Shown here piece after piece: positions 1 to 64,000 of a DNA stretch of 64,000 nt. The stretch's first letter is position 1. Each line of letters starts with the position of its first letter. The position numbers and the translations under genes were made by a program. The stretch is from assembly GCA_003116995.1 (NCBI GenBank), contig BDSL01000004.1, positions 2,170,001 to 2,234,000 of the forward strand, given 5' to 3'. The notes under the pieces were generated by a model, which had not been told where the DNA came from, made no database searches, and saw only the letters and a list, made by a program, of their open reading frames with translations. The stretch comes from Yamagishiella unicocca (taxonomy: Eukaryota > Chlorophyta > Chlorophyceae > Chlamydomonadales > Volvocaceae).

Positions 1-189
1 GCATCTTCCGGTGTATCCATGAAATGCTGCAGCAGAGGCTATAGCGGTGATGGATGGGCAGCTGGGTACCTAGGCTCTTAAGGCACGGACATGTTGTCGT
101 GTTATGGCGGTGGCTTTCTGTAACTATGATCGTGCAGATGTCCCTCCTCGCAATAAATCGCTACATGCAGATCAAAAACACTGAACTTT

Positions 190-262
190 GGCCCTTATCA
201 GGATCGAACTGATGACCTTGGCGTTATTAGCACCACGCTCTAACCGGCTGAGCTAAAAGGCC
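190..262 (-). tRNA. tRNA-Ile (anticodon AAU)
   Basis: Read on the minus strand this 73-nt segment folds as a complete cloverleaf. The acceptor arms GGCCTTT and AAGGGCC pair with one G-T wobble, the D-arm is TAGCTCAGCCGGTTAGAGC, the anticodon loop reads GCTAATA with anticodon AAT, and the T-arm carries the usual GTTCGAT. The CCA end is not encoded and no intron is visible. This is the usual cytosolic eukaryotic isoleucine tRNA. Confidence 0.95.
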
Positions 263-1437
263 ATGCCATAATGTCACCGCAAAACGTAAATTAAACGTAG
301 GATGTTGGCATGACCCCCCTACGGGGAGGTCGGAGCCGCACTCAAGTGCAGTGGGGGGTGTCGGAGCCGCAGTAAGCAAGGTGCAGCCATTGCAAGGAGG
401 CCCGAGCTGGAACGGCTCCTGGGGTCCCACAGTGTCATATCCTACCCGGGGCTGTGGTGATGGGGGTCGTTGTGGGTGAATGGGAGACACAAAGGAGGCG
501 CACACAGCAGGCGCACAGAGCCAGCACATAAGTGAAGCACACGCACAAACAACAACCACAAACAAGCATGCAGGGAATGGGGCTGGGGTCGAGGCTAAAT
601 AAAATTCCTTCGAGTTCAGCAGAACGGCGCAGGGCAACTCTTCGTACCCCTCATGAGTGGGGGCTTACTTGGTCTGGGGTTGAATTGCACTTAGTCCGAT
701 GATCGCAGGAGGATTGTTCATGCCCCCCTTCCAGCAGCGCTCTCCCTCCTGAATGTCTATGCATGCTGCAGTAGCACGCTGCACCGGAGGGGCAGCGGCT
801 ACCTGTCCTGGAGTCGAAGGGCTCTACTGCTTATTAGTCCATTGGATTGTTCGGGACACCTGAAGATGACATGTAAGATAACATGTTCAGATCACCGCAC
901 AAACCTGCGCTCACCAGAAGCTGCCGCGAGGTTAGCAGTGTCGGCATGTGGGCTCGTCAGAAAACAAGGCCCCTACTGCACATTCTGTGCGTTACAATAT
1001 GTCCAAGGGGGCATGCCCATGCCTGCTTGTGTTTCAAAGAATGGACAGCCAGGATTTGGGGCCCTTGGGGGGCCCTCCTATATATGGCACCTTCTGTAAA
1101 CCCCAATGTATGGCACCTTCTGCAGGCCCCTTTGTACGGCACCTTATTTGTGTACGTCGTACGTACATCGTACGGCACCACCTGTAAGCGAGAGAGAGAG
1201 AGAGACCGCGTTACAGTGGCCGCACGACAGGCGGCACCCGCCCTTATCCCGGCGGGAAAGCACTGCGGAAGAGACACGGAACCAAGGTCGGGTACGGGCA
1301 ACAGCAGGCAAACAGCATCATGCAAAGTCAGCACAAGCGACGGCAGGACACGGCCCCATGCAGGCCCCTATACGTACGGCATATACCTGAAAGATATAAT
1401 TGCATAGGTGCCCGCACCGGATGTCATCCGATGAAGA
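263..1437. other. Intergenic stretch between two tRNA genes
   Basis: No open frame here shows a recognisable motif or a convincing exon structure. It holds an (AG)n microsatellite at 1190-1205 and, at about 1081-1185, four imperfect copies of a segment containing GGCACCTTCTG-like sequence. Confidence 0.5.
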
Positions 1438-1510
1438 TTCGCTATAGTCTAGGCGGTTAGGATACAAGATTCTCACTCTTGAGACCCGGGTTCGAGTCCC
1501 GGTAGCGAAA
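1438..1510 (+). tRNA. tRNA-Glu (anticodon CUC)
   Basis: Acceptor arms TTCGCTA (1438-1444) and TAGCGAA (1503-1509) pair perfectly, and A1510 is the discriminator base. The D-arm contains TAGTCTAGGCGGTTAGGAT, the anticodon loop is TTCTCAC with anticodon CTC, and the T-arm is GTTCGAGTC. No intron is seen and CCA is not encoded. Confidence 0.95.
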
Positions 1511-2225
1511 CATTTTTTGCTCATTCTTAGTTCATGCATTCGAAGCTTTTCAGCAAGCGCATGGCACAGCCCGTGATGGCACATTTGTCTATGGGCAAAT
1601 TGCTCATACGATCCCTACAGGTAGGCAGGCAAGCAGGGCAGCAATAATGAGGGACACGAGGACGTTTGAGAGGGCATGGTATTGGGATGCCAGCTGCAGT
1701 CCCAATAGATGGCAGATCCGGCAAAGAACAAGCAAAGATGGCGTAGGCTGTCCAAGGCACCATCGAATGCAGCCATCTGGTTCAGAAATGCGTAGGCACT
1801 GTGTGTCGTGACACAGTCCTGGCAGCAGCAATTGTCATACTTCGTATGTGAACTCCCCCCCATGACTAGCGGCCAGCTGGTCGCAATGAGAAAGTAATGC
1901 TCGAGATGGCGTATGTCGGATTGGATTGCTGGAATAGCCGCGCCGAGCGGCTTACAACCATGGATGTTGTACATGATCACCCTGTCGTACTGCCTCCCGA
2001 GTTGTATCATGCAGCCGCTGCTAACGGTCGTGCCAGCACTGTATTGATGTCACGACATGTGGCAGTTATGCAACGCATAGTTGTCAAGGCCTGGCTGATT
2101 TACAACATCAATGGTGCCCGGTGCCTGTGGCTTGTGGCACACCAGCCTCTGCTCCCAGTTATGCCCGCATGATGTGAACTGAGATAAGGTAATAGTCTGT
2201 GCACTGCTGCAACACTGTTGGACCT
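1511..2225. other. 3' flank of the ABCC transporter gene
   Basis: No independent gene is recognised. The last ABCC exon ends at 2226 on the minus strand. On that strand a TGTAA pentamer (plus positions 2100-2104), the usual polyadenylation motif of chlamydomonadalean algae, lies about 125 nt past the stop codon, so much of this stretch is probably its 3' UTR. Confidence 0.5.
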
Positions 2226-5200
2226 TCACCCTGTGACATCATCACCCCCTATTTTGGTGCTGCTGCTTATGACACACCCAGCTGTAACACCAGCGACTTC
2301 CCCATCTGCCGCCTTGGTCTCCTCACCATCAGCCAAATGAAGGGCCCGGAAGTGACCGCCCTCTCGGTGCAGCAACTCTGCTGGTGATCCCACCTCCACC
2401 ACCTGTCCTGCCCCCATCACCACGACCCGGTCGCAGCCGATGATTGCAGCCAAGTCGTGCGCCACCTCCAGAACCGCACACGGGTGTGACAGGCCAGGTA
2501 ACGCCCTTGGTGGCTGCCCTACCTGTGTCGCCATAGAGGCCGCCGCATCAGCACAAACCTGAGGCTGCCGCAGCAGCAGCTCCTCTGAAACCAGGCGACG
2601 AATGATGGCGGCAGTAGTAGGATCCACGTGAGCAGAGCACTCGTCCAGCAGCACCAGCCGCCGTGGCCGCAGCAGCAGGCGTGCTAGGCACAGCAGCTGC
2701 TGCTGCCCAGCACTCAGGCCGACTGCATTGGGCAACGAACCTAGAGGCAGGCCCAGCACCGCCCTCTCCCTCGTCCCGACGCATGGGCCCAACCCCGCCC
2801 CAGCCTGTGTCCCCGCGTCAAGGGATGCCCGCACAGCTTCCACACCCACCCGACAAGGGGCTGCTGGCACGCTACTAGCCGCCGCACCACCACCACTGCC
2901 GCGGTTGCTGGTGGCCAACCGGCTCTGGCGGTGGACAGCTGCGGCAGACAGCGCGTCCCAAAGCCCCACTCGGTGCAGAGCAGCACACAGCATGGTGTCG
3001 GAGAGTGGAGCACCACCAGGACCCAACACTGCTGATGCTGCTGCATCCACCGTAGTTGCCGCCAGTCCCGCCACCGCTCCCGCCGCCGATCTCGGGTCCA
3101 GGTTTTCTCGCACAGAAGCGCTGGCCACGAAGGGGCTCTGTGGCAGCACGCCTACAGAGGACCGCAGCCGCGGCAGCGGTATGGCACGGACGTCCATGCC
3201 GTACAGGAGCACACGGCCTGGGTGCGCCACATGGGCCACAGGGTAGAACCGGCAGGTAAAAGCGATACTGTTGGGTAGTGTGGTATGGTGTGACATTTGG
3301 GTTGGGGGTAAGTTTGATAAGGCGACGCCACGAGAAGCCACAGTGTGCGCAGGCATTGCAAAGTATGGACCGTTTGGTAAGGGTGAGGGCGTACCAAGGC
3401 GCTAGGGGCTATGGCCGCCGTACCTGCCTCCACCTCCACTAGCCGCAGCAGCGCCGCCACAACACTGCTCTTGCCCGCGCCTGTGCGGCCGCAGAGTCCA
3501 ACATGCTCCCCCGCTCGCACCACCAGGCTCAAGCCGTCCAGCGCTGGTGGCAGCCCAGGGCGGTAGCGCACCACGACCCTGTCGAACAGCACTGCGGCTG
3601 GTTTCTGCAGCAGCGGTTCCTGCACCCCCGCTGCATCCAACAACATGTTCTCGTAGGCGCCTGCTGACGCAGCGGGCGTGAGTGGTGGCAGTGTCAGGGG
3701 CTGCGGCTTGAGGTCTGTGTACTGCGTGAGGCGCTCCACCGCCACCATCTCCTGCTCAGTCTCCGCTGTTGATGACAGTAGGCCGTGAAGCAACTCGACC
3801 ACTGGGAGCACGTACGCCAGACTCAGGCCCGCCAGGCTGGCAGCCAAGCCGCTGTTGCCGCCACTGCCACTCCTTCCATTGCCGGGCGCCAGGCCGGTGC
3901 CTCCACTGCTGCCTCCCTCGCCGCTGCCACGCCACACTGCAAGGCCTGCGACCGCCACCACCAGGCTCGATGCCAGCAGCTGCAGTCGTAAGCCTAGCCA
4001 GGACGTGGCAGCTCCAGCTGCATTTGAGAGGGAGGTGTTTTGGTGGGTTCACTGTGGAGGTGTCGCGATAGGGTACAATTGGGGAAATAGGCAGGTGCTG
4101 GGAGGAGAGACAGGTACGGCATTGGGATGGTGGAGGACGGTGTGCACTCCCGAACCTCATAAATGGTACGGGCAGATGCTCATGGCAATGGGCCGGAACT
4201 GTCGCTCCGCTTCTTGCTAAGCAAGCTTCCAACCTAATACATCTCCTGTTCCCATACTTCTCGGTCATACCGGTAACGCTAGTTTCGATACTATCATTCA
4301 GGCCGTGCATGTTCTTCCGGCTGGAAGCCTCTCAATTAGGCGATCATCAAATGCGTCACACTATCATGCTTCCTATCCCCCTCTACCAGGACCCTTAGCC
4401 CCTTAACCCACACCGGCCCAAGCCAGCGCCCACCAGTGATCGCCGCCCGCTGGTACTGTGTTACTGCCTGTACCGCCCGGTCGAGGAAATGGCGCTGCAC
4501 CCCGAACGCGCGGATGATGGGCGCAGCCTCCGCCACACCCCCGAAGGCGCCATACACGGGCGACAGCGCCAGCGCGTCCAGCCGCCGGATTTCACGGCTG
4601 CTACCCCGGTAATAGATCTGCATCCGCCTGGCACCAGCAAGCGAATGGAGGTACGGTACCGGTATGCACGAATCGGAGTGGGGTAAGAGGTAAGAGCCAC
4701 ACCGGGGCATGCAGCCTTGCAGTGGGGCTCACTGCAGCAATCAGCGTGCAGCTGGTATACAAGCGGCAAGCGGGCAGCGAAATCGGTTCGCCAACCCACA
4801 CCGACAAAAGGGCCCTTCTCTGCCTACCAGCACCTACGCATATATCATATTGCACACATGTGCTGTAGTCCGGTTCGCTATAGCAAGCAGGCCTGCCTCG
4901 TAGCGCGCGCTGCACTGCTGTCCCTTACGAAAAACTCCATCACATACAAGCACAATCCCAAAACATACCCACCTGTACAGCAGCGCAAGTGGCACAAGCA
5001 GCGGCAGGAGCAGCGGCGCACTATAGCACATCACCAGCAGCAGCCCGGCCAGGGATGCCATGTTGGCCAGCGCGATGTTGAGAATGAAGGGCAGTGAATC
5101 GTCGACTTTGGACACATCAGACGAGAACCTGCCGGCAGGGAGGGCAGTGGAATGGGCAGAGTGAGGGGCAAGGGCAGGGCGGGAGAAGCAGTGGAATGGG

Positions 5201-8200
5201 CAGAATGAGGGGCAAGGGCGGGGGCAAGAAGCAGAGGTCTGTCCATGGGGTTGCCCCTGGACTGTGAGCAGCAGTAGAGGTGGCGGGTGGGCGTCAGCTG
5301 CCGCAGCACCCTCTCGAGTCCAATCCGTAATACCGCATGACCAGTAGGCAACTCACGGCCCGAGCACCCTGCCTAGTCTAGATACCAACCTCCTTTCCCA
5401 TTACCCTGGGCCTTACATGGTGGCCGTATCTACGGTACCTGTTGAGTATGCGGCCGTGTGGAACCGTGTCGAAGAACGTCATGGGGGCCGCCAACACTGC
5501 CGTCAGCAGCTGCTCATGGAGAATGGCGGCAGCTCGCATGCCTGCGAGTGGGCGGGAGGAGCAGCGGGGTGGGAGCTCTGGCAGGTGGGTGCGTGGGGTA
5601 GGGCAGGTGTTGGCGGGGTGCGAGATGTGGTAGATGGGCAGGGGGCTCAAGGGGAGTGACGAGGTCATCAGAAGAACCTGGGACGCTTCACCCCCCAACC
5701 GTCTAAAATCTCTAAATGCCCACCCTGACCTCACCTGCCAGCGCGAAGGAGAAGGCCCGCGCCAAGGTGAAAACACTGTTGGCGGAGGCAATCACCAGCA
5801 CCCCCAGCAGGAACACCCGGGACGACCAGGCCATGCTGGTGAGGTGGGGCAAGGTGGAAGCCATATCAAACGCGTTGTGTCTACCACTATTGTCAGTGCT
5901 GTTGCTGCTGCTGTTCATAGCGGCGACCAGACCTACTGGTTGCTCTTTCTGCTTCTGACCCTCCACCACCTGCTGCTGTCCGGCATGCTGTTCGAGCAGA
6001 TGCTGCACTGGCTGCTTCTCGAGCGCGTGGCGATGGTGGTGGTGGCGGTGGTCCAGGGAGGATTGCTCCTGCTGTGTATGCTGGTTGCGCTGTTGTTCCA
6101 AGCCGTCGCCGCTTGTACCACCACCGGCCGTCAGATCCACCATGCCACGTGCCGTGGCCACATGACCCGCCTCCAGCTCCACTGTGGCCACATCCACCAC
6201 AGTAATGGTGTTCGTCGCCACATCCGCCACCAGTGTATTTATCGTCGAATCTGGCACAGCTGTAATCCTTGCTGCCGATGGCAACACCGTCGCTCCTTCT
6301 ATGGCAGCTGCAGCTTCCATGGCTGGGTCCGGCAGCATCACCGGCGACAGCGGCATCATCACTGCAGCGGCGGGACAGATGGTGGCAGCCAGAGGCTGCC
6401 ACAGCTGCCCCGCCCCTGCCCCCAACCCTCCCACTGCCGCAAGGGGGTGCGGCCACACAGTGCCGGCGCCTGCACACCAGCGCAACACTGGCGGCAGGCG
6501 TGATGCCGAGGCAAACAGGGAGGAGCCGCCAGGCCAAGGACTATACCCAGGCCCCGAAACCCACCCGGATCCCGTTTCTGGCCCGCATTCTCGCAACAAC
6601 GACCGCGGGAGGAGCGTGCCATTGCTAGCCCCGCTGGCAAGCGGCGTGCAGCTGACGGTAGTGGCAGCAGCAGCTGTGATGGGAGGCACAGCCCAAGGGC
6701 CAGCAGCGGTGACGCTGGCGCTGTGCGCGGCAAAGTAAGACACCCACAAGTCGTTGGCGTTCCTGGAGGCCTGCATGAGCGCCAGGCTCAGCAGGACTGT
6801 AACCACAATGGCCGGTCCAACCGCCGCGCCGTACCTGCCGTACATGTGCAGCCGCACGTGGCCCACCTCACGTTCCTCTTGGTCCCCCTCACTGCGCCCA
6901 GCCTGACACTGTCCCTCCGTGGCCGGGCTCGGTGGGTCTGCAGCCGCACCACCCTTGGCGGGTACACCTCCTGACGCCGTGGCACCTCCCACGTCACTGT
7001 CGCTATCACCACGACCGCCACTGCTGCTGCCCTCAGAGCCATCGACCCCCTCAAGCAACGCCTCTTGTACTTGTCCGTGTCCTTGTCCCTGGCCCTGCCG
7101 ATCGCCGGGTTGCAGTTCCTGGCCCCCGTGACGGTCATTGCCAGGTTCATGCACGTGTTCACGGTGGTGGCTACGTGTGTGAGCGTGGGTGTGGTTGTGG
7201 CGGTGCAGGCAGTGTCCACTCTCAAAGTAGCGGGTGGGGCCGCCCACGTACGCCACCCGCCCACCCTCCAGCACCACCACCAGGGAGGCGGCACGGATGC
7301 AGCGCGGGTCGTTGGTCGCGAGCACGACAGTGGGTCCACCGCGCAGCTTTTCTCGAGCCTGCATCTGACCGGCTTGGGATACCGGGCCGACCCCTGCCTC
7401 CAGCCCCTGCTCCAGCTCCGTCTCGCGCCCCAGCTCACTGCTGGGGGCCCTGGGCAGCAGCATTCGGCCCAGCAGGGCGTTTTCGACGATGTGTGCGGCA
7501 CAGGAGCGGTCCAGGGAGGCCAGCACGTCGTCCAACAGCACCAGCACGTCACGCTGCGGGCCTGGCTCGCCTGGATTTGCCGGGGTTGGAGCAGCACGAG
7601 GCAAGGCGGACGACGAGGACGAGGAGGAGGCTGCGTGGTACAGCGCGCGGGCGAGGCCCAGCCGGGCTCGTTGGCCACCAGAGAGGCTGCAGGAAGGACA
7701 AGAAGTAGAAGAGAGGAGGTGCATCGTTCCTTGGTTAAGGGACAGCCCATTCCGTGGATGAGTGGGTTTATACGGATCGCTGAATCCGTGGGGGACGGCA
7801 CAGTGGAGTCAGCGAGGAATTGCGGGTGAGGTGGAGTGGGGTAGGTGGGGAGCTTGGTGTGAAGGAATGGACGGAGGAAGCTTAAGAGATGGGAGGGAAG
7901 GATCTGGAAGTGCTGGGAAGAGGGCGTTGCGAAATATAGTGGCTGCCCCTGCCCGCCGACAACTCACTTGCAGCCGTTGTCGCCTACGGAGGTGAGGTCC
8001 CTCGCCGGCATGGCCGCCAGATCTGGCAGCAGTGCGCAGTCGTGAAGCACCTGGAGGTGTTCCAGTAGATGGGTGGGCATAGTGACAGCAACAACGACAA
8101 GGGATGGGACACGTAGTAGTGTTATTTTATGGTGGGAAGCAGAATGAACCCACAGAAGTGCTATAATTGGTGGGAAGCCGATGGCTGGTGCACAATTCCG

Positions 8201-11200
8201 GGTTCAGACACGGACGCGGACACGGACTGCTGCAGCGCCGCAAGCTGGCAGACCGGCCATTACATTGTTTGGGTCAGCGTAGGCAACCACCAAGGTGCTG
8301 TGCTAATTTACAAAGTTGCTGTGCTAAAAAACAAAGTTGCTGTGCTAATTCACAAAGGTGCTGCACGTGTGCGCGCGCTCTTGCTGTGGCGTGATGCACA
8401 GCCATGACAGAAAATGCTGCTGTCAGCCTGCGTTCTGGCCTCCCGTCGCTTGAAGTAAGTGATGGGAAGTTTGGAATCAGTAAACCACGATGTACGGACC
8501 TGTTCGTACAGGTGGTCATCCAGGGGCGACCCCAGCAGCACGTTCTCACGGAAGGTGCCCGCCGTTACCCATGGCTGCTGCGGGGCATACGCAAGTCGTT
8601 GCACGAATGTACGGCATGTGCCGCGCAGCACCGGAAGCTCGCCGCCACCCAGCAGCGCCGCCAGCAGGCTGCTCTTGCCAGCGCCCACGCGGCCCACGAT
8701 GACGGTGAGGCGGCCACGGGGGATGGAGAGGCAGATGTCGTACAGGCAGGGGTGGGCGGCCTGTCGTGGCAGGTGGGACGAAATGAAAGTGGGGGTTATG
8801 AAGTGAAACCCGTGACCCGAGACCCGAGAATGTGGATTGGGGGGAGTGGGGAGGGGCGTTTGCACGGGGCCTGTGACACACTGAGGCCTGGGACCTGTTT
8901 AATGCCGATGATACGCACACGATTTTGATCTATCAGCCCCACAACCACAATGTCTTGCCGTTGCCTTCCGCAGCACTCCCCACCTTCTCTTGACGTTCCC
9001 TTCTGCCAGGGCTACATGCTAAGCTTCGAGTGCAGAGAACGGGCTTGCACTCCGGCACCTGGCGCCCGACCTGCGCCTCACCCACCTCGTCCCATGCCAG
9101 GTAAGCGTTGCAGAGGCTGGCGGCAGCCCCATCGGGCTCCTCTGGAGGCGGTGCCGGCGACGGCGGAGGCGGCAGAAGTGCAAGCGTCGCGGTGGCGGCG
9201 ATCGCCTCCACGACGTTGGCAGAGGTGGAGGCACCCGCGACGGGGCTCAGTGAAGGTAGCAACGGCGAGGTTTCAGCGACGTCGGTGGACGCGCTGTCCG
9301 CGCTGTCGGCAGCCGATATCCGTATGACAGTGTGAGGTGAGCCTGAGGCAGAGAGACACAAGGTGCGGTGCGGGAGCGGGGACGGAAGGGTAGCAGGCAG
9401 GGCAGCTCCAGGTCCAGGAGCGGTAGCTGGCAGGGCAGCTCCAGGTCCAGGAGCGGTAGCAGGCAGGGCAGCTCCAGGTCCAGGAGCGGTAGCAGGCAGG
9501 GCAGCTCCAGGTGGTTTTGGGACCCAGGGAGTTGTTCCCGTAGTAGCGCCAGGAGGACTTACGGGCAATACGCAACCCAGACAACTGCATCCTTATTAAC
9601 GCGCACTTGCACGTATGGCTACAGCTGGAACTGTGGCTATAGCACCGCAATAGTCGCGGCAGCCACTGCTTCCCTCCCTTGCCTTCAATCCCTACAACCA
9701 CCCGCCTACCTTCACTGTCTGGAGCAGGCAGGCGAGGATCGTGGCCGACGGAGTACCTCCCCGTCCTCGTCACCGGTCGTGGTGGCGGCGACCGTGCCCC
9801 GTATGGGTCCATCGACGCGCCGCGGCCGGCAGGCCGCTGACGCCCCAAAGGGTCCGCTCCCGCAGCATCCGGCTCGCTGAAGCGAACAGACACGCCGCCG
9901 CTGCCGACGGCGGCCATACGCTTCCCGACCCGCGCCCGACTGCGCCACATCAACGCCGCCGCCGCCGCCGGGGGCAATCTTAACGTGTTTAGCAGCCGGC
10001 GAAGCGGGTCTGCGCCGCCACCGACGCCGCTGCCAGCGGCAGCGGCTCGGTAATCGTGAAGCGCAGCGAGCAGGCCGCAGCGGCGGTTGCGGGCGGGCAG
10101 GAGGTCCTCGGGGGCCCTATGGGTGGCGGCGGCGAGCACCACCTCCGCCGACTCTCGCGGTAGGTCGCGAAGGTTGAGCTTCAGGTCGTCGTACGCCCAG
10201 AGAGCCTTGGTTTCAGAGCGCAATAGGTAGCGCTGGAGCCGCCGCACCGAAACCACAGCCTCCGCGACGCCTGTCGGATATCAATTGCCAATGCAAGGCG
10301 AGAGGGGCGAGTCGCACGAGTGGGTAAGGCCGATGCAATGGTACCGCCTCAACACACAGGGTGCTTCCCACCGTGCAACCAACATCGCCAGCACCGCAAC
10401 ATCCCCATCCCCGCCACATGCACCCCGAACAGAGGTCAGCGCAGAAACACCTCAGTACTTACAGCGCCCACCTGGGTACACCCCCCTGGTAGTTCCCAGC
10501 CTTTGGCACGCCAACGCCAACCCAGCCACCACCCACCGTTGAACCCCCCTGCTGCCTACTCGCCACCCGACCCCGCATCTTCCTAATCAGTTCCAATTCC
10601 CAATGCCGACCCACGAGTTTCCTCTCACGCCCACCGTTGGCCCACACAAAGGCTTCTACCTCGCCACCACCCACCGTTGACCACCCAGGGGAAGGCGTTC
10701 AGCGGCACCGTCAGCAGCTGGAACAGCGAGAGGCTGGTGAAGGCCACCGCGGGGGTGAGCGCCGCCGCGCCGCCCAGCAGCACCACCAGACCGAAGGTGA
10801 GCGCGGAGAAGAGCAGCGTGGTGGCCGCCCAGAAGTACACGCACAGGGCGTCCAGGTACTTGCGGACGGCCAGGGAGCGCAGCTCGCTGCGCCTCGCGGA
10901 GGACACCTTGGGTGACGCGGTGGGGAGCCGGGGAGATGAGGACAGGGAAGGGCGGGTAAAGGAAGGGGGGAGCGAAGACAGGAGGGGAGGAGGAGGGGCG
11001 TTTGGGGGCGCGGTGGGGACGGGGATAGCGGACAGTTGGAGGGAGGGAGCGGGGAGATTGGGAAGGAAATTGAAGGGCCCTTTTTTACATTTTCCCACAC
11101 ACACCGCTGGACCCCCTGCCGTGCCTTTGAGACGTAGAACGCCTCCCACTGCGGCGCCAGCTTGACCGCGCGGATGCCCCGCAGCAACTCCGACATGGCG

Positions 11201-14114
11201 GAGACGCGGGCATCCTGCGTGCATGAGGCCACCAAGCGGACAGGCGGGCGGAGGTGTAAGCGGATACACTCGAGTCGGTGCCGGCTTACAGGGAGCTGAT
11301 CATCGACCCCGCCTGGCGCCCCGCGCGCACCTTTGCCGCCATCATGTCCGTGCTGGCCACCATGATGTAGCGCATGATGAGCCGGTTGGCCGGCACCAGC
11401 AGCAGGCTCACCGCCAGTCCCGCCACGAAGGCGTAGCGCACCTGCTCCAGGGAGGGGAGGGGAGGGAAGGGGAAGGGGGAGGGGAGGCTGGGACCACGCA
11501 GCATGATAGCAGTGAGGGCAGGTACGACAACCCTACGACAGAAACCCATCATACCGTATACGGTACACACCCAACAACTGCGTATGCACCCCCCTTCCGA
11601 CCCGTACCTGCGTGTACAGCAGGTACAGCGCCAACACCATCTGGGCCGGCAGCGACCACAGCTCGTGGAACGACACCAGCAGGTTGACGGCGCGGCCAGC
11701 GTCGACCGACATCAGCGTGCTCACATCCTCGCGACCGGTGGCGCCCTTGCCCTTGCCACCACCGGCGCTGCTGCTCCCTTCCTCTTCGCCTGCACCGCCA
11801 CCCCTGCTGCTCTCTCCGCCCGCGTCCGCACCGTCGCGCAAAACTCCGGCGCCGGCAGAACGGCCAGGCGCGCCCTCGCCCCCGCCACGACGGCAGGAAA
11901 GGCGGGCGCCTGTGCCAGGTTGGGGCTCCTCGGGCGGCGGCGGATCGTGCCGTACAGCCAGGAGGGACTTGCGGTACAGGATGCACATCAGGCCAGCGCG
12001 AAGTTGGCAGGATAGGCGGCTCTGCGCGAGTGTCGTGACAGGTAAAGGCGGAAGGGCAAGGCATATCCGGGTGTTGGCACATTGACCACACATTGGCAAG
12101 CAGAAGGGGTATGATCTCGTGACAGCTGAGCCGGATCCTTATGTGGGAGGTACCGTCTACGGCCAGGACGCAAATCAGGGAGACGGGAGGATGCGCCCTC
12201 TGGGGAGATTGTGTCAGCACAGTAATATGGCTCACTGAAAGGAAAGGGCGTCCGGAAGACTTGGCACGTATGTTGTCTCTAGACGAGCCGTTAAACACGA
12301 CCCAAATGCCATGTCCCGAACCAGTACAAGCCGCAGGTGTGTTTGGTGTCTGCGACCGAGCCCACATCCGTGACCCACATCCGTGACCCACATCCGTGAC
12401 CCACATCCGTGACCCACATCTGTGACCCACATCCGTGACCCACATCCGTGACCCACATCCGTGACCCACATCCGTGACCCACATCCGTGACCCACATCCG
12501 TGACCCACATCCGTGACCCACATCCGTGACCCACATCTGTGACCCACATCCGTGACCCACATCCGTGACCCACATCCGTGACCCACATCTGTGACCCACA
12601 TCCGTGACCCAAAAGGCTCCGCCACACCACTGGCCATCCCCAAACCCTCAACTGCACTGCCCATGCACAAACCAGTCGCCTCCACCCACCAGCTGGTAGT
12701 AATAATGCGCGTTCAGGAGCGACCGGCCGACAGAGGCCAGCCCCAGCAGCACCACACACACATAGCCGAAGCGAGGACTGGCCGGGCCCAGCGCTGCCAT
12801 AAGCGCACGCCACCAGGCCCACGGGTCATTGCCATCGCCGCTACCGTGGCTGTCGTCCCCGCGGTCGCTGCCAGCGTCGCCCATGGGGTCCACCGCACCG
12901 GCCCCTGGCCATGGCAATCCTTGGATCGCCGCTGGCGGGGCCGGCGGCGACGATGACGGTCGGGCCGTCACGAGCCACGTGACCAGCAGCTTAAGCAGCA
13001 GCGGCCCGGCGAAGCTGAGCAGGTCGTTTATCAGCTGCCAATGGGGAATGGTATATGGGAGAGCAGGTTGAGTTGGGAATGGCGACGAGTGCCTATCAGT
13101 GCGTTGGCGGTGGTGATCGCGATGGCAGGAGGACCTTTCCCGCGACGAGGCAAACACAGGAGGAGAACTAATCCTGTCCCAGAGACACCGCGGGCGTCAC
13201 TATGCGTTACGCGCTGCCGTTGCCGCCGCTCCCCGCCCCCTACCAGCCCCTTTCCGGGCCCCGCACAGAGCCGCGCACCTTGACCAGGCCCAACCACGCG
13301 TACGGCCTGCCGTACGTTCGCGCCAGAGCCCACAGCAGGGAGGGGCTCCCGGGCCGTACCAGTAGCTCCTGCAGGGACCGACCGGCAGCAGGAAACGGTC
13401 CGAGCTGACAAGAATGATGCGGTATGGTATCGGCATCCCGCCATATAGCAACCTCGCCAGTATCAACGAAAACCCAGCTTTGGTCGTTCGGCCAGCGGCT
13501 CAGTCACATGCTCTCGGAGTCTCCTGCCTTCCGGCCCTGGCCTGCCATTCTGTCCCTTCATCCTACCCACGTCATGACCCATATTCCTCCCTCCACGCGC
13601 CCCTTAAGAGGACTGCTCCAATCCGGTGTGGCCATCGCAACCAGCTAGGCAGCGCACCTTGCTCCAGTTGAGCCACAGCCGACGGCCACAGCGTCCCGGC
13701 TGCATGCTAGGGTCCAGAAGCAGCAGATCATCTGCTTGCAATTGCCGACTACTGCCAGTTTGCATGAGGGGCGTGAGCCAGCTGAACCAGCAGGTGTCCC
13801 ATTTGCTGTGCCCGATGGTGCGCGGTGGCATGTAGGCCGACTCCACGGCAGCTCCATCGGGGCTCGATCCTGAGCGCCAGGTGTTGCATCATCGCATATC
13901 GAATACAAGCAAGCGATTACGGACTGCTGCTACGTTTCGGATAAAGCTCTGACATGCCGCACGGCACGGCAGATATAATAGGTCTGCAGGGCATACGCAA
14001 AACAGTATAAAGGATTTGATAATTTTATAACATACCTTCAGGCCTGCCGCTCGGTTGCAACAAGGGCTCCTCCAGGCCCCCGGTTGCGCGCGTGCGTATT
14101 CGCACGCGCGCCAT
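2226..14114 (-). CDS. ABC transporter subfamily C (MRP-type), full length
   Basis: This is a full-size ABCC exporter, probably in the vacuolar or plasma membrane. It has 18 exons: 14036-14114, 13658-13869, 13279-13368, 12690-13034, 11608-12021, 11331-11441, 11125-11214, 10675-10906, 9710-10270, 9086-9342, 8500-8760, 7968-8050, 5735-7686, 5439-5541, 4973-5128, 4434-4627, 3424-4017, 2226-3217, giving about 2241 aa with all phases consistent. The start MARVRIRTRATGGLEEPLL resembles plant ABCC leaders. Order: L0 with WFSWLTPLM, TMD1 (residues ~205-535), NBD1 (Walker A GRVGAGKSS ~820, LSGGQ ~913, Walker B VLVLLDD), a His-rich linker (~1070-1092), TMD2 (~1201-1780) and NBD2 (Walker A GRTGAGKSS ~1890, LSAGQ ~2079, Walker B LVLLDE, H-loop EVAHD). 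No TMD0 is seen. Oddities: a ~310-residue loop between the first two TMD2 helices, a GC-AG intron after exon 7, NBD1 Walker B ending in D, and N in place of the NBD1 H-loop His. Substrate is unknown; glutathione conjugates or metal-thiol complexes are usual for the family. Confidence 0.93.
9391..9513. repeat. 30-nt tandem repeat, about 4 copies, in ABCC intron 9
   Basis: Near-identical units containing GGCAGCTCCAGGTCCAGGAG repeat about four times between the exons ending at 9710 and starting at 9342. On the plus strand they keep a frame open, which explains a spurious Gly/Ala/Pro-rich open frame. Confidence 0.9.
10603..10627 (-). repeat. Introner-like repeat, segment B, in ABCC intron 8
   Basis: In gene sense it reads GAGAGGAAACTCGTGGGTCG, beginning about 48 nt after the donor at 10674. 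It is the inverse complement of copies found near acceptors elsewhere. Confidence 0.8.
12360..12609. repeat. 13-nt minisatellite, about 19 copies, in ABCC intron 4
   Basis: The unit GACCCACATCCGT repeats head to tail with almost no divergence. A few units carry T in place of the second C of TCCG. Because 13 is not a multiple of 3, all frames stay open through it, producing long false open frames with the repeated peptide MWVTDVGHGCGSR. It lies between the coding exons ending at 12690 and starting at 12021. Confidence 0.97.
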
Positions 14115-15013
14115 GATACTTCCTCAGTATAGGAGATGTGAAATAATGCAACAGCAAATCGCCCTGTTTGCCACCTAAATTTAGTAGGCACTGGTCTCGG
14201 AGCGCACCGGAAAGGGCGCGAAGCTGCCATCGGTCTAGGGCCCATGGCGATCACTTGCACTGACGATGCTCGTTTGTCGGGTGAAGAACCTGTCTGTTAC
14301 TATGATGCAGGTTCTGCGATGTAGTTGACCTACACGGTTGAAGCCCTATTCTGCCACCCATTCTGCCGCCGCACGCGGCTGCGCCTTAATCGAGCGTGCT
14401 TTAACCAAGAAGGTGCAACAAGGTCATCAGGGATTTAGCTGGCATTGCAACATAACCGGTGCCAATACTCATTCCTCAAGCGCAGCGGCATACCGCATTG
14501 ACTGCCCGACATCCGTAGACCCAATCTCAAACCAACCTGTCCGTTTGCCGCGTACATCCTTTCCTACTACTTATGCCGTACGTGGCACTCAATTTTCGGC
14601 GATTTTAAGCAGATATCAGCCCTTCAATGCCGGCTCGCTGCATATACAACTCCCAACGCAAGGTACGGCAAACCTCCTCCCGCACTTGCCCATCTGGGTT
14701 GGGACCCTCTCCCCAAAAACCGCACCTAGCACGCCAGCGTGGGTGAAATGTACACCGTGCCGTTAAGCATTCCCCCAGCACCGCTCTCAGGCGGCCCCCT
14801 GCACCATCTGGGCCAGCCGCCCCTGAAAGCGTTATCATCAGTGTTGTCAAGCCACCGGACCCACATGGGAAGCTCTAGCAACAAGCAACGTCTTGCCCCC
14901 AGGTAGGGCAACATGGCTCACCCCACCCCCGCAATCCATCTTCGGAGTTTCGGTAAAGCTGCACGGACCCGGAGGCTCCATCTGACAACCACGCCCTCCC
15001 TCCTTTTCGCTGA
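14115..15013. other. Region upstream of ABCC and downstream of the two-TM gene
   Basis: Both flanking genes are on the minus strand. No recognisable exon is seen in either direction. The stretch should contain the ABCC promoter and 5' UTR and the 3' UTR of the upstream neighbour. Confidence 0.4.
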
Positions 15014-16885
15014 CTAGGTGGAAGGAAGAAGCGGGATACGCTCCGCGTCGCCGTCGTCGGTGGGCAGGCTGCCGACGGCGCCACCGGCCGGTTCCACGGC
15101 TGTGCCGTCGCCGCCGCCAGCGGTCACAGCGGCCAGTGCCAACCATATCCCGATGGAAGCAGCGGCCGCTGTGAAAAGGCCCCAAAGTACGGCCCAGACA
15201 GCGAGTTTCCTGTTGTGCAGGCTCACGGCTGTCCACCTGTGCCCGGCCCCCAAGCACAAAGTAATGCAATGGGCAGCAATTAATAACATCAACAACAGGC
15301 CGTGCGAATGGACAGCACAACAAGCAGCGTAGGGTGGTAGGGGGTGTTGCAGGAGAGCGGGGATAAGAGCAGCAGCGACAAGAATGTGGGTGCGCGAGAC
15401 GGTTGGGTGGGCAGGTGCATGCGGCCTGTGGCGGCGACCCAAGCAGCGGAGAGTCCGTTTGTTGGCGAGGTTGCTCGGCCGTGTACGACGTCGTCAGTGC
15501 ATATGCACCCGTGCAGGGAGCCAGGCCCAACTCCAGGGGGCCCCCCCTTGCGTGGTCTCCCTGTCAATGCCGACCCACGGGCTTTCCTCACAACCCCCCT
15601 TGCGTACCAGCCCGAGCCGACCGAAGCCGCCAGCAACAGCACTGCTATCCGGCCCGCCGCCGGCGCCCCCAGCCGCTGGTGGATCACTCGCGATGACCTC
15701 CTCCGCGTCGCCGCGGGACTCGTCGGTTCCGCGAACGTCACATGTCGCGATCCAGCGGTCCGGTCTGCCGACATTGTCGGCTGCTGCATGGGTTCCTCGA
15801 GGGAGCCCGTCCAGCTGTACCTGCCGCCACCGCTCTCGCCCCCAACTGCAGCCTCATATCCCGTCGCAGGGCAGGCTAGGGCGGCCGCCGCCGCTGGATC
15901 CCACTGTGCGCCCTCGGCGCCGCCAGATAGGTACGTCGCCGCAGCGTCACGGTCCCGCTGGGGGGCACGGACGTCGCCGCCGCCACCGCCGCCGCCGTCG
16001 TCCACATCGACCACGCCAACGGTCTTGTATCCGCGGAACACGTCTACGCCATACAGTGCTGGCGCGCTGAGAACACCGCCACCGCCAGGGCTGCTGCTGG
16101 CAGCAGCAGCAGGTGCCGCGGCGGCGGCAGCAGCGGGCCGCTGCGACGGCGGCTTGAGGCGCAATGGTGGGAGGCGGGGACCCTTGGCAAGGTTATCGGG
16201 GTGGAGCAGCGCGTCGTCCTCCTGGGGCAGCGGGTAAGGGGCGGAATAAGTGGCGGGAAGTGCAGCTGGGGGCCTGGACCAGGCGTGTGGTAGGCGCTTC
16301 ATCCGGCCACAAAGGGGTTGTTTTTGGCGGGGCCCGCCACGGGGATGAGAGCCCAGATGGCAGATAGGTCAGGTCCCGACACCGCTCCCATACCGAAGCC
16401 ACACCTGGAAGGCGTCAACCGCCGCTGCTGCGTCATCGTTGCACTCCGTCACCTCCCGGAACAGCGCCTTCAGGGGTTCAGGTGCTGCCGCACAGGCTGC
16501 GGATGATGATAGCGCGGCAGCGGCTGCCGTCGGACCGAATGCGGCGGCGGCGATGGGCCCCGTGACGCCGCTGCCGCTGGCCCCGTCGCTGTCAAGCTCG
16601 AAAGGGCCCGCCGGCGCGGCCGCCGCGGCAGCGGTCGTCTGCCGCGTCAGCTGAGCATCTTTTTCATGCCATGCCGCATCGGAAGGAAGCTGCTGGGATG
16701 CCGAGAGGGAAATGCGGGCGCAGCAAGCATGGCGAGGATTCGGATGGAAGGTTGCGAGACTGCTATTATACAGCCACGCAGTTGAGAAAGGGCTGAAGAA
16801 CAAGTGCGCTTCGCTAGTCGACGTGACGAACCTTCTGCGGCAGCATGGGAGTCCACAGCGCGCGCGAGGAGCTGGAGGATGCCAT
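15014..16885 (-). CDS. Unknown protein with two C-terminal membrane helices
   Basis: I do not recognise this family. Four exons (16832-16885, 16405-16650, 15608-16221, 15014-15236) splice in consistent phase to about 378 aa. The first exon (MASSSSSRALWTPML...) is short and is supported only by its ATG, a GTTCGT donor and correct phase. Residues ~19-100 are Ala-rich with EPLKALFREVTECNDDA. Residues ~101-290 are a low-complexity Gly/Ala/Ser/Pro cytosolic-type region with islands GVDVFRGYKTVGVVD and RHVTFAEPTSP. The C-terminus has two hydrophobic helices, RIAVLLLAASVGSGWWTAV and LAVWAVLWGLFTAAAASIGI, followed by an acidic tail ending in ERIPLLPST. A membrane-anchored protein is likely. Intron 3 begins with an introner-like repeat. 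Confidence 0.7.
15567..15591 (-). repeat. Introner-like repeat, segment B, in two-TM gene intron 3
   Basis: In gene sense GTGAGGAAAGCCCGTGGGTC, starting about 17 nt after the donor at 15607. Confidence 0.8.
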
Positions 16886-17312
16886 CACAGTGTTTCGAGC
16901 GATAGTAAGACGACCGTCGGAAGACTCTTGACACCTTCACTAAAAGGTTTGGCACGGGACTGAAACAGGCTGAACCGCGGGTCCGCGACGGCAAATTTGC
17001 ATGCGCGACAAGTGCAACCAGTTCATTTCTATTTTGTAATAGGCGTTGTTTTCCGCACGTATCATGTCCTACCCGAATGGTTCCTGCGTCATTATCGGCG
17101 AATTCGCAAGCCGTGAGTTGCATTTATCACGCATATGCATAATAGTACGTATGAAATGAAAGCCGTCGGTTTACATTAGCGCGGCAATCCTCTAGAGCGC
17201 CTGTGCAACTCAGGTTCTAACGTGCATTTTGCCAAGGTCGCGGTGGTAGCAGCACGTCCGACATCCAGTTGGGATAATTCTTACAACCTTAACGTAAAGT
17301 TACCCGAAACGG
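16886..17312. promoter_or_regulatory. Divergent intergenic region (two-TM gene / GCK gene)
   Basis: Only 427 bp separate the two start codons, which face away from each other. Both promoters and 5' UTRs must lie here or overlap. No specific box can be assigned with confidence. Confidence 0.45.
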
Positions 17313-18090
17313 ATGGAGCCCGTGGGGGAGGCGACACCCCTCACCGACCCGGCGGAGGAGGTGGGCACAAGCGGCGCGGATGGCGAAGACGACGAGGAGT
17401 GCGGCTGGTGCAAATGGATGAAAGCTGGAGGGTGCAAGCCGGAGTTCCAGGTGGGAGTCGAGCCAGAGCGCCACACGGATTGAATTGCATCGCCCGTCGC
17501 CGCCGTATGGCTTGGACTGCGCTGGCTACGGGTGCGCCTGGGAGGCCGCTTTCATATCGTCCTGGACTGAAACCCAGATAGGGAAACGTGGGACAAGCGC
17601 AGCGGAGGCGACCACGTGCGGCGCGAGCCCGTGTCAGCGGACAACAACACGACACGACTGGGGCGCGCCGTGGACTGGGGACGCGCGGGAAGCAGGGTCG
17701 ATCGGCCGATGCTGATGGGAACGCGTTAAGTCATCATTCCTCTACGCCGACCTCCGTCGTTTAGTCTGCTGCCATGCCTGCCCGGGCCCCCGACACCACC
17801 GCGCGCAGGTCTGGCTGGACTGCGTCGACGCGGTCAAAGCTGCCGGTCGCGACGACGTGGAGAGCTGCTCATCGGTGATGGGTCCGTTGTGGGAGTGCAT
17901 GGAGCGACACAAGGACTACTATGCGCCGCAGCTGTCCTCGCTGGGGGACCGCAAGAAGGGGGCCGCGGAGGGCGACGAGGAGGGGGCGGAGGGGGAAGCA
18001 CGGGAGGCAGAGGGCAAGGCGGAAGGCGCCGCTGGTGGGGCTCCCGCAGCGGCAGTGGCTGTCGGAGGGGAAGGGGTCACAGTTCGATGA
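17313..18090 (+). CDS. GCK-domain protein
   Basis: Two exons (17313-17450 and 17809-18090, phase 0) encode 139 aa. After an acidic leader the sequence ECGWCKWMKAGGCKPEFQ continues across the intron into VWLDCVDAVKAAGRDD, then CSSVMGPLWECMERHKDYY. This is the GCK (Gly-Cys-Lys) domain of plants and algae, with CxxC, GGCK, a central Trp/Cys and the closing CMxxHxDYY. Its paired cysteines suggest disulphides, as in CHCH-type proteins, and some members are thought to be mitochondrial. No leader is seen here. The last ~45 residues are a Glu/Ala/Gly-rich tail. Function is unknown. A TGTAA polyadenylation motif lies at 18393-18397. Confidence 0.9.
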
Positions 18091-18978
18091 GGCAGCTGGA
18101 GAGGCGGCCTTCCGTTTGTGCCTTACTACGCCCGCTGCGCGCAGTGTGCCAGTGTCCAGATCGATGCACGTGCGCCGTGTATCGCCCGCACGTGCACTAT
18201 GACGCTGCGCCCGCTGCCGCGGGTGACAGCTGGTTGGGTAGCCGCGCGGATTGTGTACATACTAGATGGATTACAGGGGTTACAGGTAGGCAGGATAACA
18301 ACCAGCATGCTGTCAGTGGCGCAGGGTGGGGACCATGATATACCACCACTGCCGTACACACCGGCGCTCGTGATCAGCCGCGCCCGCATGACTGTAAAGC
18401 TAGCTCGCCCCCGCGCACGTTACTGGACCCCAACAACCCCCAAACTGGCTCCCATGTTACGGTAGCAGCAGCGCCATCGCCTTGCGCACAGCCATGCATA
18501 TCTCCCGCTGCATGACTACCCCTGGAGCCGGCCAGGGGCGCGGGTCTCTTCCCCACCTGCTCCCGCAACGCGCTATATAACCCCGACAGCGCCTTCCGCT
18601 GACAGAGGACAATCGCTGCGCGCAACACCAGCACCCGTGCGGTTGAGTCCAGGGCTCGCGGCCACTGAGGCCTTATGATGCAGGTCTTGCCTAGTCATCC
18701 CTGCATGTGAAGCCACGCAGCGGGAAAGGTGTTGTTGTTAGGGGTTAGCGGAGGCGACGACATGGCGCGGCCACGGCATGTTCTTCGGTAGTGCTAAGCT
18801 AGGCCGTTCAACAAAGGCACACTTTGCCCCACATGCGCCACATCGCTCTTCAGCTCGCGTGCACATTTTGTTTTTTCCACTCACGCCCCTAGGCCATCAT
18901 CTCCTAGCCAGATCCTCTCATATCCCCTGCCATCTCCCCAAGGCCCAGGCCTCCACCTCCCCATCAGGACCTCACGAC
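18091..18978. other. Convergent 3' region (GCK gene / proteasome gene)
   Basis: No coding exon is recognised. TGTAA at 18393-18397 fits the 3' end of the GCK transcript. The remainder probably holds the 3' UTR of the proteasome gene coming from the other side. Confidence 0.45.
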
Positions 18979-21068
18979 TCACATGTCAGAGTCCTCCAGG
19001 GCCGCCTTCGCTTGCCGCTCCGCCTCCGCCAGCAGGTCGGCAGGTACCTGGCGGGGGGGGGGGGCGGCATTAGCTCATTCGGGTTCCGGCATGGAGGAGG
19101 GACGGGGGCTTGAACTTGGCAGCACCTTGACCATGGACCGTCAACCGGCGCCGCCACGCAAGGGGACTAGGGTCCCCAAACCCTTGCCTACGCCCGTCCG
19201 CGCCCTCACCCGCTGGTGCTGCTTGTTGGTCTCGTCGCAGATCCAGCTGACCTCCAGCTCAAACTTCTTGCCGTCCTCATCGTGCACCTTGTGCAGGCTG
19301 GTTAGGGGTTTTGACAGCGGGGGACAGGGCGGAAGGGGGAAGACAGCTTGTAAGGGTGGCGTACCAGACGGCTGGATGTGACGCGACGCCCTAGCATGCC
19401 GACAGGAGTAAGCTGCCAACTGGCTCAGTACTCGTCCACCCATGTTTCCGCGCTTCTTGGCAGAAGGCATCCGCCCCACTTCTAAAACCTACCGCCGCCT
19501 TCTAACACGTTAGACCCCTGCTCCACACTGATCTAGGTTTCGAACCCTCCCCGCACCCGCTGCCGCAACACGACACACTCACATCTTGACCGCCTCGATG
19601 ACCGCCTCCCGGCAGCTCATCTCCGCCAGCTTGAGCTTCTCAATCTCGTTCTTGGCGGCCTGGCGCCCTTTGCCCACGGCGGTGCCGAAGTAACGCTGCA
19701 GGGCGAGACGCGGTTTCGAGCGGAGCGGCGGGTGTTGCAGGAAGGAGGACGACAACGGCGAGGATCGACGAGGTGACCTGATCCAGGCGACTCCCCAGCC
19801 TAGCCCCTGCCCCATTCCCGACTCCCCTCCCAAGCCGGGTTTCATCCCCGGCCGCCCCCCACTCCACTAATCCCCGACGCAAGGCCCCACCAGCGCCGAG
19901 CCCGACGGGTCGACAGCGTATAGCGCCGGGCCGTTCTTGTCGTACACCGCCAGCAGCATGGTGGACCCATACGGCCGTAGCGACCAGTACAGGTTGAACA
20001 TGTGGACGTAGCTGCCCAGGCGCTCGCACAGCACGTGGCCGGGGATGGCCTCGCCGTACACGCGCTTGTACGACGTCGCCTCATCCGCGGCGCGGTTGGA
20101 CACCATGCGGCCGTCGGGTGCCAGGCCAGCCACGGCCTTCGTGTGGGGACAGGGGAGTGGGGAGTGGGTTGGGCAGAATGGTGGCTGGCAAAGGTGTGGT
20201 GTGTTAATTTTCGGCAGTCCTACTGATGCCTTGAACGGAACGTTAAGCGCACTGATATCCAGCCCGGCCCGGCCCCCGCCTGCTTTTCCTCGCCTCCATG
20301 CGCCAATCCACGGGTTTCCTCTCAGGCCCCGCCTGCAAGGCTCACCACGCCCACGTGCCGGTCGATGTTGTGTATCCTGCGGTTGGACCCCTCCACCAGC
20401 AATTTCGATAGCACCAGCTTCTCGCACGCCTGCGCGCGACACGTACGATACGAGTGTTAGGAAGGGCGCGGGAAAGCCTAGCGCGGGTTAGCTTGTGCGT
20501 GACAAATGAAGCCGCGTCAGTCGTGGAACTCCAGTCGCGGGACTCGTCTCATTCAACTAACGCAGCACGGACAAATTGCGGGCTCCATGTTCAGCGTGTC
20601 TTTACGCGTTTTCGCGCGGTGCTGCTGAGGGGGTTGGTCCGGGCCGGTAGGAGGGAAGTGGCCAGCCCAGCAGTACCAGTACATAAGCGCGGGCTGGGGA
20701 CGGGCGCTGTTTCATTTCGCAGCCAGTTGCCTACCAGCACGACGCCGTCCTTGCATCGCAACCCCAGGACGGTGCTGCAAAATATTCAAGTAAGGGGGAG
20801 GGAGGCGGGGGGGGCCGGAGAAGTAAGGCACCAGCCGGAGTAGAGCGGTCGCAACCCCAGTTTCCGCTTCGAGTGATACCTGCTGTTATCTACCGCCTTC
20901 TGCGCGTACTCCGTTTGAAAGATCTTGCCATCGGGAGAATATGTAGTAGCTGACAGGTCATACTGCGTGGCGCACGCGGTTCCAGCATTGTCCGTAAGCA
21001 AGATATTGCAATCTGCGAGGTGTCCGCGCAGCTAGTGAACCACGCACCCCTGTGCCGATGCCCGACAT
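18979..21068 (-). CDS. PSMA3: 20S proteasome subunit alpha type-3 (alpha7)
   Basis: This is an outer-ring alpha subunit of the 20S proteasome, without catalytic activity. It acts in gating and assembly in cytosol and nucleus. Eight exons (21048-21068, 20880-20962, 20735-20774, 20346-20429, 19891-20136, 19583-19695, 19210-19297, 18979-19047) give 247 aa, the usual length. The tiny first exon encodes MSGIGTG and joins [20 protein letters not shown], the alpha-subunit signature. Then follow [31 protein letters not shown], the core [56 protein letters not shown] and the tail [23 protein letters not shown]1 is the plant name. It shares a 278-bp upstream region with SNF5. Intron 4 carries an introner-like repeat near its donor. 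Confidence 0.98.
20302..20324 (-). repeat. Introner-like repeat, segment B (diverged), in PSMA3 intron 4
   Basis: In gene sense TGAGAGGAAACCCGTGGATT, about 21 nt after the donor at 20345. Confidence 0.7.
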
Positions 21069-21346
21069 CGTGTCCCTCGCTGCTCCACCGGCACAGGGCC
21101 TCCAAGGATGATGAACGGCTTGCGGATCTGTTGTTTTGTGCCGAGCAGAACAGCAACTATGCCTAGCGAAATCGAAAAACTAATATGACCAAGACAACGT
21201 TCAGGATGATCAGGCAGCTTGGCATCTGACGATGGCCGTGGGCAAGCATTGTGCATCGCCAGAGGCGCGACGGTACGGCACGAATAGCCTCATGAGCGCG
21301 AAAATTTCCCATTCCGCTTCCAATTTCATGAATATTGAGCCCTGCA
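21069..21346. promoter_or_regulatory. Short bidirectional promoter region (PSMA3 / SNF5)
   Basis: The two start codons are 278 bp apart and point away from each other, so one short region must drive both genes. No TATA element stands out, and plain sequence inspection assigns no factor site. Confidence 0.6.
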
Positions 21347-24300
21347 ATGGCATCAACTCCTCCGGTCCCTTCCGGTGGGGCCCGCGTTGAAGAGCTTAAG
21401 TCTGAAGTGTTGACACAGCTGGGGTTGCCGCAAGAGCAAACGAATCGCAACAAAGGCTCGTTAGTAGTGCCTATTCGTGTGCACGTTGACCGGGAGGAAG
21501 GTGACGACATCCGCGAGGTGAGCCATGCCGCTGAATTCCGCATGGGCAGAGCGCCCCCCTCCCCCCTTATCCTGCTCACTGTCGCGTCTGAACCACCTCA
21601 CGACACGCACGTTGATACATGCCGGGCCCCGCACCCTTCGCAGCATTTCCTATGGCGTCTTGGAGGTGCGGCATGGGACACCGCTCGCCTCCGCAGCTGC
21701 GCCGAGGCCGGCTCGGCACGAGTGTGGCGGGGTGGGGGGCCTTGCTAGGTCCTTTTCCGGCCTGTGATGGGTTGGAGCAGGCGGGTCACAGCGGCAGGCG
21801 GGCGCCAACGCAGCCTCTGCCACGGAGCTTTGTGGGCGCCCGGCGTCTACATGAGCCGCCTAGGGGCCAGGGGGAAAGGGGACGGGAAGTCCCCTGGAAG
21901 TCTGACGCCGCCCACTTTTCCCCCGCCGCTCCAGAACCCGGGTACGACCCGCGCCCCATCTCCATCCGCCTGGCGGCCGACCTGCAGCTGCCGCAGAACT
22001 ACATCAAGTGAGGGACGGCGGGCGGTTGGCAGTGGGGGCTATGGGAAATGGTTTCGGAACTGGGGCGCCTAAGCGGCAGCCAAGGCGCTAACGGGCGGCC
22101 AGCGCAGCTCGTGGCGCCCATCTCGCCACTCGGTTCGCGTTCCCACCTCGGCCTCTCCCGCCCGCCCGCACCCATATCCAACGGTCGCCCCCCCTGCGCT
22201 CTCCCTTCCCTGGACTGCATTATGAAGCATGAACGCTACCGCCATGTCTGACAAGGGGCAGAGTGCGGGAAGCACCCGCGGGGCGGGGATGTCGTGGCTG
22301 CTCCGCCGTCCACCTGCGGCATCTCGTCCGCCGCCTAGGCACCGCTGCCCCCGCCCCCCTGCCTCCCCCCCTTCCCTCACCCGCCCCCCTGCCTCCCCCC
22401 TTCCCTCACCCGCCCCCCTGCCTCCCCCCCTTCCCTCACCCGCCCCCTGCCTCCCCCCTTCCCTCACCCGCCCCCCTGCCTCCCCCCTTCCCTCACCCGC
22501 CCACCTGCCTCCCCCCCTTCCCTCACCCGCCCACCTGCCTCCCCCCCTTCCCTCACCCGCCCACCTGCCTCCCCCCCTTCCCTCACCCGCCCCCTGCCTC
22601 CCCCCCTCCCATCCCTCACCCGCCCACCTGCCTCCCCCCCTCCCATCCCTCACCCGCCCACCTGCCTCCCCCCCTCCCATCCCTCACCCGCCCACCTGCC
22701 TCCCCCCCTCCCTCCCCCGCCCACCCGGTCCCCCCCAGGCTGATCGAGGATGAGATCGGGCGGGGGCTCAAGGGCTTTAAGAGCTACAAGGACCTGGGGG
22801 GCCCCCGAGTGCTCAGGCTGCAGGTGGGCAGGAAGGGCAGGAAGGCAGGGGCAGGGCAGGGGCAGCAGTGGGCGTGGCGTGGCGGGGCGGGGGCGGGGCG
22901 GGGGCGGGCACTCGTACACAGCAAGCAAGGCGATTCCCCAGCCTCTCACGGCTCGGCATCTTGACCCTCTCCCTGACCGGCTCCCCGCGCCGCACCCCAG
23001 CTACCCACCATCACCACCATCGCCACCACCACCTCGCGGTACCCCTTCGCCCCGTTTTCTCTCGCATCCCCCGAGAAACGGTTTTTAAAACGGTTTTTCC
23101 GGACATCCACGGGTTTCCCTCGAACCCCCCAAACAGCTCTACCTGCGGCGGGGTGACCTGGTGTTCCGGGACGAGCTGGAGTGGGACGTCAACGACGCGT
23201 CGGCGAGCACGTTGCAGTACGCATGCGAGGTGGGGCCGGGCAGGAGGGAAGGAGGGGGGCCGTGCTTGCTGAGATCAGTGCGAGGTGGGGCCTGGGGGGC
23301 AGGCAGGAGGGCAGGAGGGGGGGACGGGCTTGCTGGGAGCTGGGCAGGAGGGAAGGACGTGGGGCCGCTGAGGAGGCCTCCGCGAGGTGGTGTTCCGGGG
23401 GCCGTGCTGGCGGGCTGGGGGGCGTACACCACCACCCATGTACGCGGTGCTTCCCGCGGTACCCCAATCACCTGCCATGAGCCCCTGGCTTCATCCACCA
23501 CCTGCCCTGGCCCCTCAACACGCGCGTGCGCGGCGCGCGTCCCTCCGTCGACATACAATCTCCGTCTTTTCCTCACCCAAGTTCCCCAGCATGCATCTCT
23601 ACCCAATCAGACTCACCAACCCACCTACCCAACTGCCCCACCCACTCACCTAAACGTCTGTACTAAACGGCTGTCTCGCCTCCACGGGTCTTCCTCGCAA
23701 CCCACCCACCTACCCAATCAAAACGACCCACCCACCCACCAACCGACCCACCCACTCACCTACCCAATCAAACTCACCCAACACCCCGCCCCCCAGGTGT
23801 GCCGCCACCTGCATCTGGACCTGGGCTGGGTGCAGGCCATCAACGCACACCTGCACGAGCTGGTGCACGAGATGGTGGAGGTGAGGGGGCGACCGGGGGA
23901 GGTGTCCCAGCAACCACCGCAGCCCCGCTGGTCTATCCTGCCCCAACCCCACTGACGCCGCCGCCCCGGCCTCCTCCTCCCGGCCTCCTCCTCCCGGCCT
24001 CTCTCAAGGACCTGCGCAAGCACCCCGAGGAGGTTTCCCTCATGGCGCCGCTGCCCGCCATCTGGCGGGGCGGCACGGAGAGCTGGCAGCCGCTGCCGCC
24101 GGGGCAGCAGCCGCCGCAGACCGCTCCGCAGCTGCCGCCGGCGCCGCAACAGCAGCATCAGCGTGGGGGTGCTCGCGGCGGCCCGCAGGGCCCCCCCCGC
24201 CCGGGGGATTCCGCCGCCGCCGCCGCCGCCGCTCGCCGCCGCTTCCCCCGGGTGGAGCCGTACGACCCAACGAGCGACCTGGAGGCGGAGCGCCGGGTGA

Positions 24301-26453
24301 GCGGGTGGTTGGGCGGGTTGGGGTGGGTGGTTGGGTCCAGGGGGCCCATGCGAATGGTTTGCTGTCGGTCTGAGGGGCAATACCGTTGTCGACGTCTCGA
24401 AGTGCAGTATGGTAGGGAACCTCGTTGGTTTCGTATGGTTGAGCAATATGTTTATGGGTTTTGTGTGTTATCGTGGGGGCCCTGTGGGTGCCTCGCTCAG
24501 GCACGGCGTGAGGCGAAGGCGGAGCGGCGCAAGCGCGAGGTGGAGGCGCGGCACCACAGCAGGGCGCAGCAGGAGGTGAGCGAAAGGAAGGGACGGGGCT
24601 GAGGGAGACACAGATTCGTCTGTGGGTCAAGAGGACGTTGGAGAGCCTGCGATCGCAGTCAGAGAGCGCCGCAGCACACGCAATCGACGGATGATGATTA
24701 GATGTGCACGTGCGGGCCTTATAGGGTTTATGCAGCGGTTGCGACCGATGTGCGGTCTGTCAGTTGGCTTGAACGCGCGCTGTCGGTCACTTGGCTTGAA
24801 CGCGCGCTAACCGGGTTTGCCCGGCTTCCGAATGCTCCGCATTAATGTCCGTTTGCTCAGGAGGCGGAGAGGCAGCGGACTGGGGAGCAGCAGCAGCACG
24901 GAATCAAGCACGAGGACGACGGCAAGGAGGCCCCGCTGGGGCCGGGTGCGGGGCCGGCAGTGCAGCCGAAGCAGGAGGTGAAGATGGAGGCAGCTGCTGC
25001 GCTAGCGCCTCACCAGCACATGCCGGGCCACAACCAGCAACAGCAACAACCATTCCAACAGCAACAATCATTCCAACAGCAACAGCAACAACCAATTAAA
25101 CAGCAACCGCCACTCCAACAGCAACACCAGCAGCAGCCGCATACGCTGGTGCCAGGGCCGCACCAGCAGCAGCCGCAACCGCTGCAACAGCCACAGCAGC
25201 AGCCGTCCCAGCAACAGCAGGTGATGGTGAAGCTAGAGCACCCAGTGATTGCGACTGGAGTGCACCGCTCACCTGAGATAAAGGCGGAGTTGAAACCGCA
25301 GGAGGCAACCCTGGGGCTGGCAGGAGGCGGGGGCCAGCTGCCGGCAACGGTGCAGTTTGCACCGCTGGGGGCACAGCCTCAGCAATTCCACGCCCAGCAG
25401 CCGCAAGTGCAGCAGCTGCCAATGCCGGTGCAGCCACAGCAACAGTACACCCAACCGCAGCAGCTGAGCCAGCAGCAACCGCACTTCAATCAGCAGCAGC
25501 AGCTCCTTAACCAGCAGCAGTACAACCAACAACAGCAGCAACCGTTCAAGCCAACACAACAACCCCAGCTGCCGCAGCCACAGCAGCTTAATCCACTGCA
25601 GCAGCAAAGCAATCAGCAGCAGCAGTACCAACAACAACAATACAACCAGCAGCAGTTCAACCAACAGCAGCAATTGAACCAACAGCAGCAGCTGAACCAA
25701 CAACAGCAGCTGAACCAACAGCAGCAGCTGAATCAACAGCAGCAGCTGAACCAACAACAGCAGCTGAACCAACAGCAGCAGCTGAACCAACAGCAGCAGC
25801 TGAACCAACAACAGCAGCTGAACCAACAACAGCAGCTGAACCAACAACAGCAGCTGAACCAACAGCAGCAACTGAACCAACAACAGCAGCTGAACCAACA
25901 GCAGCAGCAATTGAACCAACAGCAACAATTGAACAAGCAGCAACAGCAGCAGCAACAGTTCAACCAGCAGCAACACATATTCAATCAGCAACAACAGCTC
26001 AGCCAGCAGCAACGACAGCTTAGCCAGCAGCAACAGCAGCTCAGCCAGCAGCAACAGCAGCCAACCCCCGCGCTACAGCAGCAGCAAAAGCCCTATCAGT
26101 ACCAGCAACAGTACGGTGGAGCTAAGGACCTGCCGCCGCAGCAGCCTGCGCAGCAGCAGCAGCCTAGTGCCATGCAGCTCAACCCCCAACAACCGAACCT
26201 GCACAACCCGCAGCAGCAGCAGGTCCCGAGGTCTATGTTGGAGCTGCCGACTGTGCCGCAGCTGCAGCTATCAATGCCGGTAGTGCAGCCGAACGTGCCG
26301 TACCAGCAAAATCAGCAGCAGCAGTGGCCACAGCAGCAACAGCAGCAATGGGCGCAGCAGCAAAACCAGCTAGGTGCCCTGGGCGGTGGGGTGCCTGGAC
26401 AGGGGCTGGCGCCTCAGTCACAGCACCCGCAGTTTCCGTACGGGTCGGGGTGA
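21347..26453 (+). CDS. SNF5: SNF5/BSH (SMARCB1) subunit of SWI/SNF remodeller with long Gln-rich tail
   Basis: A core subunit of SWI/SNF chromatin remodelling complexes, nuclear. Eight exons: 21347-21517, 21871-22007 (start uncertain), 22739-22823, 23137-23229, 23797-23880, 24009-24296, 24501-24575, 24861-26453, about 841 aa. Repeat 1 of the SNF5 domain is LVVPIRVHVDREEGDD, then PWKSDAAHF, LAADLQLPQNYIK and LIEDEIGRGLKGFKSY. Repeat 2 is GDLVFRDELEWDVND, ACEVCRHLHLDLGWV and INAHLHELVHEMVE. YDPTSDLEAERR and a basic helix match the C-terminal part of plant BSH. The last exon adds a ~530-residue Gln-rich tail, far beyond the ~240 aa of plant BSH. Exon 2 could use another in-frame acceptor. Transcription is divergent from PSMA3. 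Confidence 0.93.
22350..22715. repeat. C-rich minisatellite, ~27-31-nt unit, in SNF5 intron 2
   Basis: Units containing CTGCCTCCCCCCCTTCCCTC and then ACCCGCCC repeat about 13 times and run almost to the acceptor at 22738. The plus strand is nearly free of A and G, so the array acts as one very long polypyrimidine tract. Confidence 0.92.
23104..23130 (+). repeat. Introner-like repeat, segment B, at the end of SNF5 intron 3
   Basis: ATCCACGGGTTTCCCTCGAA followed by a C run lies directly before the acceptor at 23136. Sense orientation, acceptor end. Confidence 0.75.
25660..25935 (+). repeat. 18-nt coding repeat (LNQQQQ) in SNF5
   Basis: About 14 tandem copies of an 18-nt unit encode Leu-Asn-Gln4. 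CAA and CAG alternate between copies, so the array is not a pure CAG run. It sits in a larger Gln-rich segment spanning about 25030-26370. The minus strand reads as long poly-Leu open frames, which are artefacts. Confidence 0.95.
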
Positions 26454-28022
26454 GATGAGTGGTGCGTGTGCTGGCGCGAGGGGCTGGTTATTGCCGGGTG
26501 GTGTCGGTAGTGTCGCTGTTTGCGCACGTGATCAGGTCTCGGGAAGTAGGACGGAGTTGGGAGGCGTGTGGGGGGCGGAGGCGGTTGGTAGTCACTCGGA
26601 TAGAGGCGCAGGTCGGATGCAGCCTGGCTGGTCGGGCACGGCAGCGTTGCCGAACGCGGTCCCGTCCACAACACACGCCGTCCTGGAGGCAGACCGGCGG
26701 TAGTGGTAGAACCCTGCCAAAGGCCTCCCCCAAGGACATGAGCTCAAATGGCGTCAATGCAGTTGGTACATCCAAGTTAGGGTGGCCGCGACTTACCAAG
26801 CCGATAAACTAAGCCGAAGACACCCTGTTGCACCCTCCGATGCAACACCAGGGCTGGTCACGTGGGGTTGGTGCTCTTTTCGCAAGGGCTGCTGTGACGT
26901 CTGTTAGCCAGGAGGACAGGACCAAGCCAGAGAAGTAGTTGGTAATGACGCTTATGGCTGATGATGCCGTATTTAGGGGGAAAGGACGCAACGCCACATC
27001 GTGCTTCCCCCGCGGTGGCCGGCGAATAATACCGGCAGCTGAACTGCGACTATAAACTGAACTCTTGGATCGTTTTTTTGCGACAGCTTGGCGACTGTGC
27101 ATGCCATGTCTTGCTGTGCTACGGAGGAGCTTGCGTGTTCGTTGTCCAGGGCCCCCCTGTGCACCGCGATACTCGCCTGCACCTCGCCCCTCGGCCAAGC
27201 TGGGGTTGCGCTAGGTAACGTGGGCCTCACAACGGTCTTGTGGGCCTCGCAACGGTATTGTGGAGCTCGCAACGGTATTGTGGACTCGCAACGGTTTTGT
27301 GGATTCGCAATGGCGACGAGTCGGACTTACAGTCGGACCGAAGCCAACATATGTTTGTACGCCTGCGGATTATTGACTGCAATCTCCGCACCGCTCTGAC
27401 CCGTCATTCGACTACCGTACCTGACGTGGCGGGCTTTTCACTGCCCGCCCCCCACCGAAGCCCGTCGGCGAAAACCCTAATAAGCTCGCCCAGCAACACG
27501 CAACGAATTGTACTCTGTTCGGCATAGGCGAGCCCGGCAACCTTCGCAGACAACGGTCAGCGCACAGTCGGAAATGATGCTATTCTGCGAGCTTATACAG
27601 CCCGTCAGACTGCCCCTGGAAGTACGGCACGTGGGTACCGTACGGCCAAGTCCTGCTCCAGGCCCCTCCCCAATGTTTTGCCGGGCAAGACGCCGACTCC
27701 AGAAGCCTGCATTACGTCTCTGCGGCCAAACCCAAATTACCATATTAGCAATTTCCTCGCCCCAGCAGTTACTTTCAACCCTGCGTGTTTGTCTGCTCTG
27801 CCGGGGGAAATTTTATCCTCAGGCCGGCTCAGACAGCTGCTCTTCATCCCTTCCACAATGACTCATCCTCCGCAGCCTCTGCCTCGCCCTCCCCGCCCTC
27901 GCCCTCGGCCTTCGGGACTCACCCCGGCGCTTCTCGCCCTCGGCCTATCCTTTTCCTCAACCTTACCCATCCTCAAGTCTCACCCATCCTCAGTCTCGCC
28001 CATCCTCAAGTCTCACCCATCC
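26454..28022. other. Convergent intergenic region (SNF5 / organelle-leader gene)
   Basis: No exon could be supported. Two short tandem repeats are seen: 27228-27315, four to five units containing CTCGCAACGGTATTGTGG, and 27955-28025, alternating units of the type CCTCAAGTCTCACCCAT. Both 3' UTRs should lie here. Confidence 0.45.
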
Positions 28023-29754
28023 TCAGCCGCGCACGGTGCCACTCTCTGGGGCCGATGCCACGTCATCATTGCCGGCTGCGGGGTTGCTCGAGTGCGGATG
28101 CGGCGCGCCGCTGCCGCCAGTGTGGGCCGAGCCGCTGCCGGCGCCGCCCTCTCCAGAGCGGCCCTCGGTGCCGCTCTCCGGAGCGGAGGCGGCGGACCGT
28201 TCGTCGTGCACCGAGTGCGCTGCGCCGTGACCTGAGTCGGCGTTGTTTTGGTGGTGGGAGCGTGACACGAGGTTCAGGGACAACGTGCGAGTCCCTCAAT
28301 TTGCGGTAGGCTGGGCTCCGAATCCACATCATCGAAGCCACCAATCCAAGTACAACAACAACCACCCAATGCGCCCGATGGCTCTACCATATGGTCTGGG
28401 GCCCACTGTAACAGGTACTACTATCTCCACCGTTGTGCGTTTGTGTCCGATGGCTCTGTGCGCTGCGTTTCCGTCTGGAGCCCACCGTTACAATCGCCGG
28501 TAGTGCCACTACCATTGCAGCCAGCGCTACAGTGTTCAGTCATGTGGCCCTGCTCGGAGGGGGACCTCTGCGAGGCACTCCGCAGTCCGCGCCCAAACGC
28601 ACCTCGTCCAAGCTCCTCGTGCACCACCGCACCCTGGCGCTCCAACTCCTGTCGGGACTCGTGGTGGAACCCTGTCGTACGCCGTACATGTGACGGGCGC
28701 GCGCGGAAGTCAAGCAGCAGCATCCGGCCGTGCACATTTACCCCTGGGCCGCTAGCTCAAGCGTTCGACACCCATGCCGCCAAGCACACGGAACAGCACA
28801 CCTCCCTTAACGCCCAAGACGACGCGTCGCCACCTGCACCCAGAAATCCAGCCACCCACCGACCCACCGACCCACAAACCCACCCCCCACCGACCTGGCT
28901 GCTTCGCTTCGTCCACTTCATTGGGAGCGCCCGGCTCCTGCTTGGTGCCGTACTGCCTCTCTTCCTCCATCTTGCGCATGGTATCGCGCAGCGGCGTCTC
29001 CCCCTCACCGCCCTCCCCCTGCGACGCAAACCAGGCGCTTCCCGTCAGGCCCCGCATGACTGGTGCCGCATGACCCACCACTGGTGCCGCATGACCCATC
29101 ACTAGAGTCGCATGACCCACCACTCAACGGCGGCAACCCTCGCGGCCGCACCTCGACCATCAGCGGCTACGGCGATCACCAACCAAGAACCATCGCAACG
29201 GCCCGCGACACGGTCCCACGGGTCCGTCCATCCTGCCCGGCGCGCGCTGGCTCGAGGATCGTATCGTATCGTATCAGCGCTCGCGTATCGTATCTGCGCT
29301 CGCGAAACGTATCTGCGCTCCCGAGACGTATCAGTTCCCCTTTACACGCTATGGGTTATGCAAACAGGGAATCGAGCCTAGTCGTTGGAGGAAACGATGG
29401 ATGCCGCGCATCGATGCCGCTGCTCGGTCGGGGGCTGGGTTTCCGTGTATGCGTCCGTCTAAGTCCATCCGCACAAGGAGTGAGGCACACGAGGGCAGGA
29501 GCCACGTAGATAGCAGCAAGCAGCATGCCGTGTGCCCCGGAGGCGAACCTTCAGCAACCCTTCCATTCTCGACGCCGGGATTCCCACGCGGCATGGGTGG
29601 CTCTCACCGTGCGACCCTGCTGGCTGGTATAGCGGACCGCCACCAGCCGTCTTGCGTGAAGCGGGGCGGTGGCCGACGGGGGCGTGGAGGCAGCGCGGCT
29701 GGCGCCGACCCGTGGGCCGGCGGTGGCGCGCAAGGTGGTCGCTGAGAGCATCAT
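28023..29754 (-). CDS. Unknown small hydrophilic protein with organelle-type leader
   Basis: I do not recognise the family. Four exons (29608-29754, 28895-29018, 28603-28671, 28023-28231) join in exact phase (0, 1, 1) to 182 aa. The N-terminus MMLSATTLRATAGPRVGAS continues Ala/Ser/Arg-rich to about residue 45, as in mitochondrial or chloroplast transit peptides. The middle is charged: PLRDTMRKMEEERQYGTK, then GAPNEVDEAKQPGFHHESRQ and ELERQGAVVHEELGRG. The tail is a Ser/Gly/Ala low-complexity segment holding two APESGT motifs. The middle resembles hydrophilic LEA-like or small regulatory helices, but I assign no function. Intron 1 contains short GTATC-type repeats. The upstream region is shared with the divergent RING-LON gene. 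Confidence 0.72.
29262..29336. repeat. Degenerate GTATC-type tandem repeat in intron
   Basis: Repeats of ATCGTATC and of CGTATCTGCGCTCGCGA-like units lie inside intron 1 of the organelle-leader gene. Confidence 0.75.
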
Positions 29755-30950
29755 GGCTGTCCTTAATTGGGTTGCGGTTCTTGCGGTGACAATGTTACGT
29801 TCACGTTTTACTACTCTCCACGAGGTTTCTGTGATATACTGTTACGTTGTGTGTCGGTCGCCAGGGCCTGGTGTCGGCTTATGTTTGGACTCCGATGCGG
29901 CCCCACGTGTGACTCATAAAGCTGGTACGGATGGACGAGCCATTCGCAACGTCGACTTGGCGCTTTGACTCCAGCTCTTCATAGCTGTCGTTTGGCCTCG
30001 AGTGCGCTCGGGTGTAGTGATTTAAACCGCATCACGTTTCGCACAAGTGGAGAGGCTGGCAGCTTGGTGCATTCGGGTGCCCCGGGCTGGCGCTCAGCCG
30101 CAGCCGCGGAGTAATCCGTGAAGGAAAACCTGGCGGACCATGAGGCCCTGGGCCCCCACCACGCCTGCATCACTGCCTTGTCTGGGGCATTCGGTTCCAC
30201 CCGACGGGTTCTCCGCACTCTGCACAAGCCCTTGGGTGGCCCGCGCCATGCTCGCCACACGCGGCATCAATCGCCGCACAGAGCTGCGAGTTTCCTTGCT
30301 GGCCAGCTCCGATGTACTCTGTCAGGAAGGGAGCCATCCTCGTTTTTCCACGCCGTATGTACTTGCTGAAGCCGTGAACATGACGCGCTAGGTGCGCTTG
30401 CTGTATCGGCTGGCTGTTACGATAGTCCGTCGCTCTTCGTCAGGGCTGGGGCAACCACCGGCACCCGCCAGCCAGCTGATATGCGCTACATAAGCTACAT
30501 AGCATCATTATATATATGCTCCTATTACCGAACCCGCCATCGAAATCTGAAACAAGATGCCCTGCGGTGTCTGGGACGCCCGCGATTTCGACCAGCCTTC
30601 TGTTGCAGATATAGTAGATACCTCCGCGACATGGCACCAGGAGGATGTGATGATGGTCATATTGCAAATTTCAAGCTGTGATTGTAGGTAAGGACGGAAG
30701 GCTGCTGGGTAAGTCAGCACCGGTGGCCAGGACCTGATGACCTGGGTACGGCGACCGGTGTTCGGTAGAAAAAGGATTGGAAGAACAAGGCAAGTAGTAT
30801 CCCAATCACACTTCAGCAAATATTCCTGTATTGTTGTGAGATTGGTAGGATACGTCTGACCAAGCCCACCAACAAAAGGGTGGCTGCACAGCTCCGCACA
30901 AGGTCGGCCAATTCACCCACGCGCACCAAAACGCAGCTAGGGCTTCAGGA
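29755..30950. promoter_or_regulatory. Divergent intergenic region (organelle-leader gene / RING-LON gene)
   Basis: About 1.2 kb separate the two outward-facing start codons. Composition is less GC-rich than the flanking exons. No gene or clear promoter box is recognised. Confidence 0.4.
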
Positions 30951-33900
30951 ATGGATGAAGAGGGCCGTTCACAGCAGACATTGGCCGAGGGAGAGCACGG
31001 CCACAGCGAGCCACACGCCGAACCAAGGTCTGCAGGCGCCGTGCTGACCTCGCTGTCTGCAAGAGACGTCCTAAATATGCTTCCAAGTGCCGACCTGGGA
31101 ACACCAGACCCGGCATCACGCGTTTTCGCTCGGGTGCGTTCAGGGCTTGTGCACGAAGTAGCCAAGCCAAGCACCTCGTGGGGCCGCGTAGCACGTGCCG
31201 TGTAAAAACGTAACCATATTTATAGAGAGATTTCAGTTCAGCGGCGTGGCATTCCACGGACAGGACCCAACCGACCGACCGACCGAACCATCGACGTGGA
31301 ACTGTGGCCACACGCAATGTTGCTCAGCGCTGCAAACATGACTGTATTTGGATACACTATTACCTATGTTCCCCGGTACGCGCCCGTCCTTCCTTCGCGC
31401 AGGTCAGCTCGATGAGCAAGAGCAGTGAGGGGGCGGGAGGCAGCGCGACGGAGCAGACTCCGCAGGACCGCGAGGCCATGATCACCTGCAAGGAGCGCGG
31501 CAACAAGCTCTTCAGCTCACAGCTGGTGCGGGGGCGCATCGTGTGCGTGGCTTTGGATTCGGGGCTCCGCGACTTCACTTTCGGGTCACGTCACTTCAAC
31601 GAAAGGCGGATGTCACGGGGGCGAATGGGGTCCGGGGGGGGTCACATACTTCCATCTCCTTCGCGATAGAGGTGGGGCATGATCGCGATGGGACATGAGA
31701 AATACCAGTTTTGCGCGTCGCCTTACGGACGTCGACACCAACCCTCCCGAGGGTTCCAGAGAAAACCAGTAGGGAGGCACTTCAGGAGCCAAGTCGAACC
31801 GACCAGGTAACGTTTAGGGCACTCGTTTGGAAATGCACGCTGGTATGCCAGCTGCTATGCCTAGACGAACCTTTACGAGAACCCTCAACTATGTAGCGAA
31901 ACACGGCGCGTTTTGGGGTGCACGGTGGAGAATTTGGTGTGGTGGCTGGACAGATATAGCGAAACTTGCCAAAGCCTCGGGGCCCGAGGGCCGAGTCCCG
32001 AGGGGGGGGAGGTTATGGCGAGAAGACCCGGGTGCACGACATACGGTTCCGAAGAATGAAGGGGAGAGGGCCGTCGCCAAAGCGGAGGGTTCAGCAGGAC
32101 AGGGTTTAGGGTTTTAGGGCTAACCAGAGTTGAGCATGCATGCATCCGAGCTTCATGATGGAGGGGTGCCAGCTGCCATGTCGGCAGGTGCCAGTGGGGC
32201 GGTGTGTCGGGGGCACGGGGCCCCGCCGTCGGGGGCACGGGGGTCCTCGCCGCCTAAGGCCGAAAGCAAATGGGGCGGTTTCGAGTTGGTGCTGACGGGG
32301 ACCTGGCGCTGTGGCGCTCCAGGGGTGGGTCTGGGTAAGGGAGCGACACCTCCCTGTACGACCCTCCCCGCCTCCACTGTACGGCGCGCAGTACGGAGAG
32401 GCCGCCGCAGCCTACACTGAGGCGCTCCGGTACGCCCGCACGCCTGACGACGTGGCCACCCTGCTCAGCAACCGTAGCGCGTCGTACGCCAGGTGGGTCG
32501 GTGCCGTACGTGTTCAGCTGCACGAGCCGATGCGCAGGGCGGAATATGGGCTTCTGAGGGCAGGTTGGAAGCCATGTGAGCGAAGGGCGGCCACCCGCAC
32601 GCCGCAGCATCTTGCGAGGTTGGCGGTGGAGGGTTTCCTACTTTCCTTGCGCGCGTGGGTTGGGGTTTCCTTGCACGCGTGGGTTGGGGCCTTACGTCTC
32701 GGGGTGGTGGTTGAATTTCTCAAGGGTACCCTGGTTTGCCGCCGTACTGATACCCTAATAACCCAGACCACGCTGTTGCTCTGCGGCGTCTTGGGGCATC
32801 CTGGGAACCCTCCGGACCCCTAACCCACCCACCCGCCCGTGGGTGAGTGGGTGGGTTTCCTACTTTCCTTGCAACCCACCCACCGCTCGCCCGCCCTCCC
32901 GCCCTGCCGCCCTCTCCAATCCGCAAACACTCACGGTCGCCATCCCCCGCGCGGCCCGCTGTGCCCGCGCCCGGTACGGCCCTGCAGCCTGAGCCGTATG
33001 TACCGCAGCCGGCCCGCGCGGCGCAGCGAGTGTGCTGCGCTGTTCGACCTGGACCCGACCTCCCTGGCGCAGATGGCGGCCAAGGACGCGGACAAGGCGG
33101 TGGGCGTAAGGCCCAACTGGGCCAAGGGCTACTCCCGGCAGGTGTGGCGGCTGGGACCAGGGGGTCCGGGGGGCGGGCGAGCTTGCCGGCTGGCGGGACC
33201 ATACCTCCTCCGGGCAAAATGTTTTTAGTAGCCTTACGTCTGGAGGGCTTCGGTAGGGAGGGGGGCTCGCACGTGACGCGGATGAGGTAACCGCCAACCG
33301 CTAACGGCCTGGGAGTGCGGGTGCGGCCGGCCTCCCCAACGCTCACCCGCTCCCGACAAACACACACGCACACACATACAAGCGAGCATTGCGTGTCTCC
33401 CGAAATCCGGCCCTCTGCCCCGCATCGGCTCCGAAACCAGGGCGCCGCGCTGTTCCTGCTGGAGCGCTATCACGAGGCCCGCGAGGCCTACCTGGAGGGG
33501 CTGGCTCTGGAGCCGACCGGCGTGGCGCTGCAGGTGCCTGACCCACGGGTCGGGGCTGAGGGAATCCAGCCCCGAAGGGGTGGCAGCAGGGGTTTTAAAC
33601 CAATTACTTCTTGAGGTACACCGTGCTGGGGCGGGGGCGGGGGGTTTACGGGGCCACATGGATCGGGCGAGCGCAGCAGCAGCCTCAGTGGGTTGCAAAC
33701 CGCCAACCGCTTTCTAACCGTTTCCTAACCGCTGCGCAAACCTACCCGGCGGCGCTTCGTAGGAGGGCCTGCGCGAGGTGCAGGCGCTGCTCAGCGGCGA
33801 TGCCGACGCCGAAGGCGGCACCCCGCCCGCCGGCGGCGTCGCCGCCGCCAAGGCCAACACTGGCGCCGCCGCCGCCGCCGTGAAGCGGCAGCGCACGCTC

Positions 33901-36900
33901 GGCTCGTCCGCCAGCCGCACCGCGCTGGAGGACTGGGACTGCGCGCTGTGCGCCAAGCTGCTGTTCGAGCCCGTCACCACCCCCTGCGGCCACACCTTCT
34001 GCCGGGAGTGCTTCGCGCGCGCCCTGGACCACAAGCCGAGGTGCCCGTACTGCCGTACGGTGCGTGCGGTTTGTTGGTTGGACCGGGGAGCTCGAGGGAG
34101 GACCGAGGGGCTCCAGGGAGGCTCGGGGGCGCCGGGGAGGAGGGGGGGGGGGGCTCCAGGGAGGACCGGGGGCTCCAGGGAGGGCCGGGGGGCTCCAGGG
34201 AAGACCTGGGGTCTCCAGGAGAGCCGGGGGGCTCCAGGGAGGACCGGGGGGCTCCAGGGAGGGCGGGCCCGGCTCGGCCCGGCCCGTGGCCATTCGCCCT
34301 CGCGCTCGCGGCAACGAACCGCACCGCTGAGACGCAAAACACAACCGACAACGTGTGTGCGCGTGTCGTACAGGGGGCCGGAAGGCAGGTGGTGCGTGGT
34401 TTTAGGAACGCTGGGCTCTGACCTTTCCCCCACCCCCCCTTCTATCACCCCTTGCCGCCCGCAGGTCCTCCACGTGGCGCGGGACGCCGTCCCAGTGACC
34501 ATCACCCTGGCCAGCATCATCAGCCGGGCCTTCCCGGAGGAGTACGAGGAGCGGCGGAGGGAGGCGGCGGGCGGAGGAGGCGCAGCTGAGGGTGCGGTGC
34601 AAGTCGGTTGGGTGGTTAGTTGGTTGCGGGTCGTTGGGACCGGATCCCATGTGCTGGCTGAGCCATGCGACCGTAAAATGGGGTGGGGAGGGTGGGATGG
34701 CCGCGGCCGGTGAATGCATTGTTAGCGGGTTGCCGCTTTGGTGCCGTACGTCGTGAAAAGGAAAGGCCGACCTCCTCGGCTGACACCAGGAGGGAAGCGG
34801 CACTTACTGTGTGAGGGAAGTTGTGCCCCCCAGCGAGTCGAGTCGAGTCGCCCGGGCCGCGCGGTTCGGCGCAAACAGCGAGGATGAATGACGAACCCTC
34901 CCCTCGCCTTTTCATCGCGCTTGGTTGGCCGGCCGCGGATTCGAACGGAGATAATTTACCCCCTCACCTCGTGCAGGTGCCGCTGCCGGCGGCGGCTCGA
35001 ACGCGACTGCGGCCGGCGCCGTGGCCTCCGGCGGCCCCGCCCCCCCGCCCTCCGCGCCCAGCGTGAGCCTGCCGCTGTTCGTGATGGCCTTCCTCATGCC
35101 CGGCGAGACCATGGCGCTCAACATCTTCGAGCCGCGCTACCGGCTGATGGTGCGGCGGGTCATGGAGGGCAGCAGGCGGCTGGGCATGGCGCAGGTGAGG
35201 CCCGGTGTGTGCGTGCAGAAAAGACCGTCTACTCGACGAGAGGCGGGGTGGCCCTGGGAGGGGGGAGGGGAAGGGAGGGGACATTGACGAATGAGAAGGT
35301 GCATCAGTCCGGGAGGGGGGTTTTGAGGAAGACCCGTGGATGCGAGAAAACACCGTTTAGGACGTTTCAAGATGCATGCTGGAGAACGGGAGCGGGGGAG
35401 GGATGGCAGCCGAGGTGGTGGTGGGGCGGGTGGGGCTGGAGGACGGAGAATCCAGGGCCGAGCGACCAGTTGTACGACCCGGCCGCAGCCTGGGCCTTAC
35501 CCGCAGCCCATACGTCGCCAGGCGGTTTCATGACCCTTCGAGCCGACTAAAACCTCGTACAAAAACCAATCAGCACCCCCCTCTCCTTTCGCCTCTCCCC
35601 CGCACCACGACCTCGCACCTTTCCTTGAACGCTTTCCTCACACCACCCGCCCGCTCCTCGCCTCCCTGCACCCCTCCCTCCCTGCACCCCTCCCTCCCTG
35701 CACCCCTTCCCTGCAACCCCCCCTGGACCCCTCCCTCCCTGAACCCGGCCCCCTCGCCACAGGCCCGGCGCGACCCTCAGGAGATAGAGGACGTGGCGGT
35801 GGAGGCGGAGATCCTGGAGTGCCAGTCGCAGCCTGACGGGTACGTCGCGTGGCCGTGAGAGGAGACCCGTGGGTCGGCACTCGGAGAGTAAAACAGTAAA
35901 ACCGATCGGGAAACGTCTGGCACACACGTTTGGGATTGCATGCCGGAGGACTCCAAGTGGAAGAAAAGAAACAACAAACGCTTAGTTATTTTTCTTTAGG
36001 AAAACGCATCGTGGTTTTTTACTCTTTCCTTGCGATTTTTTTCGTTGGTTTTTTTCCAAAGGAAGAAAGTAAAAGGAAAAAAACAAAGGAAGAAAGAACT
36101 TTCCCCCTTCGGGGGACCCAACGAAACTCCCCTTTGGGAACGAAAAGAAGGTAAACAAAAAGTTAGGGGTAACCAATGCTTTCCGGCTATGGCCATACTT
36201 ATGCGGGAACCCTAAAATGCAAATTTTACCATAGTTTAATAAGCAGCGTGAGCAGGTTCCAACAAGTTTGTTTGTTTTTAGTTTCTTTATTCCAAAGGAC
36301 GACCCGCTAGATCTCGCGATATCGCTTCCGATTGTGCGTTTCTCTATTGTTTTCTCCCAAACGAGGAAATGACTTTGTTCTCTTCAAGGAAATATTCCAA
36401 ACTGCGTTTTCAAAAAAAACCGGATAAACTATGGAAGAAAAGAGTAAACAAACAACGAAACTCCCCGCACTAGGCGGGGCGGTGATGGTGCGCCGGGAAC
36501 GAGGGGAGCGCTACAGGGAGGGCACTTTTCGCTGCCGCCACACGCCTCAACACCACCACCTCCCGCCTCTCCTCCTTCTCCCCCCCCCTCCCCTCCCCAC
36601 ATGCCCCGAACGTGTCCGAAGACAATGCGCCAGCTAGCATACTATGTCGTGTATCTGGTCTGTATCTCTTTATGCCACCTCCCCACACGCCCCCCTCACC
36701 TCGACTCCCCACGCGCCCCCCTCCCCCCTCAGCCGCTACTATCTGGAGCTGGTGGGGCGGCGGCGGGTGCGCATACTCAGTCACGGCGAGCTGGACGGCT
36801 ACCGAGTAGCTCGCTGCGAGCCGATGCAGGTGCATGCCGGGGAGGTCGAGGGAGGGAACCGGGGAGGGGTGTGGAGAGAAAATTCCCTGGAGGGGTGTAG

Positions 36901-38137
36901 AGAGGGAAACCAGAGGGGGAGGGGGAGGGGGAGGGGGAGGGGTGTAGAGAAGGAAGGGAAACCCGGAGGGGGAGGGAGGGATTGAGAGGGGACGAGACGG
37001 AGGGGGCATACGGGCGGGGAGGGCGGAGGGGTCGGACCTCGAGGCTGCCCCACCCGCGCCCAGCTGCACCCCTACCAACCCCGTCATTCCTATCCCTAAC
37101 CGGGCGCCGCTCCCCTGCCCCTACCCGGCGCCTGTATAGGACACGGAGCCGCAAGCCGGCACCCCAGAGCATGCGGCGCTGCCAGAGCTCGTGGGGCAGG
37201 TGGGGACGCATGGCCTGGCTCTCGGAGCGGGCACGAGGTCGGGGTCGTACCCTCGTAACGGCAGCCCTCCTCCACCCCGCCAACCTCATTTTCAGCGCCC
37301 TCCAACGCGCCCAATTGGGCCCCCCGCCTCTTATGCGCGCCGCGCCGCTGGACCGTCACCTTCGCCGCCCTCGGTTTGTCGGCCGTGGATTCGCGGATTC
37401 TCTTATCAAACCCCGCCTCCCTCAGCCCCCCATTATGCCTATGTCGTGTAACCGGTCTCTATGCCTGCCACGTCCCGCGGCCCGCCCAGGTTGAGCGCCA
37501 AATGGATAGTGTGCTGGTGCAGCTGCGCTCCCACGCTGGCGGCACCGGCCGCTTCGGCACGCGCATCCGGGCCATGCTGGAGGGGCTGCCGGAGCGGCCG
37601 CCCCGGGCACAGGCGGAGCGCTTCAGCCTGTGGGCGGTGGGTGGCGCGGCGGGTGGCGGGACGAGGAGGGGGGTTGGGGCGACAGAGGAGAGGCGTTGAG
37701 GCGACAGAGGAGGAGGACGAGGGGGGGTGCAGGAGGGGGATGGATGCACCGCTGCTTGTCTGAGGGGTGGGGGATAGGCAGACGGAAGGGGGCTAGTTCG
37801 TCAGTGCCGACACACGGGCTTTCCCTCACACGCCTTCATCTCGCCCCGCCTCTCCTCTCCCCTGCCTCTCCTCCCCCGCCCTTCCTCCCCAGCCGCCTAA
37901 AACCTTTAAACCCTCTCTCCTGCGCTCCCCTCCTAACCCTACTCAACCCCCTCACACCCCCTCTCTACCTCCCCCCCCCCGCAGGCCACCGTCGCCTGCC
38001 TGGTGCTGCCCGACCTGGACAAGGCTGCCATGCTGCGTCTCACCAACACCTCGCAGCGGCTGAGGCAGCTGCACGAGCGGCTGGGGGTGCGGCTGGCGGC
38101 GGCGGCGGGGGGCGGCCAGAGCTGCGCCCTCATGTGA
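30951..38137 (+). CDS. TPR-RING-LON-N protein (LONRF-type E3 ubiquitin ligase)
   Basis: Predicted E3 ligase of the LONRF class. Thirteen exons: 30951-31133, 31403-31525, 32392-32492, 32988-33141, 33441-33533, 33763-34059, 34465-34591, 34977-35194, 35763-35839, 36733-36829, 37140-37199, 37490-37636, 37985-38137, 609 aa, every phase matching. The first exon is supported by ATG, donor and phase; a shorter form could start at 31412. TPR-like repeats cover ~85-215 (CKERGNKLFSSQLYGEAAAA, NWAKGYSR, RYHEAREAYLEGLALEP). The C3HC4 RING is at ~278-315 (CALC, CGHTFCRECF, CPYC). The LON substrate-binding domain covers ~375-600: LPLFVMAFLMPGETMALNIF, EPRYRLMVRR, ILECQSQPDG, RVRILS, LVLPDLDKAAML. No ATPase or protease domain follows, as expected. 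Introns 8, 9, 11 and 12 hold introner-like repeats, and intron 9 also an AT-rich insert. Confidence 0.95.
35315..35386 (-). repeat. Introner-like repeat, longer copy, in RING-LON intron 8
   Basis: About 70 nt that match, in inverse orientation, the acceptor end of CCDC113 intron 6 (61402-61476). Shared blocks include GACCCGTGGATGCGAGAAAA and AGATGCATGCTGGAGAA. It lies in the donor half of the intron. Confidence 0.85.
35855..35925 (-). repeat. Introner-like repeat, segment B plus extension, RING-LON intron 9
   Basis: GTGAGAGGAGACCCGTGGGT begins 16 nt after the donor at 35839 and continues into an extension with AAAACCGATCGG. The same extension, inverted, is at 41713-41758 in IPT9 intron 6. 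Confidence 0.85.
35950..36470. other. AT-rich insert inside RING-LON intron 9, possibly organellar DNA
   Basis: Within the intron 35840-36732 about 500 bp switch abruptly to A/T-rich sequence with T-runs, A-runs and small palindromes such as CCCCCTTCGGGGG, unlike the surrounding GC-rich DNA. Composition and palindromes recall chlorophycean organelle intergenic DNA, so a nuclear insert of plastid or mitochondrial DNA is plausible. A Lys-rich frame runs near 36300-36470, but I recognise no organelle gene. Confidence 0.5.
36600..36671 (+). repeat. Introner-like repeat, segment C, RING-LON intron 9
   Basis: Contains GTGTCCGAAGAC, CGCCAGCTAG and ATGTCGTGTATCTGGTCT in sense orientation, about 60 nt before the acceptor at 36732. 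Related copies are at 42501-42592 and 54338-54412. Confidence 0.85.
37371..37407 (+). repeat. Introner-like repeat, segment A, RING-LON intron 11
   Basis: CGGCCGTGGATTCGCGG flanked by TCGGTTTGT and ATTCTCTTAT, nearly identical to 61352-61388. A segment C core (ATGTCGTGTAACCGGTCT) follows at 37441-37458. Sense orientation, acceptor half. Confidence 0.88.
37803..37830 (+). repeat. Introner-like repeat, segment B, RING-LON intron 12
   Basis: GTGCCGACACACGGGCTTTC in sense orientation, mid-intron. Confidence 0.75.
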
Positions 38138-38192
38138 GGCACCGTGGGGCCATGTGAGGTCATGTGGTGCGCTGTATGAGGTGATGAGCGGC

Positions 38193-38422
38193 CCGCCAGC
38201 ACCAGCACCGGCAGCAACAACAGCACCGGCAGCAGCACCGGCGCCGGCAGCAGCACCGGCGCCGGCAGCAACAACAGCAGCAACAGCACCGGCACCGGCA
38301 GCAACAACAGCAGCAACAGCAACGGCACCGGCAGCAGCAACAGCACCGGCGCCGGCAGCAGCACCTTCACCGGCAGCAGCAACAGCAGCAACAGCACCGG
38401 CACCGGCAGCAACAGCGCCAGC
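38193..38422. repeat. Imperfect CAG / ACCGGC tandem array
   Basis: Units of the form GCACCGGCAGCAACAACAG, with CGCC variants, repeat just past the RING-LON stop codon. Depending on strand they read as poly-Ala/Pro/Thr or poly-Leu/Val open frames. Confidence 0.9.
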
Positions 38423-38600
38423 ACGACCTCCGAGTCACTATGAGGGAGTCGCGAGTGTGTTCTTCCCTGTTCTTCCCCTGAGGGAGTACGCGGGGTGAGG
38501 GGCCACCAGGCGCACCTGCAACGGCGGGGTACCAAATTTGGGATTTTTAAGAAAGGGGGGGGAGCCTCCCCGCGCCCCCCCCCCCGGGCTACATTTCCCC

Positions 38601-38632
38601 AGTCGAGTTACCGGTTCTTTTATTGTATCCCC
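38601..38632 (+). repeat. Dispersed repeat, segment D, intergenic
   Basis: AGTCGAGTTACCGGTTCTTT followed by TATTGTA. Near-identical copies are at 53531-53562 and 62195-62226, and an inverse one is at 54338-54366. Confidence 0.88.
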
Positions 38633-40025
38633 CCGGCTGCGACCCCTAGCCTGGCAGTAGCACGGGGGATGTGGTTCGGCGAGTTGAGGACCGAGGGCCG
38701 AGGGGCGTTTCTGCGCACTCGCAGAAGCGAATGGGCTACTGGTGGTGGTGGTGGCGGTGGTGGCGGTGGTGGCGCTGGAAGGAACGGAGTCGCACCTGCG
38801 GCCACCACAGTGCTGCTGCTGGTGGTGGTGCGGGTGGCAGCGCTGCTTGCAGCATAAAACATGTATTTGTGGGTGTGGTTGCGGTGCGGTTTCGGAGCCG
38901 GCGGGGGGGGGCCTTCGCGTGGGTTTGGAAGAGGAACGAAGGGCGAGACGGGCACGGCGAGGACCGAGGGGTGCAGTCGAGGAATGAAGCGTGAGCCCTG
39001 CGACAGGCGCGGCGTCCGTTCCCATGGGTGCGGAGTCCACAGCAGGTGGGCCAGGGCGGGTGCAGTACGCCCGCCCGCCGTTGTATGGGCGTGCCGTCTT
39101 GACCGTACGGATTTTACGATCGCACCACGACGTACCCCACTCACTTTCTGCCGTACCTAACCTCGCGGCCGTGCGCAGTGACGTACGCCAACGGACAACG
39201 GCTGTGCGCGGCCATTGCGCTGCTGGTGCGGTGCTGTGTGTACATTACCTGATTTTTTGAGCGACAGAGGGACGTGAGGGACAGCGGCTGTCGGCGGCTG
39301 GCGGCTGGCTCCCGCATTTCGTCAATTAGGGTTTTTAATGCTGCCCAGCATTCCCCTCGACGCGGGACGATTGAGTTCCCCGCGGTTTTGGTCCGTTGAT
39401 GGTTTTGAGAGCGCAAACCCCGACGTTTGTTAGTCGTTACCACTGAGTGGACACGGGTGTCGAGCTGGCGGAAGAACGCAAGGGGTAGAGCTGGACGGTT
39501 GTGCGCGAGTGAGCTTGGAGCGCGCAGCCTGTTGACTATCTAACTACATAACCACCTTCCTAACTACCTAGCTACCTAACAGGGAGGAGCGTTAGTCTGG
39601 CCGCACCGCATGCGGGGCCGCCTGATGGCTATATTTAGTACGACATGTACGGCGGCAACTTGTGTGCTACAGTTGGCGAGTACTCACGGCCCCGCTCTGT
39701 TTACTCCCGGCCGCAATATCTTAGGATTGCGCCGTATCACCTCGCCGTATCGCGCGCCAGGAGACCTGTATTTAAGAGCCACGTGGCGCAGCCGCATGCG
39801 CCCCCCTGGAGCGTATCCTTGCCTCCCTGGAGCGCTCCGCCTGCGTCGTCTGCTGCGTCACCAAAGGTCGCCCCCCTCCCCTCCTTACCAATACAATCCA
39901 AGCACTGCCACAGACGCCACCCCACCCCCACCCCACCCCACCCCACCATGGAGGCCCCCGCAACACCGCTGCTACTGCTACTGCTATTGCCACATGTCCT
40001 GCCCCTACTGGTGCGAACGCTGGTG

Positions 40026-43000
40026 CTACTGCTGCTCCTCCGACCGGGGCCGCTTGGCGTCCGGTTCCTCATCCACCGACGCATCCGCACCAGCCCCCGC
40101 CCTCCCGCCCGCCGCCGCCGCTGCCGCCACCACCGCGTCCGGTATACCCGGCAGCAGCACCTCATTGACCCTCAACAGCAGCGGACCCAGCTGCGCCTCG
40201 GCCGCCGCCGCGGCCGCCGCCGCCGCCTCAGCCGCCAGCGCCGTCTTGCTCTTTGGCTTGGGGGGCCGCGGTTTGGGGGGGCAGTCGGCCGCGACGGTGC
40301 CAGCGTCACCGCCAGCGGCGGCAGCGGCGGCTGCGGCAGCGGCGGCTGCCGCCGCAGCCGTTGCTGCCGTCGCGGCGGCCCCCGCCGCCGCCGCCTCCGT
40401 CAGCAGCTTGAGCTGCGGTCGATACCTCATGATGGCCTTTTGCTCCTGCTTGCTCAGCCGCCCGCTGTCGCCGCAGCCGCCTAACGAGGACCGCGACCCA
40501 CCACACGAGGGAAGACGACACGGACGGGGCGGGGGGGCCGTGAGGCGGGCGGGGGCGTCGCCGTCGGTCATGGCGATGTTAGGGTCAAGGAAGGGTACGG
40601 CGGCCTGGCCTCAGACCCACGCCGGCATTACGTCCGTCCCTGCAGCAGCCCCACCAAAAGCCCTTCACCTCCATCCCTCCCAACCTTCATCCCAACCTCA
40701 TCCCTCCCAACCTCATCCCTCCCAACGTCCCAACCGCCATCCCTCCCAACGTCCCAACCTCATCCCTCCCAACGTCCCAACCGCCATCCCTCCCAACGTC
40801 CCAACCTCATCCCTCCCAACGTCCCAACCGCCATCCCTCCCAACGTCCCAACCTCATCCCTCCCAACGTCCCAACCGCCATCCCTCCCAACGTCCCAACC
40901 TCATCCCTCCCAACCGCCATCCCTCCCAACCTCCCTACCAGCCCCCGGCACCGGCCCGCGCACCCTGGTGCCGCGGCTTGGCCACCTCGCCCATGATCTC
41001 GTCCACAACGACCCGCGGGTCGCGGCCGTCCACGTCGATCCACTTGTACATGGGGTCGTCCCTGGCGGCAGAGGGGTGGGCGAGTGGGCGAGTGCTTCGA
41101 TTCCCCGACCCACCTACAAAGCTGCTGCCCGCTCCCCGACCACTCCCCGACCCCGCCGACCCCTGGGTCACCTGAACCAGGTCATCTGCGCGCGGACCAG
41201 CTTGTGCGTGGCCTGGCAGATGGAGGCGTGCAGCGCGCACAGGTCCGCCAGACCCACGGGTCGGCCCGCCGCCTTGGCCGCCACCAGCCACTCCATCGCC
41301 TGCCGGTAGCCTGCGTGGCAGGTAGGAGAGCACGTGGGTGTGTCACGTGTCGCCATAAATATCTCCCGCATGCGCCCCCAAACGCGAGCGCGAAAACGTT
41401 CGACAGCTCGATTTTGGTCCCTCCAGTGCCCAACCAACGTCGCGAGTTTTCCAGCATGCAACCCTGAACGCGTTCAAACATACTCCCTGGCCAGCCACGT
41501 TTCCGCCGAATTTCGCGCCGCTTGGTCCGCTGAAGCCCGAGCGATCCAGCCTGCACTTTCCAAAACGCGTTTTTCAACATTCCTATCTCGGTAAAATTCC
41601 TTCATCTCGGTTTACTTCGTCATATCAACCGGTTTACTTCGTCATGTTAATCGGTTTCCTCGCCACCTTCTCCCCGCCTCACCCACACCGCCAAAGCCTG
41701 AACCCCATCCCCCTGATCGGTTTTACGTTTTGGTGCCGACCTCCGGGTTTCCTCTCATATACCCCCCCCCACGGTTTTTACAACACCACCCACCCAACCC
41801 TGTAACCGGTCCTCTTCTCCCGGTTCCCCAACCCCACCCCGACGGCAGCGTAGGCAGCGCAGCGCGTCCTCACCGATCGCCTTGGCCGCCATGTTCTGAC
41901 CCGGCACCAGCCCCAGCCGCAGCAGCATCGCCGCCTCCTCCAGCAGCCCCCCGCCGGTCACCATCTCCTCCACGCGGGCCGCGATCCTGTCGTACAGCTG
42001 CAGCCGCGGCCGGTGCAGGAAGAAGCACCTGGCGCGGGTCGCCAGCGTTAGGGGAGGAAGAAGGTTGGGTTTTTAGGGTTTTCAGGGTTTTCAGGGTTTT
42101 AGCTGGGAGTTGGGGTAACAAAAGCGCCGCGTTGGGCCGGGAGTGACTAACTAGCTGATCAGCAAGCCACGTGGGAGGGGCGCACGGCGGGGGGGATACA
42201 AAAACATCCGCGAATCCACGGCCGACAAACCGTACACGACGCCGTCGATGAAGACGGCGGGGGAGTACTACATACCTGAAGTCGTACTCCAGCTCCCGGT
42301 CATTGTCCGGCCGCGGTTCGAAGTCCGCCAGGCGGGCACCTGGGTGCATGGCGAGGATGGCGAGGGCCCGCTCCAGCCGGTAGTAGTTGTTGCGCTCGGC
42401 GCGGATCCTGCGCACAGGGGGCAGCGTGGAAGCAAGGCGGCGGGAGGGGTAGCGGGAAGACCCGGTTACACGACATAGGAAAGGGGGCCGGGGGAGGGCG
42501 AGAAGACCCGGTTACACGACACAGGATATGGAGAGCTGAAACTAACTGGCGAATAGTCTTCGGACACGGGACACGGGACACGCGCGCATGCCGGAAGGAG
42601 GAGAGGGACGGGTGGGAGCGGATTCCGGCGGTTTCGGAGCGGGTGCTGGGGACTGGCTGCATACGTGGCAGTCGGGGCCCCTCCCCTCAGATCATGTGGA
42701 AAGGAGCAAGACCGATCAGTCGTCCCAGGTCATTCCAGATCGAGCCAAGGCACCCAACCCTCCCCCAGACGTTGCCATCCCCTCCCCCTGCCCGGCGCCC
42801 CACCTGCCGTACGCCGCCTCGTCACCCCACTTGAGCAGCAGCGCCGCCGCCGCGTCCCACTTCTCGTCCTCCGTCAGGCTGGTTCCACCAGCCGCCGCCG
42901 TCACCGCCGCCTCCGCCGCCTCCGCCTCCGCCGCCTCCGCCTCCGCCGCTGCCGCCTCCGCCTCCGCCGCTTCAGGACCCCTCGCCGCCACCGCAGCACC

Positions 43001-44865
43001 ACCCACCACGGCAGGAGCACCCGATGCACCCATAGCGCTGGGCGCCTCCCCGGCTGCCTCACACCCGCCGGCAGACGCGTCGGCGGCTGCCCGCTTGGCC
43101 GCCTCCGCCTCCTCCCACGCGGCCTCCAGGGCCCCCGCCACCGTCGCCAGCGCCTCCGGAGTGGCTCTTGGCGCCCCGCCCTTCCCCACCACGAACCACC
43201 GCAGGTACAGGCCCGTGCCGCCAACCACCACCGGCACTCCGCCGCGCTGAGGGGGAGGCAAGCGCGGCGGAGTTGTAGGACGGGGACCGGGGACGGGGAT
43301 GATGGTGGTGGTGGTGGTGGTGGTGGTGGTGGTGGTGGTGGTGGTGGTGGTGGTGGTGGGGTCGCTGGCGTTAGCGCGCCGTACCAACTGAGTCGCAACG
43401 AATGCGACCACCTGCTTCCAGCTGCTTCAGGTAAGGGCATGAGCAGCATCCCGACCTCCGCTAACGTACGTGACGCTCTTATCCTGCGGCACCCGTAGCT
43501 AATGCCGCCTGCAGCCACCTAGACACTGCCGCCTGCACCCATCCCGCCGCCCACCTGCACTATGTCCGCCGCCACCGGCCGCGCGCATTCGAAGAACTCC
43601 CCCGCGGAGAAGTCCTCCAGGGGGTCGCGCACGTCGATGAGGTGGTGGCGGACACCCAGGCGCTCAGGAACGGGCAGCTGCCGGGGGGGTTACGGGGAGG
43701 GCGTGTGTGTGTTTTGTGTGTGCGTGTGTGCGTGTGTGCGTGTGTGCGTGTGGCAGAGAGTGTGGGGTGGGGTGCGCGGAGGTTGGCTGGGAGGGCTGTG
43801 GTGGTGGCGAGGGGGGGAGAGCGGGACTGCCGCGCTGCAGGATCGCTGTGTTTTGGGTGTACGGCACTCCCGAAGCCCTCCTTACCACCGTACCGTACCT
43901 CCTCCCTTGCTGCCCTCGCGTCCTCCCGCCCACCAGCCAACGGCACCCCAGCGCTCCCCCCTCCCCCCTTCTACCCGGTCGTCCGTCCCAATGCTCCAGC
44001 ATGCGCCCACATCCTCGCTGTCCGCCGACCATGCGCCCACTATCCTGTCGTTTTCGTCACCGGTTTTCACACCACCACCCCTACCCGTTCCCTACTCGGT
44101 TGTACTGTTCAGTGCCGACCTACGGGTTTCCTCCCATACCCCTAGGACCCAGACGCCCAGGCCCCATGCAGACACCCCCACATCCCAGCCCCTCACCTTG
44201 TCCGACCCCACATCCAGCCCCCGGTAGACCTGCACGCTATCAGCGCTGATCACCTCCCCGCGGCCACAGCTGCTGCCATCACCGCCGCCATCACCGCCGC
44301 CACCATCGCCGCCGCTGCCGTCAGCCCCCAGCCGCTGAGCCAGCATGAGGCTGATGGCGGTCTTGCCCACGGCGGTAGGGCCGGTGACGATGATAACCTT
44401 TGGGGTGTGTGGGGGGGGGGAGGGGTAGCGAGAAGACCGGGGTTTGTAAATACCGAAGCCCCGGGGGGGACCCGTGGAGAACAGGAGAAGGGGGACGGGA
44501 ATTGGACGGATGTATGGGTGGACATCTGCTGTTTGTGCTGAGCCGTGTGTATAGGCTGAGAAGACCCGGTGTGTGTGTGTGGGGAGCAGTGTTCATGTGT
44601 TTGTGTGTGTGGGGGGGCGGAGATGTTGCCCCCCCCTGCCATGTCGAACCTAGCCCACCGTACCCCGTCCTGCTGCACCGTCCTCCTATTCGCAACCGAA
44701 CCGAACCTGGGGCCGCTGCTGACCGGGGCCGCCGACTGCACCAGCACCAGCGCCGGCTGCCGCCTCCAGCTCCAGGGATGTTATTTGCTGCAGCTGACCC
44801 TGGCCCTGCTCTGCCTCCTGCCCCTGCTCGTGCTGCGGTGGCGGCGACGGCACGGAATCCGCCAT
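40026..44865 (-). CDS. IPT9: tRNA dimethylallyltransferase, IPT9-like
   Basis: Transfers the dimethylallyl group of DMAPP to N6 of A37 in UNN-reading tRNAs; in plants this also supplies cis-zeatin cytokinins. Nine exons: 44707-44865, 44197-44397, 43555-43677, 42804-43246, 42276-42407, 41874-42028, 41172-41310, 40964-41061, 40026-40609, 677 aa, all phases agreeing. The P-loop is GPTAVGKT, then [77 protein letters not shown] and [16 protein letters not shown]. The LRWFVVGK and CFFLHRPR features match the plant IPT9 branch. Longer than plant IPT9 because of a Gly/Asp run in exon 2, an Ala/Glu block in exon 4 and an Ala-rich C-terminal extension of ~195 residues. No transit peptide is evident from the ATG used. 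Introns 2, 4, 5 and 6 contain introner-like repeats. Confidence 0.95.
40672..40935. repeat. Minisatellite of alternating 23/24-nt units in IPT9 intron 8
   Basis: Two sister units, CCAACCTCATCCCTCCCAAC and CCAACCGCCATCCCTCCCAA followed by GTC, alternate about five times, giving a higher-order period near 47 nt. The array lies between the exons ending at 40964 and starting at 40609. Confidence 0.93.
41713..41758 (-). repeat. Introner-like repeat, segment B plus extension, IPT9 intron 6
   Basis: On the plus strand CTGATCGGTTTTACGTTTTG then GTGCCGACCTCCGGGTTTCC. In gene sense it is the donor-side orientation, about 115 nt from the donor at 41873. Confidence 0.82.
42205..42232 (-). repeat. Introner-like repeat, segment A, IPT9 intron 5
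   Basis: The inverse complement contains CGGCCGTGGATTCGCGG. It is in sense orientation for IPT9, which is on the minus strand. Confidence 0.85.
42455..42592 (-). repeat. Introner-like repeat, segment C (with partial duplicate), IPT9 intron 4
   Basis: Two copies of GAAGACCCGGTTACACGACA (42456 and 42502) are followed by CTGGCGAATAGTCTTCGGAC. Sense orientation for IPT9, near the acceptor at 42408. Confidence 0.85.
43301..43359. repeat. (GGT)n trinucleotide run in IPT9 intron 3
   Basis: About 19 uninterrupted GGT/GTG triplets lie about 55 nt on the 5' side of the exon 4 acceptor of IPT9. Confidence 0.95.
44111..44136 (-). repeat. Introner-like repeat, segment B, IPT9 intron 2
   Basis: On the plus strand AGTGCCGACCTACGGGTTTC. 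In gene sense this is the donor-side orientation, about 60 nt after the donor at 44196. Confidence 0.8.
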
Positions 44866-45734
44866 GATGGCACCGCAGGACACCGCCGCACGCGCCGCAC
44901 GGTTGGCGTGTGCTGCGGCGCTAGCGTGAGGGCTACGAACGGAGGCGGCACCGCTGCCGCTGCCGGTTTCGGAGCGGCGCGAGCGCCCGGGGGGGGACGC
45001 GAGCGGTCCGCGGGTCGCTAGCAGCAGCGACAAAGGAACCCAAGGGGTGCAGGTCGCGGCGTGGTGTGTGGTACGGCAGTGGTTAGGCACGTGCGACCAT
45101 GTGACGGCGGGAAGGGGGGCGGCGGCGCAGCTGACGCGGAGGCTTGGGGTGTGGCAAGGCGTGTTCGCGGGGGGGTGAGGACAGCCAGCTCCGGCGGAGG
45201 AACAGCGGTTCAGCCTTCTCGCGTTCGGCCACGATGGTGGGTACAAGGACGTGCTGCAAGGCCGGCGTGGCGGGATGCCGACGGGTGCCAGGCGGCGGGT
45301 CACGGCTGCGTACTGCAGCGTGGCGCCGATTCCGCCGCACTCCACGGCTGGCCTAGCCGTGCCGCGAATGGCCGAGAGCAGTGTTGTGGAAGGAATGTTG
45401 GCAGTGCCTTTGGCGGAAGCGGCGATAGTACGGCTCGTCCCGAACAACACAGGAAAGCCCTGGAATAGACTGTAAAAGGCCTCCGTAAATAACACCCACG
45501 ATCATGTAAGTAAAAAATTAGTCGCAGAAACGCGACTCGATTACTGCATCGGGTGGTCACTGCCCTCACTGGTCAGACTTTGTTCTCGTCCAGCCCGTAC
45601 TTGGCTGTAACTGGGAAGTTGTGATCAGCGATTAATGCTTACGATTGCAACTCATACACTTTAAGGGTTTACTTTGTGCGCCTCAGACAAATACCTAATT
45701 TGGGCGTTAGGACCTGGTACTGTAACTAAGGGAA
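44866..45734. promoter_or_regulatory. Divergent intergenic region (IPT9 / phosphatase gene)
   Basis: Start codons 869 bp apart face away from each other. On the minus strand the IPT9 frame stays open well upstream of its ATG but contains no other ATG, so the start at 44865 was kept. No clear promoter element is identified. Confidence 0.45.
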
Positions 45735-48655
45735 ATGCCTTCAGAGAAATTGCAGGCTCGGGACGGGACAGGAGATACTGCCAAGGACTCAGAGTCATCA
45801 GAGCACAGTTGGCCAGATGACGATGACGAGGTAAGGCCGTCCATGCGGGTTGGGGTTCCTGCCCAGCTCGCCGTTCCAGATGTGCACAGCCAGATCGTTG
45901 GTCGGCGGCGTAACTGGCGAAGCTATGCCCGATAAATACGTCTGCTATTTACGCGTGCCGTTTTTGGCGTACGCGCTTCGGCGCTTCCATCGCAATTGCG
46001 ACCTCAGTTACCTCCCTGGTATCGCGGCATCCGGATACCATGGGCCATTTTTTTGACAAAACGAGGCTGTTTATGTGCGTATCTGCGCTTGTCTGAGACA
46101 AATTGCGGGTCGGCATTCTGGCCGCTGCCGTCCTGGCAAAGTCACCTGTCACCTGATACGTTTTCAGTCCAGGACAAAGCGATCGTGGGAATGTGCGACG
46201 TCGTGTTGGTTTTCAGCGGACTTTGCGAGATTCCAGCCACTTTGAATATTGCTCGAGTCATACGGTACTCGTGCTCCGCAAGCTTCTATATATTATCCAC
46301 ACCGTTTCCCGTCAAGGACGCCCTCATCTTTCGTGCACCAAATCTCCCATAGCCCATTATTGCGGCGCAGCGCTCACGCAGCGCTCCTCCTCACCCGCTT
46401 GCACGCTGTCCCGGCCCCCCCCCCGCCCAATCCCCAGGGTTCCCTTTCTGTGTTCCCAGATACCCTTTCCCCATCCCTCCAAGCTGCCACCAAGCCCTCC
46501 CGCCCCCTCCCAACCCGATCCCTTCGACCCGACCCCACAGGATGACTACTGCTCGAGCCTGGATGACCAGCCACAGGAGGTACGCATGCCCAAAACATAA
46601 CATGTTCACAGCGACTCGATAGCAGCTCTACAGCAGCTGAACAGCACAGCACGGCGCAGCATAGCACAGCACAGCGCAGCACAGCGCTGCGCAGCACAGC
46701 ACAGCGGGGTCGGAAGGAGGTTCGTGGAGGGTTGTATCCAACCCGCCGTGCCGTGATCGTGACCTGATGAGTGACCTTACGAGAAATGCCAGTCGGCACG
46801 CCGCCTTGCATCCACCAATGCCCACCGTCCCCGCCCCATTACCCTGGACCTCGGGGCTGTAGCTGATTGGTGCTACTGCTGTCGCCCGTTGCGCCCACGT
46901 GCCGCTGCCCCGCACCCAACTCAGCGCCCCTCAACACCCTGCCCCAGCACGGCCCCCACCATTCGCACCCAGCATACGTATCCAACCCCCTCCCCCCGCC
47001 CTCTCCTCAAATCCACGCCCTCACCGCGGTGTCCGTACACGCCCTCACCGTGGTGTCCGTACATTCCCTCACCGCGGTGACCGTACACGCCCTCACCGCC
47101 GTGTCCGTACACGCCCTCACCGCCGTGTCCGTACACGCCCTCACGCGGTATCCGTACACGCCCCTCGCCGCGGGTGTCCGTACACGCCCTCACCGCGGGT
47201 GTCCGTACACGCCCTCACCGCGGGTGTCCGTACACGTCCTCACCGCGGGTGTCCGTACACGCCCTCACCGCGGTGTCCGTACACGCCCTCACCGCGGGTG
47301 TCCGTACACGTCCTCGCCGCGGGTGTCCGTACACGTCCTCACCGCGGGTGTCCGTACACGCCCTCACCGCGGGTGTCCGTACACGTCCTCACCGCGGGTG
47401 TCCGTACACGCCCTCACCGCGGTGTCCGTACACGCAGGTCGACGACAAGCTGTTCATTGGCTCGATGGCTGCGGAGCACAACTACGAGGGACTCAAGGCC
47501 GCTGGCATAACACACGTGCTGCAGGTGGGTGCACGGCCCACACGTGACACCGGGTTGGACCTGCGCCGTGACGCTAGGCCCCCCCCCACCGACTGCCCTC
47601 TCCCCTTCTCTTCCCCACCCACCCCACCAACTGCCCTCTCCCCTTCTCTTCCCTAACCCCCCACCGCGCCCCCCCCCATGGACCAGGTGGCTGAGGGGCT
47701 GTCTCCGTCGCACCCGGGAGAAGGCCTGTCGTACCGTACGGTGCAGGTTCAGGACCTGCCGTCAGAGGATTTGGTGGCGCATTTTGAGCGCTGCTTCGAA
47801 TTCATATCGGAGGCGCACGGCAAGGGAGGTGAGAAGGCGCGCCTTGGGAGCGGGAGGGAGTACCGTATCAGGGGGCTCAGGACGGGGGACGGGGGCGAAT
47901 GTACGGCGGTCATTGTTGTGGACTGGGGCTGCGGCCACGGTGGACGCGGGCCGGTGTGTGCGGTATGGCAAGGGGTTTGGGACTCCGCTGGAGGGGAATG
48001 GGGGGGGGGTGAGGCAGCAGGAGACGGGGTTCGGAGCGCGTGACCGAGTGCCGCTGCTGCTGCTGCCGCCGCCTGTCTGCTGCTGGTGCTGCTGTCGGCG
48101 CTGCTACTGCTGGTGCCGCTGTCTGTCTGTTGCCGCTGCCTGTCTGGTGCACCACACCGCGCCCCCAAACCGCATCCGTCAGCACGTCAACCGAGCTAAC
48201 ACCCGACACCCCTCCCCCTCCCTCCGGTCCCCAAGCCTCCCTCCCCTGGGCCCCCTCCTTCCCGGGCCCCAACCCGTCCCCTAACCTGCCCCTCCCCTTC
48301 TCCCCTTCCCCCTCCCCCTTCCCCTTCCCCCCCCCCAAAAGGCGGCGTGCTGGTCCACTGCATGGCTGGTGTCTCCCGCTCCGCCACCGTGTGCATGGGC
48401 TGGATCATGTGGCGGCACCACACCTCAGCCGACGAGGCCTTCCGCCGGGTGCACCGGGTGCGGCCCTGGGTCATGCCCAACCAGGGATTCCGGAAGCAGC
48501 TGGCGCGCTTCGAAGAGATCGGATGCGACCTGACAAAGTGGACCGCCTGGCGCCACGAGTGGAGGGAGGAGCCGTTGACGCTGGTGCTGCAGGCCTTCCA
48601 GCGCTCGGCGGGAGTGGGGCTGGGGACCAACGGCGAGCCGCTGCCGTCGCTGTGA
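45735..48655 (+). CDS. Dual-specificity protein phosphatase
   Basis: Removes phosphate from Tyr and Ser/Thr of protein substrates, MAP kinases being typical; probably cytosolic or nuclear. Five exons (45735-45830, 46541-46579, 47438-47524, 47687-47828, 48342-48655) give 225 aa with matching phases (0, 0, 0, 1). The domain starts with DDKLFIGSMAAEHNYEGLKA and GITHVLQ. The general-acid region is YRTVQVQDLPSEDL with the conserved Asp, and the P-loop is VHCMAGVSRSATV, with Cys and Arg of HCx5R intact. AFRRVHRVRPWVMPNQGF follows as in other DSPs. The N-terminus is acidic (WPDDDDE). No docking domain or membrane segment is seen. A minisatellite fills the end of intron 2 and another starts at the stop codon. 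Confidence 0.95.
46634..46700. repeat. CAGCACAGC-type short tandem repeat
   Basis: Repeats of GCACAGCACAGC and GCGCAGCACAGC lie inside intron 2 of the phosphatase gene. Confidence 0.85.
47029..47437. repeat. 24-25-nt minisatellite ending at a splice acceptor
   Basis: About 17 units containing GTGTCCGTACACGCCCTCAC then CGCGG run to the end of phosphatase intron 2. The last unit is cut as GTGTCCGTACACGCAG, whose AG is the 3' splice site used before VDDKLF. Confidence 0.95.
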
Positions 48656-48838
48656 GGTGCCGCTGCTGTGAGGTGCCGCTGCTGTGAGGTGCCGCTGCTG
48701 TGAGGTGCCGTCGCTGTGAGGTGCCGTGGCTGTGAGGTGCCGTCGCTGTGAGGTGCCGCTGCTGTGAGGTGCCGCTGCTGTGAGGTGCCGCTGCTGTGAG
48801 GTGCCGTCGCTGTGAGGTGCCGCTGCTGTGAGGTGCCA
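48652..48838. repeat. 16-nt tandem repeat beginning at the phosphatase stop codon
   Basis: The unit TGAGGTGCCGCTGCTG, with a CGTCGCTG variant, repeats about 12 times. The first TGA of the array is the stop codon of the phosphatase. Confidence 0.95.
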
Positions 48839-51223
48839 GTCACGTGAGTGCGTGGCGCGGCGGTGGTGGTGGTGGTGGTGCGTGGCGCGTGGTTGGAAGC
48901 TTCGGCGATGGATCGGAAAGGACGAGCAGTGGGGCTGATGTGTGCAGGAGGAGGTAGGCGGCTGATCGGGCGGCCGCGGCACCGCGGCCTGCGGCTGCTC
49001 TGCGGCTAGGGAGGGAGGTCATGGTACAAAAGGGCGGCGGCGGTGTACAGCGGCGGCGGTGGACGCATCAAGGGGCTGGTGGGTTGCTGCGGGGTCGGCC
49101 TGAATACCGAATACCAGCTCTAGCGGCTTCGCATTGGGGCCCATCTTGGGCCGGTCTCTCGTTTTTTAGGTGACGCATAAGGGGGTGCCGGGCCAGTGCC
49201 CGGTCGCCAGCAGCTGTCTGGCTAGGGCGGGGAAGAGCGGCGGCGGCGGTGTTGCTGCCATTCAACCAAGAGGATGGCATCGGTGCGGCCGTCCGTCCGC
49301 CTGTGTCAACACACTGAACAAAACCGAGCATTCATGATAGAGTCACTGCTGGTGGTGGTGGTAGTGGTAGTGGTGATGGTGGTGGTGGTGATGGTGGTGG
49401 TGGTGATGGGGATAAGAACAGCGACGAGCAGCTGTTCGCTGCGTCTCGCTATGAGAACTTGTGCAGCCGCCCGTGATTCACATGCCTCGGGTCGTGTCTT
49501 GCGCTTATCGAACGGTGGTGGTCGTGGTGGTGGTCGTGGTGGTGGTCGTGGTGGTGGTCGTGGTGGTGGTGCCGTATGCGCGAGCCGCATACGCGCGACG
49601 TGGTGGCTGCATGTGGGGCCCAAGTCCTTAGCTCCGCCCCTTCCCACACAAGCCGGCGCCGCCACCACACCGCCGCGCTTGTGGGGCAGTGCGTGGGGGG
49701 TTTGTACGACAATCTACGGTAATGTACGGCAGCTTCCTTGTACGTCCTCCTGAGGAACGTGGCAGTAAGGCCAAGGAGGAGGCGGAGGGCTGGTGCCCCT
49801 GCCGGGGCGAGTGGCGTCTCGCTACTGAAACGCGCGCCTCTCCTCCCGGTTGCATTCGGGTGGCCGTTGGCGCCAACCCGTGGTCCGTACTCGCAGTAGG
49901 GTGCTGCTGCTGCGCTGGTTTGTATTTTTCCCTGCCGAAATGCGCGCCGTGGCTGCATGTTTGGTTTCGGAGAGTAGGTGTGGTATATGCGGGCGGCGTG
50001 GTGGCGCAAACGGCGGCCCCGGGCTGTGCGGCGGCGGACACCTTGACGTATCCCAACACCACCCGGGCCTCCTGAGCGCCACTGCGCCCATCCCCCACGA
50101 CTGCTGGGGGTTGAGACGAAACCCAACTGCTCCGGGGGGTCTCGTGATAGCACGTGCGGACGAACGCCGGGCCCCCACAGGGCACCCCCTGCGGCTGGAT
50201 AAGGCGGGGGACTCTGCAGGGACTGTTGTGGAAATCAAGGTGACGCGTGGCCCCTGTTGGCGCGGTGTTTGCCTGCTGGAAGTCTGGCGGGCGGGCGGGG
50301 GCCCGGCTGTCGTGCAGGTCGTGACGATGCGATTCTTAAAAGGGCCCAACTGGAAAATCCCAATTGAGGTATATCTGTCGTTTGTCGGGAAGTCAAGCAA
50401 TGAAGTAAGCATCTGCGCGTGGGCGGCTTTGGTGCGCGTGGAGAGAGAAGAGCTGGCCTGTAGTTGGCCCGCCCGGGCCGTGGCGTTGCCGCCGGCCAGC
50501 CCGGAGGCCAGCGGCGTGCCCATTTTGGCGCACGGCCCGGCGGCGTGTGCTCAGGTGAGGTGCGTCGTGGTTCATAGTTTCGTCAGCGGCGCGGCCCATG
50601 TGCACGCGGCTGAGAGGTTATGGTGTTCGTTGTTTCGGGTGCGCGTTGCATCTCGCAAGATGTCGGGCGTCCGCATATGCTTCTCAACGAGGGGTGGAAT
50701 TTTAGCAGTATGATCAAATCATTGACCAACTTACAAACGTGGTATTTATCCTAAGTCCATTCTGGCTTTCGCAGAAAGGGGCTTGTTTTGTTTGTACGAT
50801 CTGGTTTAAGACGTAACTGAGATTCTGGGTGTGCTTTAATGCTGGCCGGACGCCCAACAAGGCGAGCGGTGATGGGGGCTGGACTCCTTGGGCCCGAACT
50901 TATAGACTCCGCAGTGTGTCAGCTGACACAATTTGCGTGAGAATTCGCCTGTGATCATGTGTCTCTCGAAAAGTCTTTGTGCACACGCTTATACCCCCTA
51001 GCGCTGCTGGCCTTCATGAAGCGATTGACGCTCCGGAACCATTCAGCCACAGCACGGTCAGCATGGCCATGCGCTAATGCTCACATGCTCACACTAGCCT
51101 GTGTTCATAAATAACCGTCGCACCAATTGGCTGGAATATAACGATTGTGTCTCCTTAGGACGCCAAGGGCCCGCATGCTTTGTTTGAATCCTTGTTTTTT
51201 AATACCGGTAGTCATCTCCCCGC
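48839..51223. other. Intergenic region with GGT-type repeats and one uncertain open frame
   Basis: Contains GGT/GTG-rich runs at about 49347-49410 and 49512-49570. A plus-strand frame from ATG 49940 to 50713 (258 codons) stays open but has no recognised motif, several internal splice-like GTAAGC/GTGAGG sites and no homopolymer bias typical of neighbouring exons, so I do not call it a gene. The final 500 bp are less GC-rich and probably hold the promoter of the next gene. Confidence 0.4.
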
Positions 51224-52804
51224 ATGAACGGGCCACCAGGAACTAGTGATGCTGGGGTTCAGAATCTTTTAAGAGAGGCGTACGCTGCCGTCTCTGGTGG
51301 CGACCCGACGCAAGCGCTTCGGGTAAGGACGGAACGAACGGAAGGAATTCTCCGCCAATCGACCTGACATTCCCAAACACCCAAATCATATCTACCTGTA
51401 GCTGGTGCTGACAATCCTGCAAGCAACTGGTGGACAGGCAGCCGCGGCGCCTGCGCTTGAGCGGTGAGGCATCCAATCGGCAGCTCCCCGCGGGGCGACT
51501 GGGGCTGTTAACACGTATCCATGCCCTTACCTCCACCATACGCAGCGTGCTTACTCATCTGACTGCCAGCAACCAGAGTAACGCTCTACAGGAGCTCACA
51601 GAACTCTTCGCGCGCGCCGCGTCAGTGAGCTCCGAGGTGCGATGGCCGCGCGACCGCTGTACAACTCCGGCCATGGCGGCCCACTTGCAATGCCTCGCGA
51701 GCTGATGGTAACCGTCATAGCGCCAGACACAGAACCAGGGCTGGAAAGGGACCGGGGTAGCGAAGGGCGGACATGCGGCCGTGGCGGCCGGCTCGGGGCC
51801 TGCCTCAGCATCCCCCCCCCGGCGCGGTGGTTCCGGCCCCCCTGGTCGATCTCCCGCCACGCCTTAGCCCTTTTCACAGTTCACCACCTCATCAGGGCTG
51901 AGTCGTCCTCTGCCCCGCCTCCCGTTCTCGGGCCCCATCTGCCCGCCCTGGCCCCGCCCCCCTGCCCGCCTCAGGAGCCGGCTCGTCTCCCCGGCCCGCT
52001 GGCGCCCGGACCCTTCCCGCCCGCGCCTGCGGCGCAGCCCCCCTGGAGTTGTCCCCCTCGCGACCACTTTGCCGTCCTCGAGGCCGGCTCGCCTGCGGGC
52101 AGTGAAAGCATGAGCTGGAGCGGCGACAACAGGCAATCCGCCTCGGCGTCCCTGTCAATGGATGCTGACGGCGGGGTGGAAGGGCAAAGTCCGGGCGGGC
52201 GGGGCGTCGCAGCGGGGGCTGCCCGGGCTGCTGCTGCTGCGACGGCGGGGCGGGGCGGCGGCGGCGGTCAGGAGGCCACGAGCGTGTGGGGGGGGACTGA
52301 GTTGCTGGCGCCGCAGATGAATGCTCCCATCCTAAGCGTGAGGCTGGGGTCGCGGGGGATGGGAGAGGCGGGGCATTTGGCTAGGTCGTGTGCGGTATAC
52401 GAGGGGGCGATGAATGCTTTGGGAGCCTGATGCTTCGGCGACCTTGCGCCTGTCATGGGCCGTCCTTGGCCCTACTGCCTCCTCCCTACCGCAGCCCTGC
52501 AGCGTTACCTTTGCATGCCTGCCTCTAGCCGTTTGTCGTGTCCTGAGCTTCCTTGATCGAATCCCGCAACCGACGATCACTCTACCCCTCCGCAAACCTC
52601 GAACTGTATCCGCGACGCCCTCTTCCTCCACAGGAGACAGGTCGTGAGGGCTTCATGGACTGTGCGCTGCAGGACGGCTCCAGCTACCTGTGTGGGCGGT
52701 GTCGTGGGGTGGTGATGCTGACCAGGCGGCAGCAGCACGAACAGTTCTGGTGCCCGGGCGTGGGGCGGAGCGGAGGCGAGGGGGAGGGGGGAAGCGAGGC
52801 CTGA
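51224..52804 (+). CDS. Unknown protein with C-terminal zinc-finger-like motif
   Basis: I do not recognise the family. Five exons (51224-51322, 51402-51463, 51546-51636, 51903-52337, 52634-52804) join in consistent phase to 285 aa. The N-terminal ~95 residues look helical and conserved in style: NLLREAYAAVSGGDPTQALR, LVLTILQATGGQ, RVLTHLTASNQSNALQEL, TELFARAASVSSE. The middle ~145 residues are Pro- then Ala/Gly-rich and probably disordered. The C-terminus, EGFMDCALQDGSSYLCGRC then RGVVMLTRRQQHEQFWC, spaces CxxC with a distal H and C as a compact metal-binding motif would. The tail is Gly/Glu-rich. The exon 4 acceptor (CTGAG at 51902) is the least certain junction. Nucleic-acid or protein binding through the finger is possible. 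Confidence 0.78.
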
Positions 52805-53564
52805 GCCAAGCTGCCGGGCGAAGGGGGGTGGCATAAAGGGGGGCGTAGCGGATAGCGGGGGGTGTGGGCGGGAGGGAGGAAGGGCGGGATGGTTCCGGTT
52901 GCGATTTCAGTTGCGAGAGGGCAGTACCGGTATGCGCGGCTGAGTAGCACCAGCAGCAATGCGGCGGTGGCGGCCAGGGGACATCGGCGGCGAAGGTACT
53001 CCTGGCAGACCGGCTGGGTGCTGCCGGAGGCGTAGGCACGTGGGCCATCGGAACTGGGCCGGCAGCCGGGGCGGGCGGCACTGGCGGCGGTAAGCAAGCG
53101 CTGACTGATGGGTGGCTGGGCAGTGGCGGCGCGAAGTGGGGTTCATCAGGAGTTTAAGAGTTTTGGGCTGTTGAGGGTTGATGGCCGATGAACGGCAGGT
53201 CTCGTGGTATGGGGTGGCGACTAAATCCGTGGAGTGAAAATAACGATCGATTAGGAAACGTTTGGTACACAAGAAGCTGTGGAAGGGGGGCCTTGGATTT
53301 GTTGTTGGCACCAGCCAGGAGGGGTGCAGCAACCACCATCCTGCCCCACACACCCATTTTCCAGCCCGCAAGCCATTTACGCCTCTTCTCTGCAACTGCG
53401 CACCCCTCTTCGTCACCACCAGCTCTCCCTCCCTGTAGCCACCCAGCCCTCCTGCGTCCCCCCCACCTCTCCCTACCCCGCTAGATTCCCGGCACACTAT
53501 CTGCCCCTTCCCCCCTCCCCCCCTACTCCCCAGTCGAGTTACCGGTTCTTTTGTTGTAACCTCC
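52805..53564. other. Convergent intergenic region (zinc-finger-like gene / TatD gene)
   Basis: Only 3' UTR-type sequence is seen, plus repeat copies: one at 53531-53562 beside the TatD stop codon, and a segment near 53215-53275 resembling part of the RING-LON intron 9 repeat. Confidence 0.45.
53531..53562 (+). repeat. Dispersed repeat, segment D, at the TatD stop codon
   Basis: AGTCGAGTTACCGGTTCTTT then TGTTGTAA ends two bases from the TatD stop codon at 53565, antisense to the gene. Confidence 0.88.
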
Positions 53565-56337
53565 CTACTCCCCGCCAACCCCATCCCCTGCCGCCTCCAT
53601 CTCTCCCATGCGCTCCAGGCTGCCGGCGTAGAACTCCCGGAAGTTGTCCGACGTGGCTGCGGCCGCCTCCTCCAGGCTCACGCCTCGCGCCTCCGCCACC
53701 AGCGCCAGAATGCGGAGCAGCCCCGTGTCTACCTCTGTGGGGCTGTTCTGGTCGCTCTCCACCAGCAGCCGCTCCAGGGGGACCGCACGGAGCCGCTCCA
53801 GGAGCTTGTCGCGAGCTCGGCCGTTGATGACCGCTGAGAAGCTGCTTGTCGAGGGCGGGGGGCAGGTCGCAGGGATTGGGTGCAGGGATTCGGGTTATGG
53901 GGTTCAGGACGCCGGGATACAAGAAGGGGAACTCGGGAGGGCAGTGTTGATGTTCTTTTGTCGCATAGAGGATGATTTGTTTTGCTTCTGCTGGTGTTCG
54001 CGGGGTGCGGTGGTGTCCATTACTGATGTCATGGATATTGATGGCAGCTTTGCAATCAAGCTGCGGCGGTCAGTTGCGGAGGAAGCGGGGAGGGGACTCG
54101 TGCCGGGCCAGGGGGGCTCACCATCCCCCCCCCGGCTCTCCCCCCCCCTCAACCCTCCAAACTAGCACTACCTCTCCTCCTATTTCAATTCATCGGGTTT
54201 CCTCTCCCGCACCTGAAGTATATTCGGTCGCCCAGGCCCCCGGGCATCTTGGTGAACCCCTTGACCAGATCTACACTGCCGCCGTAGCTGCCCGGGCGGG
54301 GGAGGGAGGTCAAGCAGAGGGAAGTGGGCCCCGTGGGGTTACAGAAAAGAACCGGTTACTCGACATGGGAAGTGTAGCTGGTGCATAGCCTTCGGACACC
54401 TGGACGCGCGCGCAGGCTACTGGACTTGGGTCCCCGGGGGGGACATACCGATCAGGGAGCGAGAGCCATCAGAAGGGGAGGAACGGGGGCGGCTGCAAGG
54501 AGAAGCGCCCGCGGCGTCAAGAGCAACGCTGTACGGCTGATGAGCGCTCCTTTACCCACCGCCGGCGCGGCGGCTGGGTACCATGTACTGATTCCATGGA
54601 GGGGGAAAGGCCGGGAAGAAGACGCGGTGTGGCAGCCCACTGGAGCATTGTACGGCAGGAAGGACGGGCGCTCCCGGCGTCCCGGGGAGCCATCCCGATC
54701 AAGAAGGCACACGCACGAAGTTCCCAGCCGGATTCCCTCCCCCGACCGGCCCCTGCCTGCCTGTGCAGCATGATCTTGGGCGGACACCCCTCCGGCCCCA
54801 GCCGCCGCAGCATGTCCTGCAGGTGGCCGTACCCCTGCACGCAGTGCATTGAAACCGGCCGACCCAGCTCCGAAGCCAGCCGCAGGTGCAGCTCCGTCAA
54901 CGCCAGCTGGTGGCTCCAGGAGGGCTGTGCGCGGGGGAAGCGGGGCCCGGGGCAACAGGGTGGGGGGTTGTGGCGGGAGGGCAACGCAGGGGGGCGACTG
55001 CCGGGGTGGGGGGACGGCCGCCAGTCAAGGCTGCTCCACGCCCTTCCAAACACTCCTACCAGCGACTCCTTACTGCTGGGCATGCCTGACAAGCACAAAA
55101 ACACATGTCCAGGTTCCCCAAGTCCAGCGCCTGTCCAACCCCTCGCCTCTCTACCTCTCTACCCTACCCCGGCCGCACTCCTGTGCCTCACCTCGCCTCA
55201 CCTGCAGCTTCGTGCCCGGCACCACCGCCGCCCTGTCCAGCCCGAACTCCCCCACCACCGCCTGCGGGTGCCGCAGCAGTAGCGCCCGCAGCCGCGGCAC
55301 CCACTCCTCGGGCGGCGCCGGCACCAGCGAGCGCATGAGCTCAGGGTGGCGGGAGGGGTCGTCCTTGCCGTTGGACGGGGAGTCGAGCAGGGCGGCAGGG
55401 TCGGAGGCGGCGGAGGCGTCCAGGGCGTGACGGTGTGCGAACCAGGGGTGCACTCCAAAGCATGGAATGACCTGGGGGCCATCAAGCAGAGGCCGAGTAT
55501 CGGAGGGGCAAGGGCTTTGAGCGGAAACCCGTAGTGGGGCCGGGGCAGAGGGAGTGAAGGTGTCGAGAAGAAGGAGCCAGGCAATGAGGCAGAGGTGCGC
55601 GGCATGGGTGGTGCGCTGGTGGTGGGCAACCAACCCCACTCCTGCCGGGCCCCAGCCGCGCCTCCCTCGCCCTACCTTGCGGGGCGCCTGGCGGCACAGC
55701 TCCTCCACCGCCCCCCAGTCCTCCAGGCGGGTACCCATCGCCGCGACGTGGCGGGCAGAGAGCGACAGCACCTTGGCGGCGCAGCCGTCCCTGTCGTCCT
55801 GCAGGCGGTTGGCGGTTGGCGGTTTGGGCTTGTGGGTTGGGACGTGAGGGGGTGGGAGCGGGAGGAGGGGGGGAGGAGAGGAAGCGTGTAGAGCAAGGGC
55901 CCGCCGTGGGAGGCGATGTGAGGGTCGACGAGGTTGCGCGGATCGAAGTGGCAGGATGGATGTAAGTAACGCGGAGTGGAGGAACAGACGGTTGGCGAGG
56001 GATGTGCGCGATGTCGCGGGCACAGGAGTTGGTAACTAACAGCTGCGAAATGGACGATGTAAAGATGGCCTCCAGGGAGGGTGAGAAGCAGCTGCGAACC
56101 GGACAAACGACTGGACTATTGGGACGTCCTGTGGGGTAGGGGCAGGAGAGCAACCTGTTCCGCATTCTCTGGAAAGGTTTACCCCCTCCCTGCTACCCCA
56201 TTACCCTCGCGCGCCAACAGGACCACAAGACAAAGCAACTCCCTACCCGCCCATAGGCCCACCTGGGGGTGGCAGTGCGCGTCGCCCGCCCCAAACCGCT
56301 CCAGGAGAGAAACGTCCATCGGGGCCTGCGCTGCCAT
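53565..56337 (-). CDS. TatD-family metal-dependent deoxyribonuclease
   Basis: TatD hydrolases are TIM-barrel, two-metal 3'-5' exonucleases acting on DNA. Six exons (56263-56337, 55676-55798, 55202-55471, 54761-54906, 54213-54287, 53565-53841) give 321 aa with consistent phases. The metal ligands are all present: HxH in AGDAHCHPQ, E in VVGEFGLDR, H in VSMHCVQGYGH, H in KIMLHSYGG and D in LLVESDQNSPTEVDTG. GVHPWFAHRHAL is also typical. The exon 4 to 5 junction (LH-S-YGG) works only with a GC donor at 54760, since no GT lies in reach that keeps the conserved LHS. Intron 4 carries an introner-like repeat near its acceptor. No targeting signal is obvious. Confidence 0.95.
54338..54412 (-). repeat. 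Introner-like repeat, segments D and C fused, TatD intron 4
   Basis: In gene sense it contains GTGTCCGAAGGC, then CATGTCGAGTAACCGGTTCT. It links segments C and D as parts of one element. Sense orientation, about 50 nt before the acceptor at 54288. Confidence 0.83.
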
Positions 56338-57886
56338 TGCTGTTGGCGATAGCGTTGCAGCTGTCGTCGATGTACTTGCTAAATGCAGCCAAGGCCGAGG
56401 CCAAAGGCGCGAGGCGCCTGAGCCACTTTTACCAACTTGCGTGCTGGCAATGTCACGCCGCGAGCTGCCTGTCGATTTGGCGCCTAGGCACCGCTTCCAC
56501 ATACCGACTGATTACCTTATAATTTATTGTTCGACATTGTATGAATTAATTTCAGGCCATCGCGCTCACGCATGCTCTACCCGGAAGCCGGAACCACAGC
56601 TCTGCACATGCTCGTTTCCTTTGTCGAGGCCGCTGTATCTACTTAGTTATAATTATTAGCTGCGATAATCGGGAGCTGTGATGTGTGCGTCGTCACACGC
56701 TCAGGAGCCGAAGCTGTCATCGTCGTTCCGGAACGGGGCATTTTGCAATCGTGCCGGTCTCCTCATGGTCCGGTAGTTATGGACATGACATCGCTAATGT
56801 GACCCAAATCCTGATGCCTAGGGCGCTGGCACTTGGAAGAAATGGGGACCAGAGAGGGCCATGGGACCAACCCGAACAGCACCCTAACCAATACACGGCC
56901 GTACCCGGCTGGCACGCCAGATATCACGACACGCTACTAGAGCAAGGGCACGTGGGGCCGGGGATAAGCCACTTGCCCACCCTGCAGCCATCTTTGGGCA
57001 AAACTCTGGTAATCGGACAACGGCGCACACCAAAGGCTGAAGGAGCCTGCTTCAACCTAGTCAACGAGTTTGCCAAGCCAGCTCCGGACAGCTAGGGAAA
57101 GCTGTCGACAGCCGTGCGATGCTCGCTTTCCAATTTTGCTGAAGGGCGCCCCCTACTCTCGCTCAATCCGGGGAGTGCATGGTTGGCACAGTACTACAAC
57201 TCCTGATGTAGCAGCAGGCGCAGCAGGTTACAGTCTGTTGTTGCCGCGGTTTGCATTGCCCGGGGCCAATTGCCTCGATCATTATTCGACCTCGACCATA
57301 TTCAAAGTCAAAATACGAACGTCACTCGCGCCCGCGCCGACGTTCATTCCTTGCCCGCGTATAATACACTCCCTCCCCCGCACGCCTTCGCATGTGCTGG
57401 GTTACCCATCAGCCAGTATCTGGCAGTATGTAAAAGGCCTCACCGACAACCCCAGATAAAATACGATCATGTAGGCCCTTGCATGAATTGACGCCAGTAT
57501 GCATTTTGGACGAGCACCGCACGTCAAGTTCGTACAGCCGGTGGACGCACTGAATTTCGAGCGATACGTGAAATTGCTTGGCAATTTAGATGGAGATATA
57601 TAAGCTGCGCGGAAGCCTTAAATTCATTAGCATATAGGGCCACGTCCGAACGCAAGTCCTTCTAAGTTGCAGATACTCCTTTCGGTCTCAGACCAGACAA
57701 GTTGCGCATAGTGCTATATTTTTTAAGAAGTGAAAGTCTTGAAGTCAACTCATTTATAATAAGGACCTACATTGTCTTTCTCCGGTGTGGTCGAACGTAG
57801 TAGAGGTGCACGACGGCCTATCGCTTTCAGCGTGCAAGCTAATACGTAAACGCGGGCGGTAACGCCCGCGCGGCCTCCGGGTCGCC
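56338..57886. promoter_or_regulatory. Divergent intergenic region (TatD gene / CCDC113)
   Basis: About 1.55 kb between outward-facing start codons, moderately AT-rich from about 57100 to 57800. No exon is recognised. Promoters of both genes are expected here. Confidence 0.4.
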
Positions 57887-60800
57887 ATGTCGGACGCTGG
57901 CTCGGCACAATTTGCGTCCACGCAGCAGCAGGACTTGGGCGACGACCAGCTCGACCCGCACGTAGAATATCTACAACAGCTGGTGCGTATAGGAAGCCCA
58001 TAGCGGAGAACTCTCGCGCAGAGGGTTATGCCTGTCCACTTCGGCACCCGGACGCGACCCCTTCCACCTCCTGCCAGCGCACATACAAGCTGCAGAGGCC
58101 GACGCCCCCTCACAACATCCCCCTCTCCCCCTTCCTTCCGGCCGCCCGCAGCTGCGTGACAATGAGTTCTTGCAGCGGGAAAATCTGCTGTTCGAAGCGT
58201 TCTTGGCCAAGGTACGCGGGGGCGCCAGCCGGGCTCCGGTTGGGTAGAGAAGAAATAACCCGCGGAACGAACGGAGGAAAGGTCAAAAGGTTAGGGGTCC
58301 GGTGGGCTGCGGCGCGGCTGGGGTGTGGCGGGGTTGGGGGCACTGCGTGTTGGGTGGGCTGCTACGACATCATGGCGGGGCAGCGGTGACATCATGTTTG
58401 CGACATTGTGGCGGGGGGTTCAATAGTATCCACAGAAAATATGTGGCGCAAATCCACAGAGAAATGTGGCGGGGGAGATAGCATCTGGCCGTGTAGGAGA
58501 CGTCGAAAATGGTGCCGAGGGGCAGGTTGCCAGCCTTTCCATTGTGTGCTTGGATGCGGCGGCTGGCGAAGGGACAGCTCCAGGAGCACGAGGCGGTGGT
58601 TCGGGCACGAGCGAAAAGGCACAGCTGCCGGGGTGGTGGCGCCAAGGGGCGCAACGTACTTCGCCCTCCAGCCCCACCAGGACCCGCAAATACCACGGGT
58701 ACTCCCGACTGATGATGTTGGGGGTGGTTTAAGGAGAATCCGCGAATCCACGGCCGACAAACCAAGGCGGTGATGACGGTGCGGTTGGGTGGCGTGGAAG
58801 AAGGGGTCGCCTGCTCCGGCCGGGAAGCAGGCGACCAGCGTGGTTCAGGTCGGAGCCCGGGCTGGTCGTGGAATTGGTCGTGGAGGGCACAGGAGCGATG
58901 GGGCAGCTGGCGAAGGGAGAGCGGCCAGAGGGACCGGGGTGGCGCTTCTGGGCGGTGCCGTGGACGAGCCGGCGAGGCGGATGAGGCGGATGGGGCGGAT
59001 GGGACACGGGGCCAGAGCGGAGCGGAAGCGGAGGGAGCGGCACGAAGAGGAGGATGGGGGTGGCGGGTGGGGTGCCGCACGCGCGGACAGCACTGCGGAA
59101 GTCAGCGCGGGAGTCGGGAGGCCCGACAGCCGGGTCCCGCCACCAACACCTACACCCTCGCCAGCAGCGCCGTACAGGCTGTGCACCGGCGCCCGGCCGG
59201 TGCAATAAGCAGCAGCCTCTCCCGCCACGCCCCAGCACCGCTACGCATACCTGCCCCCCGCCTCGGCCTATGTGTGTGTCGTACCACGGATTTCGTACCA
59301 CGGCTTTCCTCTCTACCCCGCTCCTGTCCTCCGTCTCCTATGTCGTGTACCTGGTCTTCTCGCCACCCCCTCGCCCCTACCCCACTCCCTCCCCGCCCGC
59401 CCACTCACTCTCTATCCGCCCGGCTCCCCTCTACTCGCCCTCTCCCTCTCTACCCGCCCTCTCCCTCTCTACCCGACCACTCACCCTCTACCCGACCACT
59501 CACCCTCTACCCGTCCTCGCCCCCGCCTTCGGCTTACAGGTTGACTTGAGCAAGCTGGGCTCCCTGGCCGAGGAGGAGGCGGCCAAGAAGAAGAAGGCGG
59601 CGAAGAAGGGCGGAGCGGGGGGGCCACCGGCTGCTGGCGGCAGGGATGCGGGCGGGCTGGGCGGAGGACGCGGCGCCAGAGGGGAGGGTACGTTCTCATC
59701 CCTCACCGACGAGGAGAAAAACGACCTGGTCAGCCAGGAGGTGGAGATGGTGCAGGCGGAGATAGAGGCGGTGAGCCGGGACGGTGTGTGTGTTGAAAGC
59801 CGCGGGGAGGTGCGGGTGTGGGTGTGGGAGCGGAGCGGGGGTTTTGTGGAGAAGGCCGGGCAGGAATGTGCGGAGTGGTGGTGGGGAGGGAGGGACAGGG
59901 GGGTTGAGTGAAGAAGGGCGCCAAGCTACTCGCCTGCAAAGCCACGATTAGGTGATGTCCCCGAAAGGCCCTCCCTCCCTGGAGGGCCCCACGCTGCCCG
60001 TCGCGAAGCTCCTCCAACCCCATCTCGCTCTCCCCCTCCCCTCCCCTCCCCTGCCCCTCTCCCCCCCCCCCCAGATCAAGAAGGCGGGCGATAAGGACAT
60101 CGACGACATCCGCACCTTGATGGAGGAGGTGGACATGCGCATCGCCGAGACCAAGAAGGACACCTACGAGTTCAAGCGCGACATCATCATCGGGGCGGAG
60201 AACCCCCGCTCCGGCAAGGTGGTGGCGGAGAAGATGATCCGGTGGGTGCCCGGCTGGGGCTGCGAGGTTGGCTGGCTGGCTGGCTGGCCGCCTGAGTGAG
60301 CACCTTTGTTGACAGACAGTCGGCGCCTGGCCAGCCCGCCACTCTCCAAGCAAAACCCACGCACCTCCCCTTCCTCCCTCCCTGCGTCTCTCCGTCTTCC
60401 TCCTCCCCGTCGCCTCGCCTCCCTCTCCCGCCCTCCGTTCCCTCTTTGTCGATCTAGTGCTGCCTCGAGTGCCGACCCACGGGTTTGCTGTCACCCCCCG
60501 CCTCCTCAGTTTTCTGGAGGACAAGCTGCGGCAAAAGGACGCCACCGCTGACAAGCTGCGGCTCAAGAACACCACCACCAAGGCGCTCATCACCAAGCTG
60601 GAGCACCAGCTGGCGCACAAGGAGGAGATGGGAGAGGTGGGGCGGCCCCGGTGGAGGGCGGCTGTGCGCGTGTGTGTTGGGGGTGTGGGGGTAAAGGGGG
60701 GAGGCACACCCGGTGTGTGCTCGTCACGACAATTCCCAGGATGCGGCGGCACGACGTCAGATAGTTCACTCCCGCACCGCACTTGTTGCAATCGACATAC

Positions 60801-62476
60801 CCCCACCCCCACCGTGTTGTTCGGACGAGAATGCTTCCTGAACAACGCGAGGAGGAGAGATCCCCGCGTCTCCAACCCCTCCCCTTCCCCCTACCGCCTC
60901 CCCCCCCAGGTCCTCCACCTCGTGGACTTCGACCAGCTCAAGATCGAAAACCAGCAATACATGGAGCGCATCGAGGAGCGGAACAACGAGCTGCTCAAGC
61001 TCAAGTTGTCAACCAGCAGGACGGTGCAGGTGCGTGAAGGCGCGTCGAGACAACACGTGGCTGTATTTGGGGGGGGAGGAAAACCGTGTACACGACATAG
61101 GAGGAGGGTGCGTATGGGGTCCGGACGGGGGGGGGAGGAAACCCGTGTACGCGACATAGGAGGAAGAGGGCGCGCTGGCAGGAGCCAGGCTGCGGCTCGT
61201 CTTCTGCAGCCCCGGTCGCACCCGCGCATCACCTGCCGGCCCAAACAACCCTCCCTGGCGTCCTCCTTCACCTTCCCTCCCTCCCCACCACCAGGCGCCG
61301 ACTATCCTGTCATTGTCGCGTCAACGGTTTTTATGCCACACCCCCACCGCCCTCGGTTTGTCGGCCGTGGATTCGCGGATTCTCTTATCACCCCCCCCCA
61401 GTTCTCCAGCATGCATCTCAAAACGTCTGTTCTCAACGATTTTTTCTCGCATCCACGGGTCTCCTCGAAACCCCCAGGTGCTCAACAACCTCAAGTCCCA
61501 GCTGAGTGACATGGTGGCTGCCGGCCACCAGCTGCGGCGCCAGATCGCGGAGCGCAAGCAGGACCTGGCGCGGTTCGACTCGGAGTTCACCTCGGTGCTG
61601 GACGAGAAGGGGCGCGGAGAGCGGACGGTGCGGCGACTCAAGCTGCAGCAGGAGGACATGTGAGGGCGGGGCGGGACGGGGGTTGGGGGGACCTGGGGGG
61701 CCCCTGGGGCGGGGTTGGGGTTAGCACAGCGGTTGCCCGACAGAGGAAGAGAGGGCAGCTGCTGGGTGTGGTGGCAGCTGCGCAGCTAGGGGTCCTACGC
61801 TACGACCGTGTTGGTACGTCTGCACGTCCTAGCCTTCCTGGCAGCGTGCCTGCGCCGCGCTTTGGCTGCCCGCGGAGGTTGGCAAAACGCCAATCAGTTC
61901 ACTAGAAAAGGACAGCCACAGCTACCTCACGACGCCCACACCACCGCCACCTGGGCAGGTGGCGCCTAAGGCTGGTGGCACCGACCGTACCAACACCCTC
62001 CGTGTCACCCACACCCACTGCTCCCGCGTCCCTCTTGCCTTCCTCACGCCTACTGGCACGCTTGGCCTGCCCTCATGCGGCCATGCACTACAGCGTTGTC
62101 CCTCTCGTAATACCCGCATACCCCCCGCTTGCTCCCCCGGACGGCGGCCCCCTCCCCCAACCCCCCCGAAGGCTATGCACCCACTTCATTTCCCCAGTCG
62201 TGTTACCGGTTCTTTTTTTGTAACCCCCCCCCCCACACACACACACCGTCCATTCCCCCCCCCCACAGCGACACGCCCACCATCATGGACTACATCAAAC
62301 TCAAGCACGAGGTTTCGGAGCTAGAGAAGCAGCTCACGGACTGGCGGCGCAAGATCGACATCCTGACCATGGAGAAGACCCGCAAGCGCACCCTGCTCAA
62401 GACGGTGGCCACAACCACCATCCCTGGACCACAGCGCGCCTCACCCAGCGCGGGGGGCATGGGCGGCGGCTTGTAG
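57887..62476 (+). CDS. CCDC113: CCDC113 / FAP263-type ciliary coiled-coil protein
   Basis: An axonemal/basal-body coiled-coil protein of the CCDC113-CCDC96 family, which bridges structures along the doublet microtubule and supports ciliary beating. Eight exons (57887-57982, 58152-58211, 59540-59770, 60075-60241, 60510-60636, 60910-61029, 61478-61659, 62269-62476) give 396 aa, close to human CCDC113. Features: an acidic N-terminus, a Lys-rich AEEEAAKKKKAAKKGG block, then nearly continuous coiled coil. The hallmark stretch runs across exons 5-6: KEEMGEVLHLVDFDQLKIEN then RIEERNNELLKLKL and VLNNLKSQL. The C-terminus has YIKLKHEVSELEKQLTDWRR. The paralogue CCDC96/FAP184 shares the domain, so which member it is remains slightly uncertain. 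It shows that the organism, or its close relatives, builds flagella. Confidence 0.93.
58734..58763 (-). repeat. Introner-like repeat, segment A, CCDC113 intron 2
   Basis: The inverse complement contains CGGCCGTGGATTCGCGG, antisense to CCDC113. A segment C core (ATGTCGTGTACCTGGTCT) lies in sense at 59339-59356 of the same intron. Confidence 0.85.
60469..60492 (+). repeat. Introner-like repeat, segment B, CCDC113 intron 4
   Basis: GTGCCGACCCACGGGTTTGC in sense, about 20 nt before the acceptor at 60509. Confidence 0.82.
61352..61476 (+). repeat. Introner-like repeat, segments A and B together, CCDC113 intron 6
   Basis: Segment A (61352-61388) is followed by a longer B-type copy (61402-61476) containing CTCCAGCATGCATCTCAAAA and CGCATCCACGGGTCTCCTC, which abuts the acceptor AG at 61477. 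Inverse segment C cores lie at 61075-61102 and 61137-61162 near the donor of the same intron. Confidence 0.88.
62195..62226 (+). repeat. Dispersed repeat, segment D, CCDC113 intron 7
   Basis: CAGTCGTGTTACCGGTTCTT followed by TTTTTGTAAC lies about 40 nt before the acceptor at 62268, in sense. Confidence 0.87.
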
Positions 62477-64000
62477 GCGGCGGGTTGCAAGGAAAACTCG
62501 TGTGGGGTGGCGTAAGATGGGAGGCGTCTGAGTGAGTTGGGCGAGCAGCGTTTGCACGATTCGGTAGAGGTGTCGGTCCAAGGCGGTTGAGTGCTGCAGG
62601 GTTGGCGGTGGTGGATGAAGCTCGCGCCGTGTGTTGTTTCTGCTGTGGCTGCGACTGTGCCCGTGTATTATGCTAGGTGGTAGGGAGAGCGGCAGGGAGG
62701 TTGTGAGAGAGGTGGCAGTCCTTAGCAACAGTGCACCAGGAGTTGGATGCGCCTTTGCTGGCATGGGCGGGGTGGTGGTGGCATGAGGGTCGACTTGCCG
62801 GGTTGCCGGGCAGCGCACGGGATACGTTTCTCTTGGTCCCTAGACACCGCTGGGACAACCTGGCTTCCTTCCAGGAGGCGACCGGTCCTTGGGTGTAGCT
62901 TGGAACAAGACACGCCGCGCCAACTCACCACACGCAGCAAGCCACCACACACGCGTAGGCGGGTGGTGTTGAAAGCTGAGCGCCGGGTGGCCCTCCAGTC
63001 CTTACACCTGGACACTGCTGCAAGCCAGCACCGTGCGCCCGGCCGCCTCAACCGCATGACCCCGGCCTTCGCAGCCCGCTCGCCTATCAGCCAGCCCGGG
63101 CTATCCTCTCACCCTCTCATACACGCCTATCAGATACTTGGTCTCCGATGACCCACACGCATTTCGACACTGCCCTCTACACCGTGCCGCACACAGGCAC
63201 CGTCCCCGGCGCCTACCCCTGCCCCCACCTTTCCTACCGCGGCCTCCCCTACCCTCATCTTCTACCCACACCCAGCTCCGAATCACGGTATGCTCTTTGT
63301 TCACGACCACGCACTACACCTGGGTCACTGCGCGCGCCCAGCAAAAGCGGCTCCAGGGAGGACTGGTCCGCCATCGCCATATCACACACGCCATATCACA
63401 CACGCACGTCACGAGCGCCACCGTCGCCTTGGGGGCCCGGGCCTCGTGTCGGCCGCAACACACACCGCTTAAGAACCCACCTTCGGCGTTTTAGAAGTTA
63501 GGCGATGCTCCTATCTAAGGGTGCAACACGTCCTGCACATACCAGTACACACGGGCGATGACGCACACAGCCCTCCACCCACGGCCCTCCGAAGGCAGAA
63601 GGCACGTTGTGGGGGGGGGCTGTCCCGAGGGAGTCCACCGGGAGCACCAGCCCAAGGGAGGGGAGGGGAGGGTGGGGGGGGGACGCGAGCGCATGAGCCC
63701 AGAAATCGGGACCAGAAATCCCGCCCCTGCCTGGCCTGCCTGACCACAGCCGCCGCCGCCGCCCAATCGACATTGCGTCCAAAGGGCTCTCAAATCCGCC
63801 AGCTGGTGGGCGCCGCGAAACCCCCCTCTGCCACGTCCCCGGGCCTAAGTCACCACGCGCCGCTTCCTGCCGCTTGTCGCCGAGGAGGAAGATGGGTCGA
63901 AATCATCAGCTCCTCACGGGGCCCCACGAGCGCCGTTAGGAGCGTTCACGGCGCGCTGTCGTGTAACGTGAACGGAGGGACCGTCGCCGCCGCTGCTGGG
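62477..64000. other. 3' flank of CCDC113 to window end
   Basis: No exon with recognisable motif or good splice structure is visible on either strand. A further gene may begin beyond the window. Open frames here are unsupported. Confidence 0.4.

Follow-up and report, generated by a model that had tools for sequence, protein, structure and literature searches.

Short repeats concentrated in Yamagishiella unicocca introns are probably tails of Penelope-like retrotransposons inserted at C-runs

Five short repeat families (A, B, C, D and a fifth, E), represented by 70 copies in 264 kb of Yamagishiella unicocca DNA, probably derive from the tails of Penelope-like retrotransposons that were inserted at C-runs within introns that already existed. 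The link to a retroelement is seen directly for family E and would extend to families A-D.

Repeat families are concentrated in introns

In the window, i.e. the whole 64-kb stretch of Y. unicocca DNA analysed, a profile search (E<0.01) identified 27 copies, 25 of which are located in 20 different predicted introns of eight genes, with two in intergenic DNA and none in predicted exons. The initial annotation had described four recurrent segments, A-D, in about 15 introns and a few intergenic places; all four cores were recovered. The cores of A, C and D occur without mismatches in 4, 1 and 3 copies, respectively, and that of B only with 1-4 mismatches (eight matches at ≤3). Self-comparison of the window with tandem repeats masked yielded 27 pairs at E≤0.05, the top pair at 1.5e-17. 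Gene models were predicted from the sequence itself with a gene finder that treats both strands jointly; the names ABCC and IPT9 are those of the initial annotation, and Pfam covered seven window genes, with ABCC excluded.

Three family B copies, all antisense to their genes, are located in ABCC intron 7 (10579..10632, + strand, profile E 4.0e-11), intron 4 of an unnamed gene at 15014-16846 (15549..15596, +, 2.8e-5) and PSMA3 intron 3 (20280..20330, +, 2.4e-6). SNF5 carries two sense copies of family E, in intron 4, 6 nt from the 3' splice site (23057..23130, +, 1.3e-13), and in intron 5 (23634..23703, +, 3.2e-12). The TPR-RING-LON gene contains antisense copies of C in intron 4 (32015..32051, -, 3.2e-7), E in intron 10 (35316..35389, -, 1.5e-18) and B in intron 11 (35852..35915, -, 5.5e-10), followed by sense copies of A (37372..37411, +, 3.0e-12) and C (37435..37462, +, 1.1e-5) in intron 13 and of B in intron 14 (37797..37831, +, 6.7e-4). 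The A and C pair had been reported before for a single intron of this gene, as is the case, although that intron is number 13 in the new model, not 11. The two intergenic copies both belong to family D (38581..38632, +, 1.9e-14; 53527..53563, +, 1.1e-9).

Within IPT9, B is antisense in introns 7 (41711..41762, +, 9.3e-11) and 3 (44086..44142, +, 1.6e-14), while A in intron 6 (42192..42232, -, 3.0e-9) and a pair of C copies in intron 5 (42449..42482, -, 8.5e-10; 42495..42532, -, 1.3e-9) are sense. TatD intron 4 harbours one sense copy of D (54335..54394, -, 2.7e-19), previously read as C plus D; the core matches, at 54349 and 54345, overlap and represent a single copy. CCDC113 holds A in intron 2 (58724..58763, -, antisense, 5.7e-13), C in intron 5 (59330..59366, +, sense, 1.3e-6), B in intron 7, 10 nt from the 3' splice site (60445..60499, +, sense, 5.6e-8), and D in intron 10 (62167..62228, +, sense, 1.5e-16). 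Its intron 9 contains two antisense C copies, one of them near the 5' splice site (61072..61104, -, 3.2e-4; 61131..61164, -, 5.1e-3), and a sense composite of A (61354..61394, +, 3.5e-13) and E (61398..61474, +, 1.8e-20), which ends 3 nt from the 3' splice site. The same succession of A directly followed by E was observed at six further loci, which had been picked with an A+E query.

Across the 264 kb, 68 copies are intronic, two intergenic and none exonic, compared with base fractions of 58.6, 14.3 and 27.0% for intron, intergenic DNA and exon; other gene-finder settings gave 61-68 intronic and 2-9 intergenic copies, with no exonic copy in any case. At 26 other loci, 94 copies were intronic, four intergenic and none exonic. 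Both the intron enrichment and the absence of copies from coding exons proposed earlier are therefore borne out. The 68 intronic copies are divided almost equally between sense (35) and antisense (33) orientations relative to the gene.

Exact genome-wide counts were 724 for a family A 22-mer (362 on each strand), 110 for a D 27-mer (50 and 60) and 431 for an E 17-mer (199 and 232), and each of the three read backwards as a control returned no exact match in the genome. Identified copies make up 1.27% of the 264 kb. Based on the 70 copies found there and on the three exact patterns, observed 4 times in this DNA against 2.5 expected, extrapolation places the genome total very roughly at 10,000-40,000 copies.

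Copies share a 3' end and vary at the 5' end

The copies were shown to possess a common 3' end (..CCTC-AAACCCCC) and ragged 5' ends, a combination that is the mark of 5'-truncated retroelements; the element terminus is conserved as ..CGGGTCTTCCTC-AAACCCCC. The 3' end was reached to within 4 nt in 161 of 172 profile matches (165 distinct places), and extents back from it ranged from 27 nt to 380 nt, the latter being the limit of the comparison. Most copies measure 27-150 nt and a few exceed 700 nt. Identity is 0.65-0.80 immediately inside the 3' end and equals the shuffled level immediately outside it. The longest supported extents of families A-D are 83-127 nt, with 13 of the 29 family D matches extending 61-66 nt, and E reaches ~165 nt in the 264 kb, one duplicated segment excepted. 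An empty site for an insertion was seen in one case, where the host sequence is a tandem repeat.

A common motif joins the five tails (score 154 against 96.5, sd 7.2, for shuffled tails; 0 of 2000 shuffles). The tails of E and C and those of C and D are pairwise alike, the C and D cores being variants of one sequence, and B resembles E over its length, as judged by eye. The A tail displayed no individual likeness to any other tail (p 0.06-0.42), and neither did the D tail to those of E (0.13) or B (0.46). The suggestion that A-D are pieces of one longer element was rejected, as C and D belong to a single sequence type; the segments are instead the 3' ends of several families, and where they co-occur this mostly reflects insertions that were repeated, separate or composite. 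Also rejected was a 3' hairpin conserved between families: a short stem involving the 3' end is possible in all five tails, and none clearly folds better than its shuffles (z -1.23 to 1.07).

Family E is linked to a telomerase-like reverse transcriptase

At locus L024, a reverse transcriptase (RT) frame is situated 0.9 kb upstream of a family E tail on the same strand. This is the single locus with both RT and tail, and it is without ~1.07 kb that is present in L052. The latter has an RT frame of 808 codons and ends short of the tail; the sequence downstream of this frame overlaps the 800-nt copies L017 and L019 at their start, as well as L024. The RT gave 55 match rows in the genome, and its relatives in Chlamydomonas and Tetrabaena carry the name reverse transcriptase. 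Alignment with 13 relatives revealed 44 invariant columns. In a comparison of its AlphaFold2 model (pLDDT 83) with the PDB, the 11 best matches were all telomerases, at modest TM scores of 0.43-0.52. Family E is the 3' end of this RT-bearing element, which on the predicted fold is probably Penelope-like.

Pfam returned no match, RVT_1 included, for the RT itself. RVT_1 and GIY-YIG were both seen in two distant relatives, RVT_1 falling below the Pfam cut-off in relatives and GIY-YIG above it in P0013 (E 7.7e-5) and below it in P0014 (0.0023), both of which are 23-24% identical to the RT. Pfam detected no GIY-YIG in six closer relatives (P0001, P0002, P0005, P0006, P0007 and P0011). The L052 frame, of which the sequenced piece may begin inside the element, likewise scored none, and no such domain was read elsewhere in Y. 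unicocca. No hammerhead ribozyme was found in L017, L019, L024 or L052 at E≤5. A related RT family, C302, ends at a (CA)n stretch.

Intronic C-runs largely predict position and orientation

Introns change from G-rich at the 5' side to C-rich at the 3' side, and copy-free introns display the same polarity from G-runs to C-runs. The copies follow it: 28 of the 35 sense copies are near the 3' splice site and 28 of the 33 antisense copies near the 5' one (56/68 polar, p=6e-8), with 66 of 80 polar at the 26 other loci. From C/G-runs of at least 5, a polar fraction of 0.749 is predicted compared with 0.824 observed (p=0.21), so that the orientation bias nearly follows from C-runs alone. Part is left unexplained: runs of at least 4 under-predict polarity (p=0.024), copies are closer to the facing splice site (median 73.5 nt, quartiles 26-156) than are C-runs (109 nt, p=0.015), with a few within ~10 nt of it, and the preference for introns over intergenic DNA exceeds what C-run density accounts for (p 0.026 to 0.0003).

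Decayed tails were considered as the origin of copy-free C-runs and rejected, a tail-like motif being present upstream of 203 and downstream of 179 of 3430 C-runs in copy-free DNA, no clear excess. With a looser tail pattern there were 84 matching places, called copies counted in, compared with 60 for a reversed control.

These observations suggest that Penelope-like elements of green-algal type are reverse-transcribed into the genome, mostly as 5'-truncated copies. Copying would be target-primed, the C-tail of the element pairing with its target, and each copy would be oriented so that the C-run shares its strand, because C-tail and C-run match on that strand. Since introns are G-rich at the 5' side and C-rich at the 3' side, sense copies would collect at the 3' ends and antisense copies at the 5' ends of introns that are presumably older than the insertions. 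Families A-D would use the same machinery as E, and exonic insertions have most likely been cleared by selection.

Alternative explanations

The initial annotation had viewed the repeats as candidate introner-like elements. On such a reading, each insertion would have made its own intron, with splice sites taken from the element ends or the target. The mobile and intron-concentrated parts of that proposal hold, and it agrees with strong intron restriction, with two sense copies that stop 3 and 6 nt short of a 3' splice site, and with outward-facing copies at both ends of three introns; one 281-nt intron would retain just 49 uncovered nt if every copy extended 60 nt upstream. Intron creation is nevertheless improbable, and was rejected as the main explanation. 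Carrier introns minus their copies still measure 391.5 nt in the median (minimum 126) and are not highly similar whole introns, and only 52 of 373 introns carry a copy, so that for the majority no contribution from these families is visible. Copies occur in both orientations, their position and orientation nearly follow from C-runs, the variable 5' ends mean that the element brings along no constant second splice site, and splice sites mostly lie away from the element border, as the distances given above indicate. In a distant ABCC paralogue, the apparent donor is 9 nt off in the same phase, and the ~100 nt of intron read contain no significant copy, a comparison that is suggestive only, with one intron probed.

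Families A-D could be separate non-autonomous elements, because none was seen joined to an RT frame and their extents do not go beyond those listed above. In the specific form of independent SINE-like retroposons that borrow the Penelope-like enzyme via a common 3' end, with E alone being Penelope-like, this is rather unlikely: the common 3' motif and the clustered D extents fit, but E copies in the 264 kb are hardly longer, likenesses exist between E and C, C and D, and B and E, and no tRNA, 5S or 7SL match (Rfam) overlaps any window copy. MITEs or other cut-and-paste DNA elements, which would also be short, numerous and genic, are very unlikely, as there is only one constant end, and for E this reading is contradicted by continuity with the RT frame. 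Least credible are conserved intronic splicing or regulatory motifs that are not mobile; closeness to splice sites would suit them, but the near-equal orientations, hundreds of exact copies genome-wide, ragged 5' ends and coding relative of E would not. Insertion of Penelope-like tails at C-runs is accordingly preferred.

Implications and comparison with known systems

It is possible, though doubtful, that for a C-run-targeting clade of Penelope-like elements the change from G to C along volvocine introns serves as a landing strip; the clade would have seeded short tails, of the order of ten thousand, next to splice sites and would slowly lengthen introns, with paired outward-facing copies rarely forming most of an intron. 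If so, the tails might be among the contributors to the as yet unexplained long introns of volvocine algae. A large effect on intron length would need many decayed copies, because identified copies occupy so little of the 264 kb, and the motif counts around C-runs in copy-free DNA gave no clear sign of them. Intron creation would be replaced by a testable targeting rule, from C-rich 3' end to C-run, under which strand-asymmetric intron composition sets the position and orientation of copies; if general, it would link a retroelement end-sequence to intron architecture.

Hammerhead ribozymes and pseudo-LTRs are common, though not universal, in Penelope-like elements, and elements of the 'Chlamys' type prefer (CA)n targets. 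This green-lineage type, with an N-terminal GIY-YIG, was reportedly described by Craig et al. in 2021. The present elements resemble it in that the RT is telomerase-like, GIY-YIG lies N-terminal to the RT (here in two distant relatives), the hosts are volvocine, copies are 5'-truncated and simple repeats are targeted, (CA)n in the case of C302. Unlike it, family E and related families occupy C-runs, have mostly been cut to 30-150 nt and show both a concentration in introns and a splice-site polarity.

PAc is a canonical Penelope/Poseidon element with a C-terminal GIY-YIG, pseudo-LTRs and a hammerhead, which starts reverse transcription inside its template (PMC11167929). A telomerase-like RT, an endonuclease, here in two distant relatives, and proposed target-primed-type copying are shared with it, whereas its hammerhead has no counterpart found in the four loci searched here (PMC11167929). 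In their survey, introners were looked for as highly similar whole introns and are most consistent with DNA transposition (PMC9860276). Like these, the present repeats are mobile and concentrated in introns of many genes; unlike introners, which are whole introns, they represent partial, bidirectional retroelement tails within larger introns (PMC9860276).

Abundance and families of the repeats

The window (G000:C4:2170001-2234000) belongs to a genome of 133,378,104 b in 1415 contigs; the published Yamagishiella unicocca plus-strain assembly is given, in PMC6123790, as 134,234,618 bp in 1461 contigs with an N50 of 666,310 b. The recurrence reported by the initial annotation was borne out, as all of its cores were found in the window and comparison of the masked window with itself yielded 27 self-matches at E<=0.05. 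Across the whole genome, three exact patterns had 724, 110 and 431 occurrences and their backwards-read controls had none, and one 141-nt query returned at least 44 matches (best 40 of 3354 candidates scored). The abundance of the repeats is far above chance.

Five families were defined, namely A, B, C and D of the initial annotation and an additional family E (..GCATCCACGGGTCTTCCTCGAAACCCCC). The division into four segments held in that every core is present, but C and D are variants of one sequence rather than separate segments, and their supposed co-occurrence in TatD is a single copy. Family A was directly followed by E, at a distance of 4-25 nt, in seven places (window 61354-61474; loci L002-L006 and L010, these six having been retrieved with an A+E query), which suggests copying of an already fused element.

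Distribution of copies among introns, intergenic DNA and exons

Genes were predicted with a gene finder trained on 264 kb around the window and seeded with a codon table. All seven tested window proteins, or parts of them, matched the expected Pfam family (proteasome, LON/RING/TPR, IPPT, DSPc, TatD, CCDC113 and SNF5). The dual-specificity phosphatase gene (window 45234-48655; DSPc, E 3e-29) is not named in the initial annotation. tRNA genes were located at window 189-262 (minus strand) and 1438-1510 (plus strand), and three minisatellites, with units of 13 nt (12309-12676), 24/25 nt (46990-47465) and 16 nt (48594-48881), are intronic or at a gene end in the predicted gene models.

Among 70 copies in the 264 kb (E<0.01), 68 were intronic, two intergenic and none exonic, where introns, intergenic DNA and exons represent 58.6%, 14.3% and 27.0% of bases, respectively (intron versus intergenic, p=6e-5; exon, p=3e-10). 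Other gene-finder settings placed 61-68 copies in introns, 2-9 in intergenic DNA and none in exons; at E<1e-6, the 51 copies were divided 49, two and zero, and all 23 copies within the seven Pfam-confirmed genes were intronic. In 26 further 3-kb loci, obtained as A+E query matches with two near-identical loci left out, 94 of 98 copies were intronic, four intergenic and none exonic. The earlier statement that coding exons are free of copies stands for the predicted genes of both data sets.

Orientation of copies and association with C-runs

Intronic copies were found in both orientations (35 sense, 33 antisense). Among sense copies, 28 of 35 were closer to the 3' than to the 5' splice site, and the reverse held for 28 of 33 antisense copies (p=6e-8). 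The C-rich terminus (C-tail) is therefore directed towards the closer exon in 56 of the 68. The 259 copy-free introns carry GGGGG at 9.8 per kb in their first 25 nt (CCCCC, 2.4) and CCCCC at 23.4 per kb in their last 25 nt (GGGGG, 0.0). Under a model in which any C or G run can serve as a target, the expected exon-facing fraction is 0.695, 0.749, 0.788 and 0.826 at minimum run lengths of 4, 5, 6 and 7 nt, respectively; the observed 0.824 is compatible with every expectation except that for 4 nt (p=0.024, 0.21, 0.55 and 0.87). The 20 nt downstream of copies are 52% C, compared with 30% in copy-free introns. The preference for introns over intergenic DNA exceeds that predicted from C-run density (p=0.026, 0.002 and 0.0003 under three settings). 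The median distance to the facing splice site is also somewhat shorter for copies than for C-runs (73.5 versus 109 nt, p=0.015), a spacing outside what the C-run model explains.

Copies as probable additions to existing introns

Copies were carried by 52 of 373 introns, with a median length of 453.5 nt compared with 278 nt for the rest. Without their copies, carrier introns keep a median of 391.5 nt and a minimum of 126 nt, indicating that copies are additions to introns and lending no support to the proposal that they create them; a length-proportional draw of introns predicts 390.5-894 nt, with the residual median at its lower edge. For ABCC, nine matches to distant paralogues, at 27% identity, break off at query residue 183-184, close to the carrier junction at 181.3. 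In the one match read, an apparent donor of identical phase lies at a distance of 9 nt, and the 201 nt examined hold no significantly scoring copy.

At locus L017, the copy splits a tandem repeat, the same 7 nt are present on each border, and the joined flanks match contigs C177 (77%) and C209 (74%) across the join without the insertion. The junctions lie in a repeat array and do not pinpoint the target base, and this empty site is weak evidence.

Structure of the copies

Of 172 profile hits, which represent 165 distinct places, 161 extend to within 4 nt of the common 3' end. As this end is that of the model, identity across it was also checked; it was 0.65-0.80 immediately within the end and equal to that of shuffled sequence immediately beyond it. 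Counting only sequence backed by two other copies, the shortest extent was 27 nt and the longest reached the 380-nt limit set for the comparison, and several E copies extend back more than 700 nt (L017, L019, L020, L021 and L024; L019-L021 are near-identical to one another). A motif around CGGGTCTTCCTC is common to all five conserved 3' ends (tails), which were trimmed by eye; their pairwise scores sum to 154, compared with 96.5 (sd 7.2) after shuffling (0 of 2000 shuffles). The individually clear pairs are E-B, E-C and C-D, with no clear likeness between the A tail and that of any other family, or between D and E or B.

E-type tails were also observed head to tail at ~30-nt spacing (C5:2081041-2081507; L002, about 1620-1750), the pattern that a minisatellite seeded by a retroelement tail would show. 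The near-identical stretches of L019-L021 (C337/C66) occur in three places, one inverted (L019/L021, 99.6% over 1.6 kb), representing either recent segmental duplication or an assembly artefact. A further dispersed repeat, distinct from these families and containing TTGTAACCGTTACAACA, TGGGTTCCAGACCAA and a palindromic core, possibly a MITE, was found at positions 10103, 20256, 70170, 99042 and 111447 of the 264-kb stretch (C4:2000001 on) and at L024:636-722.

Reverse-transcriptase origin of family E

Traced upstream, E copies extend about 800 nt in L017, L019 and L021 and about 1.5 kb in L024, reaching into a reverse-transcriptase (RT) frame with what we take to be YTNIP- and GIPMG-type motifs. 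In L024, the RT match and E tail lie on one strand, 0.9 kb apart; this copy is frame-shifted, and about 1.07 kb found in L052 is missing from it. L052 contains an 808-codon stop-to-stop RT frame, picked by alignment with relatives (another L052 frame is longer). Downstream of this frame, L052 overlaps both L024 and the beginning of the L017/L019 copies, stopping short of the tail. An 83-aa RT query gave 55 match rows in the genome and at least 14 database relatives among the matches listed, including Chlamydomonas and Tetrabaena proteins named reverse transcriptase; two distant relatives combine RVT_1 (below cut-off) with GIY-YIG (above cut-off in one).

A second RT family, of Penelope-like type and 55% identical to the first within the query stretch, has seven equally scoring places in the genome RT match listing. 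In L053 (C302:17101-18900), a 28-nt (CA)n tract marks its end, and homology in L011, L013 and L027 stops at the same AAAACACA point, which suggests that related families differ in the simple repeat entered.

Compared with the PDB, the predicted RT structure (pLDDT 83.3, pTM 0.82) matched telomerases in all of its 11 best hits (E 5.4e-8 to 2.1e-4, TM 0.43-0.52), followed by group II intron RTs, with R2 and LINE-1 structures far worse.

Comparison with known mobile elements

The repeats are real, numerous and concentrated in introns. The proposed reading as mobile introners is retained as regards mobility and intronic concentration, but not as regards intron-making, as copies are additions to introns. 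The repeats are best explained as 5'-truncated tails of Penelope-like retroelements (PLEs) that would land in C-runs of existing introns, a reading that is firm for E and likely for A-D. In the main text of an introner survey (PMC9860276), Volvox, Chlamydomonas, Gonium and Yamagishiella are all unnamed, and no C-run-targeting PLE family appeared by title or abstract start in the literature searched. PLEs are described, in PMC11167929, as having a telomerase-like RT with GIY-YIG, and E was classed among them on this description together with its telomerase-best RT model.
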